This document shows, piece by piece, positions 1 to 64,000 of a DNA stretch of 64,000 bases; the first letter of the stretch is position 1; each line of letters begins with the position of its first letter. The notes beneath the pieces are model-generated. The model was not told where the DNA came from. It saw only the letters and a program-made list of their open reading frames with translations, and searched no databases. The DNA is from Mesostigma viride (lineage: Eukaryota; Streptophyta; Mesostigmatophyceae; Mesostigmatales; Mesostigmataceae). The DNA lies in contig RPFO01000104.1 in the NCBI GenBank assembly GCA_009746045.1, forward strand, positions 6,750,621 to 6,814,620, read 5' to 3'. The position numbers and the translations under genes are program-made.

Positions 1-475
1 AGCATTCCTCCGGACGAATGAATTGCGTTCCATACTTGCGCAAAATTTTGAAAGGTAGCTTGCGTGCAGCCCTACTAAAATTTGCGCGCACGTTCAGATT
101 TCCAAATCTCAAGTAAATTTCGGCGGAACATTCTGAACGGGGGTAGTTGGCGGGCAGCGTTCCTCCAGACGAATGAAATGCGTTCCATACTAGCGCAAAA
201 TTTTGAAAGGTAGCTTGCGTGCAGCCCTACTAAAATTTGCGCAAAGTGTAGGACTGAAAATTCGTAACGGAAACGTTTTGGTAGTTGCCGTCACTTCCTC
301 TTGTGCAAACGTGTGGGAGTGAAAATTCGTAACGGAAACTTTTTGGTAGTTGCCGTCACTTCATTTTGCGCGAGTGTTGGGCTGAAAATTCGTAACGGAA
401 ACTTTTTGGTAGTTGCCGTCACTTCCTTTGGTTCGACTGAAAATTCGCTGAAATTCGCTGAATTCGTACCGTAGC
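1..475. repeat. Two adjacent short tandem repeat arrays
   Basis: Two near-identical copies of a roughly 90-bp block begin at 1 and 156, giving a period of about 155 bp, and share the stretch GCGCAAAATTTTGAAAGG. They are followed by three copies of a roughly 65-bp unit starting near 251, 315 and 379, each containing AAAATTCGTAACGGAAAC and TTGGTAGTTGCCGTCACTTC. The array continues off the left edge. No ORF is supported here. Confidence 0.75.
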
Positions 476-651
476 CTAATTTTTAGTACCTCGAAGTGAC
501 GGGGCACCTAAAAATTTGCCCACAAGTACACTTGGCAGCGCGCTCACTGGGAAAAATTGTACAGCCGCTCCGGCGGGCCACTTGAACGAATTGTAATCAG
601 TTGGGGGGAGGTGGCTGCCCAAGGCGGAGGTGAACAACAAGGGGGTGACAG

Positions 652-1405
652 TGGACGTACGTGTGGGGGGTGGTGGAGCATGCCTTTGCCAAGTACTCAA
701 CCCCTGCCCTCCTTGAACGCTGCAACCCTGGTTCCTCATCCAACCTCAATGAGTTCCACCACTCACAGCAGGTGGGCTTCGTGCCTGGGGGGAAGGGGGG
801 GTTCGCGGGGCAGCGATGGCCGTACGCGACGGCGATGGGCATCCTGAAGGCCCAAAAGGGGGAGGACTTCTGGATGCCCTTAGCTCCCAAGCTGGGCATC
901 ACAGTCACCCCAGCAGTCATAGCCCAGCTGGACTCGCTGCGGTTGGAGCGTGCACGCCAGAAGGCACTGAAGCAGGACCCCGGCTGGAAGCGGGCTAAGA
1001 AGAAGAAGGAGGTACTTCGGAAGGGGAAGCACTGGAAGGAGGACAAGGAGAACAAGGGGGCCACATACGGCCGGGGATGTGGGTATGAGGAGGGGGGGGG
1101 GGCAGGGGGGTGCCAAGCAACCAGACAGGAAGGGGAAGGGGCCAGCAAGGGTGGAGAAGGGGGATGATGGGGATGACAGCAGCAGCAGCGGCACCAGCAC
1201 GGGCAGCGGCATTGGTGCTGCTAGGTGCATTAGATGCTTGGGGCGCGAGGACAAGAATCACAACCCCTTCCTGCTGTGTGAGGCAGGTGCAGGCCGGGAA
1301 GAGCATGGGGCGCACATGCTCTGCCTGGGCCTCACGCTGAAGACCATCCCGAAGGGAGCATGGTTCTGCCCCAACTGCATGGGGAACGAGTCAGATGAGG
1401 GCTGA
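652..1405 (+). pseudogene. C-terminal part of a transposase-like protein with a PHD-type zinc finger
   Basis: One frame from about 652 to 1090 encodes a basic segment (CNPGSSSNLNEFHHS, then WPYATAMGILKAQKG, then a Lys/Arg-rich helix). A second frame from about 1090 to 1405 encodes an acidic Ser-rich linker and a Cys/His cluster with CIRC, LLCE, H, LC and CPNC spacing, as in PHD fingers. The frames switch in a run of G at about 1089-1098, so one indel there would join them. The basic segment recalls, by memory only, C-termini of large transposase-like proteins; no catalytic domain is visible. The left limit is a plausible 3' splice site (CAG at 649-651), since stops precede it. Stop at 1403-1405. 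Confident in the PHD finger, not in the family. Confidence 0.45.
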
Positions 1406-1474
1406 ACGAGGCCTATTTGTGTTATTAAAACTGCATGACAATGCTTTCATGGTTTGGCCATGATATAACTTTAT

Positions 1475-3458
1475 TAATTAATTAATTAAAATCATAGCTC
1501 CGTTGGGAGCATATGTAACACATAGCCCTGAGAAAGGGGCATCTATGGGTTTGTAATACAATCAGGGCTACAACCTGCAGGTGGAGGATGTACAACTGTC
1601 ACCTGCTCTGGGTGCACAAGGTGCACCTGCACCGCCATGATGGTTCATGCCTCCTTAACAAGCACAGGCACCCAGGGGGGGCTTGAGGAGAGGGCCTAGA
1701 AGGCCTGCATGACATATGGGGTGGAGGGTATGTGGCTAGGCTATAGCTGGTGTACACATGGCATCTCAGCAGAGAGTAACTCCCTGCATAGGCATCGCAT
1801 GGCTAAATTCTTAATGCATCATCCATGGGAGGTCCCATTGTAGGCTGGGCGCGGCTAGATACTGAAAGCATCATCCATGGGGGCCATTATGGGCGCACAT
1901 GCGCGTGGGCCACTTGCAAGGCTAAGCCTATCTAATCTACACTACTGGTATATTCCCTAGCCTGGAGTGGCAGGAGGGGCCTGCCAGGGCTTGTGGTCAA
2001 CGTGGATGACCGCCCCCCTCCAGTATACCGGCTTCCCCCCTGCACGCTGCCGGAGCTGAAGGTAGGTCGGCCATAGCTCGCGTCGCCGCTGTTGCTGGGC
2101 CAAGGTCAAGTCGTCGTCCAGCGTGAAGCGAGTCTCCGAGAGCTTCTTGCGGCATTTAAGGAACGCCAGCTTGTCCGTCATGTACTTAAAGGTGACTGAG
2201 CACGGGTGCCGGGCCAGCCTTCCCCCGCGCGCGGGGGAGGCGGACAACCGACATGTCCAGCTCACCAGTGAGTAACATGGGGGCAAGAATGGCGCGCTTA
2301 ACTGCCTCAAGGAGACTCGTGGAGGTCTCACCTGCCGGCTGGTCGAAGTGCTTGACGATGACATTGTGGCTGCGCTTGTCGAGCTCGGCCGCCTCGCGAA
2401 GGTCGAGGGCTTGTTGCTTGAGTTGTGCCGCGATGGTGGAGGTGGTGGAGGTGGTGTGATGCTTAAGCAAGTCCGCCCAGGTGGAGGGAACATCACTGGC
2501 CGGGCCAGCAGGTGCCGGCTGGGCAGCGATTTCCTGCACCGCTTGGGCGGTGAGGCCGGCGGTGTCATGCAAGCTCTCAAGGGCGGTGGCGGTGGCTTGA
2601 AGGCGTTGGTCGAGGTCGAGGAGCTGGGCTTTGATGTCGGCAGTGAAGGCGGAAACGGCGGTGGAGGTGGAGGCGGCGGCGGTGGAAATCTGAGGAAGTT
2701 CAGCAGTCAGCGTGCCGCCGATTGCTGAAATGTCGGCAGCAAGGGGGGTCACGTGCTGCTGGAAGGCTTCCGTCAGGATGGAACGGAGTGTGGGGGCGGA
2801 GATGGATGGAGCCCAGATCTCGCCGTCGGAGCGCTTGAGAAGGGAGTTGAGGATGGCGTGCTGGAGTTCGGGGCGCTTGCACCCGGGCAGCAGGGTGAGG
2901 TGTCGCCAGAGGCGGCCGTCCGGGAGAAGGAGGCGATTGTTCTCGTGGAGATGGAGGCACAGGTCGTAAAGCGAAGCGTAGTCCCCGAATAAGATGCATC
3001 TCATAGCATCGGTCGGAGACGGGTTGGTCCAGTCGTAATCAGTGACCATGAAAGGCAGTTGCCGAAAGCTCGGTTCGATTGAGGGGCGGGAGGGCCCTCC
3101 TGTTTTGTCGGCTGAGCGGGTGCGCTTGGGGTCAGGCGATGCAGATGGCGAGGCGTTGAGCCCGGGAGGTTGCTGGACGACCACCAGTGCACGACTAGTG
3201 TCGCCGCTGCCTGCCGGACCTGATGGCGGAGCTGCAGCCTGAGCTGCAGACGTATTTTCATTGCCGAGCGCAGCCGCCAGGCTGCGTTGCGTCGAGGCGC
3301 GTTTATTCGCCATATATTGCGTAATAGCGTCGGAAAATTATATCAGCATGTGCGTCTTAGAAAGACGAAGCGATTGTGATATTCACGGCTAAATTCGGTG
3401 CTCAAACGTGAAAGTTATGAGCTCCGACAGCCATGGCTACCTCGTGGCCGGAACTCTG
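1475..3458 (-). mobile_element. LINE-like retroposon family A, copy A1 (ORF1-only)
   Basis: The element is bounded by an 11-bp TSD, TATAACTTTAT, at 1464-1474 and 3459-3469. On the minus strand it holds a 5' leader, one ORF1, a roughly 480-bp 3' UTR, a hairpin (GCTCC-CAAC-GGAGC) and a TTAATTAA-type tail at 1475-1490. No reverse transcriptase is present between the TSDs. It is nearly identical to A2 at 58560-60508 in opposite orientation, but keeps about 40 more bases of 5' leader, so A1 is closer to full length. The absence of ORF2 inside intact TSDs parallels half-L1 (HAL1) elements. Confidence 0.85.
1959..3313 (-). pseudogene. L1-type ORF1 protein of A1, one frameshift
   Basis: The product would be a nucleic-acid-binding, chaperone-like ORF1 protein. 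It starts at ATG 3313 (MANKRASTQRSLAAALG). The C-terminal third matches the layout of L1 ORF1: an RRM-like stretch (VVRLPRARGKAGPAPV), then DDLTLAQQQRRRELWP, then a WRG motif before the end. Compared with A2, which reads through as 451 codons, A1 has a one-base length difference near 2198 (CTCAGTCACC against CTCCTCACC), which ends the first frame at 2186 and moves the C-terminus to another frame ending near 1957. It is therefore a recently broken copy. The middle is Ala/Thr/Ser-rich and probably coiled coil. Confidence 0.8.
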
Positions 3459-3469
3459 TATAACTTTAT

Positions 3470-4282
3470 GGCCGGAACTCATATAACTTTATGGGACATG
3501 CTTGGTTGGGGTATCTGCCTGTGTCACCTCTCTTGCCATGTTGTACCAGGCATGAGGTTGGCAGCTGTGACCATGCTGTTTTATGACCAAACCAGCTCAG
3601 AATGACCTGGGATTTTGTGGCAAGCTTTTTAATATCATAAATGAATTAATTTGACTTGGTTTGGCCCAGTTGGTGGTGGGCTAGGGTGTAATAGGTCTGT
3701 TGTTTGTGCTCATAAGCGGGATTTTCTGTCATTTTTTTTTTGCATGTTTACACCCATCAACATGAGTAAACGTGCTCAGAATGAGCTCAAACTTTGTGAG
3801 AGTGAAATTCCCACCCTAGGCCTAGTATAAATGTCATCACTTGAATTTTTGCATGTGTCTACTATTTGATTTATTTTTTTAGGACCAAAAAAATACGTGT
3901 TTTGGGCTAAACCCCATCAAATAGTCTAAACGTGCTTATTTTGTGGTCCTGAGTAGCCAGATTTATTTGCAAGGGTGGGGATTTTAGGAAAATATGTGGT
4001 TTGGTCACTTTTGGTTTGCCCATTCTCCTAGGAAAAATCGGCCAAAAATAGCGTCTTTTTCTATTTTTAGCTCATAACTGGGTCATGCTGGGGGGTAGTA
4101 CCACCCCCAAGTGGCTGGAAAATTTTTTTTTTCACATATTTATGGTTTGGAAGCATAACTGGATTTTTATCCCATGCACAGGTCTGTTTTCCAGAAAAGT
4201 GCCCTTTCAATGTGTCCCATCCCCTTAAACAGCATGTCCAGCCTCGATAATGGTGGCCACTGTACACATGTAATATTTATCA
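3470..4282. other. AT-rich spacer, no gene seen
   Basis: Low-complexity, T-rich sequence with short direct repeats of TATAACTTTATGG near 3459-3510. No ORF with protein-like composition and no recognisable RNA gene was found. Confidence 0.5.
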
Positions 4283-4380
4283 ATGAGACAACCAGCGCGC
4301 AGGCCAGAAATTTGGAGAATCCGGACCATGGTAGCTCGAGAAATATCAACACTTGAGACAACCAGCGCAGGCCAAAGTTC
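4283..4380 (-). repeat. Dispersed ~95-bp repeat R3, copy 1
   Basis: It contains GAGACAACCAGCGC, CAGGCCAGAAAT and CCGGACCATGGTAGCTCGAG. The same string, reverse-complemented, recurs near 48636-48730 and 61371-61475. This copy carries a second short GAGACAACCAGCGCAGGCC about 60 bp further on. Function unknown; possibly the end of a transposon. Confidence 0.6.
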
Positions 4381-4595
4381 TAAGTAAGTAAGCTTGCGTG
4401 AACATGCACTGAAGGCATGCCACGGAGTACCCGATGAGGTACTTTCTGCGTGGATACGTACTTCACCCCCGAAGGCAAGTGGCGCCACTCACTCGCCCGG
4501 GTCTGGAGTCGCAGATAGCAACTCCACGTCATCCGGACTATATCCAAGATGACTGTACGCTCGGCCATGATGCCGGGTTGCATGCTAACCCCCGA

Positions 4596-6778
4596 TTAAC
4601 CCGTGTTTTTTTACAACGCGATACATCGCGTTGTAGGGTTAGAACGCGATGTATCGCGTTGTAATCTGACACGTGGCAAACCTATTAAACATGCGGTTTT
4701 TGGTCTGAAACTTTCAAAATAGGTCAGAAACATCTCATAGAATTCAAGAAAAAATCCTGGTATTTTTGGTATTTTTTTTGTGACAGCTGCAAACAAATAT
4801 GTACCACTGAAATCAGGCATTTTCGCTGGACGAAGGTGAAGACGACGGCGATGGCGGCAGGTAGATCTCGCCAGTTCTCGCGCGAATTTCAGTGGCTGTT
4901 GGGTGGCACGACCATGATGATGCGTTCAATCAAAGGTTGATAATTAGGTTTCTACGAGTTTGTTGAGGTACTGGGGAAAGGAAACGTAGTTTTTTCCAGT
5001 TTCTCACCCAACTTTCATGCGGAAACCCTGGAAACCGGCATACATATTATTACGTAAAGACTCGGGTCTGCTGCGGCACCATGCTTGGTATTTCCATGGT
5101 GTTTCGACTTCTTAACACATGTTTATTCATTCCGAACGCCCGGACTCTCGGCTAAAGCGAGATTTGTGCAGACTTTTATTGGGTAGCTCCGGCCGGGCAT
5201 GATGGTGCCTGCAAATAGCGTAAGGCGTGACCGTGGCTATTGCTACGGTATGCTGTATTTTCCTGGAAATGGCCTCTGCCACCGGCTCAATAGTGCTTGC
5301 AGGCGTAAGTATATCGTGTTTCTACCTAGTTTCTGCCAGTTTTCCACTTATTTCTACCGACCTCTGCCCAGCCTTTCTAAGACCGCCATCCTACTCGACG
5401 TTGCTTGCATGTCAGCCATAGCAGGTTGCAGTTGTGCAGTATTTAGGTGCTGTATACGTCGTCAAGCCGTGCATATATCGTGAGGATTGGATGTTGATGG
5501 TTTATGTACTGCATTGATTGTGCAAGAAGATCAGCTAGGTGCCCATAATTAAAATTAAATTAAATTATAACATGCCTCTGTGGGGAGGTCATGTAGCACA
5601 TATTCCATGATGGATGGGGTGGAGGAAGCCGCGTGATCGAACTATACTAACTCTAAGCTATCTAGAAAATCCTAACTACACTACTCATCAAAACGCCTCC
5701 TCCGCTTGGGGGGAGGTGGCTTGCCCACAGGGTCGGGCGTGTGCGCCTTGACAATCTTCTTCCACCGCGTCTTGTCCTGCATATGACAGTCCAAAGACGG
5801 GAGAGAGAGTGGATGCGGTGCTCAAACTGGGCTGGGACCACTAGGTCGTCCAGCAACATCTGAACGTAGTTCGTGACAGGACCTTTCCCTACCCGTTTGG
5901 GAATGTCCGCGGGGCCAGGCCAGGTCAGAATGTGCCGCCCTGGCTGGCCAAGCCGCTGGTGCCCATAATCATGGTGTATAATCATGTGTTGTTAGCATCT
6001 TGCCACCATTTGCTAGCATGCATCGATCCAGCGTCATCTTTGCCTGCATGTAAGCTCATGGATCACTCAACGTATCCAAGCCTTGCATTACACGTGCCTC
6101 TTTCTTTCAGTATTGCACACGTTATGGAATGAAAACCTAGCCACCTCCGTTCCCACGAGGCATGTGCTCAACACGTTGTGAGAGTGGATGATGCTTTGGC
6201 TATGGCTGCCTGATTCAGTCATATTAGGTCATCCAGTCATGATGTTTGATGCATGTTTGATGCTGTATAACTTATACAACACCTATTTTCAACGTTTTGA
6301 CCCTCCAAGCTCACTACTATGGCCCCGTTTATGGGGCTCGTGTACGCGTTGCGTCATGTTGTGAAGGGCTCTCATTTTTCCCATTGCGTTGTACTGCGTT
6401 GTAATTGTGATGCTAATGAAAAAAAGCTCCAGTGGCCCAATGGGCCTGAGTTTTGTTTCACAGAGCCTGCATATGTTGCCCATAGCTCGTGCAAGAAGCC
6501 AGATTTTTTTCATGAACCATTTGTGAATAAGCACATGACTTGTGACCTAGGGTCAAGAAATCGCGGTCATGGTCAGACCCCCCTGTATTCAAACCAGTGT
6601 ATCTCTCTAATGAATTAGCATTTTGTAGGTCTGAGTAGCTCAAAAAATCCTTTGATTTATGGGCTTTCAGGAAAGTATATACATGACCATGAAAAAAATT
6701 TCGTTAGGTGCTATACGCGTTCTAAAAAAAGCTTACAACGCGATATATCGCATTCTAATTAAAAAAAACACGGGTTAA
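4596..6778. mobile_element. piggyBac-like non-autonomous element PB1
   Basis: It is bounded by TTAA at 4596-4599 and 6775-6778 with inverted ends reading inward CCCGTGTTTTTTT. Just inside each end lies an inverted-repeat block built from ACAACGCGAT and its complement (4612-4660 and 6715-6755), giving palindromic subtermini. The TTAA target, CCC-starting ends and lack of further duplication fit piggyBac elements. No transposase-like ORF was recognised inside. A LINE-B copy is inserted at 5550-5958. Confidence 0.65.
5550..5958 (-). mobile_element. 5'-truncated LINE-B copy B1 with TSD
   Basis: Flanked by an 11-bp TSD, GTGCCCATAAT, at 5539-5549 and 5959-5969. On the minus strand it encodes the end of a LINE ORF2 (GRHILTWPGP, then VTNYVQMLLDDLVVPAQFE) and ends in the family's 3' UTR with an AAATTAAATTAAAT-type tail at the left. 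Frames are broken. Target-primed reverse transcription explains the 5' truncation and the TSD. Confidence 0.8.
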
Positions 6779-6833
6779 AGAAATTAAATTAAATTATAAC
6801 ATGCCTCCGTTGGGAGATCATGTAGCACATATT
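6779..6833 (-). mobile_element. LINE-B 3' end remnant B2
   Basis: About 55 bp match the LINE-B 3' terminus: tail, ATTATAACATGCCTCC, and the CTCC-CAAC-GGAG hairpin in reverse. It lies between the right TTAA of PB1 and the 5' leader of A3, so it was probably cut by the A3 insertion. Confidence 0.6.
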
Positions 6834-7059
6834 CCTTGGGCCGGAGCCACGGGCCACGAGCCACGAGCCACGAGGTAGCCATGGCTGACGGCGGAGCTCA
6901 GAACTTTTGCGTCTGAGCACCAAATTCCGTCGGTTCACTTGCAACCGATGCATCTTTTCTAGCCGCATCTGCTACTATCAACGGTTACAGCTGTAACGCA
7001 GTATTGTGACCAGCCTGCAGCTATTACGCGAAATGATACAATTCTCCGAAGCTATAACG

Positions 7060-8500
7060 CAAAAAATTATGATGAGCTCAACGCTCCTCTACGCAACGCA
7101 GCCTGGCGACTGCGCTCAGCCCTGAAAATACGTCTGCAGCCCCGGCTGCAGCTTCGCCCTCCGGCCCGGAAGGCAGCGGCGACACTAGTCGTGCACTGGT
7201 GGTTGCCCAGCCCCCTACCGGGCTTGCCTCGCCCTCTGCATCGCCTGATCGAGCCTAAACGCAGCCGCCCTGAGGATCCGCCCCCTGCCGAGCCGGGCTG
7301 GAAAGAAATCGACTTTGACGTCAGTCACATGGTGGACACACTGCCACGCAGCTCCCACCCAGTTTATGAGCGCCGTGTTCTACAATTCGCGCACCTCGCT
7401 TCTTGCCAGGCTGTGCAAGCACCTTTACGTCCAAGGTCGCCTCATTCCGCCTGCCCGCGGTGATTACTCGCCGGATCTGTCCCGCTACCCCCGCCCCCGC
7501 CTTCAGCTCCTCGCCCTCTGCTCCCTCCTCGGGCGCTCTGTCGCCGAGATCTGGGCTCCTACCTCCACCTCCGAAATCCGCTCCATCATCAACAAGGCCC
7601 TCGAACAGCACGTGACACCCCTCGCCGCAGATGTGGCGGCCATCGGCGACACGCTGGCTGCCGAGCTTCCCGGCCCTCCTCTCCTCCACCACCACCGCCA
7701 CCTCCAAGCTCCTCGCCTCCAGTGACCTACACCACCACCGACGCCCTCACCGCCCAGCTCCTCGCCATCGAAAAGCGCCTGCAGGACAATGCAATCTAGC
7801 CATCGAATGCTTGCAAAACACCGCAGGTATCACTGCCCAGGCGGTGAAGGACATCGCCGCCGGCCGGCCAGCCCCTGCTGGCCCTGCTGGCGATGCCCCT
7901 CCCACCCAGACCTGGGCAGCCATGCTGATGAACCACACCACCACCACCACCTCCGCCATCGCCGCCCAGCTTAAGCAGCAGACGCTGGACCTCCGCGAGG
8001 AGGCCGAGCTCGACAAGCGCTAGCAGCAACCTTAACGTCATAGTCAAGCACTTCGACCCGCTGCAGACGAGACCTCCGAGACCCTTGCCCTGGCGTTTGA
8101 GAACAAAATCCTTGTCCGGGCCATGATGGCTCTCACAGGTAAGGGCAAGCTGCGGGGGGTGACCCGCCTTCCCCGCTCGCGGGGTAAGGCCGGCCCCTCC
8201 CCCTTGCTCCTCACCTTTGACACCATGGCGGATAAGATGGAGTTCCTCAAGCGTCGCAAGCGGCTTGGGGGGACCTCCTACACGCTGGACGACGACTTGA
8301 CCTTGACGCAGCAACAACGACGACGGGAGCTATGGCCGACCTACCTCCAGCTCCGGCAGACGGCGGGGCAGAAGCCGGTCTACTGGAAGGGGGCGGACAT
8401 CTACGTCGCCCACAAGCCCTGGCAGGCGACCCCTGCCGCCCCAGCCACCCCATGCAGCCACCCCATGCAGCCTAGGGAATGTAGCAGTAGTGTAGGCTAG
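7060..8500 (+). pseudogene. Decayed L1-type ORF1 of A3
   Basis: Fragments in several frames follow A2 ORF1 in order: the N-terminal Ser/Pro region near 7180-7260, the SAEIWAPTSTSEIRS block near 7545, an Ala/Thr middle, VTRLPRSRGKAGPSPLLLTF near 8157, and DDLTLTQQQRRRELWPTYLQ with a C-terminal WKGADIYV and HKPW ending by 8445. Frameshifts and a stop after LDKR (near 8020) rule out a full product. The conserved C-terminal RNA-binding part is the longest open piece (8123-8500). Confidence 0.75.
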
Positions 8501-8698
8501 AAAGCTTAGTTATTGTAATTAATTAATTAATTAATTAATTAATTAATTAATTAATTAATGCCTACGTGATGGGCCCACACCAGCCCCTGCAATAGCCGTA
8601 GCAATTTTGAGTCATGCTTTGCCCATGCAGGGAGTACGTTACTCCCTGATGAGATGCCATGTGTACACCAGCTATAGCCTAGCCATATATACCTTCCA

Positions 8699-9148
8699 TA
8701 TAGCGGGCCAAGCTCCTGGCCTACGGCGACGTCGGGCACCATCGTGTGGTGCCCTTTGTCCTGGAGGAGTTTGGGGCCATGGGGCCCCTGACCTCCGCCT
8801 TCTTCAAGGAGTGTTGCCGGCTCCGGGAGGTCCGGCTGGACCTGGAGGGCGGCCAGCGGGCCCCATATGGTCGGCGCGGACCTGGACGTCATATTGGCGT
8901 CACTGGCGCTTGTCGGTGGCGCTGACTCGGGCCATGGCTGACATCATCAGTGCTCCGCCGCCGGTACGCGGGCTGATTTTGCGGTGCAGCAGGGCTATTA
9001 GGTTCCTCCCGTTAGGAGTTTCCATTGGTCTTATCGTAGTATATAGAGCTTAATTTGACATGGCTCTGTACATAGGTTTATAGCTGGGCGTTTGCTTTGC
9101 AAACGGTTTGAGTGATTTCACTCTGCTGTAAGTAATTATATTTTTAAT
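8699..9148 (+). mobile_element. 5'-truncated LINE-C insertion with 14-bp TSD
   Basis: The TSD ATATATACCTTCCA flanks it at 8685-8698 and 9149-9162. It encodes the C-terminus of a LINE-type ORF2 in two frames: AKLLAYGDVGHHRVVPFVLE then FGAMGPLTSAFFKECC, followed by SVALTRAMADIISAPPP. The pattern of a His, a PFV.E motif and a GA.G motif near the end recalls ORF2 tails of several LINE clades. The 3' end is a short UTR finishing GTAAGTAATTATATTTTTAA. A 33-bp insertion of the same 3' end lies at 38545-38577. Confidence 0.75.
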
Positions 9149-9342
9149 ATATATACCTTCCACCCCATATGTCATGCAGGCCTTCTAGGCCCTAGCTCTC
9201 CCCAAGCCGCCCTGTGTGAACTCGATTTGGAGGCATGAACCATTATGGCGGTGCAGGTGCACCTTGTGCACCCAGAGCAGGTGATAGTTGTACATCCTAT
9301 GTACACCTGCAGGTTGTCGCCCTGATTGTATTACAAACCCAT

Positions 9343-10253
9343 TAATTAATTAATTAATTAATTAGACTCGTGCTCCCGTTGGGGAGTCGCGGAGCATTAA
9401 CCCCGATGGATGGAAGGATGGCCGGGTGCAAACTGTCAGTCCTACCGGTCTAATCTATCTACATCAGCTACCTACGACATCTATCTAACAGCATTCTAAC
9501 TACAACATCTATCTAGACAGCCTAACAATGCCCTAGGGGAGCTGCATGTCTGGCGTGCCTAGCTCCCACCGGTTTGCACACGCGGCCGGGCGCTTCCCCA
9601 CAGGGGGGGGCTCGTTGTCCTCTATGACCTGGGCCTTGTCCATCATCTTCTTCCAAATCACGGAGAGGCCTAGGCCCCCCATGTCCTCTACTAGCTGTTC
9701 TTTGAAGGTGCGGGCCTTGCGGCGTCTAACATCAGGGGGCCCGGCCCACGTCAGGAAGTGCCGGCCAGGCTGAGCTGGTCGCAGTCCTGCGGGGGGGCCA
9801 CGTGAGGTGTCTACCTGGTTGGTGCGAGCTAGGTGCCCTACTAGCTAGCTGCAGGCGCCGCTGCTTAATGGTGCTGGTGATATATGGCATGCCCTGGTAC
9901 AGGTCCTCATTGCGGACATGAGCAGCATATCCTACTCTGAAAATGGAACGCAGCATGTTGGTGACCGCGCCGTCCAGCTTGCGGGCCAGGTCGGCGGTGA
10001 GGGTCCACGTCTCGGCCCCATACGTGAGAACAGGAAGGACGAGGACCTTGAACAGGTCCTGTTTCTCGATCTTGCCCAGGGGCTTGCGCCACAGCTAGGG
10101 CCCGGTACTGCATGGCGTAAAGCGTGCCAGGCGAGGGAGATGCGATGGTCCACATCGACCTCGCAGCTGGGGAGCAGGCTGCCCAGTAGCTTGACGCGGT
10201 CCCGATACAGGACTTGAGAACCGTCGAGGAGATAGAGGGTTGGCGGTGGGACA
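9343..10253 (-). mobile_element. 5'-truncated LINE-D copy D1 with 11-bp TSD
   Basis: Flanked by TACAAACCCAT at 9332-9342 and 10254-10264. On the minus strand it encodes the ORF2 C-terminal region (DGSQVLYRDRVKLLGSLLPS, then MLRSIFRVGYAAHVRNEDLY) with frameshifts. The 3' UTR holds CTCC(G)TGACTCCCCAACGG and a (TTAA)n tail at 9343-9364 beside the left TSD. A short GGAT run at 9405-9420 marks where other D copies carry long (GGAT)n arrays. Confidence 0.8.
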
Positions 10254-10325
10254 TACAAACCCATAGATGCCCCTTTATCAGGGCTATGTGTTACATATGC
10301 TCCCCACGGAGCTATGTTATTCTGA

Positions 10326-10612
10326 TTTTCTGATTTGGCACGCCGCAAAGGTGAAAACCATTTGCGTTCAGTGCCGGTCCGCGGAAAACGCGGAAAACGC
10401 GATCTGCAAATGATCGAATCCGACCAGAATCGAACTGGGGACCTCTCGCACCAACTTTCGCTGACTATATAGGACGGACGTCTCCGGATCCTAGGGCATC
10501 GCCAACTTACACCTACAGTCATCCGCAAAAGTTCTCCTTTCCGGGGAGTGATGCAAGCCTTTCGGATTTGGTACTAGATAAATCATTCGAGATCTGTGTG
10601 TGTAGGAGTATG
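10326..10612 (-). repeat. tRNA-derived SINE, solo copy
   Basis: It is the reverse complement of the SINE units at 52696-53419. The tRNA-like part (near 10425-10485) contains an A-box-like TCCTATATAGTCAGC and a B-box-like CAGTTCGATTCTGG on the minus strand. Identity to the other copies is interrupted by small indels. Confidence 0.6.
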
Positions 10613-10615
10613 TTA

Positions 10616-11045
10616 TGTTTATGTATGTAGTGTGAAGTGCGCCTTGGGTGCATGGGTGGAGGTGGGAGAAGTCGAGTAATCGAACTATAATCCTAACTCT
10701 AATAAGCTATATCTAGTCTAGAAAATTCTAACAACACTTCTCAGCAAAACGCCCCTTCCTCTGGGGGGGGGGGGTGGCTTGCCCACAGGGTCAGGGGCTG
10801 GCGTGTGAGCCTGGACATTCTTCTGCCACGTCTCTTCTTGTTCTGCGTGGCAGACCAAAGAAAGGGAGAGGGAGTGGATGCGGTGTTCAAACTGTCAGAG
10901 CTGGGACCACTAGGTCGGCCAGCAACATCTGGATGTACGTAGTTCATGGCAGGAATTTACCTAGCTTCCTGGGAATGTCCTTGGGGCCAGGCCAGGTCAA
11001 GATATATGCCGCCCTGGTTGGCCAAGCCGTTGCCGGGGCCGGCCA
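10616..11045 (-). mobile_element. LINE-B fragment B3
   Basis: Minus-strand coding remnants resemble the LINE-B ORF2 tail (GKPPPP-type Pro/Arg end and upstream WPGP motif). No TSD was identified. The right edge abuts the tail of B4. Confidence 0.55.
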
Positions 11046-11921
11046 GACCAAAATTAAATTAAATAAAATTAAATTATAACATGCCTCCGTTGGGAGATCA
11101 TGTAGCACATATTCCCTGATGGGTGGGTGGAGTGGAGGCCGGAGCCGCGTAATCGAACTAACCTAAGCTATCTAGTCTAGAAAAAATTCTAACTACACTA
11201 CTCATCATGAACGCCGCCTCCTCTAATTGGGGGGAGGTGGCTTGCCCACAGGGGCTCAGTGGCGTGTGAGCCTGGACAATCTAGTCTGCCACCGCGTCTT
11301 GTTCTGCACGGGCAGTCCAAAGAAGGGAGAGAGAGTGGATGCGGTGCATGTTCAAACTGGGCTGGGACCACTAGGTCTGCCAGCAACATCTGGATACATG
11401 TAGTTCGTGGCATGTTTCCCTATACCCTTTTGGGAATGCCCTTGGGGCCAGGCCAGTTTAGAATATGCCGCCCTGGCTGGCCAAGCGGCCCAAGCCGCTG
11501 GGGGCCTGCCAGACCAATTAACGGGGCGGTGTCGACCTGGCTGGTGCGAGCAAGGTGTCCTACAAATGATATCCTACGCTGCCTAATCTCGTCCGAAATA
11601 CGAGGCATACCCTGATACAAAGACTCTGATGACGGGCGCTTGGAAAACCCTACGTTCAGGACCTGTCGGACTGCATCCTGTAAACTGTGCCGTCTAGCTT
11701 AGCTGCCAGTGTTGGTGTGATTGTCCACTCCTCGGCGCCATACGTGAGCACCGTGAGGATGAGGACCCGGCTTGAATCGAGCATGCGCGTGCGGTGAGCA
11801 CTCGCCCAGGCCCTTCGAGCTAGCGCCAGTACGTGTAGAGCAAACGGAGCCTGGCCCAGGCCAGGCCGATGTGGATGTCCACATCGTCTGCGGTGTCAGG
11901 GAGCATACTCGATCCCCGACA
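11046..11921 (-). mobile_element. LINE-B copy B4, 3' part; host of the CACTA insertion
   Basis: The 3' tail, hairpin and ORF2 C-terminus (GMPRISDEIRQRRISFVGHL; WPGPKGIPKRV) run on the minus strand to 11921, where the CACTA end begins. The sequence resumes at 43240 with CAGTTTGAAGCGATCGCGGA. The uninterrupted equivalent lies on the plus strand at about 45185-45240, so the two flanks are adjacent parts of one element. The last ~20 bases before the junction are diverged from that paralogue. Confidence 0.8.
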
Positions 11922-11940
11922 CACTAGGAACTCGGGGGCA

Positions 11941-12320
11941 CTGGTAAAAAATACCACTTTTATCACTTTTTATCACTTTTTACCACTTTTTACCACTTTT
12001 TACCACCCACAAGGAGTAAAAAGCCGTAAAAAGCCGTAAAAAGCCGTAAAAAGCCGTAAAAAGCCGTAAAAAGCCGTAAAAAGCCGTAAAAAGCTGTAAA
12101 AAGCCGTAAAAAGTGATAAAAAATACCACCTTTTACCACTTTTACCACCTAACGGAGGTGGTAAAAGTGGTAAAAGGTGGAAAATGGTGGTAAAAAGCCG
12201 TAAAAAGCCGTAAAAAGCCGTAAAAAGCCGTAAAAAGCCGTAAAAAGCAGTAAAAGTGGTAAAAAGTGATAAAAAGTGGCTAAAGTGGTAAAAAGAACAC
12301 CACGACGAGCACAAAAGTGG
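11941..12320. repeat. CACTA left subterminal array
   Basis: Runs of the 11-mer TTTTTACCACT at 11950-12005, then nine or so copies of GTAAAAAGCC(C) at 12016-12110, a short palindromic TACCACCTAACGGAGGTGGTA near 12140-12165, and more GTAAAAAGCC and AAAGTGGTAA units to 12320. These are likely transposase-accessory binding sites. Confidence 0.75.
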
Positions 12321-12460
12321 TAACAAACACAAGGGCTGAACCGACAACAAGTCAGTTTAGGCCCAAACAATGAGTGATGCATCTTTATTCAACATAATAT
12401 CGGCATGATTACACTTGTGAGCAGCATCTAATGAGGCCGCAAAATGCTGGCGCAGCAGCA

Positions 12461-13430
12461 TCAATCAGAATCATCCTTGGCATCACTACCGTTAAAATCA
12501 CTGTCATTCCCCTCGTTGCTAGGGGTTTGTTCTCTATAGTCCCTGACCGTGCGCGCGCGTGCACTTGTGCGCAACGGGGGCATGGGCTCCTTCCCCTTGT
12601 GTGATGCAGGCGCCAAAGCCTCAGATTTCTTCTTTCTCTTGCGAGGCGGGGCTAGCTGCGCGTGAGGGTTCGATCTGCCGCCGTGGTTGCCGGCGCGGGC
12701 TGCCGTTCAGCGGGCGGCTTCTTTTTCTTGCGCGGCGGGGCTGCGCGTGAAGGTCGTGCCGCCGTGCTTGATGGCGCGGGCGACGGATCAGCGGGCGGCG
12801 GTTCAGCGGGCGGCCGACCGGCCGTTCAGCGGGCGGCTCAGGTGGGAAGTACCTGATGTCTTCCTGCCACCTTGTCGCCGTGCTTTGGAAAAACTCGTTC
12901 TCCAAAGCCCACCCGGTTGCCAGGTGACGGGGCAGCTTGCAGTGAATGACCGAAAGCTGGGGCTGATGCCGTGGGTCCAGCACAAACCCAACAGAGCTAA
13001 CAGATGTTGGCCACACTAGCTTTGCCGTGCGTGGTGCCTCGGCGCTGCATGCGGACCAACACCAAGCGTTGATCCCGAATGTAAGCCACCTCCGATGCAT
13101 CGAAAAGCTCTACTCTCAGCACAAGCTGTTGAGTCCAGTTCCCCACCGCGGCTGCACCAGCTTCGCCACGAGAATGTGGGTCAGGTAGCCGTACTGAGTG
13201 CTGCTTCCCTCCTTATGGTAGGCTACACCACAGTTTGCAGTCCGCCATGCTTGCTTCCTGTCAGCTTCTTTTGTCCGGTAATTGAAACCGTACTTAAGTG
13301 CACCCTATCATACTCCTCAGCCTTGAGCTGCACGCCGGCTGCTGCAGCCTGGACAAGCTCCGGGACCAGCGGCTGCTGGTTGAGTCCGATCCAGTCTTTG
13401 AGCCATGAGAGGTCGCTGCACAAGGGCCGC
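12461..13430 (-). pseudogene. CACTA Tnp2-like gene, C-terminal exon region
   Basis: The 3' splice site GCATGCAG precedes 13430. The frame begins RPLCSDLSWLKDWIGLNQQP, then a one-base shift near 13310 leads to KYGFNYRTKEADRKQAWR and AYHKEGSSTQYGYLTHILV, matching the YYG..ThIL region near the end of Tnp2 transposases. A further shift or intron leads to VGFVLDPRHQPQLSVIHCKL. Pro/Arg-rich repeats (PLNRRP) and an acidic tail ending DAKDDSD at a TGA (12461-12463) finish the protein. The order is normal for the family; the reading frame is not intact. Confidence 0.65.
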
Positions 13431-13585
13431 CTGCATGCACATCGTATACAAAGCAAGATAGCAATGCAAGAAAAAAAAATTAGAATAACGGCAGTAGTCC
13501 TTGGAAATCAGATGAAGTTCCATATACTGAAAGAAAATCAGCTCAAAGAATAGCAACTTACAATAATAGGACAGCGGCGTCTTAC

Positions 13586-13788
13586 CAGTAGGCCTCATCG
13601 CCGTTGACTTCGGGATCTTTGTACTCCGCATTGGGCAGCGCATACTCCAACAAAATCGCGCCCACTTCATCAGATTCCGCGGCGGTGAAAGTGTAGAAAT
13701 TCTTAACCTTGCGGCTGCGCCCCCCCAACTCGACCTTCTTGGACGGGTCTGCGTGGATGACGTCCCAGATGTAGTAGCGGTCTTTTGG
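13586..13788 (-). CDS. CACTA Tnp2-like gene, internal exon
   Basis: The exon is set by TTTCAG before 13788 and CTG|GTAAGA after 13586. It encodes PKDRYYIWDVIHADPSKKVE through PNAEYKDPEVNGDEAYW. It is open throughout and joins in phase to its neighbours: the upstream exon ends TGGATG, and the downstream exon completes a Trp codon. Part of the C-terminal half of the transposase; no catalytic motif is assigned here. Confidence 0.7.
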
Positions 13789-13954
13789 CTGAAAGAAAAA
13801 AAAGAAAGCAAACAAGACATTGCAAGCAGCGCACACAAATATGCACAGAAATTAGCTGCATGCAGCACAAGACCGGGCCACAAGCAGCGCGTACATAACA
13901 CTAAATCTGCACACAAATCCATAAAAAAAAAATCGGTCACTAGCGTGTACTTAC

Positions 13955-14482
13955 CATCCAGGTTTTCACCATGTGATAGGCCAGATGGGTCAGCGCCTCA
14001 GACTTGCGATATGCTCCGTCCATAGAGCTCTCCACATTGACGCTGGACAGCTTAGCTTTCGTGATGGCCCCCATCATCCGCTCGCCCGACGCCATGGTGC
14101 GGGTGTCACATCGACCCAACAAGGGGATTTGCTGGGCCAGGTGGGCCATCATATGAACAGATTTTGCCATCTCGATCAGACGCTGGCGCTATACGCTCCA
14201 TCGCCACAGCAGCAAGCAAAAACATCACGCCGCAGTCATCCAACTGCTGCTGAGTCGCCGGGCCGCTAGAAAACACAAAGTCCCAGGCCGCTGATTGAAG
14301 GAGAAATGCATGCCGTGCATCGTCATCTAACCGCCCACGCAAGATGGTCGGGAGTTGCTTGCAAAAGTAGAGGATTTTGTCACGCGTCTTGGATTTTTCA
14401 GTACTCTTCGCATCGCAGAGCAAGCCACTGATCCGGCTGGTGAAGTAGTCGGGTAGGCTATGCGCCATGATGTCATCGAGAC
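13955..14482 (-). pseudogene. CACTA Tnp2-like gene, exon with DUF4218-like region, frameshifted
   Basis: Acceptor GCGCAG before 14482 and donor ATG|GTAAGT after 13955. The first part reads LDDIMAHSLPDYFTSRISGL and QLPTILRGRLDDDARHAFLL. Near 14180 a one-base shift moves the frame to MAKSVHMMAHLAQQIPLLGR followed by ASGERMMGAITKAKLSSVN. The order LP.ILRG, MERIAP, HM.AHL, GERMMG resembles the DUF4218 segment of plant CACTA transposases. The shift disables this copy unless a small intron is missed. Confidence 0.65.
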
Positions 14483-14638
14483 CTGCGCATTACAACCACA
14501 CGCAAAAAAATAACACATAGTAGTAACACGACAGCCGAAAAAAATAGTCAGTCCTATGTAAATCACACAGACCATAGTCAGTCCTACATATTAAATTTCC
14601 AAATTACGGGAAAAATAAAAACCCAATGTCACACTTAC

Positions 14639-14912
14639 GCTTGATATCAGCCTTTTCCTCAGCCGTCAGCTGGAACCTGGGGCGCGGTGCTGGCGCCCTC
14701 TTCTTCTTGCGGCCTTTCTTCGGTGGACTTTGGTGGTCTCCCTCCGGTGGAGGGTCTCCCTCCGGTGGAGGGTCTCCCTCCGGTGGAGGGTCTCCCTCCG
14801 GTGGTGGGTCTCCCTCCGCTGGAGGGTCTTCATCAGGCCGCCACATGCAGCTCCGGGTTCAGACCGAGGACCTTCAGCCTGCCACGAAGTGACCCGCTCG
14901 CCATAGCCTTCC
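14639..14912 (-). CDS. CACTA Tnp2-like gene, Pro/Gly repeat exon
   Basis: Acceptor TATGCAG before 14912 and donor AAGC|GTAAGT after 14639. It encodes a tandem (D-P-P-P-E-G)n tract from a 15-18-bp DNA repeat at 14745-14830, then KKGRKKKRAPAPRPRFQLTA and AEEKADIKR. The last codon completes across the intron to LDDIM in the next exon. The frame through the 5' part is uncertain, because the upstream exon may join in a frame that stops at HVAA. Confidence 0.55.
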
Positions 14913-15047
14913 CTGCATATAGTACAAACAGAAAAAAAAACAATATTACATCAGCTTTCCATGTGAACAGATAGGCCACAGTCAATATATGCATTGAAGC
15001 AACAATCATGTGCAATCAAATGATACAATGAAATGTGTAGCAATTAC

Positions 15048-15790
15048 CGCTTGTGCAATGAATGACCCGCTTGAAGTTGTTGGGACACAGATGGAACTCG
15101 TCAATAAAATGACGGATCTTCAGGTGAACCCAGTACGGTAACTTAAGAAACGGCTCGGGCTGCTTTTTTAGCGTAGCACAGTACTTCAGGTAGCCAGCAT
15201 GGTCCATCTCCTGAACAACAGGAGCGTGAGCCGGCCGGCGGGGGTCACCCTCGGGAAACATGCGGTCATTGCCATGCAAGGAGAACGATATACAGCGATT
15301 TGAGATAAAAACCCCACGCCACTGATCACCATGTAGGACGCATTGATAGTACCCTGCATCTGGAATGTTCAGGGACTTGGAGTATGCCGGGTAGTCGTGA
15401 ATTGTGCCAGCAAGAATGGACCTCACAAATGTCGTAGTGTAAACACCGGCCACGTCCAGCGTCACATCACAAATGTAATACCCCTTCCACAGTACCAGGA
15501 AGTCCTCAGCGATCAAGTCCAAAAAAATGGTCATGTTCTTCGGTGCCTTCCCCTTCATGGCACCCACAAGAAGCACCATAGGGCAAAAACGCCCATTCAC
15601 CATAACCCACTCGGGCAAGTTCACACAGGAAACAAACGCGGGCCAACTGCTGTGGGTATCCATGAAAGACCTTGGACATACTCCGTCAAAATTCAGAAGG
15701 AAGATGGTGTTCCGCGGCTGGCTGCGAAAGTCCCAGTTGTTCTTTATGTGCTGGATGGCACGGCTGTCTGCATGCACGAACAGGTCCATG
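15048..15790 (-). CDS. CACTA Tnp2-like transposase, central catalytic-region exon
   Basis: A long open exon encodes DLFVHADSRAIQHIKNNWDF, RNTIFLLNFDGVCPRSFMD, SSWPAFVSCVNLPEWV, a GKAPKNMTIFLDLIAEDF block, and TIHDYPAYSKSLNIPDAGYY. This is the series seen in Tnp2 transposases: RN..L..N.DG, SSWP, NLP, the GPK.PK..i..fL block, D(F/Y)PA...L, and a CxxC-like G.YYQC. The donor CAAGCG|GTAATT ends it at 15048. The upstream splice acceptor is uncertain. The chromovirus sits just upstream (3' LTR begins at 15895), separating it from the N-terminal exon at 36642-37293. Confidence 0.85.
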
Positions 15791-15889
15791 CACAATTAGA
15801 AACACCAGACGTAAAAAGAAAGGTATCCATCAGAGCAGTACAAACAAAAGCTACGCGCCAGAGGAAAAATCTCGAACTTGATACTTTGG

Positions 15890-15894
15890 CACAC
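15890..15894. repeat. Left TSD of the chromovirus (CACAC)
   Basis: CACAC here and at 36637-36641, directly outside the LTR termini TGTTACG and CGTAACA. A 5-bp duplication is standard for Ty3/gypsy integrases. Confidence 0.9.
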
Positions 15895-16458
15895 TGTTAC
15901 GTCCTGAACTTCTACCTCCACCTCTACCTCTACTGGGCCTGATGCTACCTAAATTGGTCAGGCCTCCTCTACTCAAACCCCTAGCGAAAGACGAACGAGA
16001 CGGAGCTGATCTCAATGCATTCACGTATGTGTTGCTATAATACGCCATACAACCATTTACCCGAACCCGTTTATTCCAGGAATAGAGGAAGGAAACACAC
16101 TACACTGCCGTGACCCAAGCCTATATGTGTTAATTCATTTAACACACGCCGAGTGACCACACGAGGGGTGGAACGTGCATAAATGGTCACCAACGGTCCA
16201 ACATGCTCGGGCCGACATGGCCCTCGCCTACAGATGCACAGGCAGCTGCACAGATGCACGCTGGTCCACTACATTCTACCAAAGGATAAGGACCACTAAT
16301 AAAGTACGCGGCGCGACGCCCAAAAGCACCCAATGTACCACAGTACTGTTACGAGGACAATAGTGTCCCAGTTGGAACTACACGTAAACCTAGGAACAAC
16401 CGAGGCAAAGGACCTAATTTACGTCCGTAACTACAACGAATTGTTACGCTACGTAACA
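15895..16458 (-). repeat. Chromovirus 3' LTR
   Basis: 564 bp, TGTTACG...CGTAACA. It matches the split 5' LTR except for about four substitutions. It encodes the start of a small RG-rich ORF (MAYYSNTYVNALRSAPSR from 16048) that reads outward across the TSD into the CACTA gene; this is probably fortuitous. Internally adjacent PPT at 16459-16472. Confidence 0.9.
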
Positions 16459-16833
16459 CCTCCCCCCCCACAAAGGTAGGGAGCCCTCTCCCTACGCACG
16501 GGGAGGAAACCAAAGGGGTAGGAAAAACCTAATGCACCCAGCACACACCAACACAATCGACAGGCCATCCAAGATACAAAGCACCAATAGTTCACTCGGT
16601 CTCCACCACCACGCCGCGGGTGGTGTAGGGTTAGCCAGCACCAAGCCTGGTGGGAGGTTCCCCTAACTGCCTGGAACGGAGTCCTTGCCGGGGGGGGACG
16701 GCACTGGGCAGGACACACAGAGTAAACAAATCAGTACCAAGGACCAAGAACAGCCAATCAACTGGCCAGAATATGAGGGCGACTCTATATACCGGAGGGA
16801 CAACACCCTCAGGTCGGGCCTAAGGCCCTCTAT

Positions 16834-17256
16834 CTAGTTGCCATCCGTCTGGTAAGTGCCACGAGAGGCCAGCAGAACCTCCAGGTACGCCTGGTAATGG
16901 GCCACGTCATCGACATTGTCATGCCTATCTACATGCAGTGAGGAAAACATCGGCCCACACGCCATCAGGAAAAAGGCCCAGAAAGGCCCAGTAATACCTA
17001 TGCTGCGTAAGAACGACCTGGCCACGGGCCCAGTCCAGGAAACCACAGGCGAAGAGGCGAAGGAAGGGCTCTACCGCGATCAAACAGAGAGCCCGCAGGA
17101 GTATAGGCGATGGTACCGGATCCGAGGGCGCAAACCCGTCGGGAAGAACAGATCTACCAGGGGCTCCACGTTAGACGGCCACATCCGGATGTGCCGAACC
17201 TCACGGGAGCGCCACCGACGGGCACACTGTCGCGACCCGAACGTCTCTAGGTAGTC
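16834..17256 (-). pseudogene. Possible C-terminal continuation of chromovirus ORF3
   Basis: After the ORF3 frame stops at 17258, an overlapping frame continues with ASDYLETFGSRQCARRWRSR and WPSNVEPLVDLFFPTGLRPR to about 17080, and a third with ARSFLRSIGITGPFWAFFLM to 16834. The protein-like composition and order suggest one coding region with two frameshifts. Unrecognised. Confidence 0.35.
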
Positions 17257-17257
17257 G

Positions 17258-20127
17258 CTAGCCCGAGGAGGGGGATGGCCACGGGAGTCCAGACCCTGCA
17301 TGGCCCGGGATGGGCGCTGGACGACGGGCATCCCACTCCAGGATGGGCTGGAGAACCGTACTGTATGTAGCACCCGGCACCGCAGGAAACTCGACCGTAA
17401 GGGCATCTGAGGCCATAATGCCCAGAGGCGGAGGGTAAGCCCACTGGAACCCACCGTAGGTGTCCAAGTCATTGTGACGCCTAGCCCAGCGATACAGAAC
17501 GCGCCGAACCAGGATCTCGCCCTGGAACACAGGATCAGCTAAAATAACCATATCGAAAGGAGGCCGATCAGTCTCAATGGGTAGGCCACGGTCCCGCGGC
17601 GCCCGACACACCTGGGAGAACCCGTAGGACATGGACGAAATGGCAAGCTCGGCGGAGGCGCGCGGCAGGTCACACTGTCGGCATGCGAGCGCAGACATAC
17701 CGTACCCAGGGACGGGCGTGTCGCGCGACTCCGGCGTCGCATGCACCACAGAAGGGGCCCGGTCCCGATCGCCCTGGGACAACTCCCGGAGGGAATCAGC
17801 AGCGCGGGTGGAGTTAGGTTAATATTGTGCGGAAACCTTTTTGCCACTTGGGCTTCTCAGGTTCCGCACAATATTACCGGCGATAACCACTCGCCGGACA
17901 CTCAAGTTCACACCGGTGTGAACTTGAGTGTCCGGCGAGTGGTTATCGCCGGTAATATTGTGCGGAACCTGAGAAGCCCAAGTGGCAAAAAGGTTTCCGC
18001 ACAATATTAACCTAACTAAAACCTAGCCTCTTGGGGCGAGGACGAATCACTAGGCTCGGAACACCCGTATGCATGAATATGATCGAATATAAGCATCTCG
18101 TTGGTGCAAATATCGATATGAATATAATCGAATATGAGCATCTCCTTGGTGCGCATATGATTAGAGCCGGGTGCCAAATCGGAACGAATTATTCCCCAAA
18201 TAATCCGCTTCCGAGTGGATTCGAACCTGCGCCCCGCAAGGATGTGAACTTGAGTGTCCGGCGAGTGGTTATCGCCGGTAATATTGTGCGGAACCTGAGA
18301 AGCCCAAGTGGCAAAAAGGTTTCCGCACAATATTAACCTAACTAAGACCTGGATCCTTGCGGGGCGCAGGTTCGAATCCACTCGGAAGCGGATTATTTGG
18401 GGAATAATTCGTTCCGATTTGGCACCCGGCTCTAATCATATGCGCACCAAGGAGATGCTCATATTCGATCATATTCATGCATACGGGTGTTCCGAGCCTA
18501 GTGATTCGCCCTCGCCCCAAGAGGCTAGGTTTTAGTTAGGTTAATATTGTGCGGAAACCTTTTTGCCACTTGGGCTTCTCAGGTTCCGCACAATATTATG
18601 TACCGGCGATAACCACTCGCCGGACACTCAATTAGTTCACACCGGACACTCAAGTTCACACCGGTGTGAACTTGAGTGTCCGGCGAGTGGTCATCGCCGG
18701 TAATATTGTGCGGAACCTGAGAAGCCCAAGTGGCAAAAAGGTTTCCGCACAATATTAACCTAACTGGTGGCGCGAGGATCCGGACCGCTGGCCCGAACAA
18801 CCGCAGCCAAAGACCGCGAGGCCGAAGGGGCAGGGGCCGAAGCAGGGGTAGGAACCGGCACAGACGCAGACGGCGCCGGTACAACAGGAGGTCGCGCCGG
18901 ACCCGCGGCCGAAGGGGGTCGCGACGGACCCGCCACCGCAGCTGGCGCTCCGGTCTCCGGTGGCGGCGCACCCTCAGGCCACATGTTGAAAACAGGGCCC
19001 GTAGGGACAGGCAATCCGGCATAAGACTGGTTACCATCCAAACTCCAGTCGGGCACCGGGATCCTCTGCGGGGGACCACCCTCCCAAAGCCTGGGGAGAC
19101 CGCCCGTGTCGCTAAAGAAACCCCGCAATGGCTGCGATGGCGCGGCGGGCGGCCCGGAGGCGGCGACGGCGGGCGCGGCCGCTGGGGCGGAAGACTCGCG
19201 CAGAGGCGCAGGTACGTCGGTCGCAGGCGCAGAGGCAACCAGAGGCGTAGGAGCCGCAGCAACAGAGGAAACCGCAGCTACCGAAGGCTCGCACAGCGCA
19301 GGCGAAACCGTAGGCGCCGAGGCAACCGAAGGGGTAGGGGGCGCAGATACCACAGACACCCCACCTGGCGTGGCTGGGGCAGGCTCCTGGGCCGCCATGA
19401 AGGCCCCGAATGCCGCGGTCAGGGACTGGATCTGGGCCTGCATCGCAGAAACAGTCGCCGAGAGATGATCAGGCTCGCGATCCAAACCCAAAGGGGTAGG
19501 CTCCACCGACGCGCGCCGGGTCGACCGAGGTGAAGACGGGACAGGGGAAGGAGCCGACACTGAGGAGGAGGACGCTGCACTGGAGGCCGAATACTCTGGA
19601 GTGTACTGCGCCTCGACTGGTGCGTCCGTAGGGGAAGGGTCGCCAACTGCTACTCCCGCTGACTGGTCTGCGATTTCCATGAACTCTACTGCCCGTAGGA
19701 GGTCACAGGGGTTGTCATCTACCTCTGCCTCACCCTCGCCCGGAAGCCAGGGGAACACCTCCCGTAGGCAGGAGCGGCCCACAGGGGTAGACAGGTAGGA
19801 AAACACCCGGGGGCACTGAAGGACAGCGGCTATCTGCTCCAAGGCTGGACAGCGGGAGCCACACCCTAAAAGACAATGCCCGGCATCGTCGAACCCATGC
19901 ACAACTAGCTGTTGCGGATCATCGGGGGCCGGGCCGAACCACGCGACCCCAAAGAGAGCAGCCCTGACTAAAGTCGCATGCTGAGCCTGGAGGGCAGGCT
20001 GAATGAGGCCACCCGGATAACTGGAACGTGACACCCAGCGGCCCGGAAGGGCCTCGAAGTAGAGCTCTGGGTCCGGTGGTGGAGGGGAAGGCGGCAGGCT
20101 CTCCGACGGATGGGTAGAGTCAGCCAT
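17258..20127 (-). pseudogene. Chromovirus ORF3, extra ORF downstream of the chromodomain, split by a foldback element
   Basis: Starts at ATG 20127 (MADSTHPSESLPPSPPPPDP). It has an N-terminal globular part with ARAALFG-type and HCLLGCGSRCPALEQIA stretches, a predicted coiled coil (LSATVSAMQAQIQSLTAAFG), then a long Ala/Pro/Val-rich region. The frame is interrupted at 18770 by the 954-bp element and resumes at 17811 in phase once one GGTGG copy is removed, ending at 17258: roughly 635 codons. It occupies the env position of a retrovirus-like element, but no signal peptide or membrane span is evident, so an envelope role is not supported. It could be a gag-like duplicate or captured host sequence. 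Unrecognised. Confidence 0.6.
17812..18765. mobile_element. Foldback element, 954 bp, with nested palindromes
   Basis: TSD GGTGG at 17807-17811 and 18766-18770. Built from one ~98-bp arm h (ending AATATTAACCTAACT) and a ~200-bp spacer Y in the order h'-h-Y-h-Y'-h'-h, where a prime means reverse complement. 17812-18015 is a near-perfect palindrome. Y' contains GGTTCGAATCC (near 18369), a match to the pol III B box, and its complement is in Y. No ORF of its own. The ends AGTTAGG/CCTAACT and the 5-bp TSD do not identify a superfamily. Confidence 0.85.
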
Positions 20128-21015
20128 GATGGCTGCGGAGGGGAGGGGACAACCAACCACCCACCAACAGCAGGAATACGATAAGGGAGGGGCAGGTTGC
20201 CAGCTAGAGCTGGTGTAGGGTTTTGTAGTCCAGGCTGCAACAAGCGGCTACAACCATCTAACTCACTCTCCGTATACCATACTTTATCTACCTCTCTACG
20301 AGCATACATCCATTTCACCTTATACTGGCGCTGGGTACCGCGGCCCTTTTTGATATCTCTATGGGCCACGATACTCTCTACCTCGTCTTCTACCTCACCA
20401 GTATCAGGGTTATGCTCTAAAGGAGCAGGAGCTAGTTCTCTACCAGCGAACGTGCTTTGGTGATAAAGCTTCAGCTGGCTTCTATGGAAGGTGTTAGAAT
20501 GTGTCTGCCAAGAGGTAGGGATATCTATTTTATATAAGAAATTACCTACTCTAGACAACACACGGAAGGGTCCTAAGAAGGCGGGCCTAAGTTTCACTTT
20601 AAGTTCTGCTTCGAACTTGTGAGCAAAACGGCCAACATGCACGGGGGCCTTCTACTAAGACTAAATCCCCTATATCTATTTCAGGCGCTCTTCTATCTAA
20701 GGAGGCACGCAACCTAGCAAGGTACTTAGCCTGAGCCTTTTGGTACCCTGAAATCGCGTGATCATGTGCATTTTTCATTTTATCTAGCAAGGCCTGTACA
20801 CCTTCTACAGTATCCCGGGACACATCGTCCCTGTCACGTAAAGGACTAGCTAAGAGAGAGGTAGGAGTAAGAGGCTGTCTACCAGTATCTAGGAAGAAAG
20901 GCGTATAGCCATGCGCAGCCTGGGGGCAATTGTTAAGGGAGAACTCTACCAAGCATAGATAATCCTCCCAATCACTCCCCGAGCCATTAACATAGTGCCT
21001 CAGCGCTTCTTCCAC
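19968..21015 (-). pseudogene. Chromovirus integrase C-terminus plus chromodomain, frameshifted
   Basis: One frame (21015-20599) begins just after the deletion point with LVERLNRVVEEALRHYVNGS and continues DWEDYLCLVEFSLNN, the end of the integrase core after its catalytic Glu region. A shift near 20640 leads to VKLRPAFLGPFRVLSRVGNF (GPF motif) and FHRSQLKLYH. The chromodomain follows: VESIVAHRDIKKGRGTQRQY, KVKW, and a VWYTESEL end. Chromodomains of chromoviruses bind modified histones and bias integration. The catalytic D,D,E part of integrase is absent, so the element cannot integrate on its own. Confidence 0.8.
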
Positions 21016-21035
21016 TACCCTATTAAGACGCTCTA

Positions 21036-21314
21036 CTAGATGAGAGGAGGAGGAGTGATAGGCAGTACCGAATGTAACCGAGTGTGAGGGATAGGGACTA
21101 GTCCTAAACGCCTAACTAGGGCCTCGCTCACAAAGGAGCTAGCCGCACCGCTATCCACTAACACAGAGACGTTCAAAAGTTCATCAGCATGCAAGAAGGG
21201 GTCTACAACAGTATGGGGAACGGTTAAGCCACCATTCAAGAACATAAGAGGACGGACACGTAGTGGTAGGGATGATTCAGCTCCTATACAGAGGTTATAA
21301 AAACAGGCAGGCAA
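21036..21314 (-). pseudogene. Chromovirus aspartic protease, truncated at the RT deletion
   Basis: VLVDSGAASSFVSEALVRRL carries the DSGA catalytic motif of retropepsins followed by a hydrophobic S/FVS stretch. The frame ends at about 21036 close to a Leu/Pro-rich string (TPPPL), after which integrase sequence begins in another frame. The second half of the protease and all of RT and RNase H are missing. Confidence 0.75.
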
Positions 21315-21599
21315 AATTTATTATCTGGGGTACTATCTAAGGATCTGTCCAGGTTACCCCCGGCTGACAGGCCTACTGTTCCCCCTCCCCCCCCAAATCC
21401 ATAGGAACTAACCCCGAAGAAGACCCTGGCGGAAAAGCCACTGCTGGAGGGTCACGAGGGATCGAAGAGGGTGCGGGAGCCTGATTATCATAGGGGAACC
21501 CTGGGGGTCCTGTCTGCACAGCATTCAGCCTACTAGGGGTAGCTGAGGGAATGCGTCCTGGATTGGGACGAATAGGAGCACGCTGAGGGGTACGAGGAG

Positions 21600-23113
21600 G
21601 GCGAGCGTCGGGATGAGGGGGACCGGGGAGCACCCGAAAGGAACTTGGGGCACTCACGTTTAAGATGACCTACTTCCTTACAATGATAGCATGTGATATG
21701 AGAGACATCCAGAGCTGAAAGGTCAGTAACGCAAATATCTAATTCTTCTACATTTATAGGAGTTCTCCTCCTCAGGGGTAAGACTAATATTATTAATACG
21801 GGAACGGGTAGGAAGAGAAGGAGTGGTGAAGAAATCTGCTACTCGTAAGAGATGCTGACGCACATGCTTGAGGGGCAGATCAGTAAAACGGTAGGCAGAG
21901 AACTGGCGCTTTACTTCACGTAATAAGGGTCTACTGAGGCCTTGTAGGAAGCGAGCACGTACTTCTGCGCCCGACAAATCCCTAATTCGTACCATCTGTG
22001 CATCAAATTCTTTCATATACTCCTTAAACGATTTAGTACCCTGCTGCAAGGTACCAAAGGCTAATCTATCTTGCCAATCTGCATCAGGAGGGACTAAATG
22101 GTTCTCTAAACGCTTAAACAATTCTGCTACTGAGTTAGGGTAGGCATGAGAGGCCAAAGACTCACACTGGATGAGGTTAGCAAGCTCAGGAGTAATACAG
22201 GTAGTAAGATAGTGAGGAACTAATACAGCATCAGAGAGACGCCATCTATTATGATTTTGCCACGACTCTGTATTCTGGGTAAGCAACATAATAAAAGTGA
22301 AAAACTGTTGAGGGGTAGACTTAACATCCAACTTGGGTAGGTTAGCAAAGAGGGGAAGAGCAGGGGGTTTAGGGGGATTAGACAAGTCAGTTTTACCCAT
22401 ATAGGGCCACTGTCTTCCACTGCTACATACGGGGGATAGAAAGAAGGAAGAGGAAAGGTTTTGGATAGAGGTCTAGAAGGGGCCACCGTTTCAGGATGGT
22501 GCCCGTAGGAGAAGGGGACAGTATATTGCTCACGAAGGGAGGAGTAGGCAAAATGATCATAATTTCTGTCATCTAGAGGCATGGTGCTGAAATCACTATT
22601 AACTTCTAAATCAGCCACACGGGTAGGGACCTGGGCAGCCTCGTAGGCCGTATCAGGGTAGGACCAGGAAGCAGGTGGGTAAAAGGGAACTGCACTAGGG
22701 CGCCCAGAAGGGCCGACAGGGGCAGAGGTACGACCCGTGTTAAAAGCAGGGATGGAAGGCACCGGATGGGGAGGAGGCCTAGAAGCATTGTCAGGGAGTG
22801 AGGACCTACTTGAGGGTTGAGCCAAGGTTGCAGGAGGGGCAGGGGCCTGGTTCAGGGTAAAGGAGGGGTCATCACTAAATCTGACATGCATACGTTGTTC
22901 ATAGGTAGGTGGGGTAATTGAGGGACGACGGCGACCACCGGTGACAGGAGGAGGTGAGGTACTACGCAGATTACCTTGAGGAGTGAGATGGTGCACCGTT
23001 TCCAAGGAGTCCCGTCGGTTACCACGAGTATTGTTATTGTTATTAACATTATTATTATTAGTAGTAGTAGTATTGGTAGGTATAGGCGACATATCTCCAC
23101 CCACTGGATCCAT
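21600..23113 (-). pseudogene. Chromovirus gag (capsid and zinc knuckle), frameshifted
   Basis: ATG at 23113 (MDPVGGDMSPIPTNTTTTNN) with Asn/Thr repeats and a Pro-rich N-terminus. Near 22410 a one-base shift moves to FANLPKLDVKSTPQQFFTF, then WRLSDAVLVPHYLTTCITPE and LQQGTKSFKEYMKEFDAQM, the retrotransposon gag capsid pattern. A CCHC knuckle, CYHCKEVGHLKRECPKF, lies at about 21640-21695. The Pro/Arg-rich linker before the protease is in further frames. Confidence 0.8.
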
Positions 23114-23208
23114 CTTTAATTAAGTAAAGGAATAGGATTCTAAATGGAAGCAATAAAGGAAAAAGGAAAAACCTTGAATGTCTTACACAAAGAAACAATT
23201 AAAATCAA

Positions 23209-23596
23209 TCCTTTTTAACCACAGTAATGGATAGGGAACCAAACTCTAAGGTGAGAGGCGTATCTGAGGTAGATGAGGATGCAGCCCGTTTAGGGGGAGA
23301 AGGAGGAGTAGCAAAAACTAGAGCTTCTACAGGAGGACGACCATGAGGAATAGAACGTACATGTAGACCTAAATCTGATTCACTATGGTCTATAAGGAAT
23401 TGCTGAGCTTCCTCGAAGGTAACAAATTTCTTATACCTAACTACGTTATATGTACGGTTTTGCACTATCTTCCTAGCATCTGACCAAGAGAGGAAAATGG
23501 CTGACCATTGAGGGGTAATAACTATACGTAATATTTGGCTAAGCTATTGTCACTGGACGAATGGGAAGGAGCAGTAAAAACACGACGCTGACTCAT
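23209..23596 (-). pseudogene. Chromovirus ORF0 with an RNase H1 N-terminal (hybrid-binding, viroplasmin-like) domain
   Basis: ATG 23596 starts MSQRRVFTAPSHSSSDNSLA and reaches KYYV. One base out of frame follows VITPQWSAIFLSWSDARKIV and YKKFVTFEEAQQFLIDH. The series KYYVV....G/AIF.SW.DA...V......YKKF.T.EEA..FL is the small domain at the N-terminus of eukaryotic RNase H1, which binds RNA-DNA hybrids and is also found in caulimovirus viroplasmin. A Ser/Thr-rich acidic tail ends LSITVVKKD at 23209. The frame breaks at TAC GTA TAG near 23523. It lies before gag, an unusual place for such a domain. Confidence 0.65.
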
Positions 23597-24019
23597 GGTA
23601 ACGCACCTGGTGGGTCTTGTGACGTCACGCTAGAAGAAGGAGTAGGCGACTTATCTGGGCGATCTGGAGCACCGAAAGCAGCATGAGGGCGGAATAGTCT
23701 AGCGCTCGTCCTAAAATCAGCGACCGAATAGTCCAGCGCTCGTCCTAAAAGCAGCGACCCGTATCTCTGCGGGTGCGGCCGTCTAATAAAACAGCAGCAC
23801 GAAGGAAAAAGGTGTAGTCTACCACGACGACGCTACTCGTCTCACTGTTGCCGAACCAAACAATTATCCTCTATCTACGACAGGAAGAGAATTATCCTCT
23901 ATCTACGACAGGAAGAAAACTTGCGCAGGAAAACAAAGCGAAGGAGCTATCTACGAAAGGGTTTATCCGCTACGAGCAGGTCTAGCATCTAGGCAGATCG
24001 TGTCCCGAACCGGGCAGCA

Positions 24020-24322
24020 CTACTCTCCCAGCTTGACGGCGACCCGCCCATTACCTGTCAAAAAAGTGTCGTCTTCGTATCCCTGGACGCGGAAGGGTTC
24101 TTGCAAAGGCGTATGTGACAAAGGACCGTCGTCTCGTTCTCTACCTACGAAAGTTCCTCCGGAACCATTGTTACGTCCTGAACTTCTACCTCCACCTCTA
24201 CCTCTACTGGGCCTGATGCTACCTAAATTGGTCAGGCCTCCTCTACTCAAACCCCTAGCGAAAGGCGAACGAGACGGAGCTGATCTCAATGCATTCACGT
24301 ATGTGTTGCTATAATACGCCAT
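24020..24322 (-). CDS. Small RG-rich ORF starting in the chromovirus 5' LTR
   Basis: MAYYSNTYVNALRSAPSRSP, then an RGG-like run (SRGRGGGRSSGR), reading from LTR through the PBS region into the leader and ending VKLGE. A donor-like ACAG|GTAATG lies near 24062, so it might supply a spliced 5' coding exon. It may equally be chance; no homologue is recognised. Confidence 0.3.
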   Translation of the reverse strand: MAYYSNTYVNALRSAPSRSPFARGLSRGGLTNLGSIRPSRGRGGGRSSGRNNGSGGTFVGRERDDGPLSHTPLQEPFRVQGYEDDTFLTGNGRVAVKLGE

Positions 24323-24446
24323 ACAACCATTTACCCGAACCCGTTTATTCCAGGAATAGAGGAAGGAAACACACTACACTGCCGTGACCCAAGCCTATAT
24401 GTGTTAATTCATTTAACACACGCCGAGTGACCACACGAGGGGTGGA
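24169..24446 (-). repeat. Chromovirus 5' LTR, inner part
   Basis: The first 278 bp in plus coordinates of the right-hand LTR (TGTTACG...GGGGTGGA), cut by the Copia insertion. It continues at 36346 after one GTGGA duplication. Identical by eye to 15895-16172 except for one substitution (AAAGACG against AAAGGCG). Confidence 0.9.
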
Positions 24447-24904
24447 AGTTAGATGAGATGCTTAGGCTGACACACGGATTTCCGGCCTGCGCGCCGCGTA
24501 TTGCCTACCGCGGCTGAGCGGGACACCTCAGTACTGTACGGCAGGGCGTACGGTACTGAGGCGTCAGGTGGACTGACGTGCAGTTAGTGCCAGACTGTTC
24601 CTAGGTGCTAGCTCGACCCGCCAGGTCCGGTGTAGCCGGGCCTGACGGGCCGAGTCTTAGCTGGTTGCTAGTGACGTGGTCGCATGGCATTGCAGTGTAC
24701 AGTTGTCCACTGGCAGGTGCTGCAGTGAGCACCGCCATAGGCATATAGGCGTAGCACTGGGGAGTGCCGCAGCACCCGAGTTTGCCCAGACGTTCCATTC
24801 TGAGCCCTCAGCTTACACTACTCTCTCATTGTATTATTGCTAATACAACCATCATTCCATTTCAGCTTCGGCAGTTGTCCACCGTCGTTAGACTCGATCC
24901 AACT
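24447..24904 (+). repeat. Copia 5' LTR
   Basis: 458 bp, inverted termini AGTT/AACT. The following TGGACTGAAAAGC may be the primer-binding site, though it is not a match to the common initiator-Met PBS. Six of the seven differences from the 3' LTR fall between about 24550 and 24600. Confidence 0.9.
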
Positions 24905-27059
24905 TGGACTGAAAAGCTTTTTTATTTTTTTTTCGAAAAACAAAAAATATGGCTTCCAACAACGGCAACGACAACAACAACAAGGGGAAGGCGCCTGCCA
25001 GGCGCACCTCACCCCGGCGACTCGCGCCGGAGGGCACGCCCTCCACCAACGATGCTGCGAGGGTGACGCCCGACGTCACCTTCCGCACGGTGGTCGCCGA
25101 CCACCCCAGGCGTCGGACCCCGCAGGTGGGGCCCGGCGCCCGGGGGATGGCGAGCGGTCGTCCGTTTGCCACTGGCGGTTCGTCCGCCATGGCACCTGGG
25201 GGGCAGGTCCCCCGGGCACGTAATTCCCCCGTCGCAGGTGACGGGGGTCGTGAACGGAGTGACTCCTCAGAGGAGGATGGGGAGGTGCAGCCTGCGAGGC
25301 CACGGCCTTCGCTCGAGATTTCGTCACAGACGCCTGCGACGTCTGGTAATCTTTCCGTGGGCCGACAGATGGCCATCATGGACATTGACCGGTATGGGGA
25401 ACATGTTCCGCCACCTGTCGCGTTCGGGCGCGTACCCCATCTTCTCCCCATTGGGGAGGACGACATCCCAGCGTTCATTTCGGTGAACGGCTGGATCATT
25501 CGGCAACGTTTCCAGTTGACGGCAGATGAGCCGATACAAGCGATTGAGGTTCATCGGACGCAAACGATGATCGAGAATCGTTTGCGGATGCAGTTTCCCC
25601 TGATCCAGGTGGCAGTTTGGCTGTGGTGTTACACCAATAGGCCGCGGCGAAACCCCGGCACTGTGGATCAGTGGGCGTCCAGACAGCGTCAGAGAGAGGC
25701 GCTGCGCGTGGTCGCCACACAGGAGATCATGCTGACTCCGTTGGGGCCGTGGCCCCAAGTCACGCCAGTTGGCTGGGGCCCGGAGAGGCGTGAGGCGGCT
25801 GCGATGCCGCCTGCGACGGAGCGCGGGGCGGCAGTCGCCCCCAACACGCCCATGGGTGGTGAAAACACCCAGGACCCTCTGGCAGGTCAGAGGGTCCAAC
25901 CTCAGCAGCGGGCTCCCCCGCCCAGCGTGGGGGGCCAGGTGGCTGAGGAGGCCACCGGGGTCGCAGGGACCCCGGCGGCGACGCCAGCTCCCGGGGTCGC
26001 AGGGACCCCGGCAGCGACGCCGGCGCCTCCGGCGCTGGCGGGGGATGCAGCCCCCATGGAGGGTGTCACGGGCACCTCCAGCGGCTCTGGGGGGCAGGCC
26101 CCCTCTAGCCGCAACAAGGACAAGGCCCTGGCAGGGCCGGAGGGGCCTCAGGGTCCCACCTTGGCTGGGCAGCAGCCGGCACGGCTGGACGGCGACCTGG
26201 AAGGTCGGGACTTCATCACCCTGGGTGATGAGCCTGTGTGGCGTGCCATACAGGTGGCCACAGCCTCCTTCCGTGGGCTGGCCGACCGGAGCCAGCAGAT
26301 GCACGTCGCGGAGGCGGGTAGCCTGGTGTGTGCAATTATCACGCACATCCTGGGCTTGCCCAACCTCCATGCGGACACACGCAGGGTGTGTGACGACTTG
26401 CTGCCTGCACTGCAGGCCCTACTCTCAGGAAGGAGGGTGCAGGGCAGCAGGGTTCGCCTGGTGCGACTCCTGGAGCTCCTGCACAATGCCATCCTAAAAG
26501 GGGCGGGTAGGTGGTTGCCTACCTGGCTGCATCATGATCTTACTAACCCTACTGACGATGAAGTGTCACTCTCTCCCACCTTCCATGATTGGGAGGAGGC
26601 CCGCAGCAGGAGGCGGGAAGTGACACATACTCACACCCCCAACCAGCCCACCCCTATGTTGCCTACCCATCCCACACAGCCCATGCTTGCCCCTCCTGCT
26701 CAGCTCACTCAAGTAGCACTTCCCTCTCAGCATGTTGCTCCTGTGAATGCTGCAGCAGCAACCCCATCTTCTCCCTCTCCCCCTGCATCCCCCTCTAGGT
26801 GGCCCACTTACAATGACAACCGTCCTGTGGATAGGATTAATGTCAGGGGGCTGCCCGAGGGGTATACTAGGGAGCAGGGGAATCATGCACTTCTCTCTCT
26901 TCAGCTGGCTAGGGAGGAACTGAATGTCAAGAATTGGTTTGGATCTCTCATGCAGGGGGATTTTTACCATCAGTCCTCCTCTCAGATTCAGAATCTCATC
27001 CTTGTCTTCCAGCGTAGGTATCCCAAGTGGCAGGACACGCAGGCTAGGGCAGTTTGGGA

Positions 27060-28671
27060 CAGAGTGCAATCATACGCCGTATAATACGGTATAATACGGT
27101 ATAATACGTAATACGCTGGCTTTGAGCGTATGATTCATACGTTATAATACGTTTTAGCGTATAATGACGTATAATACCGTATTATACCGTATGATGCCGT
27201 GTTTTCCGCGTTTTTTTTACGTTTTGCGCGGCTAGGATGCCAGAACGACAGGGCAACGATTTGAAGCCACAGATTTCGTATCTCTACTATAAGTACTGAC
27301 CCGTCTGAACTTTCACAATTCGACGCGATCTTATTTTGAAATTGTGGTGCACAGTGCGCGCACCGTGCGGAGGTGGCCATGGCGACGTGCGTTCCGTTAA
27401 AATATGGCTAATCCGGCGGGCGACAGGCGAAAAAATTAAGCCGATGGTTAAAAGTGATGTTCTATTATGATGTTTCATAGCAAGATCTGCACTATTTGCA
27501 AATTCGCTGCCTTTGTTGGTACAGATTTGCACGGGGGTCTCATCCAACAATTTGGCCGCGATGAATAATCTAGCATGTGTGCCTGCGACGGTAGAACTCG
27601 ATATTCGTGGGTTATTTTGATGCAGCAAGAGCCGTTTAGTAACGGACACCATGAAAATAACCTAAGCATCTTCGATCTGCGGCCATTTCCTGTCATTTCT
27701 AAAATGATTTCGTTCAGGCCTGCGCGATCCGCGGTTAATCCATCCATGGCTGGCTGGCTTTTCTTGCGCGCCTGGGTAGGAAATAATGCCGGCCGTGGTA
27801 CGTTGATTTGCCGCATGTCACCGCCCAGTCTGTTTGCGCTCTTAATGAACCTGGCATGAAACTTTTTGCGCCGTTTCTGGGTTTTTCTTGCTATTTTGTT
27901 CTCCACTTGTTGCAGTTGTGCTATCAGATTTTCCGCAGCTTTCAATGGTTTTCCTTACGCTGCGTATGCCATGCTTCCTAAAGCTACCCAGAATTGATCG
28001 GGCAGTTATCTGGCTTTGCTACGCTTCCTGTATGGAGGTTTTCACACGGTAGACATTCTATATTGCGTAGTCAAGGACCCTAGCTGCCTGGGAGCGGCAT
28101 CACCGTTGCAAGGAGCTGGCGAGCTCATAGACGCCTGTCATGCTCTTCAGCCTGCTGGAAAACAAGGTTGTTGTATGGAAGGTGAGAATATGTGAGTTAC
28201 TTATTATCACATCCCCACCTGTTTAGCCATGTTTAACATGTTGGCCCCTTGCTGGCCCACTGCACGGTCCCCTAGTTATTGCTGGCCTTTTTACCATATA
28301 TAATTACTTGCATCAAAGTGAAGGCACCCAAGTAAACATAACCAATATAAAGCCACATATATACAGTTATACACATGCACACAATTATGCATGCGCACGT
28401 TTACATTCTCAGTATTACATGCAATATATCGATCGTGTCCACAATATCCACCGTATAGAGTATAGCCGAGGGTAGGGCAACCTTGGATTATGTCCAAAAC
28501 AGTGTTAAAAACATGTGGATTGATGGTGGGTGTCTTAAAATGTGTAAAATCAGAGTATTCTGAGTGTGTCCGTACGAAAACGTATAATACCGTATTATAC
28601 CGTATTATACCGTATTATACATTATACTCCACCGTGACCGTATAACGCGTATAACGTACGATTGCACTCTG
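27060..28671 (-). mobile_element. hAT-like non-autonomous element L
   Basis: 8-bp TSD GTTTGGGA at 27052-27059 and 28672-28679. Terminal inverted repeats CAGAGTGCAAT/ATTGCACTCTG, followed inward by repeats of GTATAATACG on both sides. The 8-bp TSD and CAGNG-type ends fit the hAT superfamily. A 156-codon basic ORF (minus strand 27945-27475, MKAAENLIAQLQQVENKIAR) is shared with copy R, but no transposase motif is recognised. Confidence 0.75.
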
Positions 28672-28715
28672 GTTTGGGAGGCATTCATGAAGGAGCTAAC
28701 TGACCTCCTCTCCAC

Positions 28716-30480
28716 CAGAGTGAGATCGTACGTTATACGCGTTATACGGTCACGGTGGAGTATAATATATAATACGGTATAATACGGTATAATACGGTAT
28801 TATACGTTTTCGTACGGACACACTCAGAATACTCTGATTTTACACATTTTAAGACACCCACCATCAATCCACATGTTTTTAACACTGTTTTGGACATAAT
28901 CCAAGGTTGCCCTACCCTCGGCTATACTCTATACGGTGGATATTGTGGACACGATCGATGTATTGCATGTAATACTGAGAATGTAAACGTGCGCATGCAT
29001 AATTGTGTGTATGTGTATATATGTGGCTTTATATTGGTTATGTTTTATATTGGTTATGTGTACTTGGGTGCCTTCACTTTGATGCAAGTAATTATATATT
29101 TTAATATATATATGTGGCTGTGCATGCACGCAAATACTACAGTAGTATACAATTAATGCATGTAGTATGTTTGCATGGTGCGATGCTATGTGAATATACT
29201 GAGCTGCATGTGACTACAGGTGTGTGACTCGTGGTGTGCATTAATTAATTAATTAACTGAATTAATTAATTAATATTAATTAATCTCGTGTCCCCGTTGG
29301 GGAACCACGGAGGCTAAACAGGTGGGGATGTGATAAGTAACTCACATATTCTCACCTTCCATACAACAACCTTGTTTTCCAGCAGGCTGAAGAGCATGAC
29401 AGGCGTCTATGAGCTCGCCAGCTCCTTGCAACGGTGATGCCGCTCCCAGGCAGCTAGGGTCCTTGACTACGCAATATAGAATGCCTACCGTGTGAAAACC
29501 TCCATACAGGAAGCGTAGCAAAGCCAGATAACTGCCCGATCAATTCTGGGTAGCTTTAGGAAGCATGGCATACGCAGCGTAAGGAAAACCATTGAAAGCT
29601 GCGGAAAATCTGATAGCACAACTGCAACAAGTGGAGAACAAAATAGCAAGAAAAACCCAGAAACGGCGCAAAAAGTTTCATGCCAGGTTCATTAAGAGCG
29701 CAAACAGACTGGGCGGTGACATGCGGCAAATCAACGTACCACGGCCGGCATTATTTCCTACCCAGGCGCGCAAGAAAAGCCAGCCAGCCATGGATGGATT
29801 AACCGCGGATCGCGCAGGCCTGAACGAAATCATTTTAGAAATGACAGGAAATGGCCGCAGATCGAAGATGCTTAGGTTATTTTCATGGTGTCCGTTACTA
29901 AACGGCTCTTGCTGCATCAAAATAACCCACGAATGTCGAGTTCTACCGTCGCAGGCACACATGCTAGATTATTCATCGCGGCCAAATTGACGTTGGATGA
30001 GACCCCCGTCCAAATCTGTACCAACAAAGGCAGCGAATTTGCAAATAGTGCAGATCTTGCTATGAAACATCATAATAGAACATCACTTTTAACCATCGGC
30101 TTAATTTTTTCGCCTGTCGCCCGCCGGATTAGCCATATTTTAACGGAACGCACGTCGCCATGGCCACCTCCGCACGGTGCGCGCACTGTGCACCACAATG
30201 TCAAAATAAGATCGCGTCGAATTGTGAAAGTTCAGACGGGTCAGTACTTATAGTAGAGATACGAAATCTGTGGCTTCAAATCGTTGCCCTGTCGTTCTGG
30301 CATCCTAGCCGCGCAAAACGTAAAAAAAACGCGGAAAACACGGCATTATACGGTATTATACGGTATTATACGTCATTATGCGCTAAAACGTATTACGTAT
30401 GAAAAATCATACGCTAAAAGCCAGCGTATTACGTATTATACCGTATTATACCGTATTATACGGCGTATGATCTCACTCTG
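28716..30480 (+). mobile_element. hAT-like non-autonomous element R
   Basis: 8-bp TSD CTCTCCAC at 28708-28715 and 30481-30488, which fits the hAT nTnnnnAn preference. Inverted ends CAGAGTGAGAT/ATCTCACTCTG. It is the same family as L in the opposite orientation, with a different ~230-bp internal block (29098-29320) that includes a TTAATTAA tract and a LINE-like GTGTCCCCGTTGGGGAACCAC end. The shared ORF (29592-29990) stops earlier than in L because of a 3-base difference near 29990. Confidence 0.8.
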
Positions 30481-30859
30481 CTCTCCACCCCCTCATCTGT
30501 GGACATATATGGGGCATTCAGGTGGGTAGAGGAATACAGGGTCACCTCCGTAGACTATGTGGCTGAGACCAAGAAATATGAGCTAGCCATCAAAGCACGT
30601 CCGGATGTCCAGCAGCTAGATCACAAGTTCTTGCTGCGTTCCTTCCTTGAGAAACTCAAACTTGACAAAAACACCTACGCTATGCTTGCAACAGGAATGG
30701 CAAAGTACTGGGAGGACATGAAGGAGGCATTGGATTATATCAAGCTGGCCTTGGCTCCCCTTAGCCAGGGGGCCATGGGCACCTCTGTAAAGAGGGTCAG
30801 GGGGGAGAGAGGGAGGAGGAGGATAGGGAGAGGGAAGACAGGAGCAAGAGACCTGTCAC

Positions 30860-31018
30860 ATGGCAGAAGTGAAGTCCCTGCTGGGACAAATGTTTAAGGG
30901 CAAGGGCAAGGGCAAGGGCAAGGGCAAGGGCAGGGGCTGGGGCAAGGGCAAGGGCAAGGGTAAGGGGCAGTCTCCCTCCAAGGGGGGCAGCTCCAGCAAC
31001 AACAACAACAACAGCAAC

Positions 31019-31082
<64 letters not shown>

Positions 31083-31115
31083 GAAGCAGGACAAGGAGGA
31101 CAAGTCTTCTCAGCG
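30860..31115 (+). pseudogene. Copia gag-pol linker with Gly-Lys and (CAA)n repeats
   Basis: MAEVKSLLGQMFKGKGKGKG continues as a GK repeat (30897-30965), then Ser/Asn and a (CAACAA)n tract (31001-31083), then KSSQRCTRCGMKYHCG, the start of a Cys/His zinc-binding motif. The motif finishes in another frame (CRKN...CHKCHGPPHGDPKDC), so one frameshift lies near 31140. It probably corresponds to a nucleocapsid. Confidence 0.55.
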
Positions 31116-33053
31116 GTGCACCCGCTGTGGCATGAAGTACCACTGCGGCCCACCTGCCGCAAGAACGTGGACGAGCTGGGGCATTTGGACGTCCTGTGCC
31201 ACAAGTGCCACGGGCCGCCCCACGGTGACCCCAAGGACTGCAAGCGGCCTCCTTACGGCAAGAAGTGTGAGTCTCCCTCTCATGCTGGCTTGAGTGTGCC
31301 TGCTTCACCTCTTTCATCTGCATGCCCCACTGTCAGAGCAGTGAGCAGTTCTGGAAAGGTGCTACAGCTGGTTTCAGAAGATTATGTCTCTAAACCAACC
31401 TTCACATCTATGGTTCCCAAGGTGTGCAGAGTGTCCCCAGCAGAGGATGCTCAGATCAGTTTTCAGGAGCTTGCTTTGCAGTTGCATTTCCTTTATGGGC
31501 ATGAAGTGAGTGCAGAGGTGGTGGCAGCAGCAATAGGGGGGGCAGCACTCAGACGTGCATGCCAGGTGGTCAGATCCCACTGCCAGCATTGTCAGTTCAA
31601 TGCACCCAAACCCCCTAAGTGGCATGTAGCTACCCCACCTAAGTGCAAGGGCAGGGTGGTAGGAGATGTCTTTCATATCAAAGGACAATCTTACTTGGCA
31701 CTTAAAGATGCATGGTCAAGGTACACAACCATTGAACCATTACCTGGAATGGACAAGACACAGTTGCTCAGGGCTCTCTTGATTGCTCAGGCCAGGTACT
31801 ACCCTGTGGAGGCATTGTTACTGGATCAGCAGTTCACGTGTCTTGCCAATGAACCAGGGTGTGAGGCTATTGATCTGGCTGGGCTAGAAGATCATGAGAG
31901 GCAAGGCATTATTGAAAGGGCCATCAGGTCCATTAAAACCCTTGTAGCCAAAGAAGATGGCAATCTGCTGGCTGACAGTGGGTCATATGCTGACAGAGCT
32001 CTGTGGTCCACCAGGTTGTGCCAAGTCCTCAACAGGAGGCCACTCATGAAAACCCCACAAGGGGTGATCATTACACCAGATGGATTGCATGCAGGCATTT
32101 ATCCACCTGAGGTACTAGCCCTATACAACGCACAGCGAGCACAGACAGCTAGCAGGTTAGCTGTCAAGGATGCAAAGCATCCACGTCCCACCTTCAGAGA
32201 AGGGGATCAGGTCCTATTCTACAAGGAGTCGGGACTAGGCAAGGTGGGTACCTGGCATGGGCCAGCCACCATCCTAAAGTTTAACACCACTGGCAGGACA
32301 GTGTTAGTTAAACACAATGACACGGGAAAGATTCACAGGTGTTCACCTCACAGGATGAAATTGTATTTTCCAACTGTGTCAGACGTGGCAGAGGAGGAAG
32401 AGCTGTTGGCCGACAGCCCTGTACAGTTGCCTGGCATCCCAGCGTTGCCCAGTGAGTGGTTGTTTGGAACACCCACTGGTGAGTGTGAGAGCCACACCCA
32501 CTGTGACACCCAGGTCACCCTTGATGATTGCAGGCAGTCACTGCAGGCTTGGCCCCCTGCAGCAGAGGGTCACATTGGCAAAACAGGTGATCAGCAACCT
32601 ATCACCTCTTCAAGTGTGAACATAGCTCAGCCACTAGCTGCACCTTCCAAACGCAGCCTAGCAGACGCTGTTCGCATTTTACAAGCAGCTCATAGAGCCA
32701 AAGCTCAAACTGCTGCAGGATCAGCTAAGGTGGGGAAGGTTGGGCAGAATGACAATAGCCCATTTATGGTTGCAGTGGACACACAAGCCCAGGTCAGCAT
32801 TATCAGTGCCCTGGCTGTGCCCCATATGCCTTTGGAACCTTCACCCTGGCACCATGTGGCTGATTTCTCAGGGCAGTCATCCCTCAAGGTATTAGGTCAG
32901 GTCATGTTGACTATACTCGGTATCCCCACTCCTTTTCAGGTATTGGAAGGTTATAAAGGGAATGCTTTGTTGGGGGATCCTTTTCTCTGTTACCCTGGTG
33001 TCATATCTCCAGTGATAGACTATCCATCCAGGACATGGGTGGTGTTGATCTGA
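31116..33053 (+). pseudogene. Copia integrase followed by an aspartic protease
   Basis: One 645-codon frame. Residues 10-45 finish a Cys/His cluster. Residues 122-160 have the HHCC integrase zinc finger (LHFLYGHEVS to CQHCQF). The core follows with GDVFHIKG (Asp about 182), ALLLDQQF (Asp about 235) and GIIERAIRSIK (Glu about 265), consistent with D,D,E. The C-terminal domain has FREGDQVLFYKESGLGKVGT and GPATILKF. At residues 553-640 comes a retropepsin-like segment: FMVAVDTQAQVSIISALAVP with a DTQ in place of DTG, and NALLGDPFL. In known Copia elements the protease precedes the integrase; here it follows. A frame change near 33040 leads to RT. Confidence 0.8.
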
Positions 33054-34654
33054 ATCATTTCAAAATTTCTCTTGAAAAACTTCTTAACACCAACATTGCT
33101 TCTGTAAAATTTGCTACACCCAAGTATGCCCCAGGGCAAGAACCCTGTGTGGCAGACTTGGTTCACAACCAAAAACTTCATCCCAACTCATTTGGATTGG
33201 GCAAGCATGATGTGGCTAAAATGTCTCCTCTTTCTTATGAACAGATAGAGCAAGACTGTCGCACACACATAGGATTCCTAAAATGGGTGGAGGCCTTTAA
33301 CAAGGCCAGGGAAGAATGGGTAGTGCCAGATCCTCTTAGTCCTTCTCATACTCCACCTGTCACACCTATTGACAAAAAGCCTGCAGGGTGCAAGCACTTG
33401 CGCCTGAAGTTTGTGTGTAAACATAAGCCAGCAGCAGATGGGTCAGTCATTTTCATGCTAGACCTTGTGTGACAGAGTTCAAGGGCACCACTGATCTGAC
33501 AGAGGCAGAGTTGTACACGCCAGGCATTCAGCAAACATCCCTAAAAATCTTGCTGTCTGTCTTTGTGGGTCATCTCAATGATGGGGATGACTATGTATGT
33601 AAGGCTACAGACATTAAAAGGGCTTTCCTGAAAGGCTCACCTGAGATAGCACAACAAGTGTGGCATGGTCAGGTGTATGTAGTCTCCACTCCCAGAGTTT
33701 GGGCAAAACACATCCCTCAGCAGTACCTGAAAGCTAACATAGGTGTTGAAGGGCTGCAATCAGCTCCTCGCATTTTCAGGATGTCAGCTCAGGCTGTGTT
33801 TGAAAAGCTAGGGGCTAGATATGATGACATAGACCCTTGCTTCTTTGTGGTCCCACACCCTCATGGCACTCACCTTTGTGTGGCATGGGGATGATCAGCT
33901 GATTGCTGGGCCAAGGCGTGCTGTAGATGATTTTATTCAACAAGTGTCACAGCATTTTGAGATTGGCAAGCAAGTAGAGCTGGGCACCACTGCCATAAAA
34001 TTTTGTGGCACAATGTTACAACTCCAGCAGCATCAAAACCAGTGGGTGTGTGCACTTTACTCTCCCAATGATTACATGCACAGCTGCTTGGAGGTTTTGC
34101 AAACAAAAATCAAACCTGGAGCCTGTCCTACCATTAGAGGCAAGCTGGGGTGGTTGTGCTCAACGTGTGCACCTCACCTGGCTGTGGTTAGCAGAGTTGA
34201 TGATGATGTCTTGATGCAAGTAGGTCACAAAGCCATCACCAAAACTCTCCAGGAAGGCCCTCCCCTTATCTTGCACTCCTTGGATCTCCACAAAACCATT
34301 CACATCCAAGCTATGATGGATAGTTCCATGGAGTCCAGGCAGATTACCAAGTTGCAGGCAAGGGAGTCAGGCTTGTATTTTGTGCAGAATGATGATGCAC
34401 CCTTGTCTCTCATTTCATGGTACAGCCGGTTGCATAGACGCAAGGCTGTCAGCAGCAATGCTGCTGAGTGCAGGGCAGTGGTGTCAGCAGTGCTTCATGC
34501 CAGGTACTTGAATCATGTGCTGGTTTGGTTGCAGATGCAAGCAGGCAGCAATGCTGGGGTGGTGGCACACTTGCTCACTGACACAGTCAGTCAGTCCTCA
34601 GTTTCCTTGCTAACCCCTATGCTGTGCACACTGATCTTGACTGGGTGGTCCTAA
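33035..34654 (+). pseudogene. Copia reverse transcriptase and RNase H, three frames
   Basis: Frame 1 (33035-33472) carries LHPNSFGLGKHDVAKMSPLS and HLRLKFVCKHKPAADGSV. Frame 2 (33469-33894) has CKATDIKRAFLKGSPE and a GVEGLQSAPRIFRM motif, equivalent to the DVKTAFL and LYGLKQAPR blocks of Copia RT. Frame 3 (33845-34654) has VWHGDDQLIAGPRRAVDDF, where the catalytic YVDD is GDD-like, then RNase H with QAMMDSS, SSNAAECRAVVSA and LLTD. At least two frameshifts separate these, so no active enzyme would be made. Confidence 0.8.
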
Positions 34655-35887
34655 ACAGGAGTCCACCTACTGGGAGTCCACCCGTCACGTGGAGGACAAA
34701 CACAACGCTGCTGATGCACTCACTAAAGTGCCTCAGCAGGCAGCTGACAATATCAGCTGTTGTACCACTTGATGAACCCCTATGGCAAGCAGGCAACCCT
34801 GCCCCATAGGGGGGACGCCTAGCAGGGTCCTGTTCACCAGGGCCGCCTAGGTCACCCAGTACCCCTTGGGCAGGTCCAAGGGGTAGGTTGTGGCTTCCAG
34901 CAAGGGGGGTTGGTTGGAGTCTGTTTTTCATACATCTGCGTGCCCTATGCCCAATAAAATCTGTTTTGATTTTTTCAACACCATGGAATTTCGTTATGCA
35001 CACCTTCATAGGTGGGCATGGGATGTATCTCACATTTTTCCACTAGGGCGTATGCCTTGGTGGATTGGCCTTGAGCTCAGTGGCTCAGGTGCCCCCATTC
35101 AAGTGGAGGGTCAAAGCTCCCTTGACAGGTGGTTACCCAGGACCCCAGTTCACTGTGGATCTCCTGGGCCACCTGGCCTACTGTTCAGTGGCAGTAAAGG
35201 CATGGGTGCTGTCATGTTGTCTAGTACAACGTGCTCAGCACAGGTGCAGGATGAAATATTCCTGTCACCTGTCACCAGGACTTCAGTCACCATGTGCAGG
35301 GCAGGGGTGGCTGGTCCCACACGTTGTGCAGGTGCAATGTGGCCAGGTCCAGGATGTCATAGTCCTGTCACCTGTCACTAGGACTTCAGCCCCCTCTGTG
35401 CAGGGCAGGGGTGGCTGGTCCTCACATGTTGTGCAGGTACAACATGGACAGTGCAGGGTGCAATAAACCTGTCCACTGTCACTCCTCAGGTTGCAGGTAA
35501 CCTGAGCTCAGTTGACCCAGCCTGGCTGGGTATTTTTCTCTGAGTGGGCGATGATGATGGAACAACATGGAACCTCTTAAACGGTTACCTTGGCATTTTT
35601 TACAATGGCTCTCTTGGCTGGTGATGCACTCCCTGGATAGGCAGACAGGCATAGCTATCTCCCTTGTGAGCTCGCGAGGAGGAGGAACTCCCCGGGCATG
35701 TTGAGCTAAACGTGATGCCATCACAAGTATTGCACGAGTTCTGGGGCCCATCTTTTTCAGTCCAGATGTTGCAGTATGGGTGTCAGTTGCTCAGCACCTC
35801 AGTCAGCTTGGAGTCAGTCTCCTAGCTGGGCAGGGTCAGCTAGGCTTGAAGTCGCTAGCCTTCAACCTGAAAGGAAAACATAATGGG
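34655..35887 (+). other. Copia 3' non-coding region with ~105-bp tandem repeat
   Basis: No ORF with protein-like features was found. At 35225-35470 two to three imperfect copies of a ~105-bp unit share CAGGATG...CCTGTCACCTGTCAC and GTGCAGGGCAGGGGTGGCTG. The region ends in a purine-rich stretch before the 3' LTR. Confidence 0.55.
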
Positions 35888-36345
35888 AGTTAGATGAGAT
35901 GCTTAGGCTGACACACGGATTTCCGGCCTGCGCGCCGCGTATTGCCTACCGCGGCTGAGCGGGACACCTCAGTACTGTACGGCAGGGTGTACGGTACTGA
36001 GGTGTCATGTGGACCGATGTGCGGTTAGTGCCAGACTGTTCCTAGGTGCTAGCTCGACCCGCCAGGTCCGGTGTAGCCGGGCCTGACGGGCCGAGTCTTA
36101 GCTGGTTGCTAGTGACGTGGTCGCATGGCATTGCAGTGTACAGTTGTCCACTGGCAGGTGCTGCAGTGAGCACCGCCATAGGCATATAGGCGTAGCACTG
36201 GGGAGTGCCGCAGCACCCGAGTTTGCCCAGACGTTCCATTCTGAGCCCTCAGCTTACACTACTCTCTCATTGTATTATTGCTAATACAACCATCATTCCA
36301 TTTCAGCTTCGGCAGTTGTCCATCGTCGTTAGACTCGATCCAACT
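35888..36345 (+). repeat. Copia 3' LTR
   Basis: 458 bp, same termini as the 5' LTR, followed directly by the GTGGA duplication and the rest of the chromovirus LTR. Confidence 0.9.
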
Positions 36346-36636
36346 GTGGAACGTGCATAAATGGTCACCAACGGTCCAACATGCTCGGGCCGACATGGCC
36401 CTCGCCTACAGATGCACAGGCAGCTGCACAGATGCACGCTGGTCCACTACATTCTACCAAAGGATAAGGACCACTAATAAAGTACGCGGCGCGGCGCCCA
36501 AAAGCACCCAATGTACCACAGTACTGTTACCAGGACAATAGTGTCCCAGTTGGAACTACACGTAAACCTAGGAACAACCGAGGCAAAGGACCTAATTTAC
36601 GTCCGTAACTACAACGAATTGTTACGCGACGTAACA
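36346..36636 (-). repeat. Chromovirus 5' LTR, outer part
   Basis: Continues the LTR from 24446 after the Copia element (GTGGAACGTGCATAAATGG onward) and ends CGTAACA, followed by the CACAC TSD at 36637-36641. Three substitutions against the 3' LTR were noticed. Confidence 0.9.
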
Positions 36637-36641
36637 CACAC

Positions 36642-37293
36642 ATTGCATAACAGAAGGCGTAGAAACAAGTGCAAACCTGCCTTTCAAGCCGTCCACAACG
36701 CGCGTGGATGAGTCTGGCTCCTTGTTTTCATGGTTCGCAGCGTACTGAAGGGCTTCCGCCATTTCCGGGACTCGGAACCAGGCCCTAATCCGATCCATCA
36801 GGGGGAAGTGCCTAACCTGGCGATGCGCTTTCCGCGAGTTGACGATGTCACCGTTTCTGTCAGTGTACGTCTCGTAGCGCGACAGCTTGCAAAGAGGGCA
36901 GCTCTTAGTAATCTTGTCCTTGTACAAGTAACCCTCGCATGGGCAGGCATCGTACACACGGTACCCCAAGCCCAAGCCTTTGATCACTTTCCGTGCCTTC
37001 GAGATACTGTCGGGCAGAGCGTTGCCCGCGGGGAGAACGTTTCCCAACAGCTTAAAGAGCTCATCAGCAAAGGTCTGAGGGCATGAGTTTTCCCCTGGCA
37101 TTAGCGTCAGCAATTGCAATGTAAACATCAAGGCCTTGCTCTCAGATCCCGGGTACAATGGCGTATCGTCCTTGACTCTGGCCACTGCTTCGTCATAATT
37201 TCTAGCAAACTGGCGTGCTGCATCCTCTCCACTGGCCGACCCGTCGTCAGGGTCCTCGGCCATGAATTCATCGACTGTCTGTCCTTGACGCAT
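36642..37293 (-). CDS. CACTA Tnp2-like transposase, N-terminal exon
   Basis: The exon encodes DTPLYPGSESKALMFTLQLL, NVLPAGNALPDSISKARKVI, YRVYDACPCEGYLYKDK and SCPLCKLSRYETYTDRNGD, then RKAHRQVRHFPLMDRIRAWF. This is the hallmark N-terminal block of Tnp2: LYPG, LP.GN.LP.S, LGL.Y..(I/V)DACP, C..C..SRY, and FPL..R....F. The CxxxC plus CPLC cysteines form the expected zinc-binding group. The exon is cut by the chromovirus insertion, whose TSD starts at 36637; the rest of the protein lies at 12.46-15.79 kb. A weakly supported upstream coding stretch (37746-37429, MASRLKLATGDLAAITAAGG) may be another 5' exon. Confidence 0.85.
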
Positions 37294-37943
37294 TTACAAT
37301 CTCTACATGGAGGGCCCGCATCGACCGTTGATGGTCAATGCCGGCCCTCCGTGGCTAACCAGTTGCCATTGGGATCACAAATCGAGCCACGCTGGGGCGT
37401 CTGCGCCAGTGAGACCACTGGCAGCTCACTAATCAACCGTGAGCATGAAGTCCGGCTCTGTCCACATTTCCAGGATTAACGCATCCAACATAATTTGGCG
37501 ATAAAACTCAGGAAGCCTGCAGGATGACCAATGAAACTGGACAATGTAGGTATCCATGGAGGAAGGGAAAGGAGATATCACGAAATTTGGCCAGCTAGCA
37601 TGTGTGTCGATGTAACTGTTCGGCTCGAGTCCGGTATCCATGGGTGGGTAGCAACCGACCTCCATCTTTCTGGTGCCTGCCTGCGTGCCACCCGCCGCCG
37701 TGATAGCCGCTAAGTCACCCGTTGCAAGTTTGAGTCTGCTCGCCAACGCTTTCGATGTCGTCGATCCCTTTTGATCAAACGGACATTTTCTCAGTCATTC
37801 AAATGGTAGATATTACGGTCATGCAGTGTACGGTAGTGTTGGTTAGTCACGGGCTCATTGGTAGATCAAGTCTACTGAAACGGTACAGCCTTAGCTCCTG
37901 AGGCCTCTGTACTTGTACCAAGCAGTACGGAGTTTAGCCGATC

Positions 37944-38018
37944 CGCACGCAGCCGCGCGGGGCGTGCGGGCCCCGCGCGCGGGGCGTGCGGTCCCCGCGC
38001 GGGGCGTGCGGTCCGGCC
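37944..38018. repeat. GC-rich short tandem repeat between the divergent CACTA genes
   Basis: Four or so copies of a GCGCGGGGCGTGCGG-type unit lie between the start of the Tnp2-like gene (leftward) and the second gene (rightward). It could be a shared promoter region; no box elements were identified. Confidence 0.4.
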
Positions 38019-38373
38019 GTTTGTGTAGCTGCCGTTGGTGGCTTTTGGCGAAAGACGTTCAAAAAATTTTTGCGCGGGATGCTTCCAGGTTCGTCGATCT
38101 GCTGAATCCAACGGCGGACAGAGGCAGGTGCAGTGCGTCATGTATACGTTGGCACCGTCTCCGTTCGCAAAACGGGGGGATTCCGGACTTAGCCAGCCTT
38201 GGTCATCTGCATGGTGGTGTGCGACCGAACGTTGTAAATGCCGAGAAGGGTAGCAGTGCTACGACCAGCTCACGTGTGCATGCAGTGCCGAGGAGTGGGA
38301 GCGATTTGATGCAAGAGCGACCGAAGAGGAAAAGCCGAAACAAAACGTCGGTCCCAAGGAATATGTGCGGACC

Positions 38374-40129
38374 TTAACCCCTAAATGGGCAGAAATACTG
38401 CCGATGCATCGGCTGTAACTTCACAATTTTGCAAACCAGATGCCATCCAACCCACCCATATCCAATGGCTGTCCTTGGGGGCCAAGCATGTCCATGAGTT
38501 GCCCTTCGGGTTGGTATATCACAACCTTACATATATGCAGGGTATTTCACTCTGCTGTAAGTAATTATATTTTTAATACATATATGCAGGGTAGGCCATG
38601 TATAACTGCCGTCAAAGTCAGGGGGGTCAAGACGAGCGTTTTCATTTTTGGTAGAATGTGCATTGTGAATTATGTTATGAGAGCTAGGCACCTACCACTT
38701 AAGGGATGATAAACAATTAGTTGCTGAACAGTTTGAGCCATTGGGGTCATCATTTGGGTGGGTATACCAGCAGTTACACCCAGTACAGCCCATAGGGGTA
38801 CCGGTGGTAAAAAGCAACCAAGGGGGTAGGGGTGGGCATACTACCTACTAATACCTACTAATATGGCCCCCAACCATGCCACACAATACATTTCCCTTCC
38901 ACAATGATGGGGAAACATAACTGCATCATCACACTGCCCTTACATGGCACCTATGTGCAGGTGCCACCTTGTCCATGCACGTAGGTAACGTGGTACGGAT
39001 ACCCTACGCAAGGCATGCATTCTAGGAGGCAGCCACCAACAAACTAGTGATTTTAAGCCTATTTCAGCCTGCCCTAGCAAGGATAAACTAGGCCTAAGCT
39101 GCTATAGCTTGCCAGGTGATGGCCAGCACACCTGGTGGCACATGCTGACAATGGGAAGCTTCTACTCACCGGTTACATGCTTGATGATGCCACAGAGACC
39201 AGCCAACTGCCTCACACTCATGCAATATGTGTGTGGGAAATGTATAACAAACATATATGGAGGTATTCAAACCCATACAGACTCTAAAACTTATCACCAT
39301 CACCCTGTGGCAGGTCAACTGACTGGTGGAAGCATCTAAGAAGGGTGTTTTAGAAAGGGGCCAGGCCAGGGTCAAGAAAGAGCATGAATAATGCAAAAAG
39401 AATGTGCTACACAAGCTAGAACGTATATATGAACGTCAAACATCGATAGGAAAACGATGCTTAAGCTTTACCAGGCATGGATGGCGTTACCTTGGCCCAG
39501 GCGGTGGCCGCAAAATGGCGCATTTCGGCACGCCAAAGTTGTGCAGCATGGTCGCTGGATTCGGCGATTTCTGGCCACCCTTGCACGTTTACGACTACTA
39601 TGTATCATAAAAAGTACAAAGAAACCAATATATCCTTTAAAATACGCCGGAAAGGTATTGCTGTCAACGTTTCTATCGTCCGGCCTGATCGCAGTTTTTT
39701 CCAGCAAGAACGCTGCCGACACCTATCAAATGGCATTCCCGCGAACCAAAAATTGGCCTGTATCATCTTTAGGACGTATAAAATCAATTTCCTGAGTTTG
39801 GTCAGAAAATTCGAACGAAAACGTAAATGCCATGCGTGGGCGCAAGCCGCCATGGCCAGGTCGTCGTTTTCCGGAATGCACGTTGTACGCGAAAAAGTAC
39901 CCTGACCCCTTGTACTTTGACCGACCAGAACACCTCTATAACTTTGTCAGAAGTATGCAAACCCTAGTACCATGCTGTGAGGAAAATTATAAACTTTCGA
40001 TCTTCTCAGCTAAACTTTTCCTAATTCTCAATAGTTTTCGCGGCATTTGGTCCCCCGAGAAGGGGCCGACGTGTCGGCTGTAACTCAGTTTTAGGCGGAA
40101 AATCGGCAGCCAGACCATTTAGGGGTTAA
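38374..40129. mobile_element. piggyBac-like non-autonomous element PB2
   Basis: TTAA at 38374-38377 and 40126-40129, with inverted ends CCCCTAAATGG/CCATTTAGGGG and further inner similarity around TGCCGA/TCGGCA. Excision to one TTAA restores the reading frame of the surrounding exon, as precise piggyBac excision would. No transposase ORF was recognised. It holds a 33-bp LINE-C tail insertion at 38545-38577. Confidence 0.8.
38545..38577 (+). mobile_element. 33-bp LINE-C 3'-end micro-insertion
   Basis: Flanked by a 16-bp TSD, ACATATATGCAGGGTA, at 38529-38544 and 38578-38593. The 33 bp equal the last bases of LINE-C (9116-9148). It is an extreme 5' truncation by target-primed reverse transcription. 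Confidence 0.85.
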
Positions 40130-41763
40130 GACTGCAAATAACGACCTTTGGCCGTGCATACCTGGTAGAGGGGTATGTCCTCAAGGAACAGGATGGCACC
40201 ATGGTGGATGCTCTCATTAACCGGGTAAAGAAGAGCTGCATAAACTTTCTAGAAACAGCTGTGGCTGACGACAACCGTGCCGAGCTGGATAAGTATGAGG
40301 CATCATGCTGGGTGCTAGACCCGACGACTGGTGAGCTCACCGCCCAGAAGCCCAAGGGCTCCAAACCCAAAGCCCTAAGTGTTGAAGAATTCGTGAAAAA
40401 GGAGCTGAGCCGGTGGCTAAGCAACTGCAGCTCCAAAAAGCGGTAGAGTGCTGGCGCCGAGGACAAGGATGATGACGGCGACCTGAAGGAAAATCGCCAA
40501 GCGCTAAGCGACGTGACGAACATGCCAAAGGTAATAACGCTATCTTTAGCTTCAGGAGTCTGCAAGCTTCTTGGTTTTTTCTTTCATCGCGGGTCTGCTG
40601 TTAACCGACTTCCCGAATGTTAACGTCCTTATTCCATGCCCCGCCCTCTGCTTGCAGGCAATTCCTGCTGCCAAGCCGGCGGCCAAGCCGGCGGCCAAGC
40701 CAGCGGCCAAGCCGGAGGTCAAGCCGGAGGTCAAGCCGGAGGTCAAGCCGGAGGTCAAGCCTGTGCAGCATGCCACAGGCATCCGAGCAGATGAAATTCG
40801 GAGACTCAGAGCTCGGCTCCAAGCCCTTGTCAGAGGAGGAGTTAGAGCAGGAAGTCGCAGGGTACGCGCCTCCACCTGTGGAGGTATCGGATGTGAGGCC
40901 GCCGCCTCCGGTGGCCAAGAAGGTTGTACCGCCGCCCCCTCCCGTTCCCAAGCAGCCTGTCATGCCGCCCCCTCCGGTGGCCAAGAAGGTTGTACCGCCG
41001 CCCCCTCCCGTTGGCACGCAGCCTGTCATGCCGCCCCCTCCGGTGCCCAGCAACGCTGTGCAGCCGTCCCCTCCGGTGCCCAACAACACCGTGGAGCCGC
41101 CCACTCCGGTGCCCAAGCTGGCCGACCTGCCAATGCCGGATGGTCTCCCGCCTGCTCGTGTGCCTGCCATCAAGCCAGATGTCTTCGAGCCCATCACGTC
41201 GCGCCCCGCCGTCAACAAGCCGGCCGCCAGCAACAAGCCGGCCGCCAGCAAGAAGCCGGCCGCCATCAAGAAGCCGGCTGCAAAGCGAAAGCTTCCTAGT
41301 GGTCCCATGGACTTGGGGCTTGCGCACTATCTGAGCACCTTACTGCCAACCGCGGTGGTTCAAGAGCGACCGGGCCCTGGTGGTTTCGGAGAAGCACTGC
41401 ACGGGGCCTTCGTGGCACAAAGGTACAAGTACGAGCGCGATGGGGCGCGGCCGGCTGCGTATGTTTGGGAGCCTGGCAAAGTGGTGGAGGTGAAGCCGAA
41501 GCTCAAGGCCCCTTACGGCACGCGGTTTGTGGAGCGCGATGGGGGCTCGCAAATGCTGTTTGTTGACTTTGCCACGATGCATTATGGTGACGCCGAGGGC
41601 AACGAGAATGCGTGGGTCCTTCTGGGCAACGTCACTGACGACGACCTTCGAGGCGCACGTGCGAAATTGAAGGAGAGTTGGGGGCCAGCAGAGGATCGAG
41701 AAGGAGGAGGTGTCGGATGAGTATGTACCGGCCAAGCGAGCGCGGGCGCCACCCAAGGAGAAG

Positions 41764-42141
41764 GCGTCTGCCGGTGCTCCCTCCGCGCCAGCGATCCCGC
41801 CTGCCTCTAGCTCTTCGACCGCAACGGCGTCTGCCGGTGCTCCCTCCGCGCCAGCGATCCCGCCTGCCTCTAGCTCTCCGGCCGCAACAGCGTCTGCCGG
41901 TGCTCCCTCCGCGCCAGCGATCCCGCCTGCCTCTATCTCTCCGGCCGCAACAGCGTCTGCCGGTGCTCCCTCCGCGCCAGCGATCCCGCCTGCCTCTAGC
42001 CCTTCGCCCGCAATGGCGTCTGCCGGTGCTCCCTCCGCGCCAGCGATCCCGCCTGCCTCTAGCTCTTCGACCGCAACGGAGTCTGCCGGTGCTCCCTCCG
42101 CGCCAGCGATCCCGCCTGCCTCTAGCTCTCCGGCCGCAACG
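41764..42141 (+). repeat. 63-bp coding tandem repeat, six copies
   Basis: Period 63 bp (21 codons), unit beginning GCGTCTGCCGGTGCTCCCTC. Copies start at 41764, 41827, 41890, 41953, 42016 and 42079 with a partial seventh. Encodes an Ala/Pro/Ser repeat in the second CACTA gene. Confidence 0.85.
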
Positions 42142-42849
42142 GCGTCTGCCGATGCTCCCTCCGCGCCAGATCTCACCGAGGCGGAACTGGAGCTTGCCGC
42201 GCTCAAGGCCATGATGGCAAAAGCGCAGCGGAAAGTTGAGCTGGAGCGGCAAGCAAAGGAGTCCCAGAGTCAGACTCCTGATCCGGTAATTTAGTGGAAT
42301 GTTTTTTCTGAAGCACGTTTTAGCTATGTAGTGATGTGGTGTTGTCACACCCAATTGCCATGTGCGTATATTTTTGTTACTCATGAATGTATGTATCACT
42401 CTCATGCTAGGTCATGCATCATACCCACAGGCATAACCCATTTCACCATAGGATGTTTTGCTGGGCAACAACTATCTGCCGTGCCTGACTGCCCCCCCCC
42501 CCCCTGCCTTGCTGCCCTTGTGTCCTCTTCAATGGTGGTGCTCTGTGTGCCTGCAGGCCTCCAGAGCCTGTGCTGGCAACTGTGTGGCTTTGTTCATGCA
42601 AAGAAGCATCATTGATCATGATGACACCTGAAGAAGAAGTAAATTAATTGGCTGGGCTTGATGCGGCCTGTGTTATTTCACAATGGTGTAAACGTATCGA
42701 TGAGACGCCCAATGTGGGGCTAAATCCTCATTGTAAATCAAGAGAGACAACTGTTAATGGGATGTATTATTATTTCTAATAAAGAATCCATTTGGAATGA
42801 TGGCCTGTTAAGCTGTTCTTAACAGTGCTTGTGTTGTAATGCTGGCAAA

Positions 42850-43225
42850 ATCTGCATTTTCCCCTTTTTTATCACTGTCATTTTTACCACTTTGTGGTAT
42901 TTTTTTACCACCCTCATTTTTACCACTTTGTGGCGTGTTTTTACCACCCTCACTTTTACCACTTTGTGGCGTGTTTTTACCACCCTCGCTTTTACCACTT
43001 TGTGGTATTTTTTACCACTTTGACAGTAAAGTGGTAAAACTGAGGTGGTAAAAGGTGGTAAAACGATTTTACCACCTGCTTTTCTCCTAGCGTTTTTCCA
43101 CCGTTTTACCACTTTTTACCACTTTTTACCACTTTTTACCACTTTTTACCACTTTTTCCCACTTTTTCCCACATTTTACCACTTTTTACCACCCACTTTT
43201 ACCACTTTTACCACTTTTACGGTTC
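42850..43225. repeat. CACTA right subterminal array
   Basis: Many copies of TTTTTACCAC and TTTTACCACTTTGTGG, partly palindromic with AAAGTGGTAAAA near 43025-43065, up to the terminal inverted repeat at 43228. Same motif as the left subterminal array. Confidence 0.75.
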
Positions 43226-43239
43226 CTGAGTTCCTAGTG

Positions 43240-43385
43240 CAGTTTGAAGCGATCGCGGAACGGGACCTCCGTCCCGTCGAGCAGGCGCGGCGCAGCGGTG
43301 GTCTACTGGAGGCAACAATTATCACCATCGCCTCAGTTTTGACACTTATCTAGCTCCAACCCCACCGCGACCATTCGGCTCCGGT
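43240..43385 (-). mobile_element. LINE-B copy B4, 5' part (other side of the CACTA)
   Basis: Minus-strand sequence matching 45080-45200 of B5 (SVKTEAI..., then LDGT.VPFRDRFKL). It continues the element interrupted at 11921. Truncated on its 5' side at about 43385, where B5 starts head to head. Confidence 0.75.
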
Positions 43386-46030
43386 TGCACGTTCCCGCGC
43401 GCCGCGCCCCAGTGGTCCGCCCTGACTGGTCTGCTCTACGCCCGGTCCGGGGAGATCCTGAGGACTGGACGGACGCCGAGCACGAGCGGAACCGGTGCCG
43501 ACGGGAGTACCTGTTGTCGGCCCAGCTGGGCGTCCGGGCGGACGTCGACGAGCTAGACAAGGCCGGTGCCCCCAACGCCGCCATTTTTGCGGGCTTTGCG
43601 GCCCGTGCCCCGTTGCTGGCGGCCCGGCACCTGCCGGCCATGCCCCGCCGCCGCCCCGGCCCGCTCTACCGCCAGGACCCCAAGGTCTTGGCCGCCCTGC
43701 ACCGCCTCAAGCGTAACCGGGACCCGCTGCATGCAGCTATAGCAACCATGCAGTGCTCAAGGCCGCCCTCGTGGAGGCCTACGAGCACGCTCAGGACGCG
43801 GAGGCGGCCCAGTGCATCGCGGATGCCAAGGCCTGCCAGGCTCGCAACCAGGGCAAGGACATGTGGTACCACCTCGACCGGCTCGGCGGCCGGCGGCAGC
43901 GCACCCCGGTGGAGCACACGGGGGACGGCACGGCGCCGGTCAGCCTTGACCGATGGCTGGCACACAATGTTTCCTTGACCGGTGGGGCTCGCGGCCCCCC
44001 CCGCCGCTTCACCTCGAGACGGCCGCCCGCCTCGGGGTTGCCAGACCCCCGCCGCCGCCAGCGCCCCCCTCACTCCGCCGCGGACTACCAAGTCCCCGCC
44101 TAATTGCAGGAGGGCTGCCTTGCCACCGACGACGTCGTCCACCCCTTCACTTTGAAGGAATTGGACGGCGCCCTTGCTCGCCTGCGGTACGATCGATGCG
44201 GCGCCGTCGGTGCCGACCACCTTTCTGCTGAGCTGCTGAAGACCCCTGATCCGGCGGTTAGGGATCTTCTGCTGGCGTTCTGCAACCGTGGGCTGCTTTC
44301 TGACGAGCCTCCGCCTGCTGAGTGGCAGACGGCCATCCGAGTCATGCTGTACAAGAAGGGCTCTGCTGCTGACCCCAGTAAAGTTCTACCCGGGTTGTCT
44401 GCCTCCAGAGCGCCGCGCTGAAGGTCTTCATGCGCATGATGCTGCACAGGCTCCGCGCCGCGCTGGACCCACACCTGGGTGCATGAGTCTCAGATGGGTT
44501 TCCGTCGTGGTCGTAACACTGTCATGGATGTGTTTAATTGTCGCGCGCCAGTTGATGGAGGAGGTGCGTCGCCTTCCCCCTGACAGTTTGCCGCTGCCAG
44601 GTCTTCATTTTCGTTGACTACATCAAGGCCTTTGACACGGTCCTCTCACGGGAGGCTCTTTGGGCCAATGTCCTAGCTCTGGATCGAGTGCCACCTGCGT
44701 TTATTGCTGCCATTCGCCGACTGTATGAGGGCTCACAGGCAGTAGTGCGGACTGCGGCCGGAAGGCACCACCCCACCATGCATTCCCCCTTCACCAGGGG
44801 GTGCATGGCAAGGTTGTGTCCTGTCCCCATATACCTGTTCATTATTGTCGTGGATCACGTCATGCGCCGAGCACGTGCGCGCTTTACTGCTCTTAAGGGG
44901 TTCGAGCCAGGCTTGGACATCCTTAACGACTAAGAGCACGGCGGGGTTGAACCTGGCTACCGCCTGGCCGACCTGATTTATGCGGATCACGGATGACACC
45001 ACCCTCATCGCGAGCCCCGATCGGCACATTCAGACCTGGCTGGCTGGACTAGCTGTCTGGGCCTGGAGGCGCGGGCGGTGGGGTTGGAGAAATCTTAGTG
45101 TCAAAACTGAGGCGATCGATGGTGATTGGGGCCCGGCCAGTACACCGCCGCTGCCGCGCCCGCTCGACGGGACGACGGTCCCGTTCCGCGATCGCTTCAA
45201 ACTGTTGGGGAGCTGGCTCCCTGACACCGCCGACGATGTGGACACCCGCATCGGCCTGGCCTGGGCTAGGCTCGATCGTTCGCTCAACACCTACTGGCGC
45301 TCCAAGGGCCTGGGCGAGCACTGCAAGCGCATGCTCTTCAAGGTCCTCGTCCTCACGGTGCTCACGTATGGCGCCGAGGCCTGGACACTCACACCCACAC
45401 TGGCGGCTAGGCTAGACGGCACAGTTTACAGGATGCTCCGACAGGTCCTGAACGTAGGGTTTTCCAAGCGCGCCCATCATCAGAGTCTTTGTATTGATCA
45501 GGGCATGCCTCGTATTTCGGACGAGATTAGACAGCGTAGGATAGCATTTGTAGGACACCTCAGTGCTTGCACCAGCCAGGTCGACACCGCCCTTGGTCTG
45601 GCAGGCCCCCAGCGGCTTGGCCAGCCAGGGCGGCACATTCTGACCTGGCCTGGCCCCAAGGGCATTGCCAAAAAGGTCGGGAAACATGTCACGAACTACG
45701 TACAGATGTTGCTGGATGACCTACTGGTCACATGCAGCCCAGTTTGAATACCGCATCCACTCTCTCTCCCTTCTTTGGACTGCCATGCAGAACAAGACGC
45801 GCAGTGGAAGAAGATTATGAAGGCTCACACGCCCGACCCTGTGGGCAAGCCACCTCCCCCCAAGAGGAGGAGGCGTTTTGATGAGTAGGGTAGTTAGGAT
45901 TTTTCCAGACTAGCTAGATAGACTAGAGTTAGGTTAGTTCGATTACGCGGCTCTCCCCACACCACCCATCCATCAAGGAATATGTGCTACATGATCTGCC
46001 AACGGGGCATGTTATAATTTAATTAAATTT
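43386..46030 (+). mobile_element. LINE-B copy B5, longest in the window
   Basis: The 5'-truncated element contains the ORF2 region from upstream of RT to the stop, then a 3' UTR, the hairpin-like end (GATCTGCCAACGGGGCATG) and the tail TTATAATTTAATTAAATTTTTT at about 46010-46034. No endonuclease domain remains. TSD not determined. Confidence 0.75.
43400..45887 (+). pseudogene. LINE-B ORF2: reverse transcriptase region, multiply frameshifted
   Basis: Pieces in order: DWTDAEHERNRCRREYLLSA (43460), EAYEHAQDAEAAQCIADAKA (43780), then RT blocks FTLKELDGALARLRYDRCGA, WQTAIRVMLYKKGSAADPS, FIFVDYIKAFDTVL, and the active-site area YADHG-DDTTL near 44975-45000, where extra bases split YADD. The C-terminal part is the longest open frame (44980-45747): DRFKLLGSWLPDTADDVDTR, LTVLTYGAEAWTLTPTLAAR, GMPRISDEIRQRRIAFVGHL, ending in a Pro/Lys-rich tail (GKPPPPKRRRRFDE) at 45887. 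No active enzyme is expected. Confidence 0.8.
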
Positions 46031-46497
46031 TTTAACCCCACCGCCCTCGCCTCCAGGCCAGACCAAGGGCGGTGTCAACCTGCATGGCTGGTGCGAGCAA
46101 GATGTCCTACTAAATGCTGCCCTACACTGCCTAATCTCGTCCGAAATACGAGGCATACCCTGGTACAACGACTCTAATGACCTACGCTTGGAGAACCCTA
46201 CATTCAGGACCTGTCGGAGCATCCCGGTAGACCGTGCCGTCTAGCTTAGCCGCCAGTGTGTCCGTGGTGAAGCCGGGGGAATGGTGGGGTGGTGCCTTCC
46301 GCAGTCCGCACCACTGCCTGTGAACCCTCATACAGTCGACGAATGGCAGCAATAAACGCTGGTGGTACCCGGGTCGGTCCAGAGCTAGGATGGCCCAAAG
46401 AGCCTCCCAGAGGACCGTGTCAGATGCCTTGATGTAGTCGACAAAAATGAAGACCAGCGGCAAACCATCAGGGCAAAGGCGACGCACCTCCTCCAAT
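46031..46497 (-). mobile_element. LINE-B fragment B6, internally deleted
   Basis: Minus strand: the ORF2 C-terminus (MLRQVLNVGFSKR..., GMPRISDEIRQ) is joined directly to an RT block (MEEVRRLCPDGLPLVFIFVD, SDTVLWEALWAILALDRPGY). The intervening ~600 bp seen in B5 is absent. Confidence 0.6.
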
Positions 46498-46595
46498 AAT
46501 TAAATTATTAAACACGTGCATGCTCCCGTTGGGGACGGTCATGGAGCACCGAAGTGCTTTTATTCCCTGTGTGTGCACAACAGGAGAATTAATTA
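46498..46595 (-). mobile_element. LINE-D-like 3' end remnant
   Basis: A ~100-bp 3' terminus (GCTCCCGTTGGGGACGGTCATG, CACCGAAGTGCTTTTATTCC), matching 60705-60800 in the other orientation. Confidence 0.5.
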
Positions 46596-46653
46596 ATTAA
46601 AATTAATTAATTAGACTCGTGCTCCCGTTGGGAAGTCACGGAGCATTAACCCC

Positions 46654-47060
46654 GATGGATGGATGGATGGATGGATGGATGGATGGATGGATGGATGGAT
46701 GGATGGATGGATGGATGGATGGATGGATGGATGGATGGATGGATGGATGGATGGATGGATGGATGGATGGATGGATGGATGGATGGATGGATGGATGGAT
46801 GGATGGATGGATGGATGGATGGATGGATGGATGGATGGATGGATGGATGGATGGATGGATGGATGGATGGATGGATGGATGGATGGATGGATGGATGGAT
46901 GGATGGATGGATGGATGGATGGATGGATGGATGGATGGATGGATGGATGGATGGATGGATGGATGGATGGATGGATGGATGGATGGATGGATGGATGGAT
47001 GGATGGATGGATGGATGGATGGATGGATGGATGGATGGATGGATGGATGGATGGATGGAT
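46654..47060. repeat. (GGAT)n microsatellite, ~407 bp
   Basis: Uninterrupted tetranucleotide array. It sits in the LINE-D 3' UTR position where D1 has only a few units. Open in several frames only because a 4-bp repeat without stops cycles through all frames. Confidence 0.95.
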
Positions 47061-47460
47061 TAATTAATTAATTAAAATCATAGCTCCGTTGGGAGCATAT
47101 GTAACACATAGCCCTGAGAAAGGGGCATCTATGGGTTTGTAATACAATCAGGGCTACAACCTGCAGGTGGAGGATGTACAACTGTCACCTGCTCTGGGTG
47201 CACAAGGTGCACCTGCACCGCCATGATGGTTCATGCCTCCTTAACAAGCACAGGCACCCAGGGGGGGCTTGAGGAGAGGGCCTAGAAGGCCTGCATGACA
47301 TATGGGGTGGAGGGTATGTGGCTAGGCTATAGCTGGTGTACACATGGCATCTCAGCAGAGAGTAACTCCCTGCATAGGCATCGCATGGCTAAATTCTTAA
47401 TGCATCATCCATGGGAGGTCCCATTGTAGGCTGGGCGCGGCTAGATACTGAAAGCATCAT
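47061..47460 (-). mobile_element. Family-A 3' end copy A4 (5'-truncated)
   Basis: Nearly identical to 1475-1880: tail TTAATTAATTAATTAA, hairpin, CTGCAGGTGGAGGATG, ending near the CATCATCCATGG at 47455. It is inserted within the (GGAT)n of D2. Confidence 0.8.
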
Positions 47461-47462
47461 CC

Positions 47463-47594
47463 ATGGATGGATGGATGGATGGATGGATGGATGGATGGAT
47501 GGATGGATGGATGGATGGATGGATGGATGGATGGATGGATGGATGGATGGATGGATGGATGGATGGATGGATGGATGGATGGATGGATGGATGG
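47463..47594. repeat. (GGAT)n microsatellite, ~132 bp
   Basis: Second part of the D2 tetranucleotide array, on the other side of A4. Confidence 0.9.
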
Positions 47595-48635
47595 GTGCAA
47601 ACAGTCCTACCAGTCTAATCTAGCTACATCAGCTACCTACAACATCTATCTAATAGCATCACTAACTACAACATCTATCTAAGCAGCATCATGCTACCCT
47701 AGGGGAGCTGTCTGGCGTGCCTCCCGCGGGTTTGCACACCGGCGCGGGCGCTTCCCCACTGGGGGGGGCTCGTTGTCCTCTATGACCTGGGCCCACTTGG
47801 CCTTGTCCATCATCTTCTTCCAAATCACGGAGAGGCCTAGGCCCCCCATGTCCTCTACTAGCTGTGCTTTGAAGGTGCGGGCCTTGCGGCGTCTAACATC
47901 ACGGGGCCCGGCCCACGTCAGGAGGTGCCGGCCAGGCTGAGCTGGTCGCAGTCCCGCGGGGGGGCCACGTGAGGTGTCTACCTGGTTAGTGCGAGCTAGG
48001 TGCCCTACTAGCTGCAGGCGCCGCTGCTTAATGGTGCTGGTGATATATGGCATGCCCTGGTACAGGTCCTCATTGCGGACATGAGCAGCATATCCTACTC
48101 TGAAAATGGATCGCAGCATGTTGGTGACCGCGCCGTCCAGCTTGCGGGCCAGGTCGGCGGAGAAAGGGCAGAGACCCCCAATGTTCTCCTTCATGCCAAA
48201 GGCATGCCACAGCTGCACTCGGACACGCTAAACTGTGTGTAACGATCCGGCAATCTGTGGGTGCAATACCTCCTCCATCAAGCGGCGCGCGACAAATACA
48301 GCCATGACAGTGTTACGACCACGCCTGAAACCCATCTGAGACTCACCCAGGTGCATGGGTCCAGCGCGGCGCGGAGCCTGTGCAGCATCATGCGCATGAA
48401 GACCTTCAGCGCGGCGCTCTGGAGGCAGACACACTGATAGTTACCGGGGTCAGCAGCAGAGCCCTTCTTGTACAGCATGACTCGGATGGCCGTCTGCCAC
48501 TCAGCAGGCGGAGGCTCATCAGAGAGCAGGAAACGGTTGCAGAACGCCGGTTGGATGGATGATCCATCGGGGTTAATGCTCCGTGACTCCCCAACGGGAG
48601 CACGAGTTTAATTCATCAATTAATTAATCATGCAC

Positions 48636-48730
48636 GACTCGACAAACGCGGATAAGATAAGAGCAGGCTCGAGCTACCATGGTCCGGATTCATCCAGATT
48701 TCTGGCTGCGCTGGTCGTCTGTTTGAAAAT
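48636..48730 (+). repeat. Dispersed repeat R3, copy 2
   Basis: GCAGGCTCGAGCTACCATGG and TCCGGATT...TTTCTGG...GCGCTGG, shared with 61371-61475 and, reversed, 4283-4380. Confidence 0.6.
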
Positions 48731-49380
48731 TTTAATTAGAGGGCCAACAAAATATTGTAGCTGGCCGGAAAACTATTATGACAATTAGCTTTTGACAACC
48801 GTAGATTACAATTGGCAGGGCATTATGTCCGCAGTCCTGATCGAATCAGGTAGATCACAGATCCTGTGGCCCCAGTGCAGGGAGCCTGCGGCGAGTGCGG
48901 GCGACCGGTCTGCTCCTAGCCTGGCCGTCACCTCGATCCTCACATGGGGCGGCGCCCTCCCTGCAAGCCAAACGCTGCATGCAAGGGACCCCGCACAACC
49001 GGGATCGACCAATTAGTGGCAGATCAACATGGGGGTCCTCGACCTCTCAGTGATGCATGGAAAAACATGCAGGACACGCAGGCTTGGCCGGCATCAGGTA
49101 ACATGGCTAGGCCAACAAGCCTCCTCCGGTAGGACAGGCGCGTCCCACCCGTGCATGGCCGCAACTTCCCGGAACTATGTAAGTGGACAATCGCTATGAC
49201 TGTAGGCCATAACGCATCCAACATTTGTTGTGTTACTATAACTGGTTGTCTCCTTGATAACTGTTTTTTCACGCCAGGAGCATGCACACAGCACCTGTTT
49301 TTATCTTAATCTAAGTTCCATATCAATCTGGACAGATCCGTGTGTAGCGCTTTCACATGCCACGGTAGACTCCACAGGCT
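48731..49380. other. Spacer, no gene seen
   Basis: No recognisable coding sequence. It probably includes the 3' untranslated region of the SWIM-RING gene on its right side. Confidence 0.4.
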
Positions 49381-50333
49381 TCAGTCCTTTGACGAGGAAG
49401 CCGCAAACTGCGCCTTCTCGTACGCCGGCGGATCACACCACACGGCGCGACAGACGACACAGTTCACGTCCTGGTGGGCCGAGCGCCGCTTCTGCGCCCA
49501 CCGCCGTTGGCACAGCGCGTGGCAAGCACGGCCGCACCCCGCCATGCACCAAGTGAGCTCGTCCTGCTGCTCCGAGATGTCATCATAACAGATGGGACAC
49601 TCGTCTCCTGTCTGCAAGGGCCGCATCTGGGGCCACGGCATGGTCACGGCGTCTTTGCCCTTGCCCTCAGGGGCGATAGGAAGCTCCTCATTCGTCGCCT
49701 CACTGGCAAGCTCAGCGAAATAGTCCACCTCCTTGTGGGTAAAGGAAGGGTTCCGGCAGACCACCACGCGATGGGATGCTGGCGCCTTTAATACCTGCAT
49801 GGTCGCAGTGCCATGGGATGTGGATTGGCAATAGGACAGTATGGTCATTCAGCGACAGGCAAGGAAGGTATGTCCAACGCTGGCGCACACCATGTTGGCA
49901 AATCGTCGACTTAAAATCTCGCCAGCGCCTCTAGAGTGATGAAGCCCAGCTTCAAGCATCTCATGCGCGGGAGCATACAAGAAGAGAGAACGGTTCTTTT
50001 TAAAAAAACTGTGCGGCAAGCGCTTACTTTCAGCAAGACGAACAAGATGTGTTTACAATTCCCCCGGCCCCGTCGGTGATCTGGACAGGTGCAGCTACCC
50101 TTTCCCTCCTCAATTGTCACGGTGTATATGCTCCCGGTGGTCCCCATCACGTAGTATAACAGCGTCCGGGTTCGTTCGTAAAATTCTTTGCTATCATGCC
50201 TCTCCACCAGCAGAATGCGTTGTGTAAGGGCCCTTTCCCTGCGTTGCTCCGCCTGCTCTCGCGGGGTAGGTTTACTCCATTCATATCGGTCTTCGCATGC
50301 ATCGTCCCAATCGTATGATTTCCTCTTCGGCAT
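49381..50333 (-). CDS. SWIM plus RING zinc-finger protein, two exons (probable E3 ubiquitin ligase)
   Basis: Exon 1 is 50333-50028 and exon 2 is 49794-49381, giving 239 residues. The intron has a GTAAGC donor and a CCATGCAG acceptor, phase 0, and restores KHILFVLLKVLK. Residues 81-95 form a SWIM finger, CTCPDHRRGRGNCKH (CxCx9CxH). Exon 2 has a RING-type cluster: ECPICYDDI, then WCMAGCGRACHALCQRRW, then CVVCRAVW. The combination resembles the ZSWIM2/MEX-type architecture (SWIM then RING), in which the RING recruits an E2 and SWIM mediates protein binding. It is shorter than animal ZSWIM2, with a single RING. The frame is intact, with a basic N-terminus (MPKRKSYDWDD). Transposon origin is not excluded, but no TE context adjoins it. 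Confidence 0.8.
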
Positions 50334-51055
50334 TCCTGACTCCTATAAGTTCGTCTGTTATTATATATGCGCACCAGCGATATGTCAAGGCATCAACACA
50401 AATTCATCCGCTACCGCGCTGTTGTTCGCTTGCGCTGAGCAGCGACTCGCTTAAACTTGGAAACGAGGTTGAATTCAAGCAACCGTATACGCCACTATAT
50501 ACTGCAAAAGCAGCCGATGTCCGATGTAAGAGAAGTCCTGAACACCAACCGTGGAGACCCGACCAGAGCACAAGGTGCGCTATAAGACAGGTAACTGTGA
50601 AAATTGGTAAATCCCCCTTGACATTATATTACATCTCCTTCCCACTCCGCCTCATAGCACATACCTAAGGGTGCGTAGTAACTCCGTAATAGCTGTAAAT
50701 CAGAAATCCTCGAGCTATGGCCTCGTAATTTGGCAATGGCCTCGTATTTTGGCGACACCAGTCCTTATTACTCCAGAGTCGTGAGTCCTCACCTGTCCTG
50801 CCCTGTACTAGGTAGTTGGCTGTATCTTATTTCTTAATTCTTAGGGGCCGGTGGAAAGGTTGATGCTGGCATGCTGCGGGTCGCAGCACGTGACAGATCA
50901 GGGACAGATGTCAGATGCTGAAAATTTTGTCGACTCCAGGCGCACGTACGCACGTTGCCCGCGCCGCGCCGATGCCGGGTACGGCTCCGGGCGGCCGCTG
51001 ACGAGCGCTGCTTCTGGCGCCGGATCGACGCCGTGTGCCGTTTCGCCCCGCCCGT
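50334..51055. other. Spacer upstream of the SWIM-RING gene, no gene seen
   Basis: Mixed-composition sequence; likely contains the promoter of the leftward gene. No TATA-like or other element could be assigned. Confidence 0.4.
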
Positions 51056-51785
51056 TGTAACAGAATAAAATGGTGGTCTCTGCTCCACTAAATGCACAAA
51101 TTTTTTACCTCCTGTCATTAAAGACAGAACGGACTTATCAAACCCCAAGAGACAGGGGAGATTCCTAGCACTCTCCAGGAATCGTAGAGGGTGGTCGTTT
51201 CCCGTCTGGAGGCCTCTCCTACGAGACGGTACTTACGCGATAGAGAGCGGTGGTCCCCTTTTGGTCGGGCGTCTCTCTGCTTGTTCATACAGACACAAGA
51301 CTTCCTGTCTATCGGATATGGCTGTCCAATAACAGGGCCTGAAGTGAGCATGTTTGGTTATTAGAAATAACTTGACATTATTGGGGGTATCCGCCTGATG
51401 GCTATGGTGACAAACAGGCAAAGCTTATGTCCCCGCCGACACAGAGGAGTCCAACGCAATCCTACAGGTCTCAGCCAATCAGAACACAGATGAATCGGTA
51501 AGGTTCTCTCTCTGTATGCTTTACACCCCTAACTTACGAAAGATACTAACTGACATCAGTCAGATTACACATAGATTCCAAGGTACTGTCCCGTACCGTC
51601 CAGGGCCCAACACAAAGGACCATCAAAAGGGCACTCCGCATGTAAGTCCCAAAAAGTCAAGTCAGGCCAGGAATCATTACACTTTGGCCGTACAAAAGAC
51701 TCAGCCATTTACACTGAACGCTGAACTCCAAGTTCACGTCCACTTGGATGTAACAGTATACACACTGTCAGAAAATACTGTTACA
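51056..51785 (-). repeat. LTR of a gypsy-like element, remnant 1
   Basis: 730 bp, inverted termini TGTAACAG/CTGTTACA, followed by a PPT-like TTCCTCCCCCCA (reverse purine tract). Only ~117 bp of internal sequence follow before another LTR starts. Orientation minus, as judged from the PPT. Confidence 0.6.
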
Positions 51786-51902
51786 TTCCTCCCCCCAAGA
51801 ACAGAGCTACCAGCTCTGCCAAACAGACCAGTCGCATGACTGCCAGCATCCCCACAGGCCTCAAGTCTCCGCCAACATGGCATCATTGACCCTGCAAGGA
51901 TC

Positions 51903-52526
51903 TGTTACGAGCCGCACCAGCGGCTCCGAAAGACCCTGGTCTAGCGTGGGTTACGCCTGAATAAACTCGGAATCTGCTATCCGCCCGGACTACGGGAATG
52001 TAGCCCTGAATTCTAGCTAGTACGCGGAATTACTAGCTAGGCCCTAAATGCACAACTAGATAAATTATGCATATACATGGAATGCACGACGGGCGTTAGT
52101 GCAGCCCAGATTTGACCCCTGGTTCGGCAGACGAGTTTTACTCAAGTCGATTTCATTCCAAACCAAAGATAGGAAGCCATTGTCATCTACGACATTTGTC
52201 CAAGACGGCGTGCATGCCAGCGGGTCGGCCGGGGGCCGAACCTCTAGTAGCGCTGCAATTAATATCAGCCGTAGATGTACATAGTAGTATCCGCCAGTCT
52301 GGCACCCGGTACCTGGCAGTCCCGGGTATACGTACAGACCAGTAACACACCAAACCGAAAGCAAAGCCACGGGTACCTGGGCCGGCTGATGGAATAACTC
52401 GGCCAAGTCCCCGAATCTAACATAATAACAATCGAAAGTCTCAAACAATATCAAAATGACTTTCGACTGACCAAACTAATTTATTTTAGGAATTGTTACG
52501 CCCAAACATGGGTTAGGGCCGTAACA
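51903..52526 (-). repeat. LTR of a chromovirus-like element, remnant 2
   Basis: 624 bp, TGTTACG...CGTAACA, the same 7-bp termini as the nested chromovirus, followed by a pyrimidine-rich CTCCTCCCCCTCCCC. Internal sequence remains only to about 52685, where the SINE dimer is inserted. Confidence 0.65.
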
Positions 52527-52695
52527 CTCCTCCCCCTCCCCGGGGGACGATGGCTATCGTCCAATCGCCCGGGGGCGCACCTCAAACAACGGCACCACAA
52601 ACATGGAAAATTCAAAAGAAAACCAAAACACAATCATAACAACGGGGTGCTGTGTACCAACGAGAACCCATCGTCATACATGCATATAATACACC

Positions 52696-53419
52696 GGTGC
52701 GAGACTGAACAAGTCTCGCGTGCAGACACGTGTGTAGTACTCCTACACACAGATCTCGAGTGATTTATCTAGTACCAAATCCGAAAGGCTTGCATCACTC
52801 CCCGGACAGGAGAACTTTTGCGGATGACTGTAGGTGTAAGTTGGCGATGCCATGGTAACCGGAGACGTCCGTCCTATAGTCAGCAAAATTGGTGCGAGAG
52901 GTCCCCAGTTAATTCGATTCCGGTCGGATTCATTTGCAGATCGCGTTTTTCCGCGTTTTCCGCGGCCCGGCACTGAACGCAAATGGTTTTCACCTTTGCG
53001 GAGTGCCTGATCAGAATATACGCTTGGCTGATTTCGATAGTACCGGCTACGTCCCCTTCTACTAAAAAGAAGGATTCAGCCGTGTTCAGCCCGTCTCACG
53101 GTGCGAGACTGAACAAGTCTCGCGTGCAGACACGTGTGTAGTACTCCTACACACAGATCTCGAGTGATTTATCTAGTACCAAATCCGACAGGCTTGCATC
53201 ACTCCCCGGACAATAGAACTTTTGCGGATTCATGACTGTAGGTGTAAGTTGGTGATGCCATGGTAACCGGAGACGTCCGTCCTATAGTCAGCAAAATTGG
53301 TGCGAGAGGTCCCCAGTTCGATTCCGGTCGGATTCATTTGCAGATCGCGTTTTTCCGCGTTTTCCGCGGCCCGGCACTGAACGCAAATGGTTTTCACCTT
53401 TGCGGAATGCCTGATCAGA
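52696..53419 (+). repeat. tRNA-derived SINE, tandem dimer with a common TSD
   Basis: TSD ATAATACACC at 52686-52695 and 53420-53429. Two ~320-bp units begin GGTGCGAGACTGAACAAG (52696 and 53100). Each has a tRNA-like part: a 5' TCCGTCC that can pair with GGTCGGA, an A-box-like TCCTATAGTCAGC, and a B box AGTTCGATTCCGG (intact in unit 2 near 53319; split by extra bases in unit 1). A ~78-bp linker lies between them. Confidence 0.75.
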
Positions 53420-53574
53420 ATAATACACCAACTATGAGAATACTATGTCCCGATCCCTGTTCGCCAGCGGAGCAGTAGCGCCAGTTCTTCTCGGTGTTGC
53501 CTCGCAGGGACAACACCTTGATAGTTGTCAAATACTCCTTCGTCCCAGCACTCTCCGGCCAATCTCCCGGAAAA

Positions 53575-54540
53575 TTACTGGAATCCCTGCTGCGCGCGAT
53601 GCCGCCGCAACGCGTTGTAGCCGTGCTCAGTCATGATCTCCGGGCTCTTGCCAAGGGGAGCCGCGACCACGCCGGCGTTGAACGCCACCTGGTAGTCATT
53701 GCGCGTCTGCTGACGCAACGTGGACTTCTCAATCCACACATCCGGCGGCCAGTACGACAGGAAGGCCGCCATGTAGGGGAGCCGGGTGAACCTGATGAAC
53801 CCCTGCTCCACATCGACCTCCCCGCACCCAGTTTCCGCGAAGTACCCGGCAGCATGATGAGCAACAGCTCCTTCTGGGCCTTCTCGCTCTCGCAGTAGAA
53901 CCCCGGAGCTGCCGCAATCTCAGGGAGCTGCTTCCGCATGTAGACAGCTCCCGGGATAGGCATGAGCTTGGGATACGCAATCCGTCGCAAGTGGTGCTCA
54001 GCGCGGTATTGCGGCAGAGGCGGCGGGTGCAGATCGTACGTGGCGGTAGTCCCTACTATCACCGGCTCGTAGCGGGACTCAGATGGCACCGGCGCCGGCA
54101 CATGTGCGTGCAGGAGAAAGCTGACCGAGTCGAAGGTGCCTTCTCGCTGAATAAGCACGCTGGACCCCCACGGAAGCGCAGGCTCGCGGGGTAGTAATAC
54201 CCGGATGGCGGGGGAAGGCTCGGGCGTGGGTATCCCACGTCAATGTCGACCACGAAGCCAGCCACCGGATATCCAGCATATGCAAGGGGACAATATGACC
54301 CGATTACGGGCATACGTGCCCCGTACCCATTCCTGGGCCGGTATCACGTCCGGTCGCGCAGCGATCTCCTGTACCGGCGTCTCTGCGGAGCGGGCCAGGA
54401 CAGGTTGAGGCTGCGCTGCACTATACTTTTCGTCCGAGGGTAGTAAAAAGGATCCGAGGCGTAAATTACGAGGTCTTATCTTACTACCTAGATACGAGGC
54501 GTGAGATCCAACGCCGTAATCATTACTACCTATCATCCTA
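53575..54540 (-). pseudogene. Degenerate ORF of unknown family
   Basis: Protein-like pieces in successive frames: MPVIGSYCPLAYAGYPVAGF then VVDIDVGYPRPSLPPPSGYY (54313-54150), VLIQREGTFDSVSFLLHAHV through YRAEHHLRRIAYPKLMPIPG and EKAQKELLLIMLPGT (54158-53840), and FIRFTRLPYMAAFLSYWPPD, DVWIEKSTLRQQTRNDYQVA, HGYNALRRHRAQQGF (53811-53575). At least two frameshifts. I do not recognise the family; the large, Tyr- and Pro-rich composition suggests a once-long protein, perhaps from a mobile element. Confidence 0.4.
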
Positions 54541-54988
54541 CGTAGTAATTTTACTAGCCGTAAGTAAGAGTAACGTTACGACTGCACATCTTTGGTAGTA
54601 CATTACCGACAGAGTAAACTAACACCCATTATATGGAAATAAACTAACACCCATTTCACCGGAAATTACCGACAGAGTAAATTACCGCGACGGGTCTTGG
54701 TTGGTAATCTACCACCTGTAGATTAGGTGCCAGTGATCCGATGCTGTAAGATACGTTTCAGTAAGTTACTTCGGGGATCTTTGCCTGTACACGGCCAGAT
54801 GGATAATTATATTGTAATGGAGAAGTGGGAGAACGTGCGTGTCTATTAGCAAATGCAGCGAAATATAAAAATGTAGTTATCAGCCTTTTTCGCCTATTCA
54901 GCAGTTGTCGTTGTCGGCCGTTGTCAGTAAGCGGCTATAGATTATGTGTGCTGGGGCCGGTGAAAAGACGCTAGCAAAGTTCGTCTGA
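54541..54988. other. Spacer, no gene seen
   Basis: AT-richer sequence with repeated GTAATTTTACT-like and ACTAACACCCATT strings (54615-54660). No coding potential recognised. Confidence 0.4.
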
Positions 54989-57012
54989 ATGGCGTCCAAT
55001 AGAGGGGATTTTATTCTTAGTGGATTGTTGGACGAGGAGAAGGCGAGGTTGCTGGCGGAGAATGCGAAAGAGCAGAGGGAAGCAGCGGAAGCCGTGCGTG
55101 GAAGATGAGGTAACGGGATGGAGTGTGGGCCCTGGCTTCTGGTTATGAAATGATGGCGGTTGCAGGCCAGCCGTGCTCGCTGGTAATGGGTGCGTGGTGT
55201 TGAAATCCAAGTTCTGCGCGTATTCTGTTTTTTGGTCAATGATTGAAGGGATGTCGCCTTGTTTTATTTTTGTGCATCTGCGTCCCGTCGTGACTGCCTC
55301 GTCATGGACGCCCAGGGGTAGAAGTTCGAACGAGGGAATGATTTTTCAAACGCCTGGATATGTTATGATAGTACGAATAAATGGTAATGGGTAGAGGCGG
55401 CCAAAATTTTGTTGGAAGTGTGCCAACGCCGCACATACGACTTGAACAACCCTAGGTATCTTAGGAAAAGGAAACACGGATACGTCGGAGTGGAGGAAGA
55501 GGAAGACGATGACGATGGTGAAGACGGAGAGGTTTACAATGGAGGCCTTGAGAATGGGGAGACATTGAATCAGGAGAGCAGGGTAGCGGTGAGTGGCCCG
55601 TCATGAATTACATTGTGGTTGCAGTTGTTAGCGAGGCGTGTTGATTGCTTCTTGCCGCGGGTAATCGCTAGCGCGCATAACCTTCTTTTTTCAACAGGTG
55701 TTCTGGTGCATTGACTGCCGCAAAGCAATTAATGGGACTGATTATGTGCCTATCATGCCGTTTGGGAATCATACATTGCCAACATTTCGTGTTTAGAAGG
55801 CGCGCCTTCAGAAGCATATTCAGCACCGCACGAGCCAGGTGCTGAAGGCGTGCTTGGAGAGGAAGGGGTATAAAGTGCGCATGACCGCATCGAAGAAGAA
55901 GAAGCAGCAGGAATCGGGCAAGACCATGATAACCGAGCCAGGATTGGCTTTCGTGCATGCAGTACATGGTGCGGCGCAGGCAGTGAATGCTGCATCGATT
56001 GCAGCGGTGCAGCCTGTGGCCATGGCGGTGCAGGGCGCGGGTCCTGAAGTGTGGGCGTTGGCGAAGCAGATTCACGATGCTGTCATGGCCACGTTGTGAA
56101 GCCAAGGAATGGGTGTTGGTTCCAGTCAGGTGCCTCGCCCGGAGGAAGCTTTTCTGCTGTAAGCAGAGGTGCGGCATCAAGCATTTGCAATCGCCATGAG
56201 AGCAGTGGAGATGTCAGCGGCATGAAGCATTTGCAATCGCCATGAGAGCAGTGGAGATGTCTGCGGCATTGGGAGATCTGCAGACAATTGCAGGAGGACA
56301 TTGTGCGGTACGCTTGTAGGGTGTATGCTGTGTTGTTCCGCTCGCTAATGGACATGTGCCCCTGTAACCTCTTCCAGGCTAGTATCTGCTATCCACCTCT
56401 TCAGGCTTGAAAAGTAAATTGCTGTACGGTTCACAATTGGCATGGCTTGACATGCACGCGTCCTTGACTGTGGTCTGCATGGGTTTGGGGTTTAGCGGTT
56501 TACATCAGACTCTGCTGTGTGTCTGCTTAATCAGCCGACGTGTCACATGGGGACAGCAACGGCGCTGGGATGCAGCCCGGTGTGAATGCGAGTAAGGTAC
56601 GCGCTGTCATGCATGGCGGATGGGGCGTGGAAGCCACGACCCACGTTTTTGTGTGTGCACGGGGGGCTAGGGGGCAAGTCGTTGTGTTGCTGCCATCCAT
56701 ATGGCCATGGATATGCGGGAAGCTTTCCCTGTACCCATACTTAATGATGCATGGACTGGTTGTGACAGCCAAGGGTTTAGCTGTCGTGGGTTTGCTGAGT
56801 GATCATGGCAGTCTGCTAGGCTGGTGCTAGAACAGCAATAGCGCGGTTACTGCTATGTCTTGCCCGTGCTAACTGATGCTGCAGCCATGCGTGGAGCGCG
56901 AATCGTCCCGAGAGGAGAAGGAGGAGGCGGGGCCGGTGCACCCATGGGCAGGGCCGGAGAAGAAGGACGCGGAGCACCCAGTGTGGGAGAAGGAGAAGGC
57001 GGGGAAGCACTG
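54989..57012 (+). CDS. Tentative spliced gene of unknown function, Cys/His motif
   Basis: Exon-like blocks: 54989-55095 (MASNRGDFILSGLLDEEKAR, charged helix), 55392-55590 (EAAKILLEVCQRRTYDLNNP, then an acidic EEEEDDDDGEDGE run, donor GCG|GTGAGT), 55699-56098 (VFWCIDCRKAINGTDYVPIM, KARLQKHIQHRTSQVLKAC, an Ala/Val-rich tail ending AVMATL and TGA), and a possible last exon 56884-57012 (EEAGPVHPWAGPEKKDAEHP) with alternative splicing implied. CxxC followed by H...H may bind zinc. An in-frame TAG at about 55795 interrupts the third block. A 49-bp tandem duplication lies at 56172-56275. Exon boundaries and unity of the gene are uncertain. Confidence 0.35.
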
Positions 57013-57099
57013 AAGCTCCACCCCATGTCAGGCCTCTAGTATAGGTGCCAGTTAACTAAACCCATGCACGTGCAGGTTGTAGCTCAGAATGTATTTAAA

Positions 57100-57420
57100 A
57101 TCATATGCCCCTTTTCAGGTATATGTGTAACAGTGACTCCCAACGGATATATGTTCCTAATTTATTAAATTCTTACTGAATAATTGTTGTCTTTATGAAC
57201 CCATGAAGAGCAAAGCCCGGTGGGGAGTACATGTAACGCATTACCACGAGAAGGGGTCCCCACACCGCATTTCTTCGCTCTCTGTTCCTATGCAGAACAA
57301 GAAGAGGTGGAAGACCAATGTCCCGGCTCACACGCCAGCCCATGTGGGTAAGCCCCCTCCCCCAAAGCGGAAGGGGCGCTTTGGGGAGAAGTGTAGTGAG
57401 GATTTTGTAGACTAGATAGC
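57100..57420 (+). mobile_element. LINE-B fragment B7 (ORF2 C-terminal end)
   Basis: A 3'-end-like GACTCCCAACGGATAT near 57127 is followed by coding PMQNKKRWKTNVPAHTP and GKPPPPKRKGRFGEK, the Pro/Lys-rich ORF2 tail of LINE-B. Confidence 0.5.
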
Positions 57421-57650
57421 ACTAACTTACTTACACCAGACCTGGCAATAAACAAGCATTGATGGGATGGACCCAGCGATACATAATGGGCGTGCATGCG
57501 TAAAAAATATACACTATGCATGGCCCAATGGGCATGCATTCAAATAATTACAAATGAAGGCCGCCATGAGAGCACTGAAGCTAAACCAGACCGGGCCACA
57601 ATTAACCCTCCAGCACCAAAGTTCCACTGCATCATGTAAGACAAGCCTGA

Positions 57651-58552
57651 CATCCATCCATCCATCCATCCATCCATCCATCCATCCATCCATCCATCCA
57701 TCCATCCATCCATCCATCCATCCATCCATCCATCCATCCATCCATCCATCCATCCATCCATCCATCCATCCATCCATCCATCCATCCATCCATCCATCCA
57801 TCCATCCATCCATCCATCCATCCATCCATCCATCCATCCATCCATCCATCCATCCATCCATCCATCCATCCATCCATCCATCCATCCATCCATCCATCCA
57901 TCCATCCATCCATCCATCCATCCATCCATCCATCCATCCATCCATCCATCCATCCATCCATCCATCCATCCATCCATCCATCCATCCATCCATCCATCCA
58001 TCCATCCATCCATCCATCCATCCATCCATCCATCCATCCATCCATCCATCCATCCATCCATCCATCCATCCATCCATCCATCCATCCATCCATCCATCCA
58101 TCCATCCATCCATCCATCCATCCATCCATCCATCCATCCATCCATCCATCCATCCATCCATCCATCCATCCATCCATCCATCCATCCATCCATCCATCCA
58201 TCCATCCATCCATCCATCCATCCATCCATCCATCCATCCATCCATCCATCCATCCATCCATCCATCCATCCATCCATCCATCCATCCATCCATCCATCCA
58301 TCCATCCATCCATCCATCCATCCATCCATCCATCCATCCATCCATCCATCCATCCATCCATCCATCCATCCATCCATCCATCCATCCATCCATCCATCCA
58401 TCCATCCATCCATCCATCCATCCATCCATCCATCCATCCATCCATCCATCCATCCATCCATCCATCCATCCATCCATCCATCCATCCATCCATCCATCCA
58501 TCCATCCATCCATCCATCCATCCATCCATCCATCCATCCATCCATCCATCCA
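57651..58552. repeat. (CCAT)n microsatellite, ~900 bp
   Basis: About 225 uninterrupted tetranucleotide units. Same motif as the 46.65-47.59 kb arrays on the other strand. It abuts the 5' TSD of A2. Confidence 0.95.
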
Positions 58553-58559
58553 TTGATCG

Positions 58560-60508
58560 ATAACTTTCACGTTTGAGCACCGAATTTAGCCGTGAATATC
58601 ACAATCGCTTCGTCTTTCTAAGACGCACATGCTGATATAATTTTCCGACGCTATTACGCAATATATGGCGAATAAACGCGCCTCGACGCAACGCAGCCTG
58701 GCGGCTGCGCTCGGCAATGAAAATACGTCTGCAGCTCAGGCTGCAGCTCCGCCATCAGGTCCGGCAGGCAGCGGCGACACTAGTCGTGCACTGGTGGTCG
58801 TCCAGCAACCTCCCGGGCTTAACGCCTCGCCATCTGCATCGCCTGACCCCAAGCGCACCCGCTCAGCCGACAAAACAGGAGGGCCCTCCCGCCCCTCAAT
58901 CGAACCGAGCTTTCGGCAACTGCCTTTCATGGTCACTGATTACGACTGGACCAACCCGTCTCCGACCGATGCTATGAGATGCATCTTATTCGGGGACTAC
59001 GCTTCGCTTTACGACCTGTGCCTCCATCTCCACGAGAACAATCGCCTCCTTCTCCCGGACGGCCGCCTCTGGCGACACCTCACCCTGCTGCCCGGGTGCA
59101 AGCGCCCCGAACTCCAGCACGCCATCCTCAACTCCCTTCTCAAGCGCTCCGACGGCGAGATCTGGGCTCCATCCATCTCCGCCCCCACACTCCGTTCCAT
59201 CCTGACGGAAGCCTTCCAGCAGCACGTGACCCCCCTTGCTGCCGACATTTCAGCAATCGGCGGCACGCTGACTGCTGAACTTCCTCAGATTTCCACCGCC
59301 GCCGCCTCCACCTCCACCGCCGTTTCCGCCTTCACTGCCGACATCAAAGCCCAGCTCCTCGACCTCGACCAACGCCTTCAAGCCACCGCCACCGCCCTTG
59401 AGAGCTTGCATGACACCGCCGGCCTCACCGCCCAAGCGGTGCAGGAAATCGCTGCCCAGCCGGCACCTGCTGGCCCGGCCAGTGATGTTCCCTCCACCTG
59501 GGCGGACTTGCTTAAGCATCACACCACCTCCACCACCTCCACCATCGCGGCACAACTCAAGCAACAAGCCCTCGACCTTCGCGAGGCGGCCGAGCTCGAC
59601 AAGCGCAGCCACAATGTCATCGTCAAGCACTTCGACCAGCCGGCAGGTGAGACCTCCACGAGTCTCCTTGAGGCAGTTAAGCGCGCCATTCTTGCCCCCA
59701 TGTTACTCACTGGTGAGCTGGACATGTCGGTTGTCCGCCTCCCCCGCGCGCGGGGGAAGGCTGGCCCGGCACCCGTGCTCCTCACCTTTAAGTACATGAC
59801 GGACAAGCTGGCGTTCCTTAAATGCCGCAAGAAGCTCTCGGAGACTCGCTTCACGCTGGACGACGACTTGACCTTGGCCCAGCAACAGCGGCGACGCGAG
59901 CTATGGCCGACCTACCTTCAGCTCCGGCAGCGTGCAGGGGGGAAGCCGGTATACTGGAGGGGGGCGGTCATCCACGTTGACCACAAGCCCTGGCAGGCCC
60001 CTCCTGCCACTCCAGGCTAGGGAATATACCAGTAGTGTAGATTAGATAGGCTTAGCCTTGCAAGTGGCCCACGCGCATGTGCGCCCATAATGGCCCCCAT
60101 GGATGATGCTTTCAGTATCTAGCCGCGCCCAGCCTACAATGGGACCTCCCATGGATGATGCATTAAGAATTTAGCCATGCGATGCCTATGCAGGGAGTTA
60201 CTCTCTGCTGAGATGCCATGTGTACACCAGCTATAGCCTAGCCACATACCCTCCACCCCATATGTCATGCAGGCCTTCTAGGCCCTCTCCTCAAGCCCCC
60301 CCTGGGTGCCTGTGCTTGTTAAGGAGGCATGAACCATCATGGCGGTGCAGGTGCACCTTGTGCACCCAGAGCAGGTGACAGTTGTACATCCTCCACCTGC
60401 AGGTTGTAGCCCTGATTGTATTACAAACCCATAGATGCCCCTTTCTCAGGGCTATGTGTTACATATGCTCCCAACGGAGCTATGATTTTAATTAATTAAT
60501 TAATTAAT
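58560..60508 (+). mobile_element. LINE-like retroposon family A, copy A2 (ORF1-only, intact ORF)
   Basis: TSD CCATTGATCG at 58550-58559 and 60509-60518. Contents: a 105-bp 5' leader (about 40 bp shorter than A1), ORF1, a ~490-bp 3' UTR, the GCTCC-CAAC-GGAGC hairpin at about 60468-60481, and a (TTAA)n tail. No reverse transcriptase. Confidence 0.9.
58665..60020 (+). CDS. L1-type ORF1 protein, family A, intact
   Basis: 451 residues from ATG 58665 (GCAATAT before it) to TAG 60018-60020. N-terminus Ala/Pro/Ser-rich and basic (1-70). A conserved block at about 85-200 (FRQLPFMVTDYDWTNPSPTD, LYDLCLHLHENNRLLLPDG) is of unknown fold. An Ala/Thr/Ser-rich probable coiled coil spans about 200-320. The C-terminus, about 355-450, has the L1 ORF1 RRM and C-terminal domain pattern: VVRLPRARGKAGPAPVLLTF, DDLTLAQQQRRRELWPTYLQ and KPVYWRGAVIHVDHKPW. 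Likely role: binds element RNA and acts as a chaperone at the target site. As no ORF2 is present, movement would need a partner enzyme. Confidence 0.85.
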   Translation: MANKRASTQRSLAAALGNENTSAAQAAAPPSGPAGSGDTSRALVVVQQPPGLNASPSASPDPKRTRSADKTGGPSRPSIEPSFRQLPFMVTDYDWTNPSPTDAMRCILFGDYASLYDLCLHLHENNRLLLPDGRLWRHLTLLPGCKRPELQHAILNSLLKRSDGEIWAPSISAPTLRSILTEAFQQHVTPLAADISAIGGTLTAELPQISTAAASTSTAVSAFTADIKAQLLDLDQRLQATATALESLHDTAGLTAQAVQEIAAQPAPAGPASDVPSTWADLLKHHTTSTTSTIAAQLKQQALDLREAAELDKRSHNVIVKHFDQPAGETSTSLLEAVKRAILAPMLLTGELDMSVVRLPRARGKAGPAPVLLTFKYMTDKLAFLKCRKKLSETRFTLDDDLTLAQQQRRRELWPTYLQLRQRAGGKPVYWRGAVIHVDHKPWQAPPATPG

Positions 60509-60589
60509 CCATTGATCGGGGTATAGTCCTAGTACAGCCATGCTACGTCCTGGCTATGATGAGATTACTTGCCCACGCTCCTAGTGTTA

Positions 60590-60900
60590 TGCCATGCTCA
60601 CATGGGTCTTATTGCACCCACAGATTGCCGGATCGTTGGCGTGTCCGTTTAGCTAGCGTTCCCGAATGCAGCTGTGGCATGCCTTAGGCATGAAGGAGAC
60701 TGGGGGTCTCTGCCCTTTCTCCTGTTGTGCACACACAGGGATTAAAAGCACTTCGGTGCTCCGTGACTCCCCAACAGGAGCACGTGTTTAATTAATTAAT
60801 TAATTAATTAATTAATCGGGGTTAGCTAATGCTCCTTGACTCCCTAATGGGGGCATGAGTTTAATAAATGAATTAAGTAGTTAGTTAATTAATCAGGTTG
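60590..60900 (+). mobile_element. LINE-D-like 3' end remnants, two in series
   Basis: Sequence similar to 48150-48250 reversed (GATTGCCGGATCGTT..., GCTGTGGCATGCCTTAGGCA), then CTCCGTGACTCCCCAACAGG with a (TTAA)n tail at 60790-60815, then a second CTCCTTGACTCCCTAATGGG end with tail at 60870-60895. Confidence 0.55.
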
Positions 60901-60919
60901 ATTCAGATGAGGTCTGTGC

Positions 60920-61000
60920 TGGTTCCTTGTGGACTGGCCAGCCAGGGAGATATCTTCTTACATGGTCAGGCCCTTGCCGACCCTGTAAGAACCTGTTAGG
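60920..61000 (+). mobile_element. LINE-B fragment B8
   Basis: Encodes GQPGRYLLTWSGPCRPCKN, equivalent to GQPGRHILTWPGPKGI in B5. No ends recognised. Confidence 0.45.
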
Positions 61001-62400
61001 CGACGCAGTGGCCAGCATTGGACATACCGCCATATGTTTGTGTGCTGTCCTCCGGCTTTTTGCCTTTGCACCGTGTGCAGTTCTTGGACGTTTGGAATCA
61101 TGGCATGGCTAACGTGATGACTGACTAGCTAGACCTTTTCAGTGGTTTTCCATTTGCGGGTATTTCCTCGTAAATGGTGGGAGAGCGATCGCAGCAATGG
61201 TGCTCACCACTAGACACTCCCGGCCAGTTAGGCTAGAAACACACGCCCTGATCAAGCATGCTGTTTCCGGCCCCACCGTCTAGGTCATCTAGTCGCTCCA
61301 CACGTAAGCCAGCCATAATTTCAATGCACAAGGATACACATTTCCATCACCATTCATCTTCATCATCCTGAACGACTCGAAAACGCGGAAAAGATAACGG
61401 CAGGCTCGAGCTACCATGGTCCGGATTCTCCCGATTTCTGGCCTGCGCTGGTTGTCTCTTTGATATGTTTGTCTCCGCGATATGATTTTAGCTGACATGC
61501 AGAGCACAGACACTGTTGGCGTCATCCGCTCAACCCCTCTTATTCAGACATGGGACCTCGGATGTGTAGGATTAGTAGCGTTGCCCAGGCGGACATTGTC
61601 AAAGACTACGACCCCCCAGTTGTGGGTCCTAGGAAATTTAACAAGCATGATTGTCTCCTTGTTGATAGGCATTAATTAATCCTTGATGATAGGCATTGCT
61701 TGCGTGCAAGATTAGCTCGAGGCCCATATTTTAGACTACTAGCTGAGCTGTGGACATACATGTTGTTATTGACGTCTTGACGGATATTGACGTCTTGGGG
61801 TGACTTCCACTATATCTTCTTTGGGGAATTCAGAGATCCCGGTCCCCCAACATGGACATGAGACTAATTAAAATCAATTAATCAATGTCATGAATAGAGC
61901 GCGTTCATGACGTTCAGTCATGAACAGAGCCCTAACCTTAAACACATAAGAAAACAATTATGGCGGGCCATGTGACTTGGAATGTAAGAAGCTTAGCCCC
62001 CAAACATATTGTTGTCTCACGTAATGAATCACTTGCTGATCAACAAATCGATGGTTATCTCATAGGCACAATGTACCTCTGACCATCATTGCTGGCCCAT
62101 GCATGCATGCACCAATGGCAGCCTACATGACACATACATCGCTTATTTGCCATGTAAAAAATGCGACAAAGTGTCCATATAGGTACTCATAGATTAGCAC
62201 AAATTCCTTAGCACGATGTGGACAACTTTACTTAACGGTGAAAGCCTGTCTCGCCCTTATTGCCTTGAGGGTTCCCGGCGATAGGTCCTGTCTGTTGGTC
62301 GACATTTTTCTTTTGCAGCTGGCCATCGTCGGTAGGTATGAATGATCTCGATGCTAGCAATTACGATGATGATACCCGAGGTAGTCTATACCTGGGATCG
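61001..62400. other. Spacer with R3 copy 3, no gene seen
   Basis: Contains the third copy of dispersed repeat R3 at about 61371-61475. Otherwise AT-richer sequence without protein-like ORFs or RNA genes that I can support. Confidence 0.45.
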
Positions 62401-62419
62401 AGAGCTTCTTCTTGTATGG

Positions 62420-62960
62420 CAATGCCGGCAGGGCGATGACGGTGACGGCCGTCACCGTCATCGCTCTCGACGGGCGTGATGAAAAGTACCTGGTTGATAG
62501 GCGGCAGCTATTCACAATATAGGCCGTTTTTTATTACTCCGAATAAAGAGTTAAGAGGTTGGCCCTCGGCAGGGCGATGACGGGGCGCTGACGGGGCGAT
62601 GACGGGGCGATGACGGGGCGTTCACGCGCGTGATTAATAGAACCTGTTTGATAGGCAGCGGCTATTGGTAATATACTTTGTTGATTAAGAGAAGAGTTTA
62701 GATGTTGGCCCGTCGAGGGCGATGACGGTGACGAGCGTCACCGTCATCGCCCTCGACGGGCGTGATGAAAAGCCCATGTTTTATATGCGGTAGCTATTGG
62801 TAGTCCGTAGTATATAGGTCGTTGACTATCACTCCGAATAAAGAGTTAACAGGTTAAGGCCCTCGGCCGGGCGATGACGGGGCGATGACGGGGCGTTGAC
62901 GCTCGTGATGAATAGGACCTGTTTGATAGGCGGCGGCTATTGCTAATATATAGGTCGGAT
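62420..62960. repeat. ~150-bp tandem repeat with palindromic GATGACGG cores
   Basis: Four units, with cores near 62430, 62574, 62720 and 62875. Each has CCGAATAAAGAGTTAA..GGTT, GGGCGATGACGG and a CTGTTTGATAGGCGGCGGCT-like end. Units 1 and 3 carry near-perfect palindromes (GATGACGGTGAC and its complement around a GGCC or GAGC centre); units 2 and 4 carry direct GGGCGATGACG repeats instead. Confidence 0.7.
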
Positions 62961-62963
62961 ATT

Positions 62964-63390
62964 TGTGTACCACCCCCCTCCTTCCCGCGGCAGGTACGCA
63001 GCGACCCGCTGTTGTCCTGGCTGCAATTGTGTATCACTTGTACGGTATTTGTGTATCACTTGTACGGTATTTGTGTATCACTTGTCCTCCTTCCCGCGGC
63101 AGGTACGCAGCGACCCGCTGTTGTCCTGGCTGCAATTGTGTATCACTTGTACGGTATTTGTGTATCACTTGTACGGTATTTGTGTATCACTTGTCCTCCT
63201 TCCCACGGCAGGTACGCAGCGACCCGCTGTTGTCCTGGCTGCAATTGTGTATTACTTGTACGGTATTTGTGTATCACTTGTCCTCCTTCCCACGGCAGGT
63301 ACGCAGCGACCCGCTGTTGTCCTGGCTGCAATTGTGTATCACTTGTACGGTATTTGTGTATCACTTGTATACGGTATTTGTGTATCACTT
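62964..63390. repeat. Minisatellite with embedded 22-bp subrepeat
   Basis: Four copies of a block containing CCTCCTTCCC(G/A)CGGCAGG and GCAGCGACCCGCTGTTGTCC (near 62980, 63088, 63208 and 63284), separated by one to three copies of a TGTGTATCACTTGTACGGTA-type 22-mer. ORFs here are repeat artefacts. Confidence 0.85.
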
Positions 63391-63548
63391 TCCGGGTAAA
63401 TGGGTATTTTTATTAACCAATAGGAATATCATTAGGTGAAGAGGTACCACGTATCGACCAGCTGGTTACCCTCTGAGGGTAGTGTGATAGGTGAAAGGTT
63501 TAGAAAGGAGCATTGTGTGACCAGGGGAGCCAAGTGACGCGCGTAAGG

Positions 63549-64000
63549 TCACCGTGAGGAATGCAAGTAAACACCCTGTTGCGTCCCAGGAGAGCAATGA
63601 TGGAAGAGCTCCAAGGGGCTGGGCCTGTCATTGTTGGGCCCGGGGTCCCACACCTTGTATTGTTCTTGCGCCAAGAGCCAAGCGCGACGCATTGCTGAGT
63701 TCCAGAGGAAGATAAACCGCCTCACAACGGCGGCTTTGGTGTATTCGTGCCGCACTTTGAAAACCGTCTCGTTCCGGATAGTCCAGATCGCGTATAGCAT
63801 ATTAGTTCGGAGCCATACCCAGGCTAGTTGACTGTCGGATAGCTCCTCCCCGGGGGTCCCCGCCATACCGAATATGATACAACGCACGGATAGCGTTAGT
63901 GTGGAATGTGGTAGCGCGGTCCATGCGGACCATACGTTAAACAACCATTGCCACACCCCGCTCACTTGGCAGTAGAGAAAGCGGTGCTCAATTGTTTCCG
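63549..64000 (-). CDS. LINE ORF2 C-terminus, zinc-binding (zf-RVT-like) region, partial
   Basis: The frame enters from the right edge with ETIEHRFLYCQVSGVWQWLF, then VWLRTNMLYAIWTIRNETVF and LWNSAMRRAWLLAQEQYKVW, ending at 63549. An E(T)xxHxFxxC start with spaced Trp and an IWTIRNE-type motif is typical of the region after RT and thumb in plant and algal L1-type ORF2. The upstream RT lies outside the window. It differs from LINE-B, C and D here. Confidence 0.75.
   Translation of the reverse strand, partial: ETIEHRFLYCQVSGVWQWLFNVWSAWTALPHSTLTLSVRCIIFGMAGTPGEELSDSQLAWVWLRTNMLYAIWTIRNETVFKVRHEYTKAAVVRRFIFLWNSAMRRAWLLAQEQYKVWDPGPNNDRPSPLELFHHCSPGTQQGVYLHSSR

Follow-up and report, generated by a model that had tools for sequence, protein, structure and literature searches.

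Transposable elements inserted into one another are well known already. The locus examined here raises the question of whether elements of several classes reached it independently, and in what order. Within the window, that is, the whole 64-kb stretch of DNA analysed, seven insertions with base-exact boundaries were found at this one locus, together with all the listed termini and duplications. From outside to inside, the main chain consists of a LINE-like repeat, a CACTA transposon, a chromovirus, a Copia element and two hAT-like elements. Two side branches are present, a foldback within the chromovirus and a TTAA element within the CACTA. I consider it about 95% probable that these are independent transposition events that piled up at the locus, layer on layer. 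The CACTA would first have jumped into the LINE-like repeat, a chromovirus would then have integrated within this CACTA, and the Copia within one LTR of the chromovirus. Finally, two non-autonomous hAT-like elements from a recently very active family would have landed in the Copia, 44 bp apart and in opposite orientation. As side events, the foldback would have entered the chromovirus and the TTAA element the CACTA, and each event would have left a duplication of the type of its own family.

Boundaries, target-site duplications (TSDs) and empty sites were read directly, the last of these from those copies of each family that scored best within the 440 Mb assembly to which the window belongs. 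An earlier note on this DNA had described a nest of five layers with every boundary supported by TSDs or termini, and had proposed a comparison with family copies elsewhere. Both descriptions hold. The duplications CACAC, GTGGA, GTTTGGGA, CTCTCCAC, GGTGG and TTAA are exact matches in the window, and the CACTA ends in a perfect 12-bp terminal inverted repeat (TIR), CACTAGGAACTC. When the comparison was run piece by piece every insert boundary passed it, the host flanks being contiguous in other copies wherever these are informative (with one TTAA site re-used). Since other copies in the same genome obey the same rules, the termini and TSDs are beyond chance; and since the joints are confirmed by other copies, there is no doubt about the order in which the main chain was built. 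The note's further claim, that the order of insertion is fixed, stands for the chain from LINE-like repeat through CACTA, chromovirus and Copia to the hAT-like elements, but fails for the foldback, for the TTAA element and for the two hAT-like elements relative to each other: once the side branches are included, 48 linear orders are compatible with the nest. What the nest offers is thus a clock-free order of element classes along the main chain, with an exact empty site for each insertion. A reading-frame test of the joined flanks was discarded: only three of the seven joints are open, and joins made at random have an open frame in 31% of cases.

The LINE-like host and the CACTA element

The outermost host, a LINE-like repeat on the minus strand, is cut into a left piece (11054..11921), whose final two bases CA are the TSD, and a right piece (43240..43368), whose initial two bases CA are the other copy. 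The empty site is supplied by flank alignment to a paralogous copy free of CACTA on the plus strand of the window (45075..46035), to which the left piece is 84% identical over 45216-46035 and the right piece 84% identical over 45075-45204. The repeat may carry an RT-like motif; the stretch 44601-44798 has no Pfam match.

The CACTA transposon lies between these pieces (11922..43239, minus strand). Its CACTA..TAGTG ends, its subterminal repeats and an exon at 15016-15795 (minus strand) that matches PF02992 (Transposase_21) with 58.9 bits against a cut-off of 28.6 are those of CACTA/EnSpm elements. In plants the TSD of such elements is usually 3 bp, 2-3 bp being given for the group as a whole. 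The window family differs from the usual plant case in its TSD of 2 bp (CA in the window, where the earlier note gave none), a length read by eye in all ten of the copies that have both ends in the fetched stretch. A 3-bp TSD is ruled out by the alignment of the LINE-like flanks and by the 2-bp TSDs of the other copies. Twenty other CACTA copies were fetched, and since at least six of them (L031, L032, L037, L040, L043, L050) hold inserts of their own, nesting is usual here.

No tRNA was found in the window, nor any Rfam match at the gathering score. Protein searches with the ORFs of the CACTA transposase, the Copia and the chromodomain gave no match at E 0.001, and scans of viral and prokaryote contigs brought up no relatives. 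One pattern match each was seen in 22 viral contigs; these look like chance.

Insertions into the CACTA and into the chromovirus

The chromovirus, a Ty3-type element with a chromodomain, occupies 15895..36636 on the minus strand, has TG..CA ends and is flanked by the TSD CACAC (15890-15894 and 36637-36641). One LTR is intact (15895..16458, 564 bp, minus strand); the other, on the same strand, is split by the Copia into 24169..24446, which ends in the TSD GTGGA, and 36351..36636. The chromodomain matches PF24626 (53.5 bits) and PF00385 (27.6 bits), both above the cut-offs. By eye, the ORFs comprise gag and a protease-like piece, followed by the end of the integrase and the chromodomain; inspected in the same way, this copy showed neither RT nor the integrase core, and four of its ORFs were run against Pfam. 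From these reading frames, most of pol appears to have been lost. The element measures about 7.9 kb once its inserts are subtracted, whereas two LTR pairs at other places span 10.8 kb and the remaining possible pairs in the genome are 13 kb or more apart. TG..CA ends recur in 3/3 other LTR pairs and a 5-bp TSD in 2/3. The third pair, C258, has no exact TSD, for which wrong pairing or later damage is a guess.

The site of the chromovirus is uninterrupted in 18 of the 20 CACTA copies fetched, the other two (L033, L042) being uninformative as they do not match on both sides. The TTAA element (38378..40125) has the TIR CCCCTAAATGG and the TSD TTAA, and its site is uninterrupted in 16 of the same 20 copies; L032, L033 and L042 are uninformative for the same reason, and L040 carries a different TTAA element at the very same TTAA, with a TIR unlike that of the window's. 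A 4-bp TSD is present in all ten copies of the window's TTAA-element family (TTAA in nine, CTAG in one). TSD and TIR make this family putatively piggyBac-like; it is the piggyBac transposase that separates piggyBac from Kolobok, which also uses TTAA. The foldback (17812..18765, TSD GGTGG) lies within the chromovirus, and its site is empty in five of the ten chromovirus stretches fetched, the other five not being homologous there.

These counts bear on the possibility that some layers moved as composites, for example the CACTA together with its TTAA element or the chromovirus together with its foldback, so that not all steps took place at this locus. The sequence is compatible with such co-mobilisation, and the copies compared were the best-scoring ones. 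Composites are nevertheless unlikely: the window's chromovirus occurs at the same site in 0/18 informative CACTA copies and its TTAA element in 0/17, the insert of L040 at the shared TTAA having a different TIR, while the foldback occurs at the same site in 0/5 chromoviruses and the hAT-like elements in 0/6 Copias. Insertion of each layer in turn at the locus remains the preferred reading.

A Copia within an LTR and two hAT-like elements within the Copia

The Copia (24447..36345, plus strand) has LTRs at 24447-24904 and 35888-36345 and the TSD GTGGA at 24442-24446 and 36346-36350. Its rve and RVT_2 matches stand in Copia order, both scoring below the Pfam cut-offs. The chromovirus LTR is contiguous across the Copia site in all of the 40 matches listed (the best 40 of 2303 candidates, its own included); 39 of these match positions 1-564, again counting its own, and one matches 13-564. 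Likewise, all 40 listed genome matches of the Copia LTR, its own two included, span 1-458. The LTRs end in AGTT..AACT in the window and in 7/7 other pairs, and not in TG..CA, which is usual but not obligatory. An LTR starting with TG.. was rejected because AGTT..AACT is found in all seven other pairs and because AGTT fits both LTR and TSD in the window and in six of these seven, the six that have a 5-bp TSD. Two pairs, C1702a and C1702b, have the same flanks and hence represent a single insertion copied by duplication. Pair C224 lacks an exact TSD; here too the guess is that the pair was wrongly matched or damaged afterwards. AG..CT ends, together with 5-bp TSDs, are found in two Copia families of the genome, about 69% alike. 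Unusual ends are known from other non-TGCA LTR retrotransposons (Tos17 TG..GA, TARE1 TA..CA, AcCOPIA1 TG..TA, and also TGTT and AACA; PMC5659011); the window's Copia differs from them by its palindromic pair AG..CT, which is absent among the ends described in the portion of that paper drawn on here.

The LTRs of the Copia differ at 7/458 positions and those of the chromovirus at 4/564, nominally the wrong order for an element nested in the other, the difference not being significant (Fisher p = 0.24). Six of the seven Copia differences are clustered within 36 bp. The nest is thus a case in which LTR ages would nominally mislead. In the parts consulted of the TE-nester surveys of nested LTR retrotransposons in plants, younger elements lie inside older ones and nesting gives a clock-free order (PMC6911290, PMC7251063), in roughly a quarter of cases the nested element shows the higher LTR divergence (PMC7251063) and LTRs are not commonly targeted by nested insertions (PMC6911290). 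The window agrees with these excerpts in having younger elements within older ones, in its clock-free order and in the nominally higher divergence of the nested Copia, and differs in that five element classes are stacked and that the Copia sits inside an LTR.

Two non-autonomous elements lie within the Copia: A (27060..28671, plus strand; TSD GTTTGGGA, TIR CAGAGTGCAATC) and, inverted with respect to it, B (28716..30480, minus strand; TSD CTCTCCAC, TIR CAGAGTGAGATC). The 44 bp of Copia between them (28672..28715, plus strand) hold one TSD copy of each. Both sites are contiguous in 6/6 other Copia copies, two of these six having arisen from a single insertion by duplication. Elements of the hAT type have CAG.. 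TIRs; A and B share this type of TIR and an 8-bp TSD with non-autonomous hAT elements, features that make them putative hAT elements. One ORF of 159 aa has no Pfam match. The 8-bp TSD is exact in 20/20 A/B-type and 8/10 C-type copies. The TIR table keeps the two C-type copies that have no exact TSD, for which wrong pairing or later damage may be guessed; C2200 (damaged end, no exact TSD) was left out, and C1413 was read separately, beside the table. The window family differs from its hAT counterparts in that both 12-bp TIRs vary in concert, in several subfamilies, which makes it testable how a transposon keeps its two ends alike.

The family has undergone a very recent burst: among the best 40 of 1796 candidates, A-type copies are found at 24 other places with 100% identity (rounded) that extends at a minimum across 1-1609 of the 1612 bp. 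Depending on the subfamily used as query, a first look gave 1019 to 1917 candidates. Such identity, together with the 657-bp arms at 100% (rounded) that A and B form as inverted copies, is what might lead an assembler to join near-identical repeats wrongly. That the arrangement is in part an artefact of this kind is nevertheless very improbable. A and B each retain their own exact 8-bp TSD, both TSD sites are single and in the same order in the six other Copia copies, matching TSDs at seven insertions are not expected from wrong joins, and the window sits in a 7.88 Mb contig. From this indirect evidence, I infer that the nest is free of misassembly.

The likeness of A and B might alternatively reflect gene conversion between inverted neighbours instead of the insertion of members of two subfamilies within a single family. 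The two are indeed highly identical in their core, and less so towards the left end and in a single internal patch. With the terminal 20 columns set aside, however, B has 2-9 differences to the other B-type copies and A 1-17 to the other A-type copies, versus 54 between A and B. Since each is closer to its own type than to the other, each follows its own subfamily, and gene conversion, largely refuted by these counts, was rejected as the least credible of the alternatives considered. A and B are better read as separate insertions of two subfamilies.

Termini common to the foldback and the Copia

I infer the mobilising enzymes of the hAT-like, TTAA and foldback elements, in none of which an enzyme was found. 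The foldback ends in AGTTAG..CTAACT and holds a perfect 206-bp palindrome (17812-18017). A 5-bp TSD flanks it in the window and is present in 7/10 copies. The remaining three showed no exact TSD, which by guess reflects mispairing or damage suffered afterwards. The foldback thus has in common with the Copia (AGTT..AACT) both the terminus and a 5-bp TSD. A tentative hypothesis, on balance doubtful, is that foldbacks of this family owe their mobility to an integrase of the Copia type and not to a DNA transposase. In that case the integrase of a retrotransposon would insert palindromic DNA lacking LTRs. The common ends make such cross-mobilisation directly testable. This likeness and the concerted 12-bp ends of the hAT-like family may be more important than the nest itself.

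As described in the available part of PMC4079207, most foldbacks are assigned to Mutator, and the Tetris foldbacks have TSDs of 8-10 bp. The window's family differs from Tetris, and from Mutator-type foldbacks at large, in its TSD of 5 bp instead of 8-10 bp. The foldback in the window resembles Tetris as described there in that no coding capacity was found in it, in its long, internally repeated inverted arms and in its variable middle.

Uninterrupted host sites and the order of insertion

Copies were counted in the window's own assembly (439,911,974 bases in 2243 contigs), where the window occupies C1801:6750621-6814620 on a contig of 7,877,820 bases. The termini and target-site duplications (TSDs) that an earlier note had claimed for the nest were all found in the sequence where it placed them. 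The check that it proposed, continuity of the cleaned hosts, was passed piece by piece, the LINE-like, CACTA, chromovirus and Copia flanks joining in informative other copies.

The CACTA element (11922-43239) is inserted in a LINE-like repeat lying on the minus strand. A paralogue of this repeat without CACTA (45075-46035, plus strand), which matches both CACTA flanks at 84%, crosses the insertion point with one CA only. The CACTA duplication is therefore 2 bp; duplications of this length were also read by eye in all 10 copies, out of 20 fetched, that have both ends inside the fetched stretch. The identity of the host repeat as a LINE is tentative, a Pfam search of it having given no match. 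Long arrays of GATGGATG-type units (46600-47070 and 57630-58560) adjoin LINE-like pieces, and an inverted 1.95-kb pair (1470-3418 and 58560-60507, 99.8% identity) contains a long ORF without family assignment. In the fetched stretch L032, a different CACTAGGAACTC-ended element of ~4.7 kb (near 1054-5715) lies inside another CACTA copy, a case of CACTA in CACTA.

The chromovirus (15895-36636; ends TG..CA, TSD CACAC) is absent from all 18 informative CACTA copies: the flanks of its site (window 15894 and 36642) adjoin base-exactly in 18 of the 20 fetched, and the other two (L033 and L042) do not match on both sides. Its domains include gag, a chromodomain and a Tf2-type SH3 domain. Read by eye, its ORF series runs from gag and a protease-like piece, which scores below the Pfam cut-off, to an integrase end and the chromodomain, and no reverse transcriptase or integrase core was seen among the ORFs. 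Subtraction of the inserts leaves a length of ~7.9 kb; two chromovirus LTR pairs elsewhere span 10.8 kb, and further possible pairs at least 13 kb.

The piggyBac-like TTAA element (38378-40125), a side branch in the CACTA, has a site that is contiguous in 16 of 20 CACTA copies; 3 do not match on both sides. In L040, also a CACTA copy, this very TTAA is occupied by a different TTAA element. Relatives are many, 37 of the 40 genome matches listed (own included) covering positions 1-1748, and 4-bp TSDs were found in 10 of 10 copies (TTAA in nine, CTAG in one). The L040 insert (near 5708-7055) has CCCATGG ends, and the CACTA pieces contain 15 TTAA sites.

The Copia element (24447-36345; LTRs of 458 bp, AGTT..AACT, TSD GTGGA) is inserted in one of the two chromovirus LTRs; the other (15895-16458) is intact. 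The Copia site is crossed uninterrupted by all 40 chromovirus-LTR matches listed (own included; the best 40 scored of 2303 candidates). Within the Copia lie two hAT-like elements, A (27060-28671) and B (28716-30480), each with an exact 8-bp TSD, and both sites are single and uninterrupted in all six other Copia copies, two of which are a duplicated pair.

Nesting gives the order LINE, CACTA, chromovirus, Copia, then A and B, and to this extent the fixed order claimed earlier stands; it does not extend to the side branches, with which 48 linear orders are compatible. LTR divergence (4/564 for the chromovirus, 7/458 for the Copia nested in it) ranks the two nominally opposite to nesting (Fisher p = 0.24), and six of the seven Copia differences cluster inside 36 bp. 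In a published survey the same age contradiction affects roughly a quarter of nested LTR elements, with gene conversion proposed as a contributor (PMC7251063). Since nesting of transposons is common and already surveyed (PMC6911290), and since other inserts are present in at least 6 of this genome's 20 fetched CACTA copies, the nest is a further instance of a known phenomenon; a search of titles and abstract openings found no locus like it named.

Ends common to the Copia and the foldback

Copia LTR positions 1-458 are spanned by every one of the 40 genome matches listed (40 of 900 scored, the window's own two among them). Other Copia LTR pairs have AGTT..AACT ends in 7 of 7 cases and a 5-bp TSD in 6 of 7, though two of these seven have common flanks and amount to a single insertion. 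In the single copy read of a second Copia family, which is 69.6% alike over 1.5 kb, the LTRs are AGTTA..TAACT and the TSD is ATGAG. Both families (24447-36345; L191/L033, fetched elsewhere) thus display AGTT..AACT ends with 5-bp TSDs, not TG..CA.

The foldback (17812-18765; TSD GGTGG) is a side branch in the chromovirus, and its folding energy as single-stranded DNA is -549 kcal/mol, compared with an average of -127 over 20 shuffles. Ten stretches were fetched from other chromovirus LTR matches; the site is uninterrupted in all five that cover it, and the other five are not homologous. Of 59 AGTTAG..CYAACT pairs lying 100-15000 bp apart within the window, only two have a 5-bp TSD, namely the foldback and the Copia. 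Among other foldback copies, picked for matching the window foldback at both ends, AGTTAG..CTAACT was found in 10 of 10 and a 5-bp TSD in 7 of 10. These shared features suggest that the foldback may be moved by Copia integrase. Against this, foldback and Copia LTR are unrelated past the first six bases, save one 10-base chance match, and the inner LTR end of the window Copia has only AGTT in common with the foldback. Tetris foldbacks differ from this family in their TSDs, given as 8-10 bp (PMC4079207) in contrast to 5 bp. Titles and abstract openings yielded no work on integrase-moved foldbacks. Foldback relatives (L131-L150) are many and rearranged; their arms measure 432 bp, and many of them reach 99-100% identity.

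Matched ends in the hAT-like family

Over the greater part of their length A and B are similar, but at both ends the 12-bp terminal inverted repeat differs between them at positions 8-9. The ends of 35 hAT-like copies, A and B included, were tabulated, C1413 being read separately. A-type copies have CAGAGTGCAATC at both ends (n=10) or CAGTGTAAAATC left and CAGAGTGCAATC right (n=2, plus C1413). B-type copies have CAGAGTGAGATC at both ends (n=7) or CAGTGTGAGATC left and CAGAGTGAGATC right (n=5). C-type copies combine left CAGTGTTCAATT (n=4) or CAATGTTCAATT (n=2) with right CAGAGTTCAATT, or have CAGAGTTCCATT (n=4) or CAGTGTTCCATT (n=1) at both ends. The two ends are identical in 22 of the 35 copies, the variant depending on subfamily. 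Comparison of each element's own two ends gives 19 mismatches, and shuffling of the right ends gives 85 on average; for the eight distinct end pairs the values are 7 and 22.7 (P = 0.0002, not corrected for relatedness).

A T at left-end position 4 recurs in A-, B- and C-type copies, so asymmetric ends are probably the ancestral state of the family. Thereafter one end probably acquired the other's sequence in three or more lineages, and in one copy the transfer went the opposite way. The inferred mechanism is short-tract conversion between the two ends, for example in gap repair. Matched and unmatched copies are intermingled in the hAT-like tree, which is too shallow for event counts. Concerted change of short hAT ends was not described in the titles and abstract openings searched. 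The copies concerned are 27060-28671, 28716-30480, L051-L110 and L151-L170.

With the terminal columns set aside, 54 positions distinguish A from B, while A differs from other A-type copies at 1-17 and B from other B-type copies at 2-9; B falls in a different subfamily from A. The group of A is very young: A recurs at 100% (rounded) in 24 other places, over at least positions 1-1609 of its 1612 bp, among the best 40 scored of 1796 candidates.
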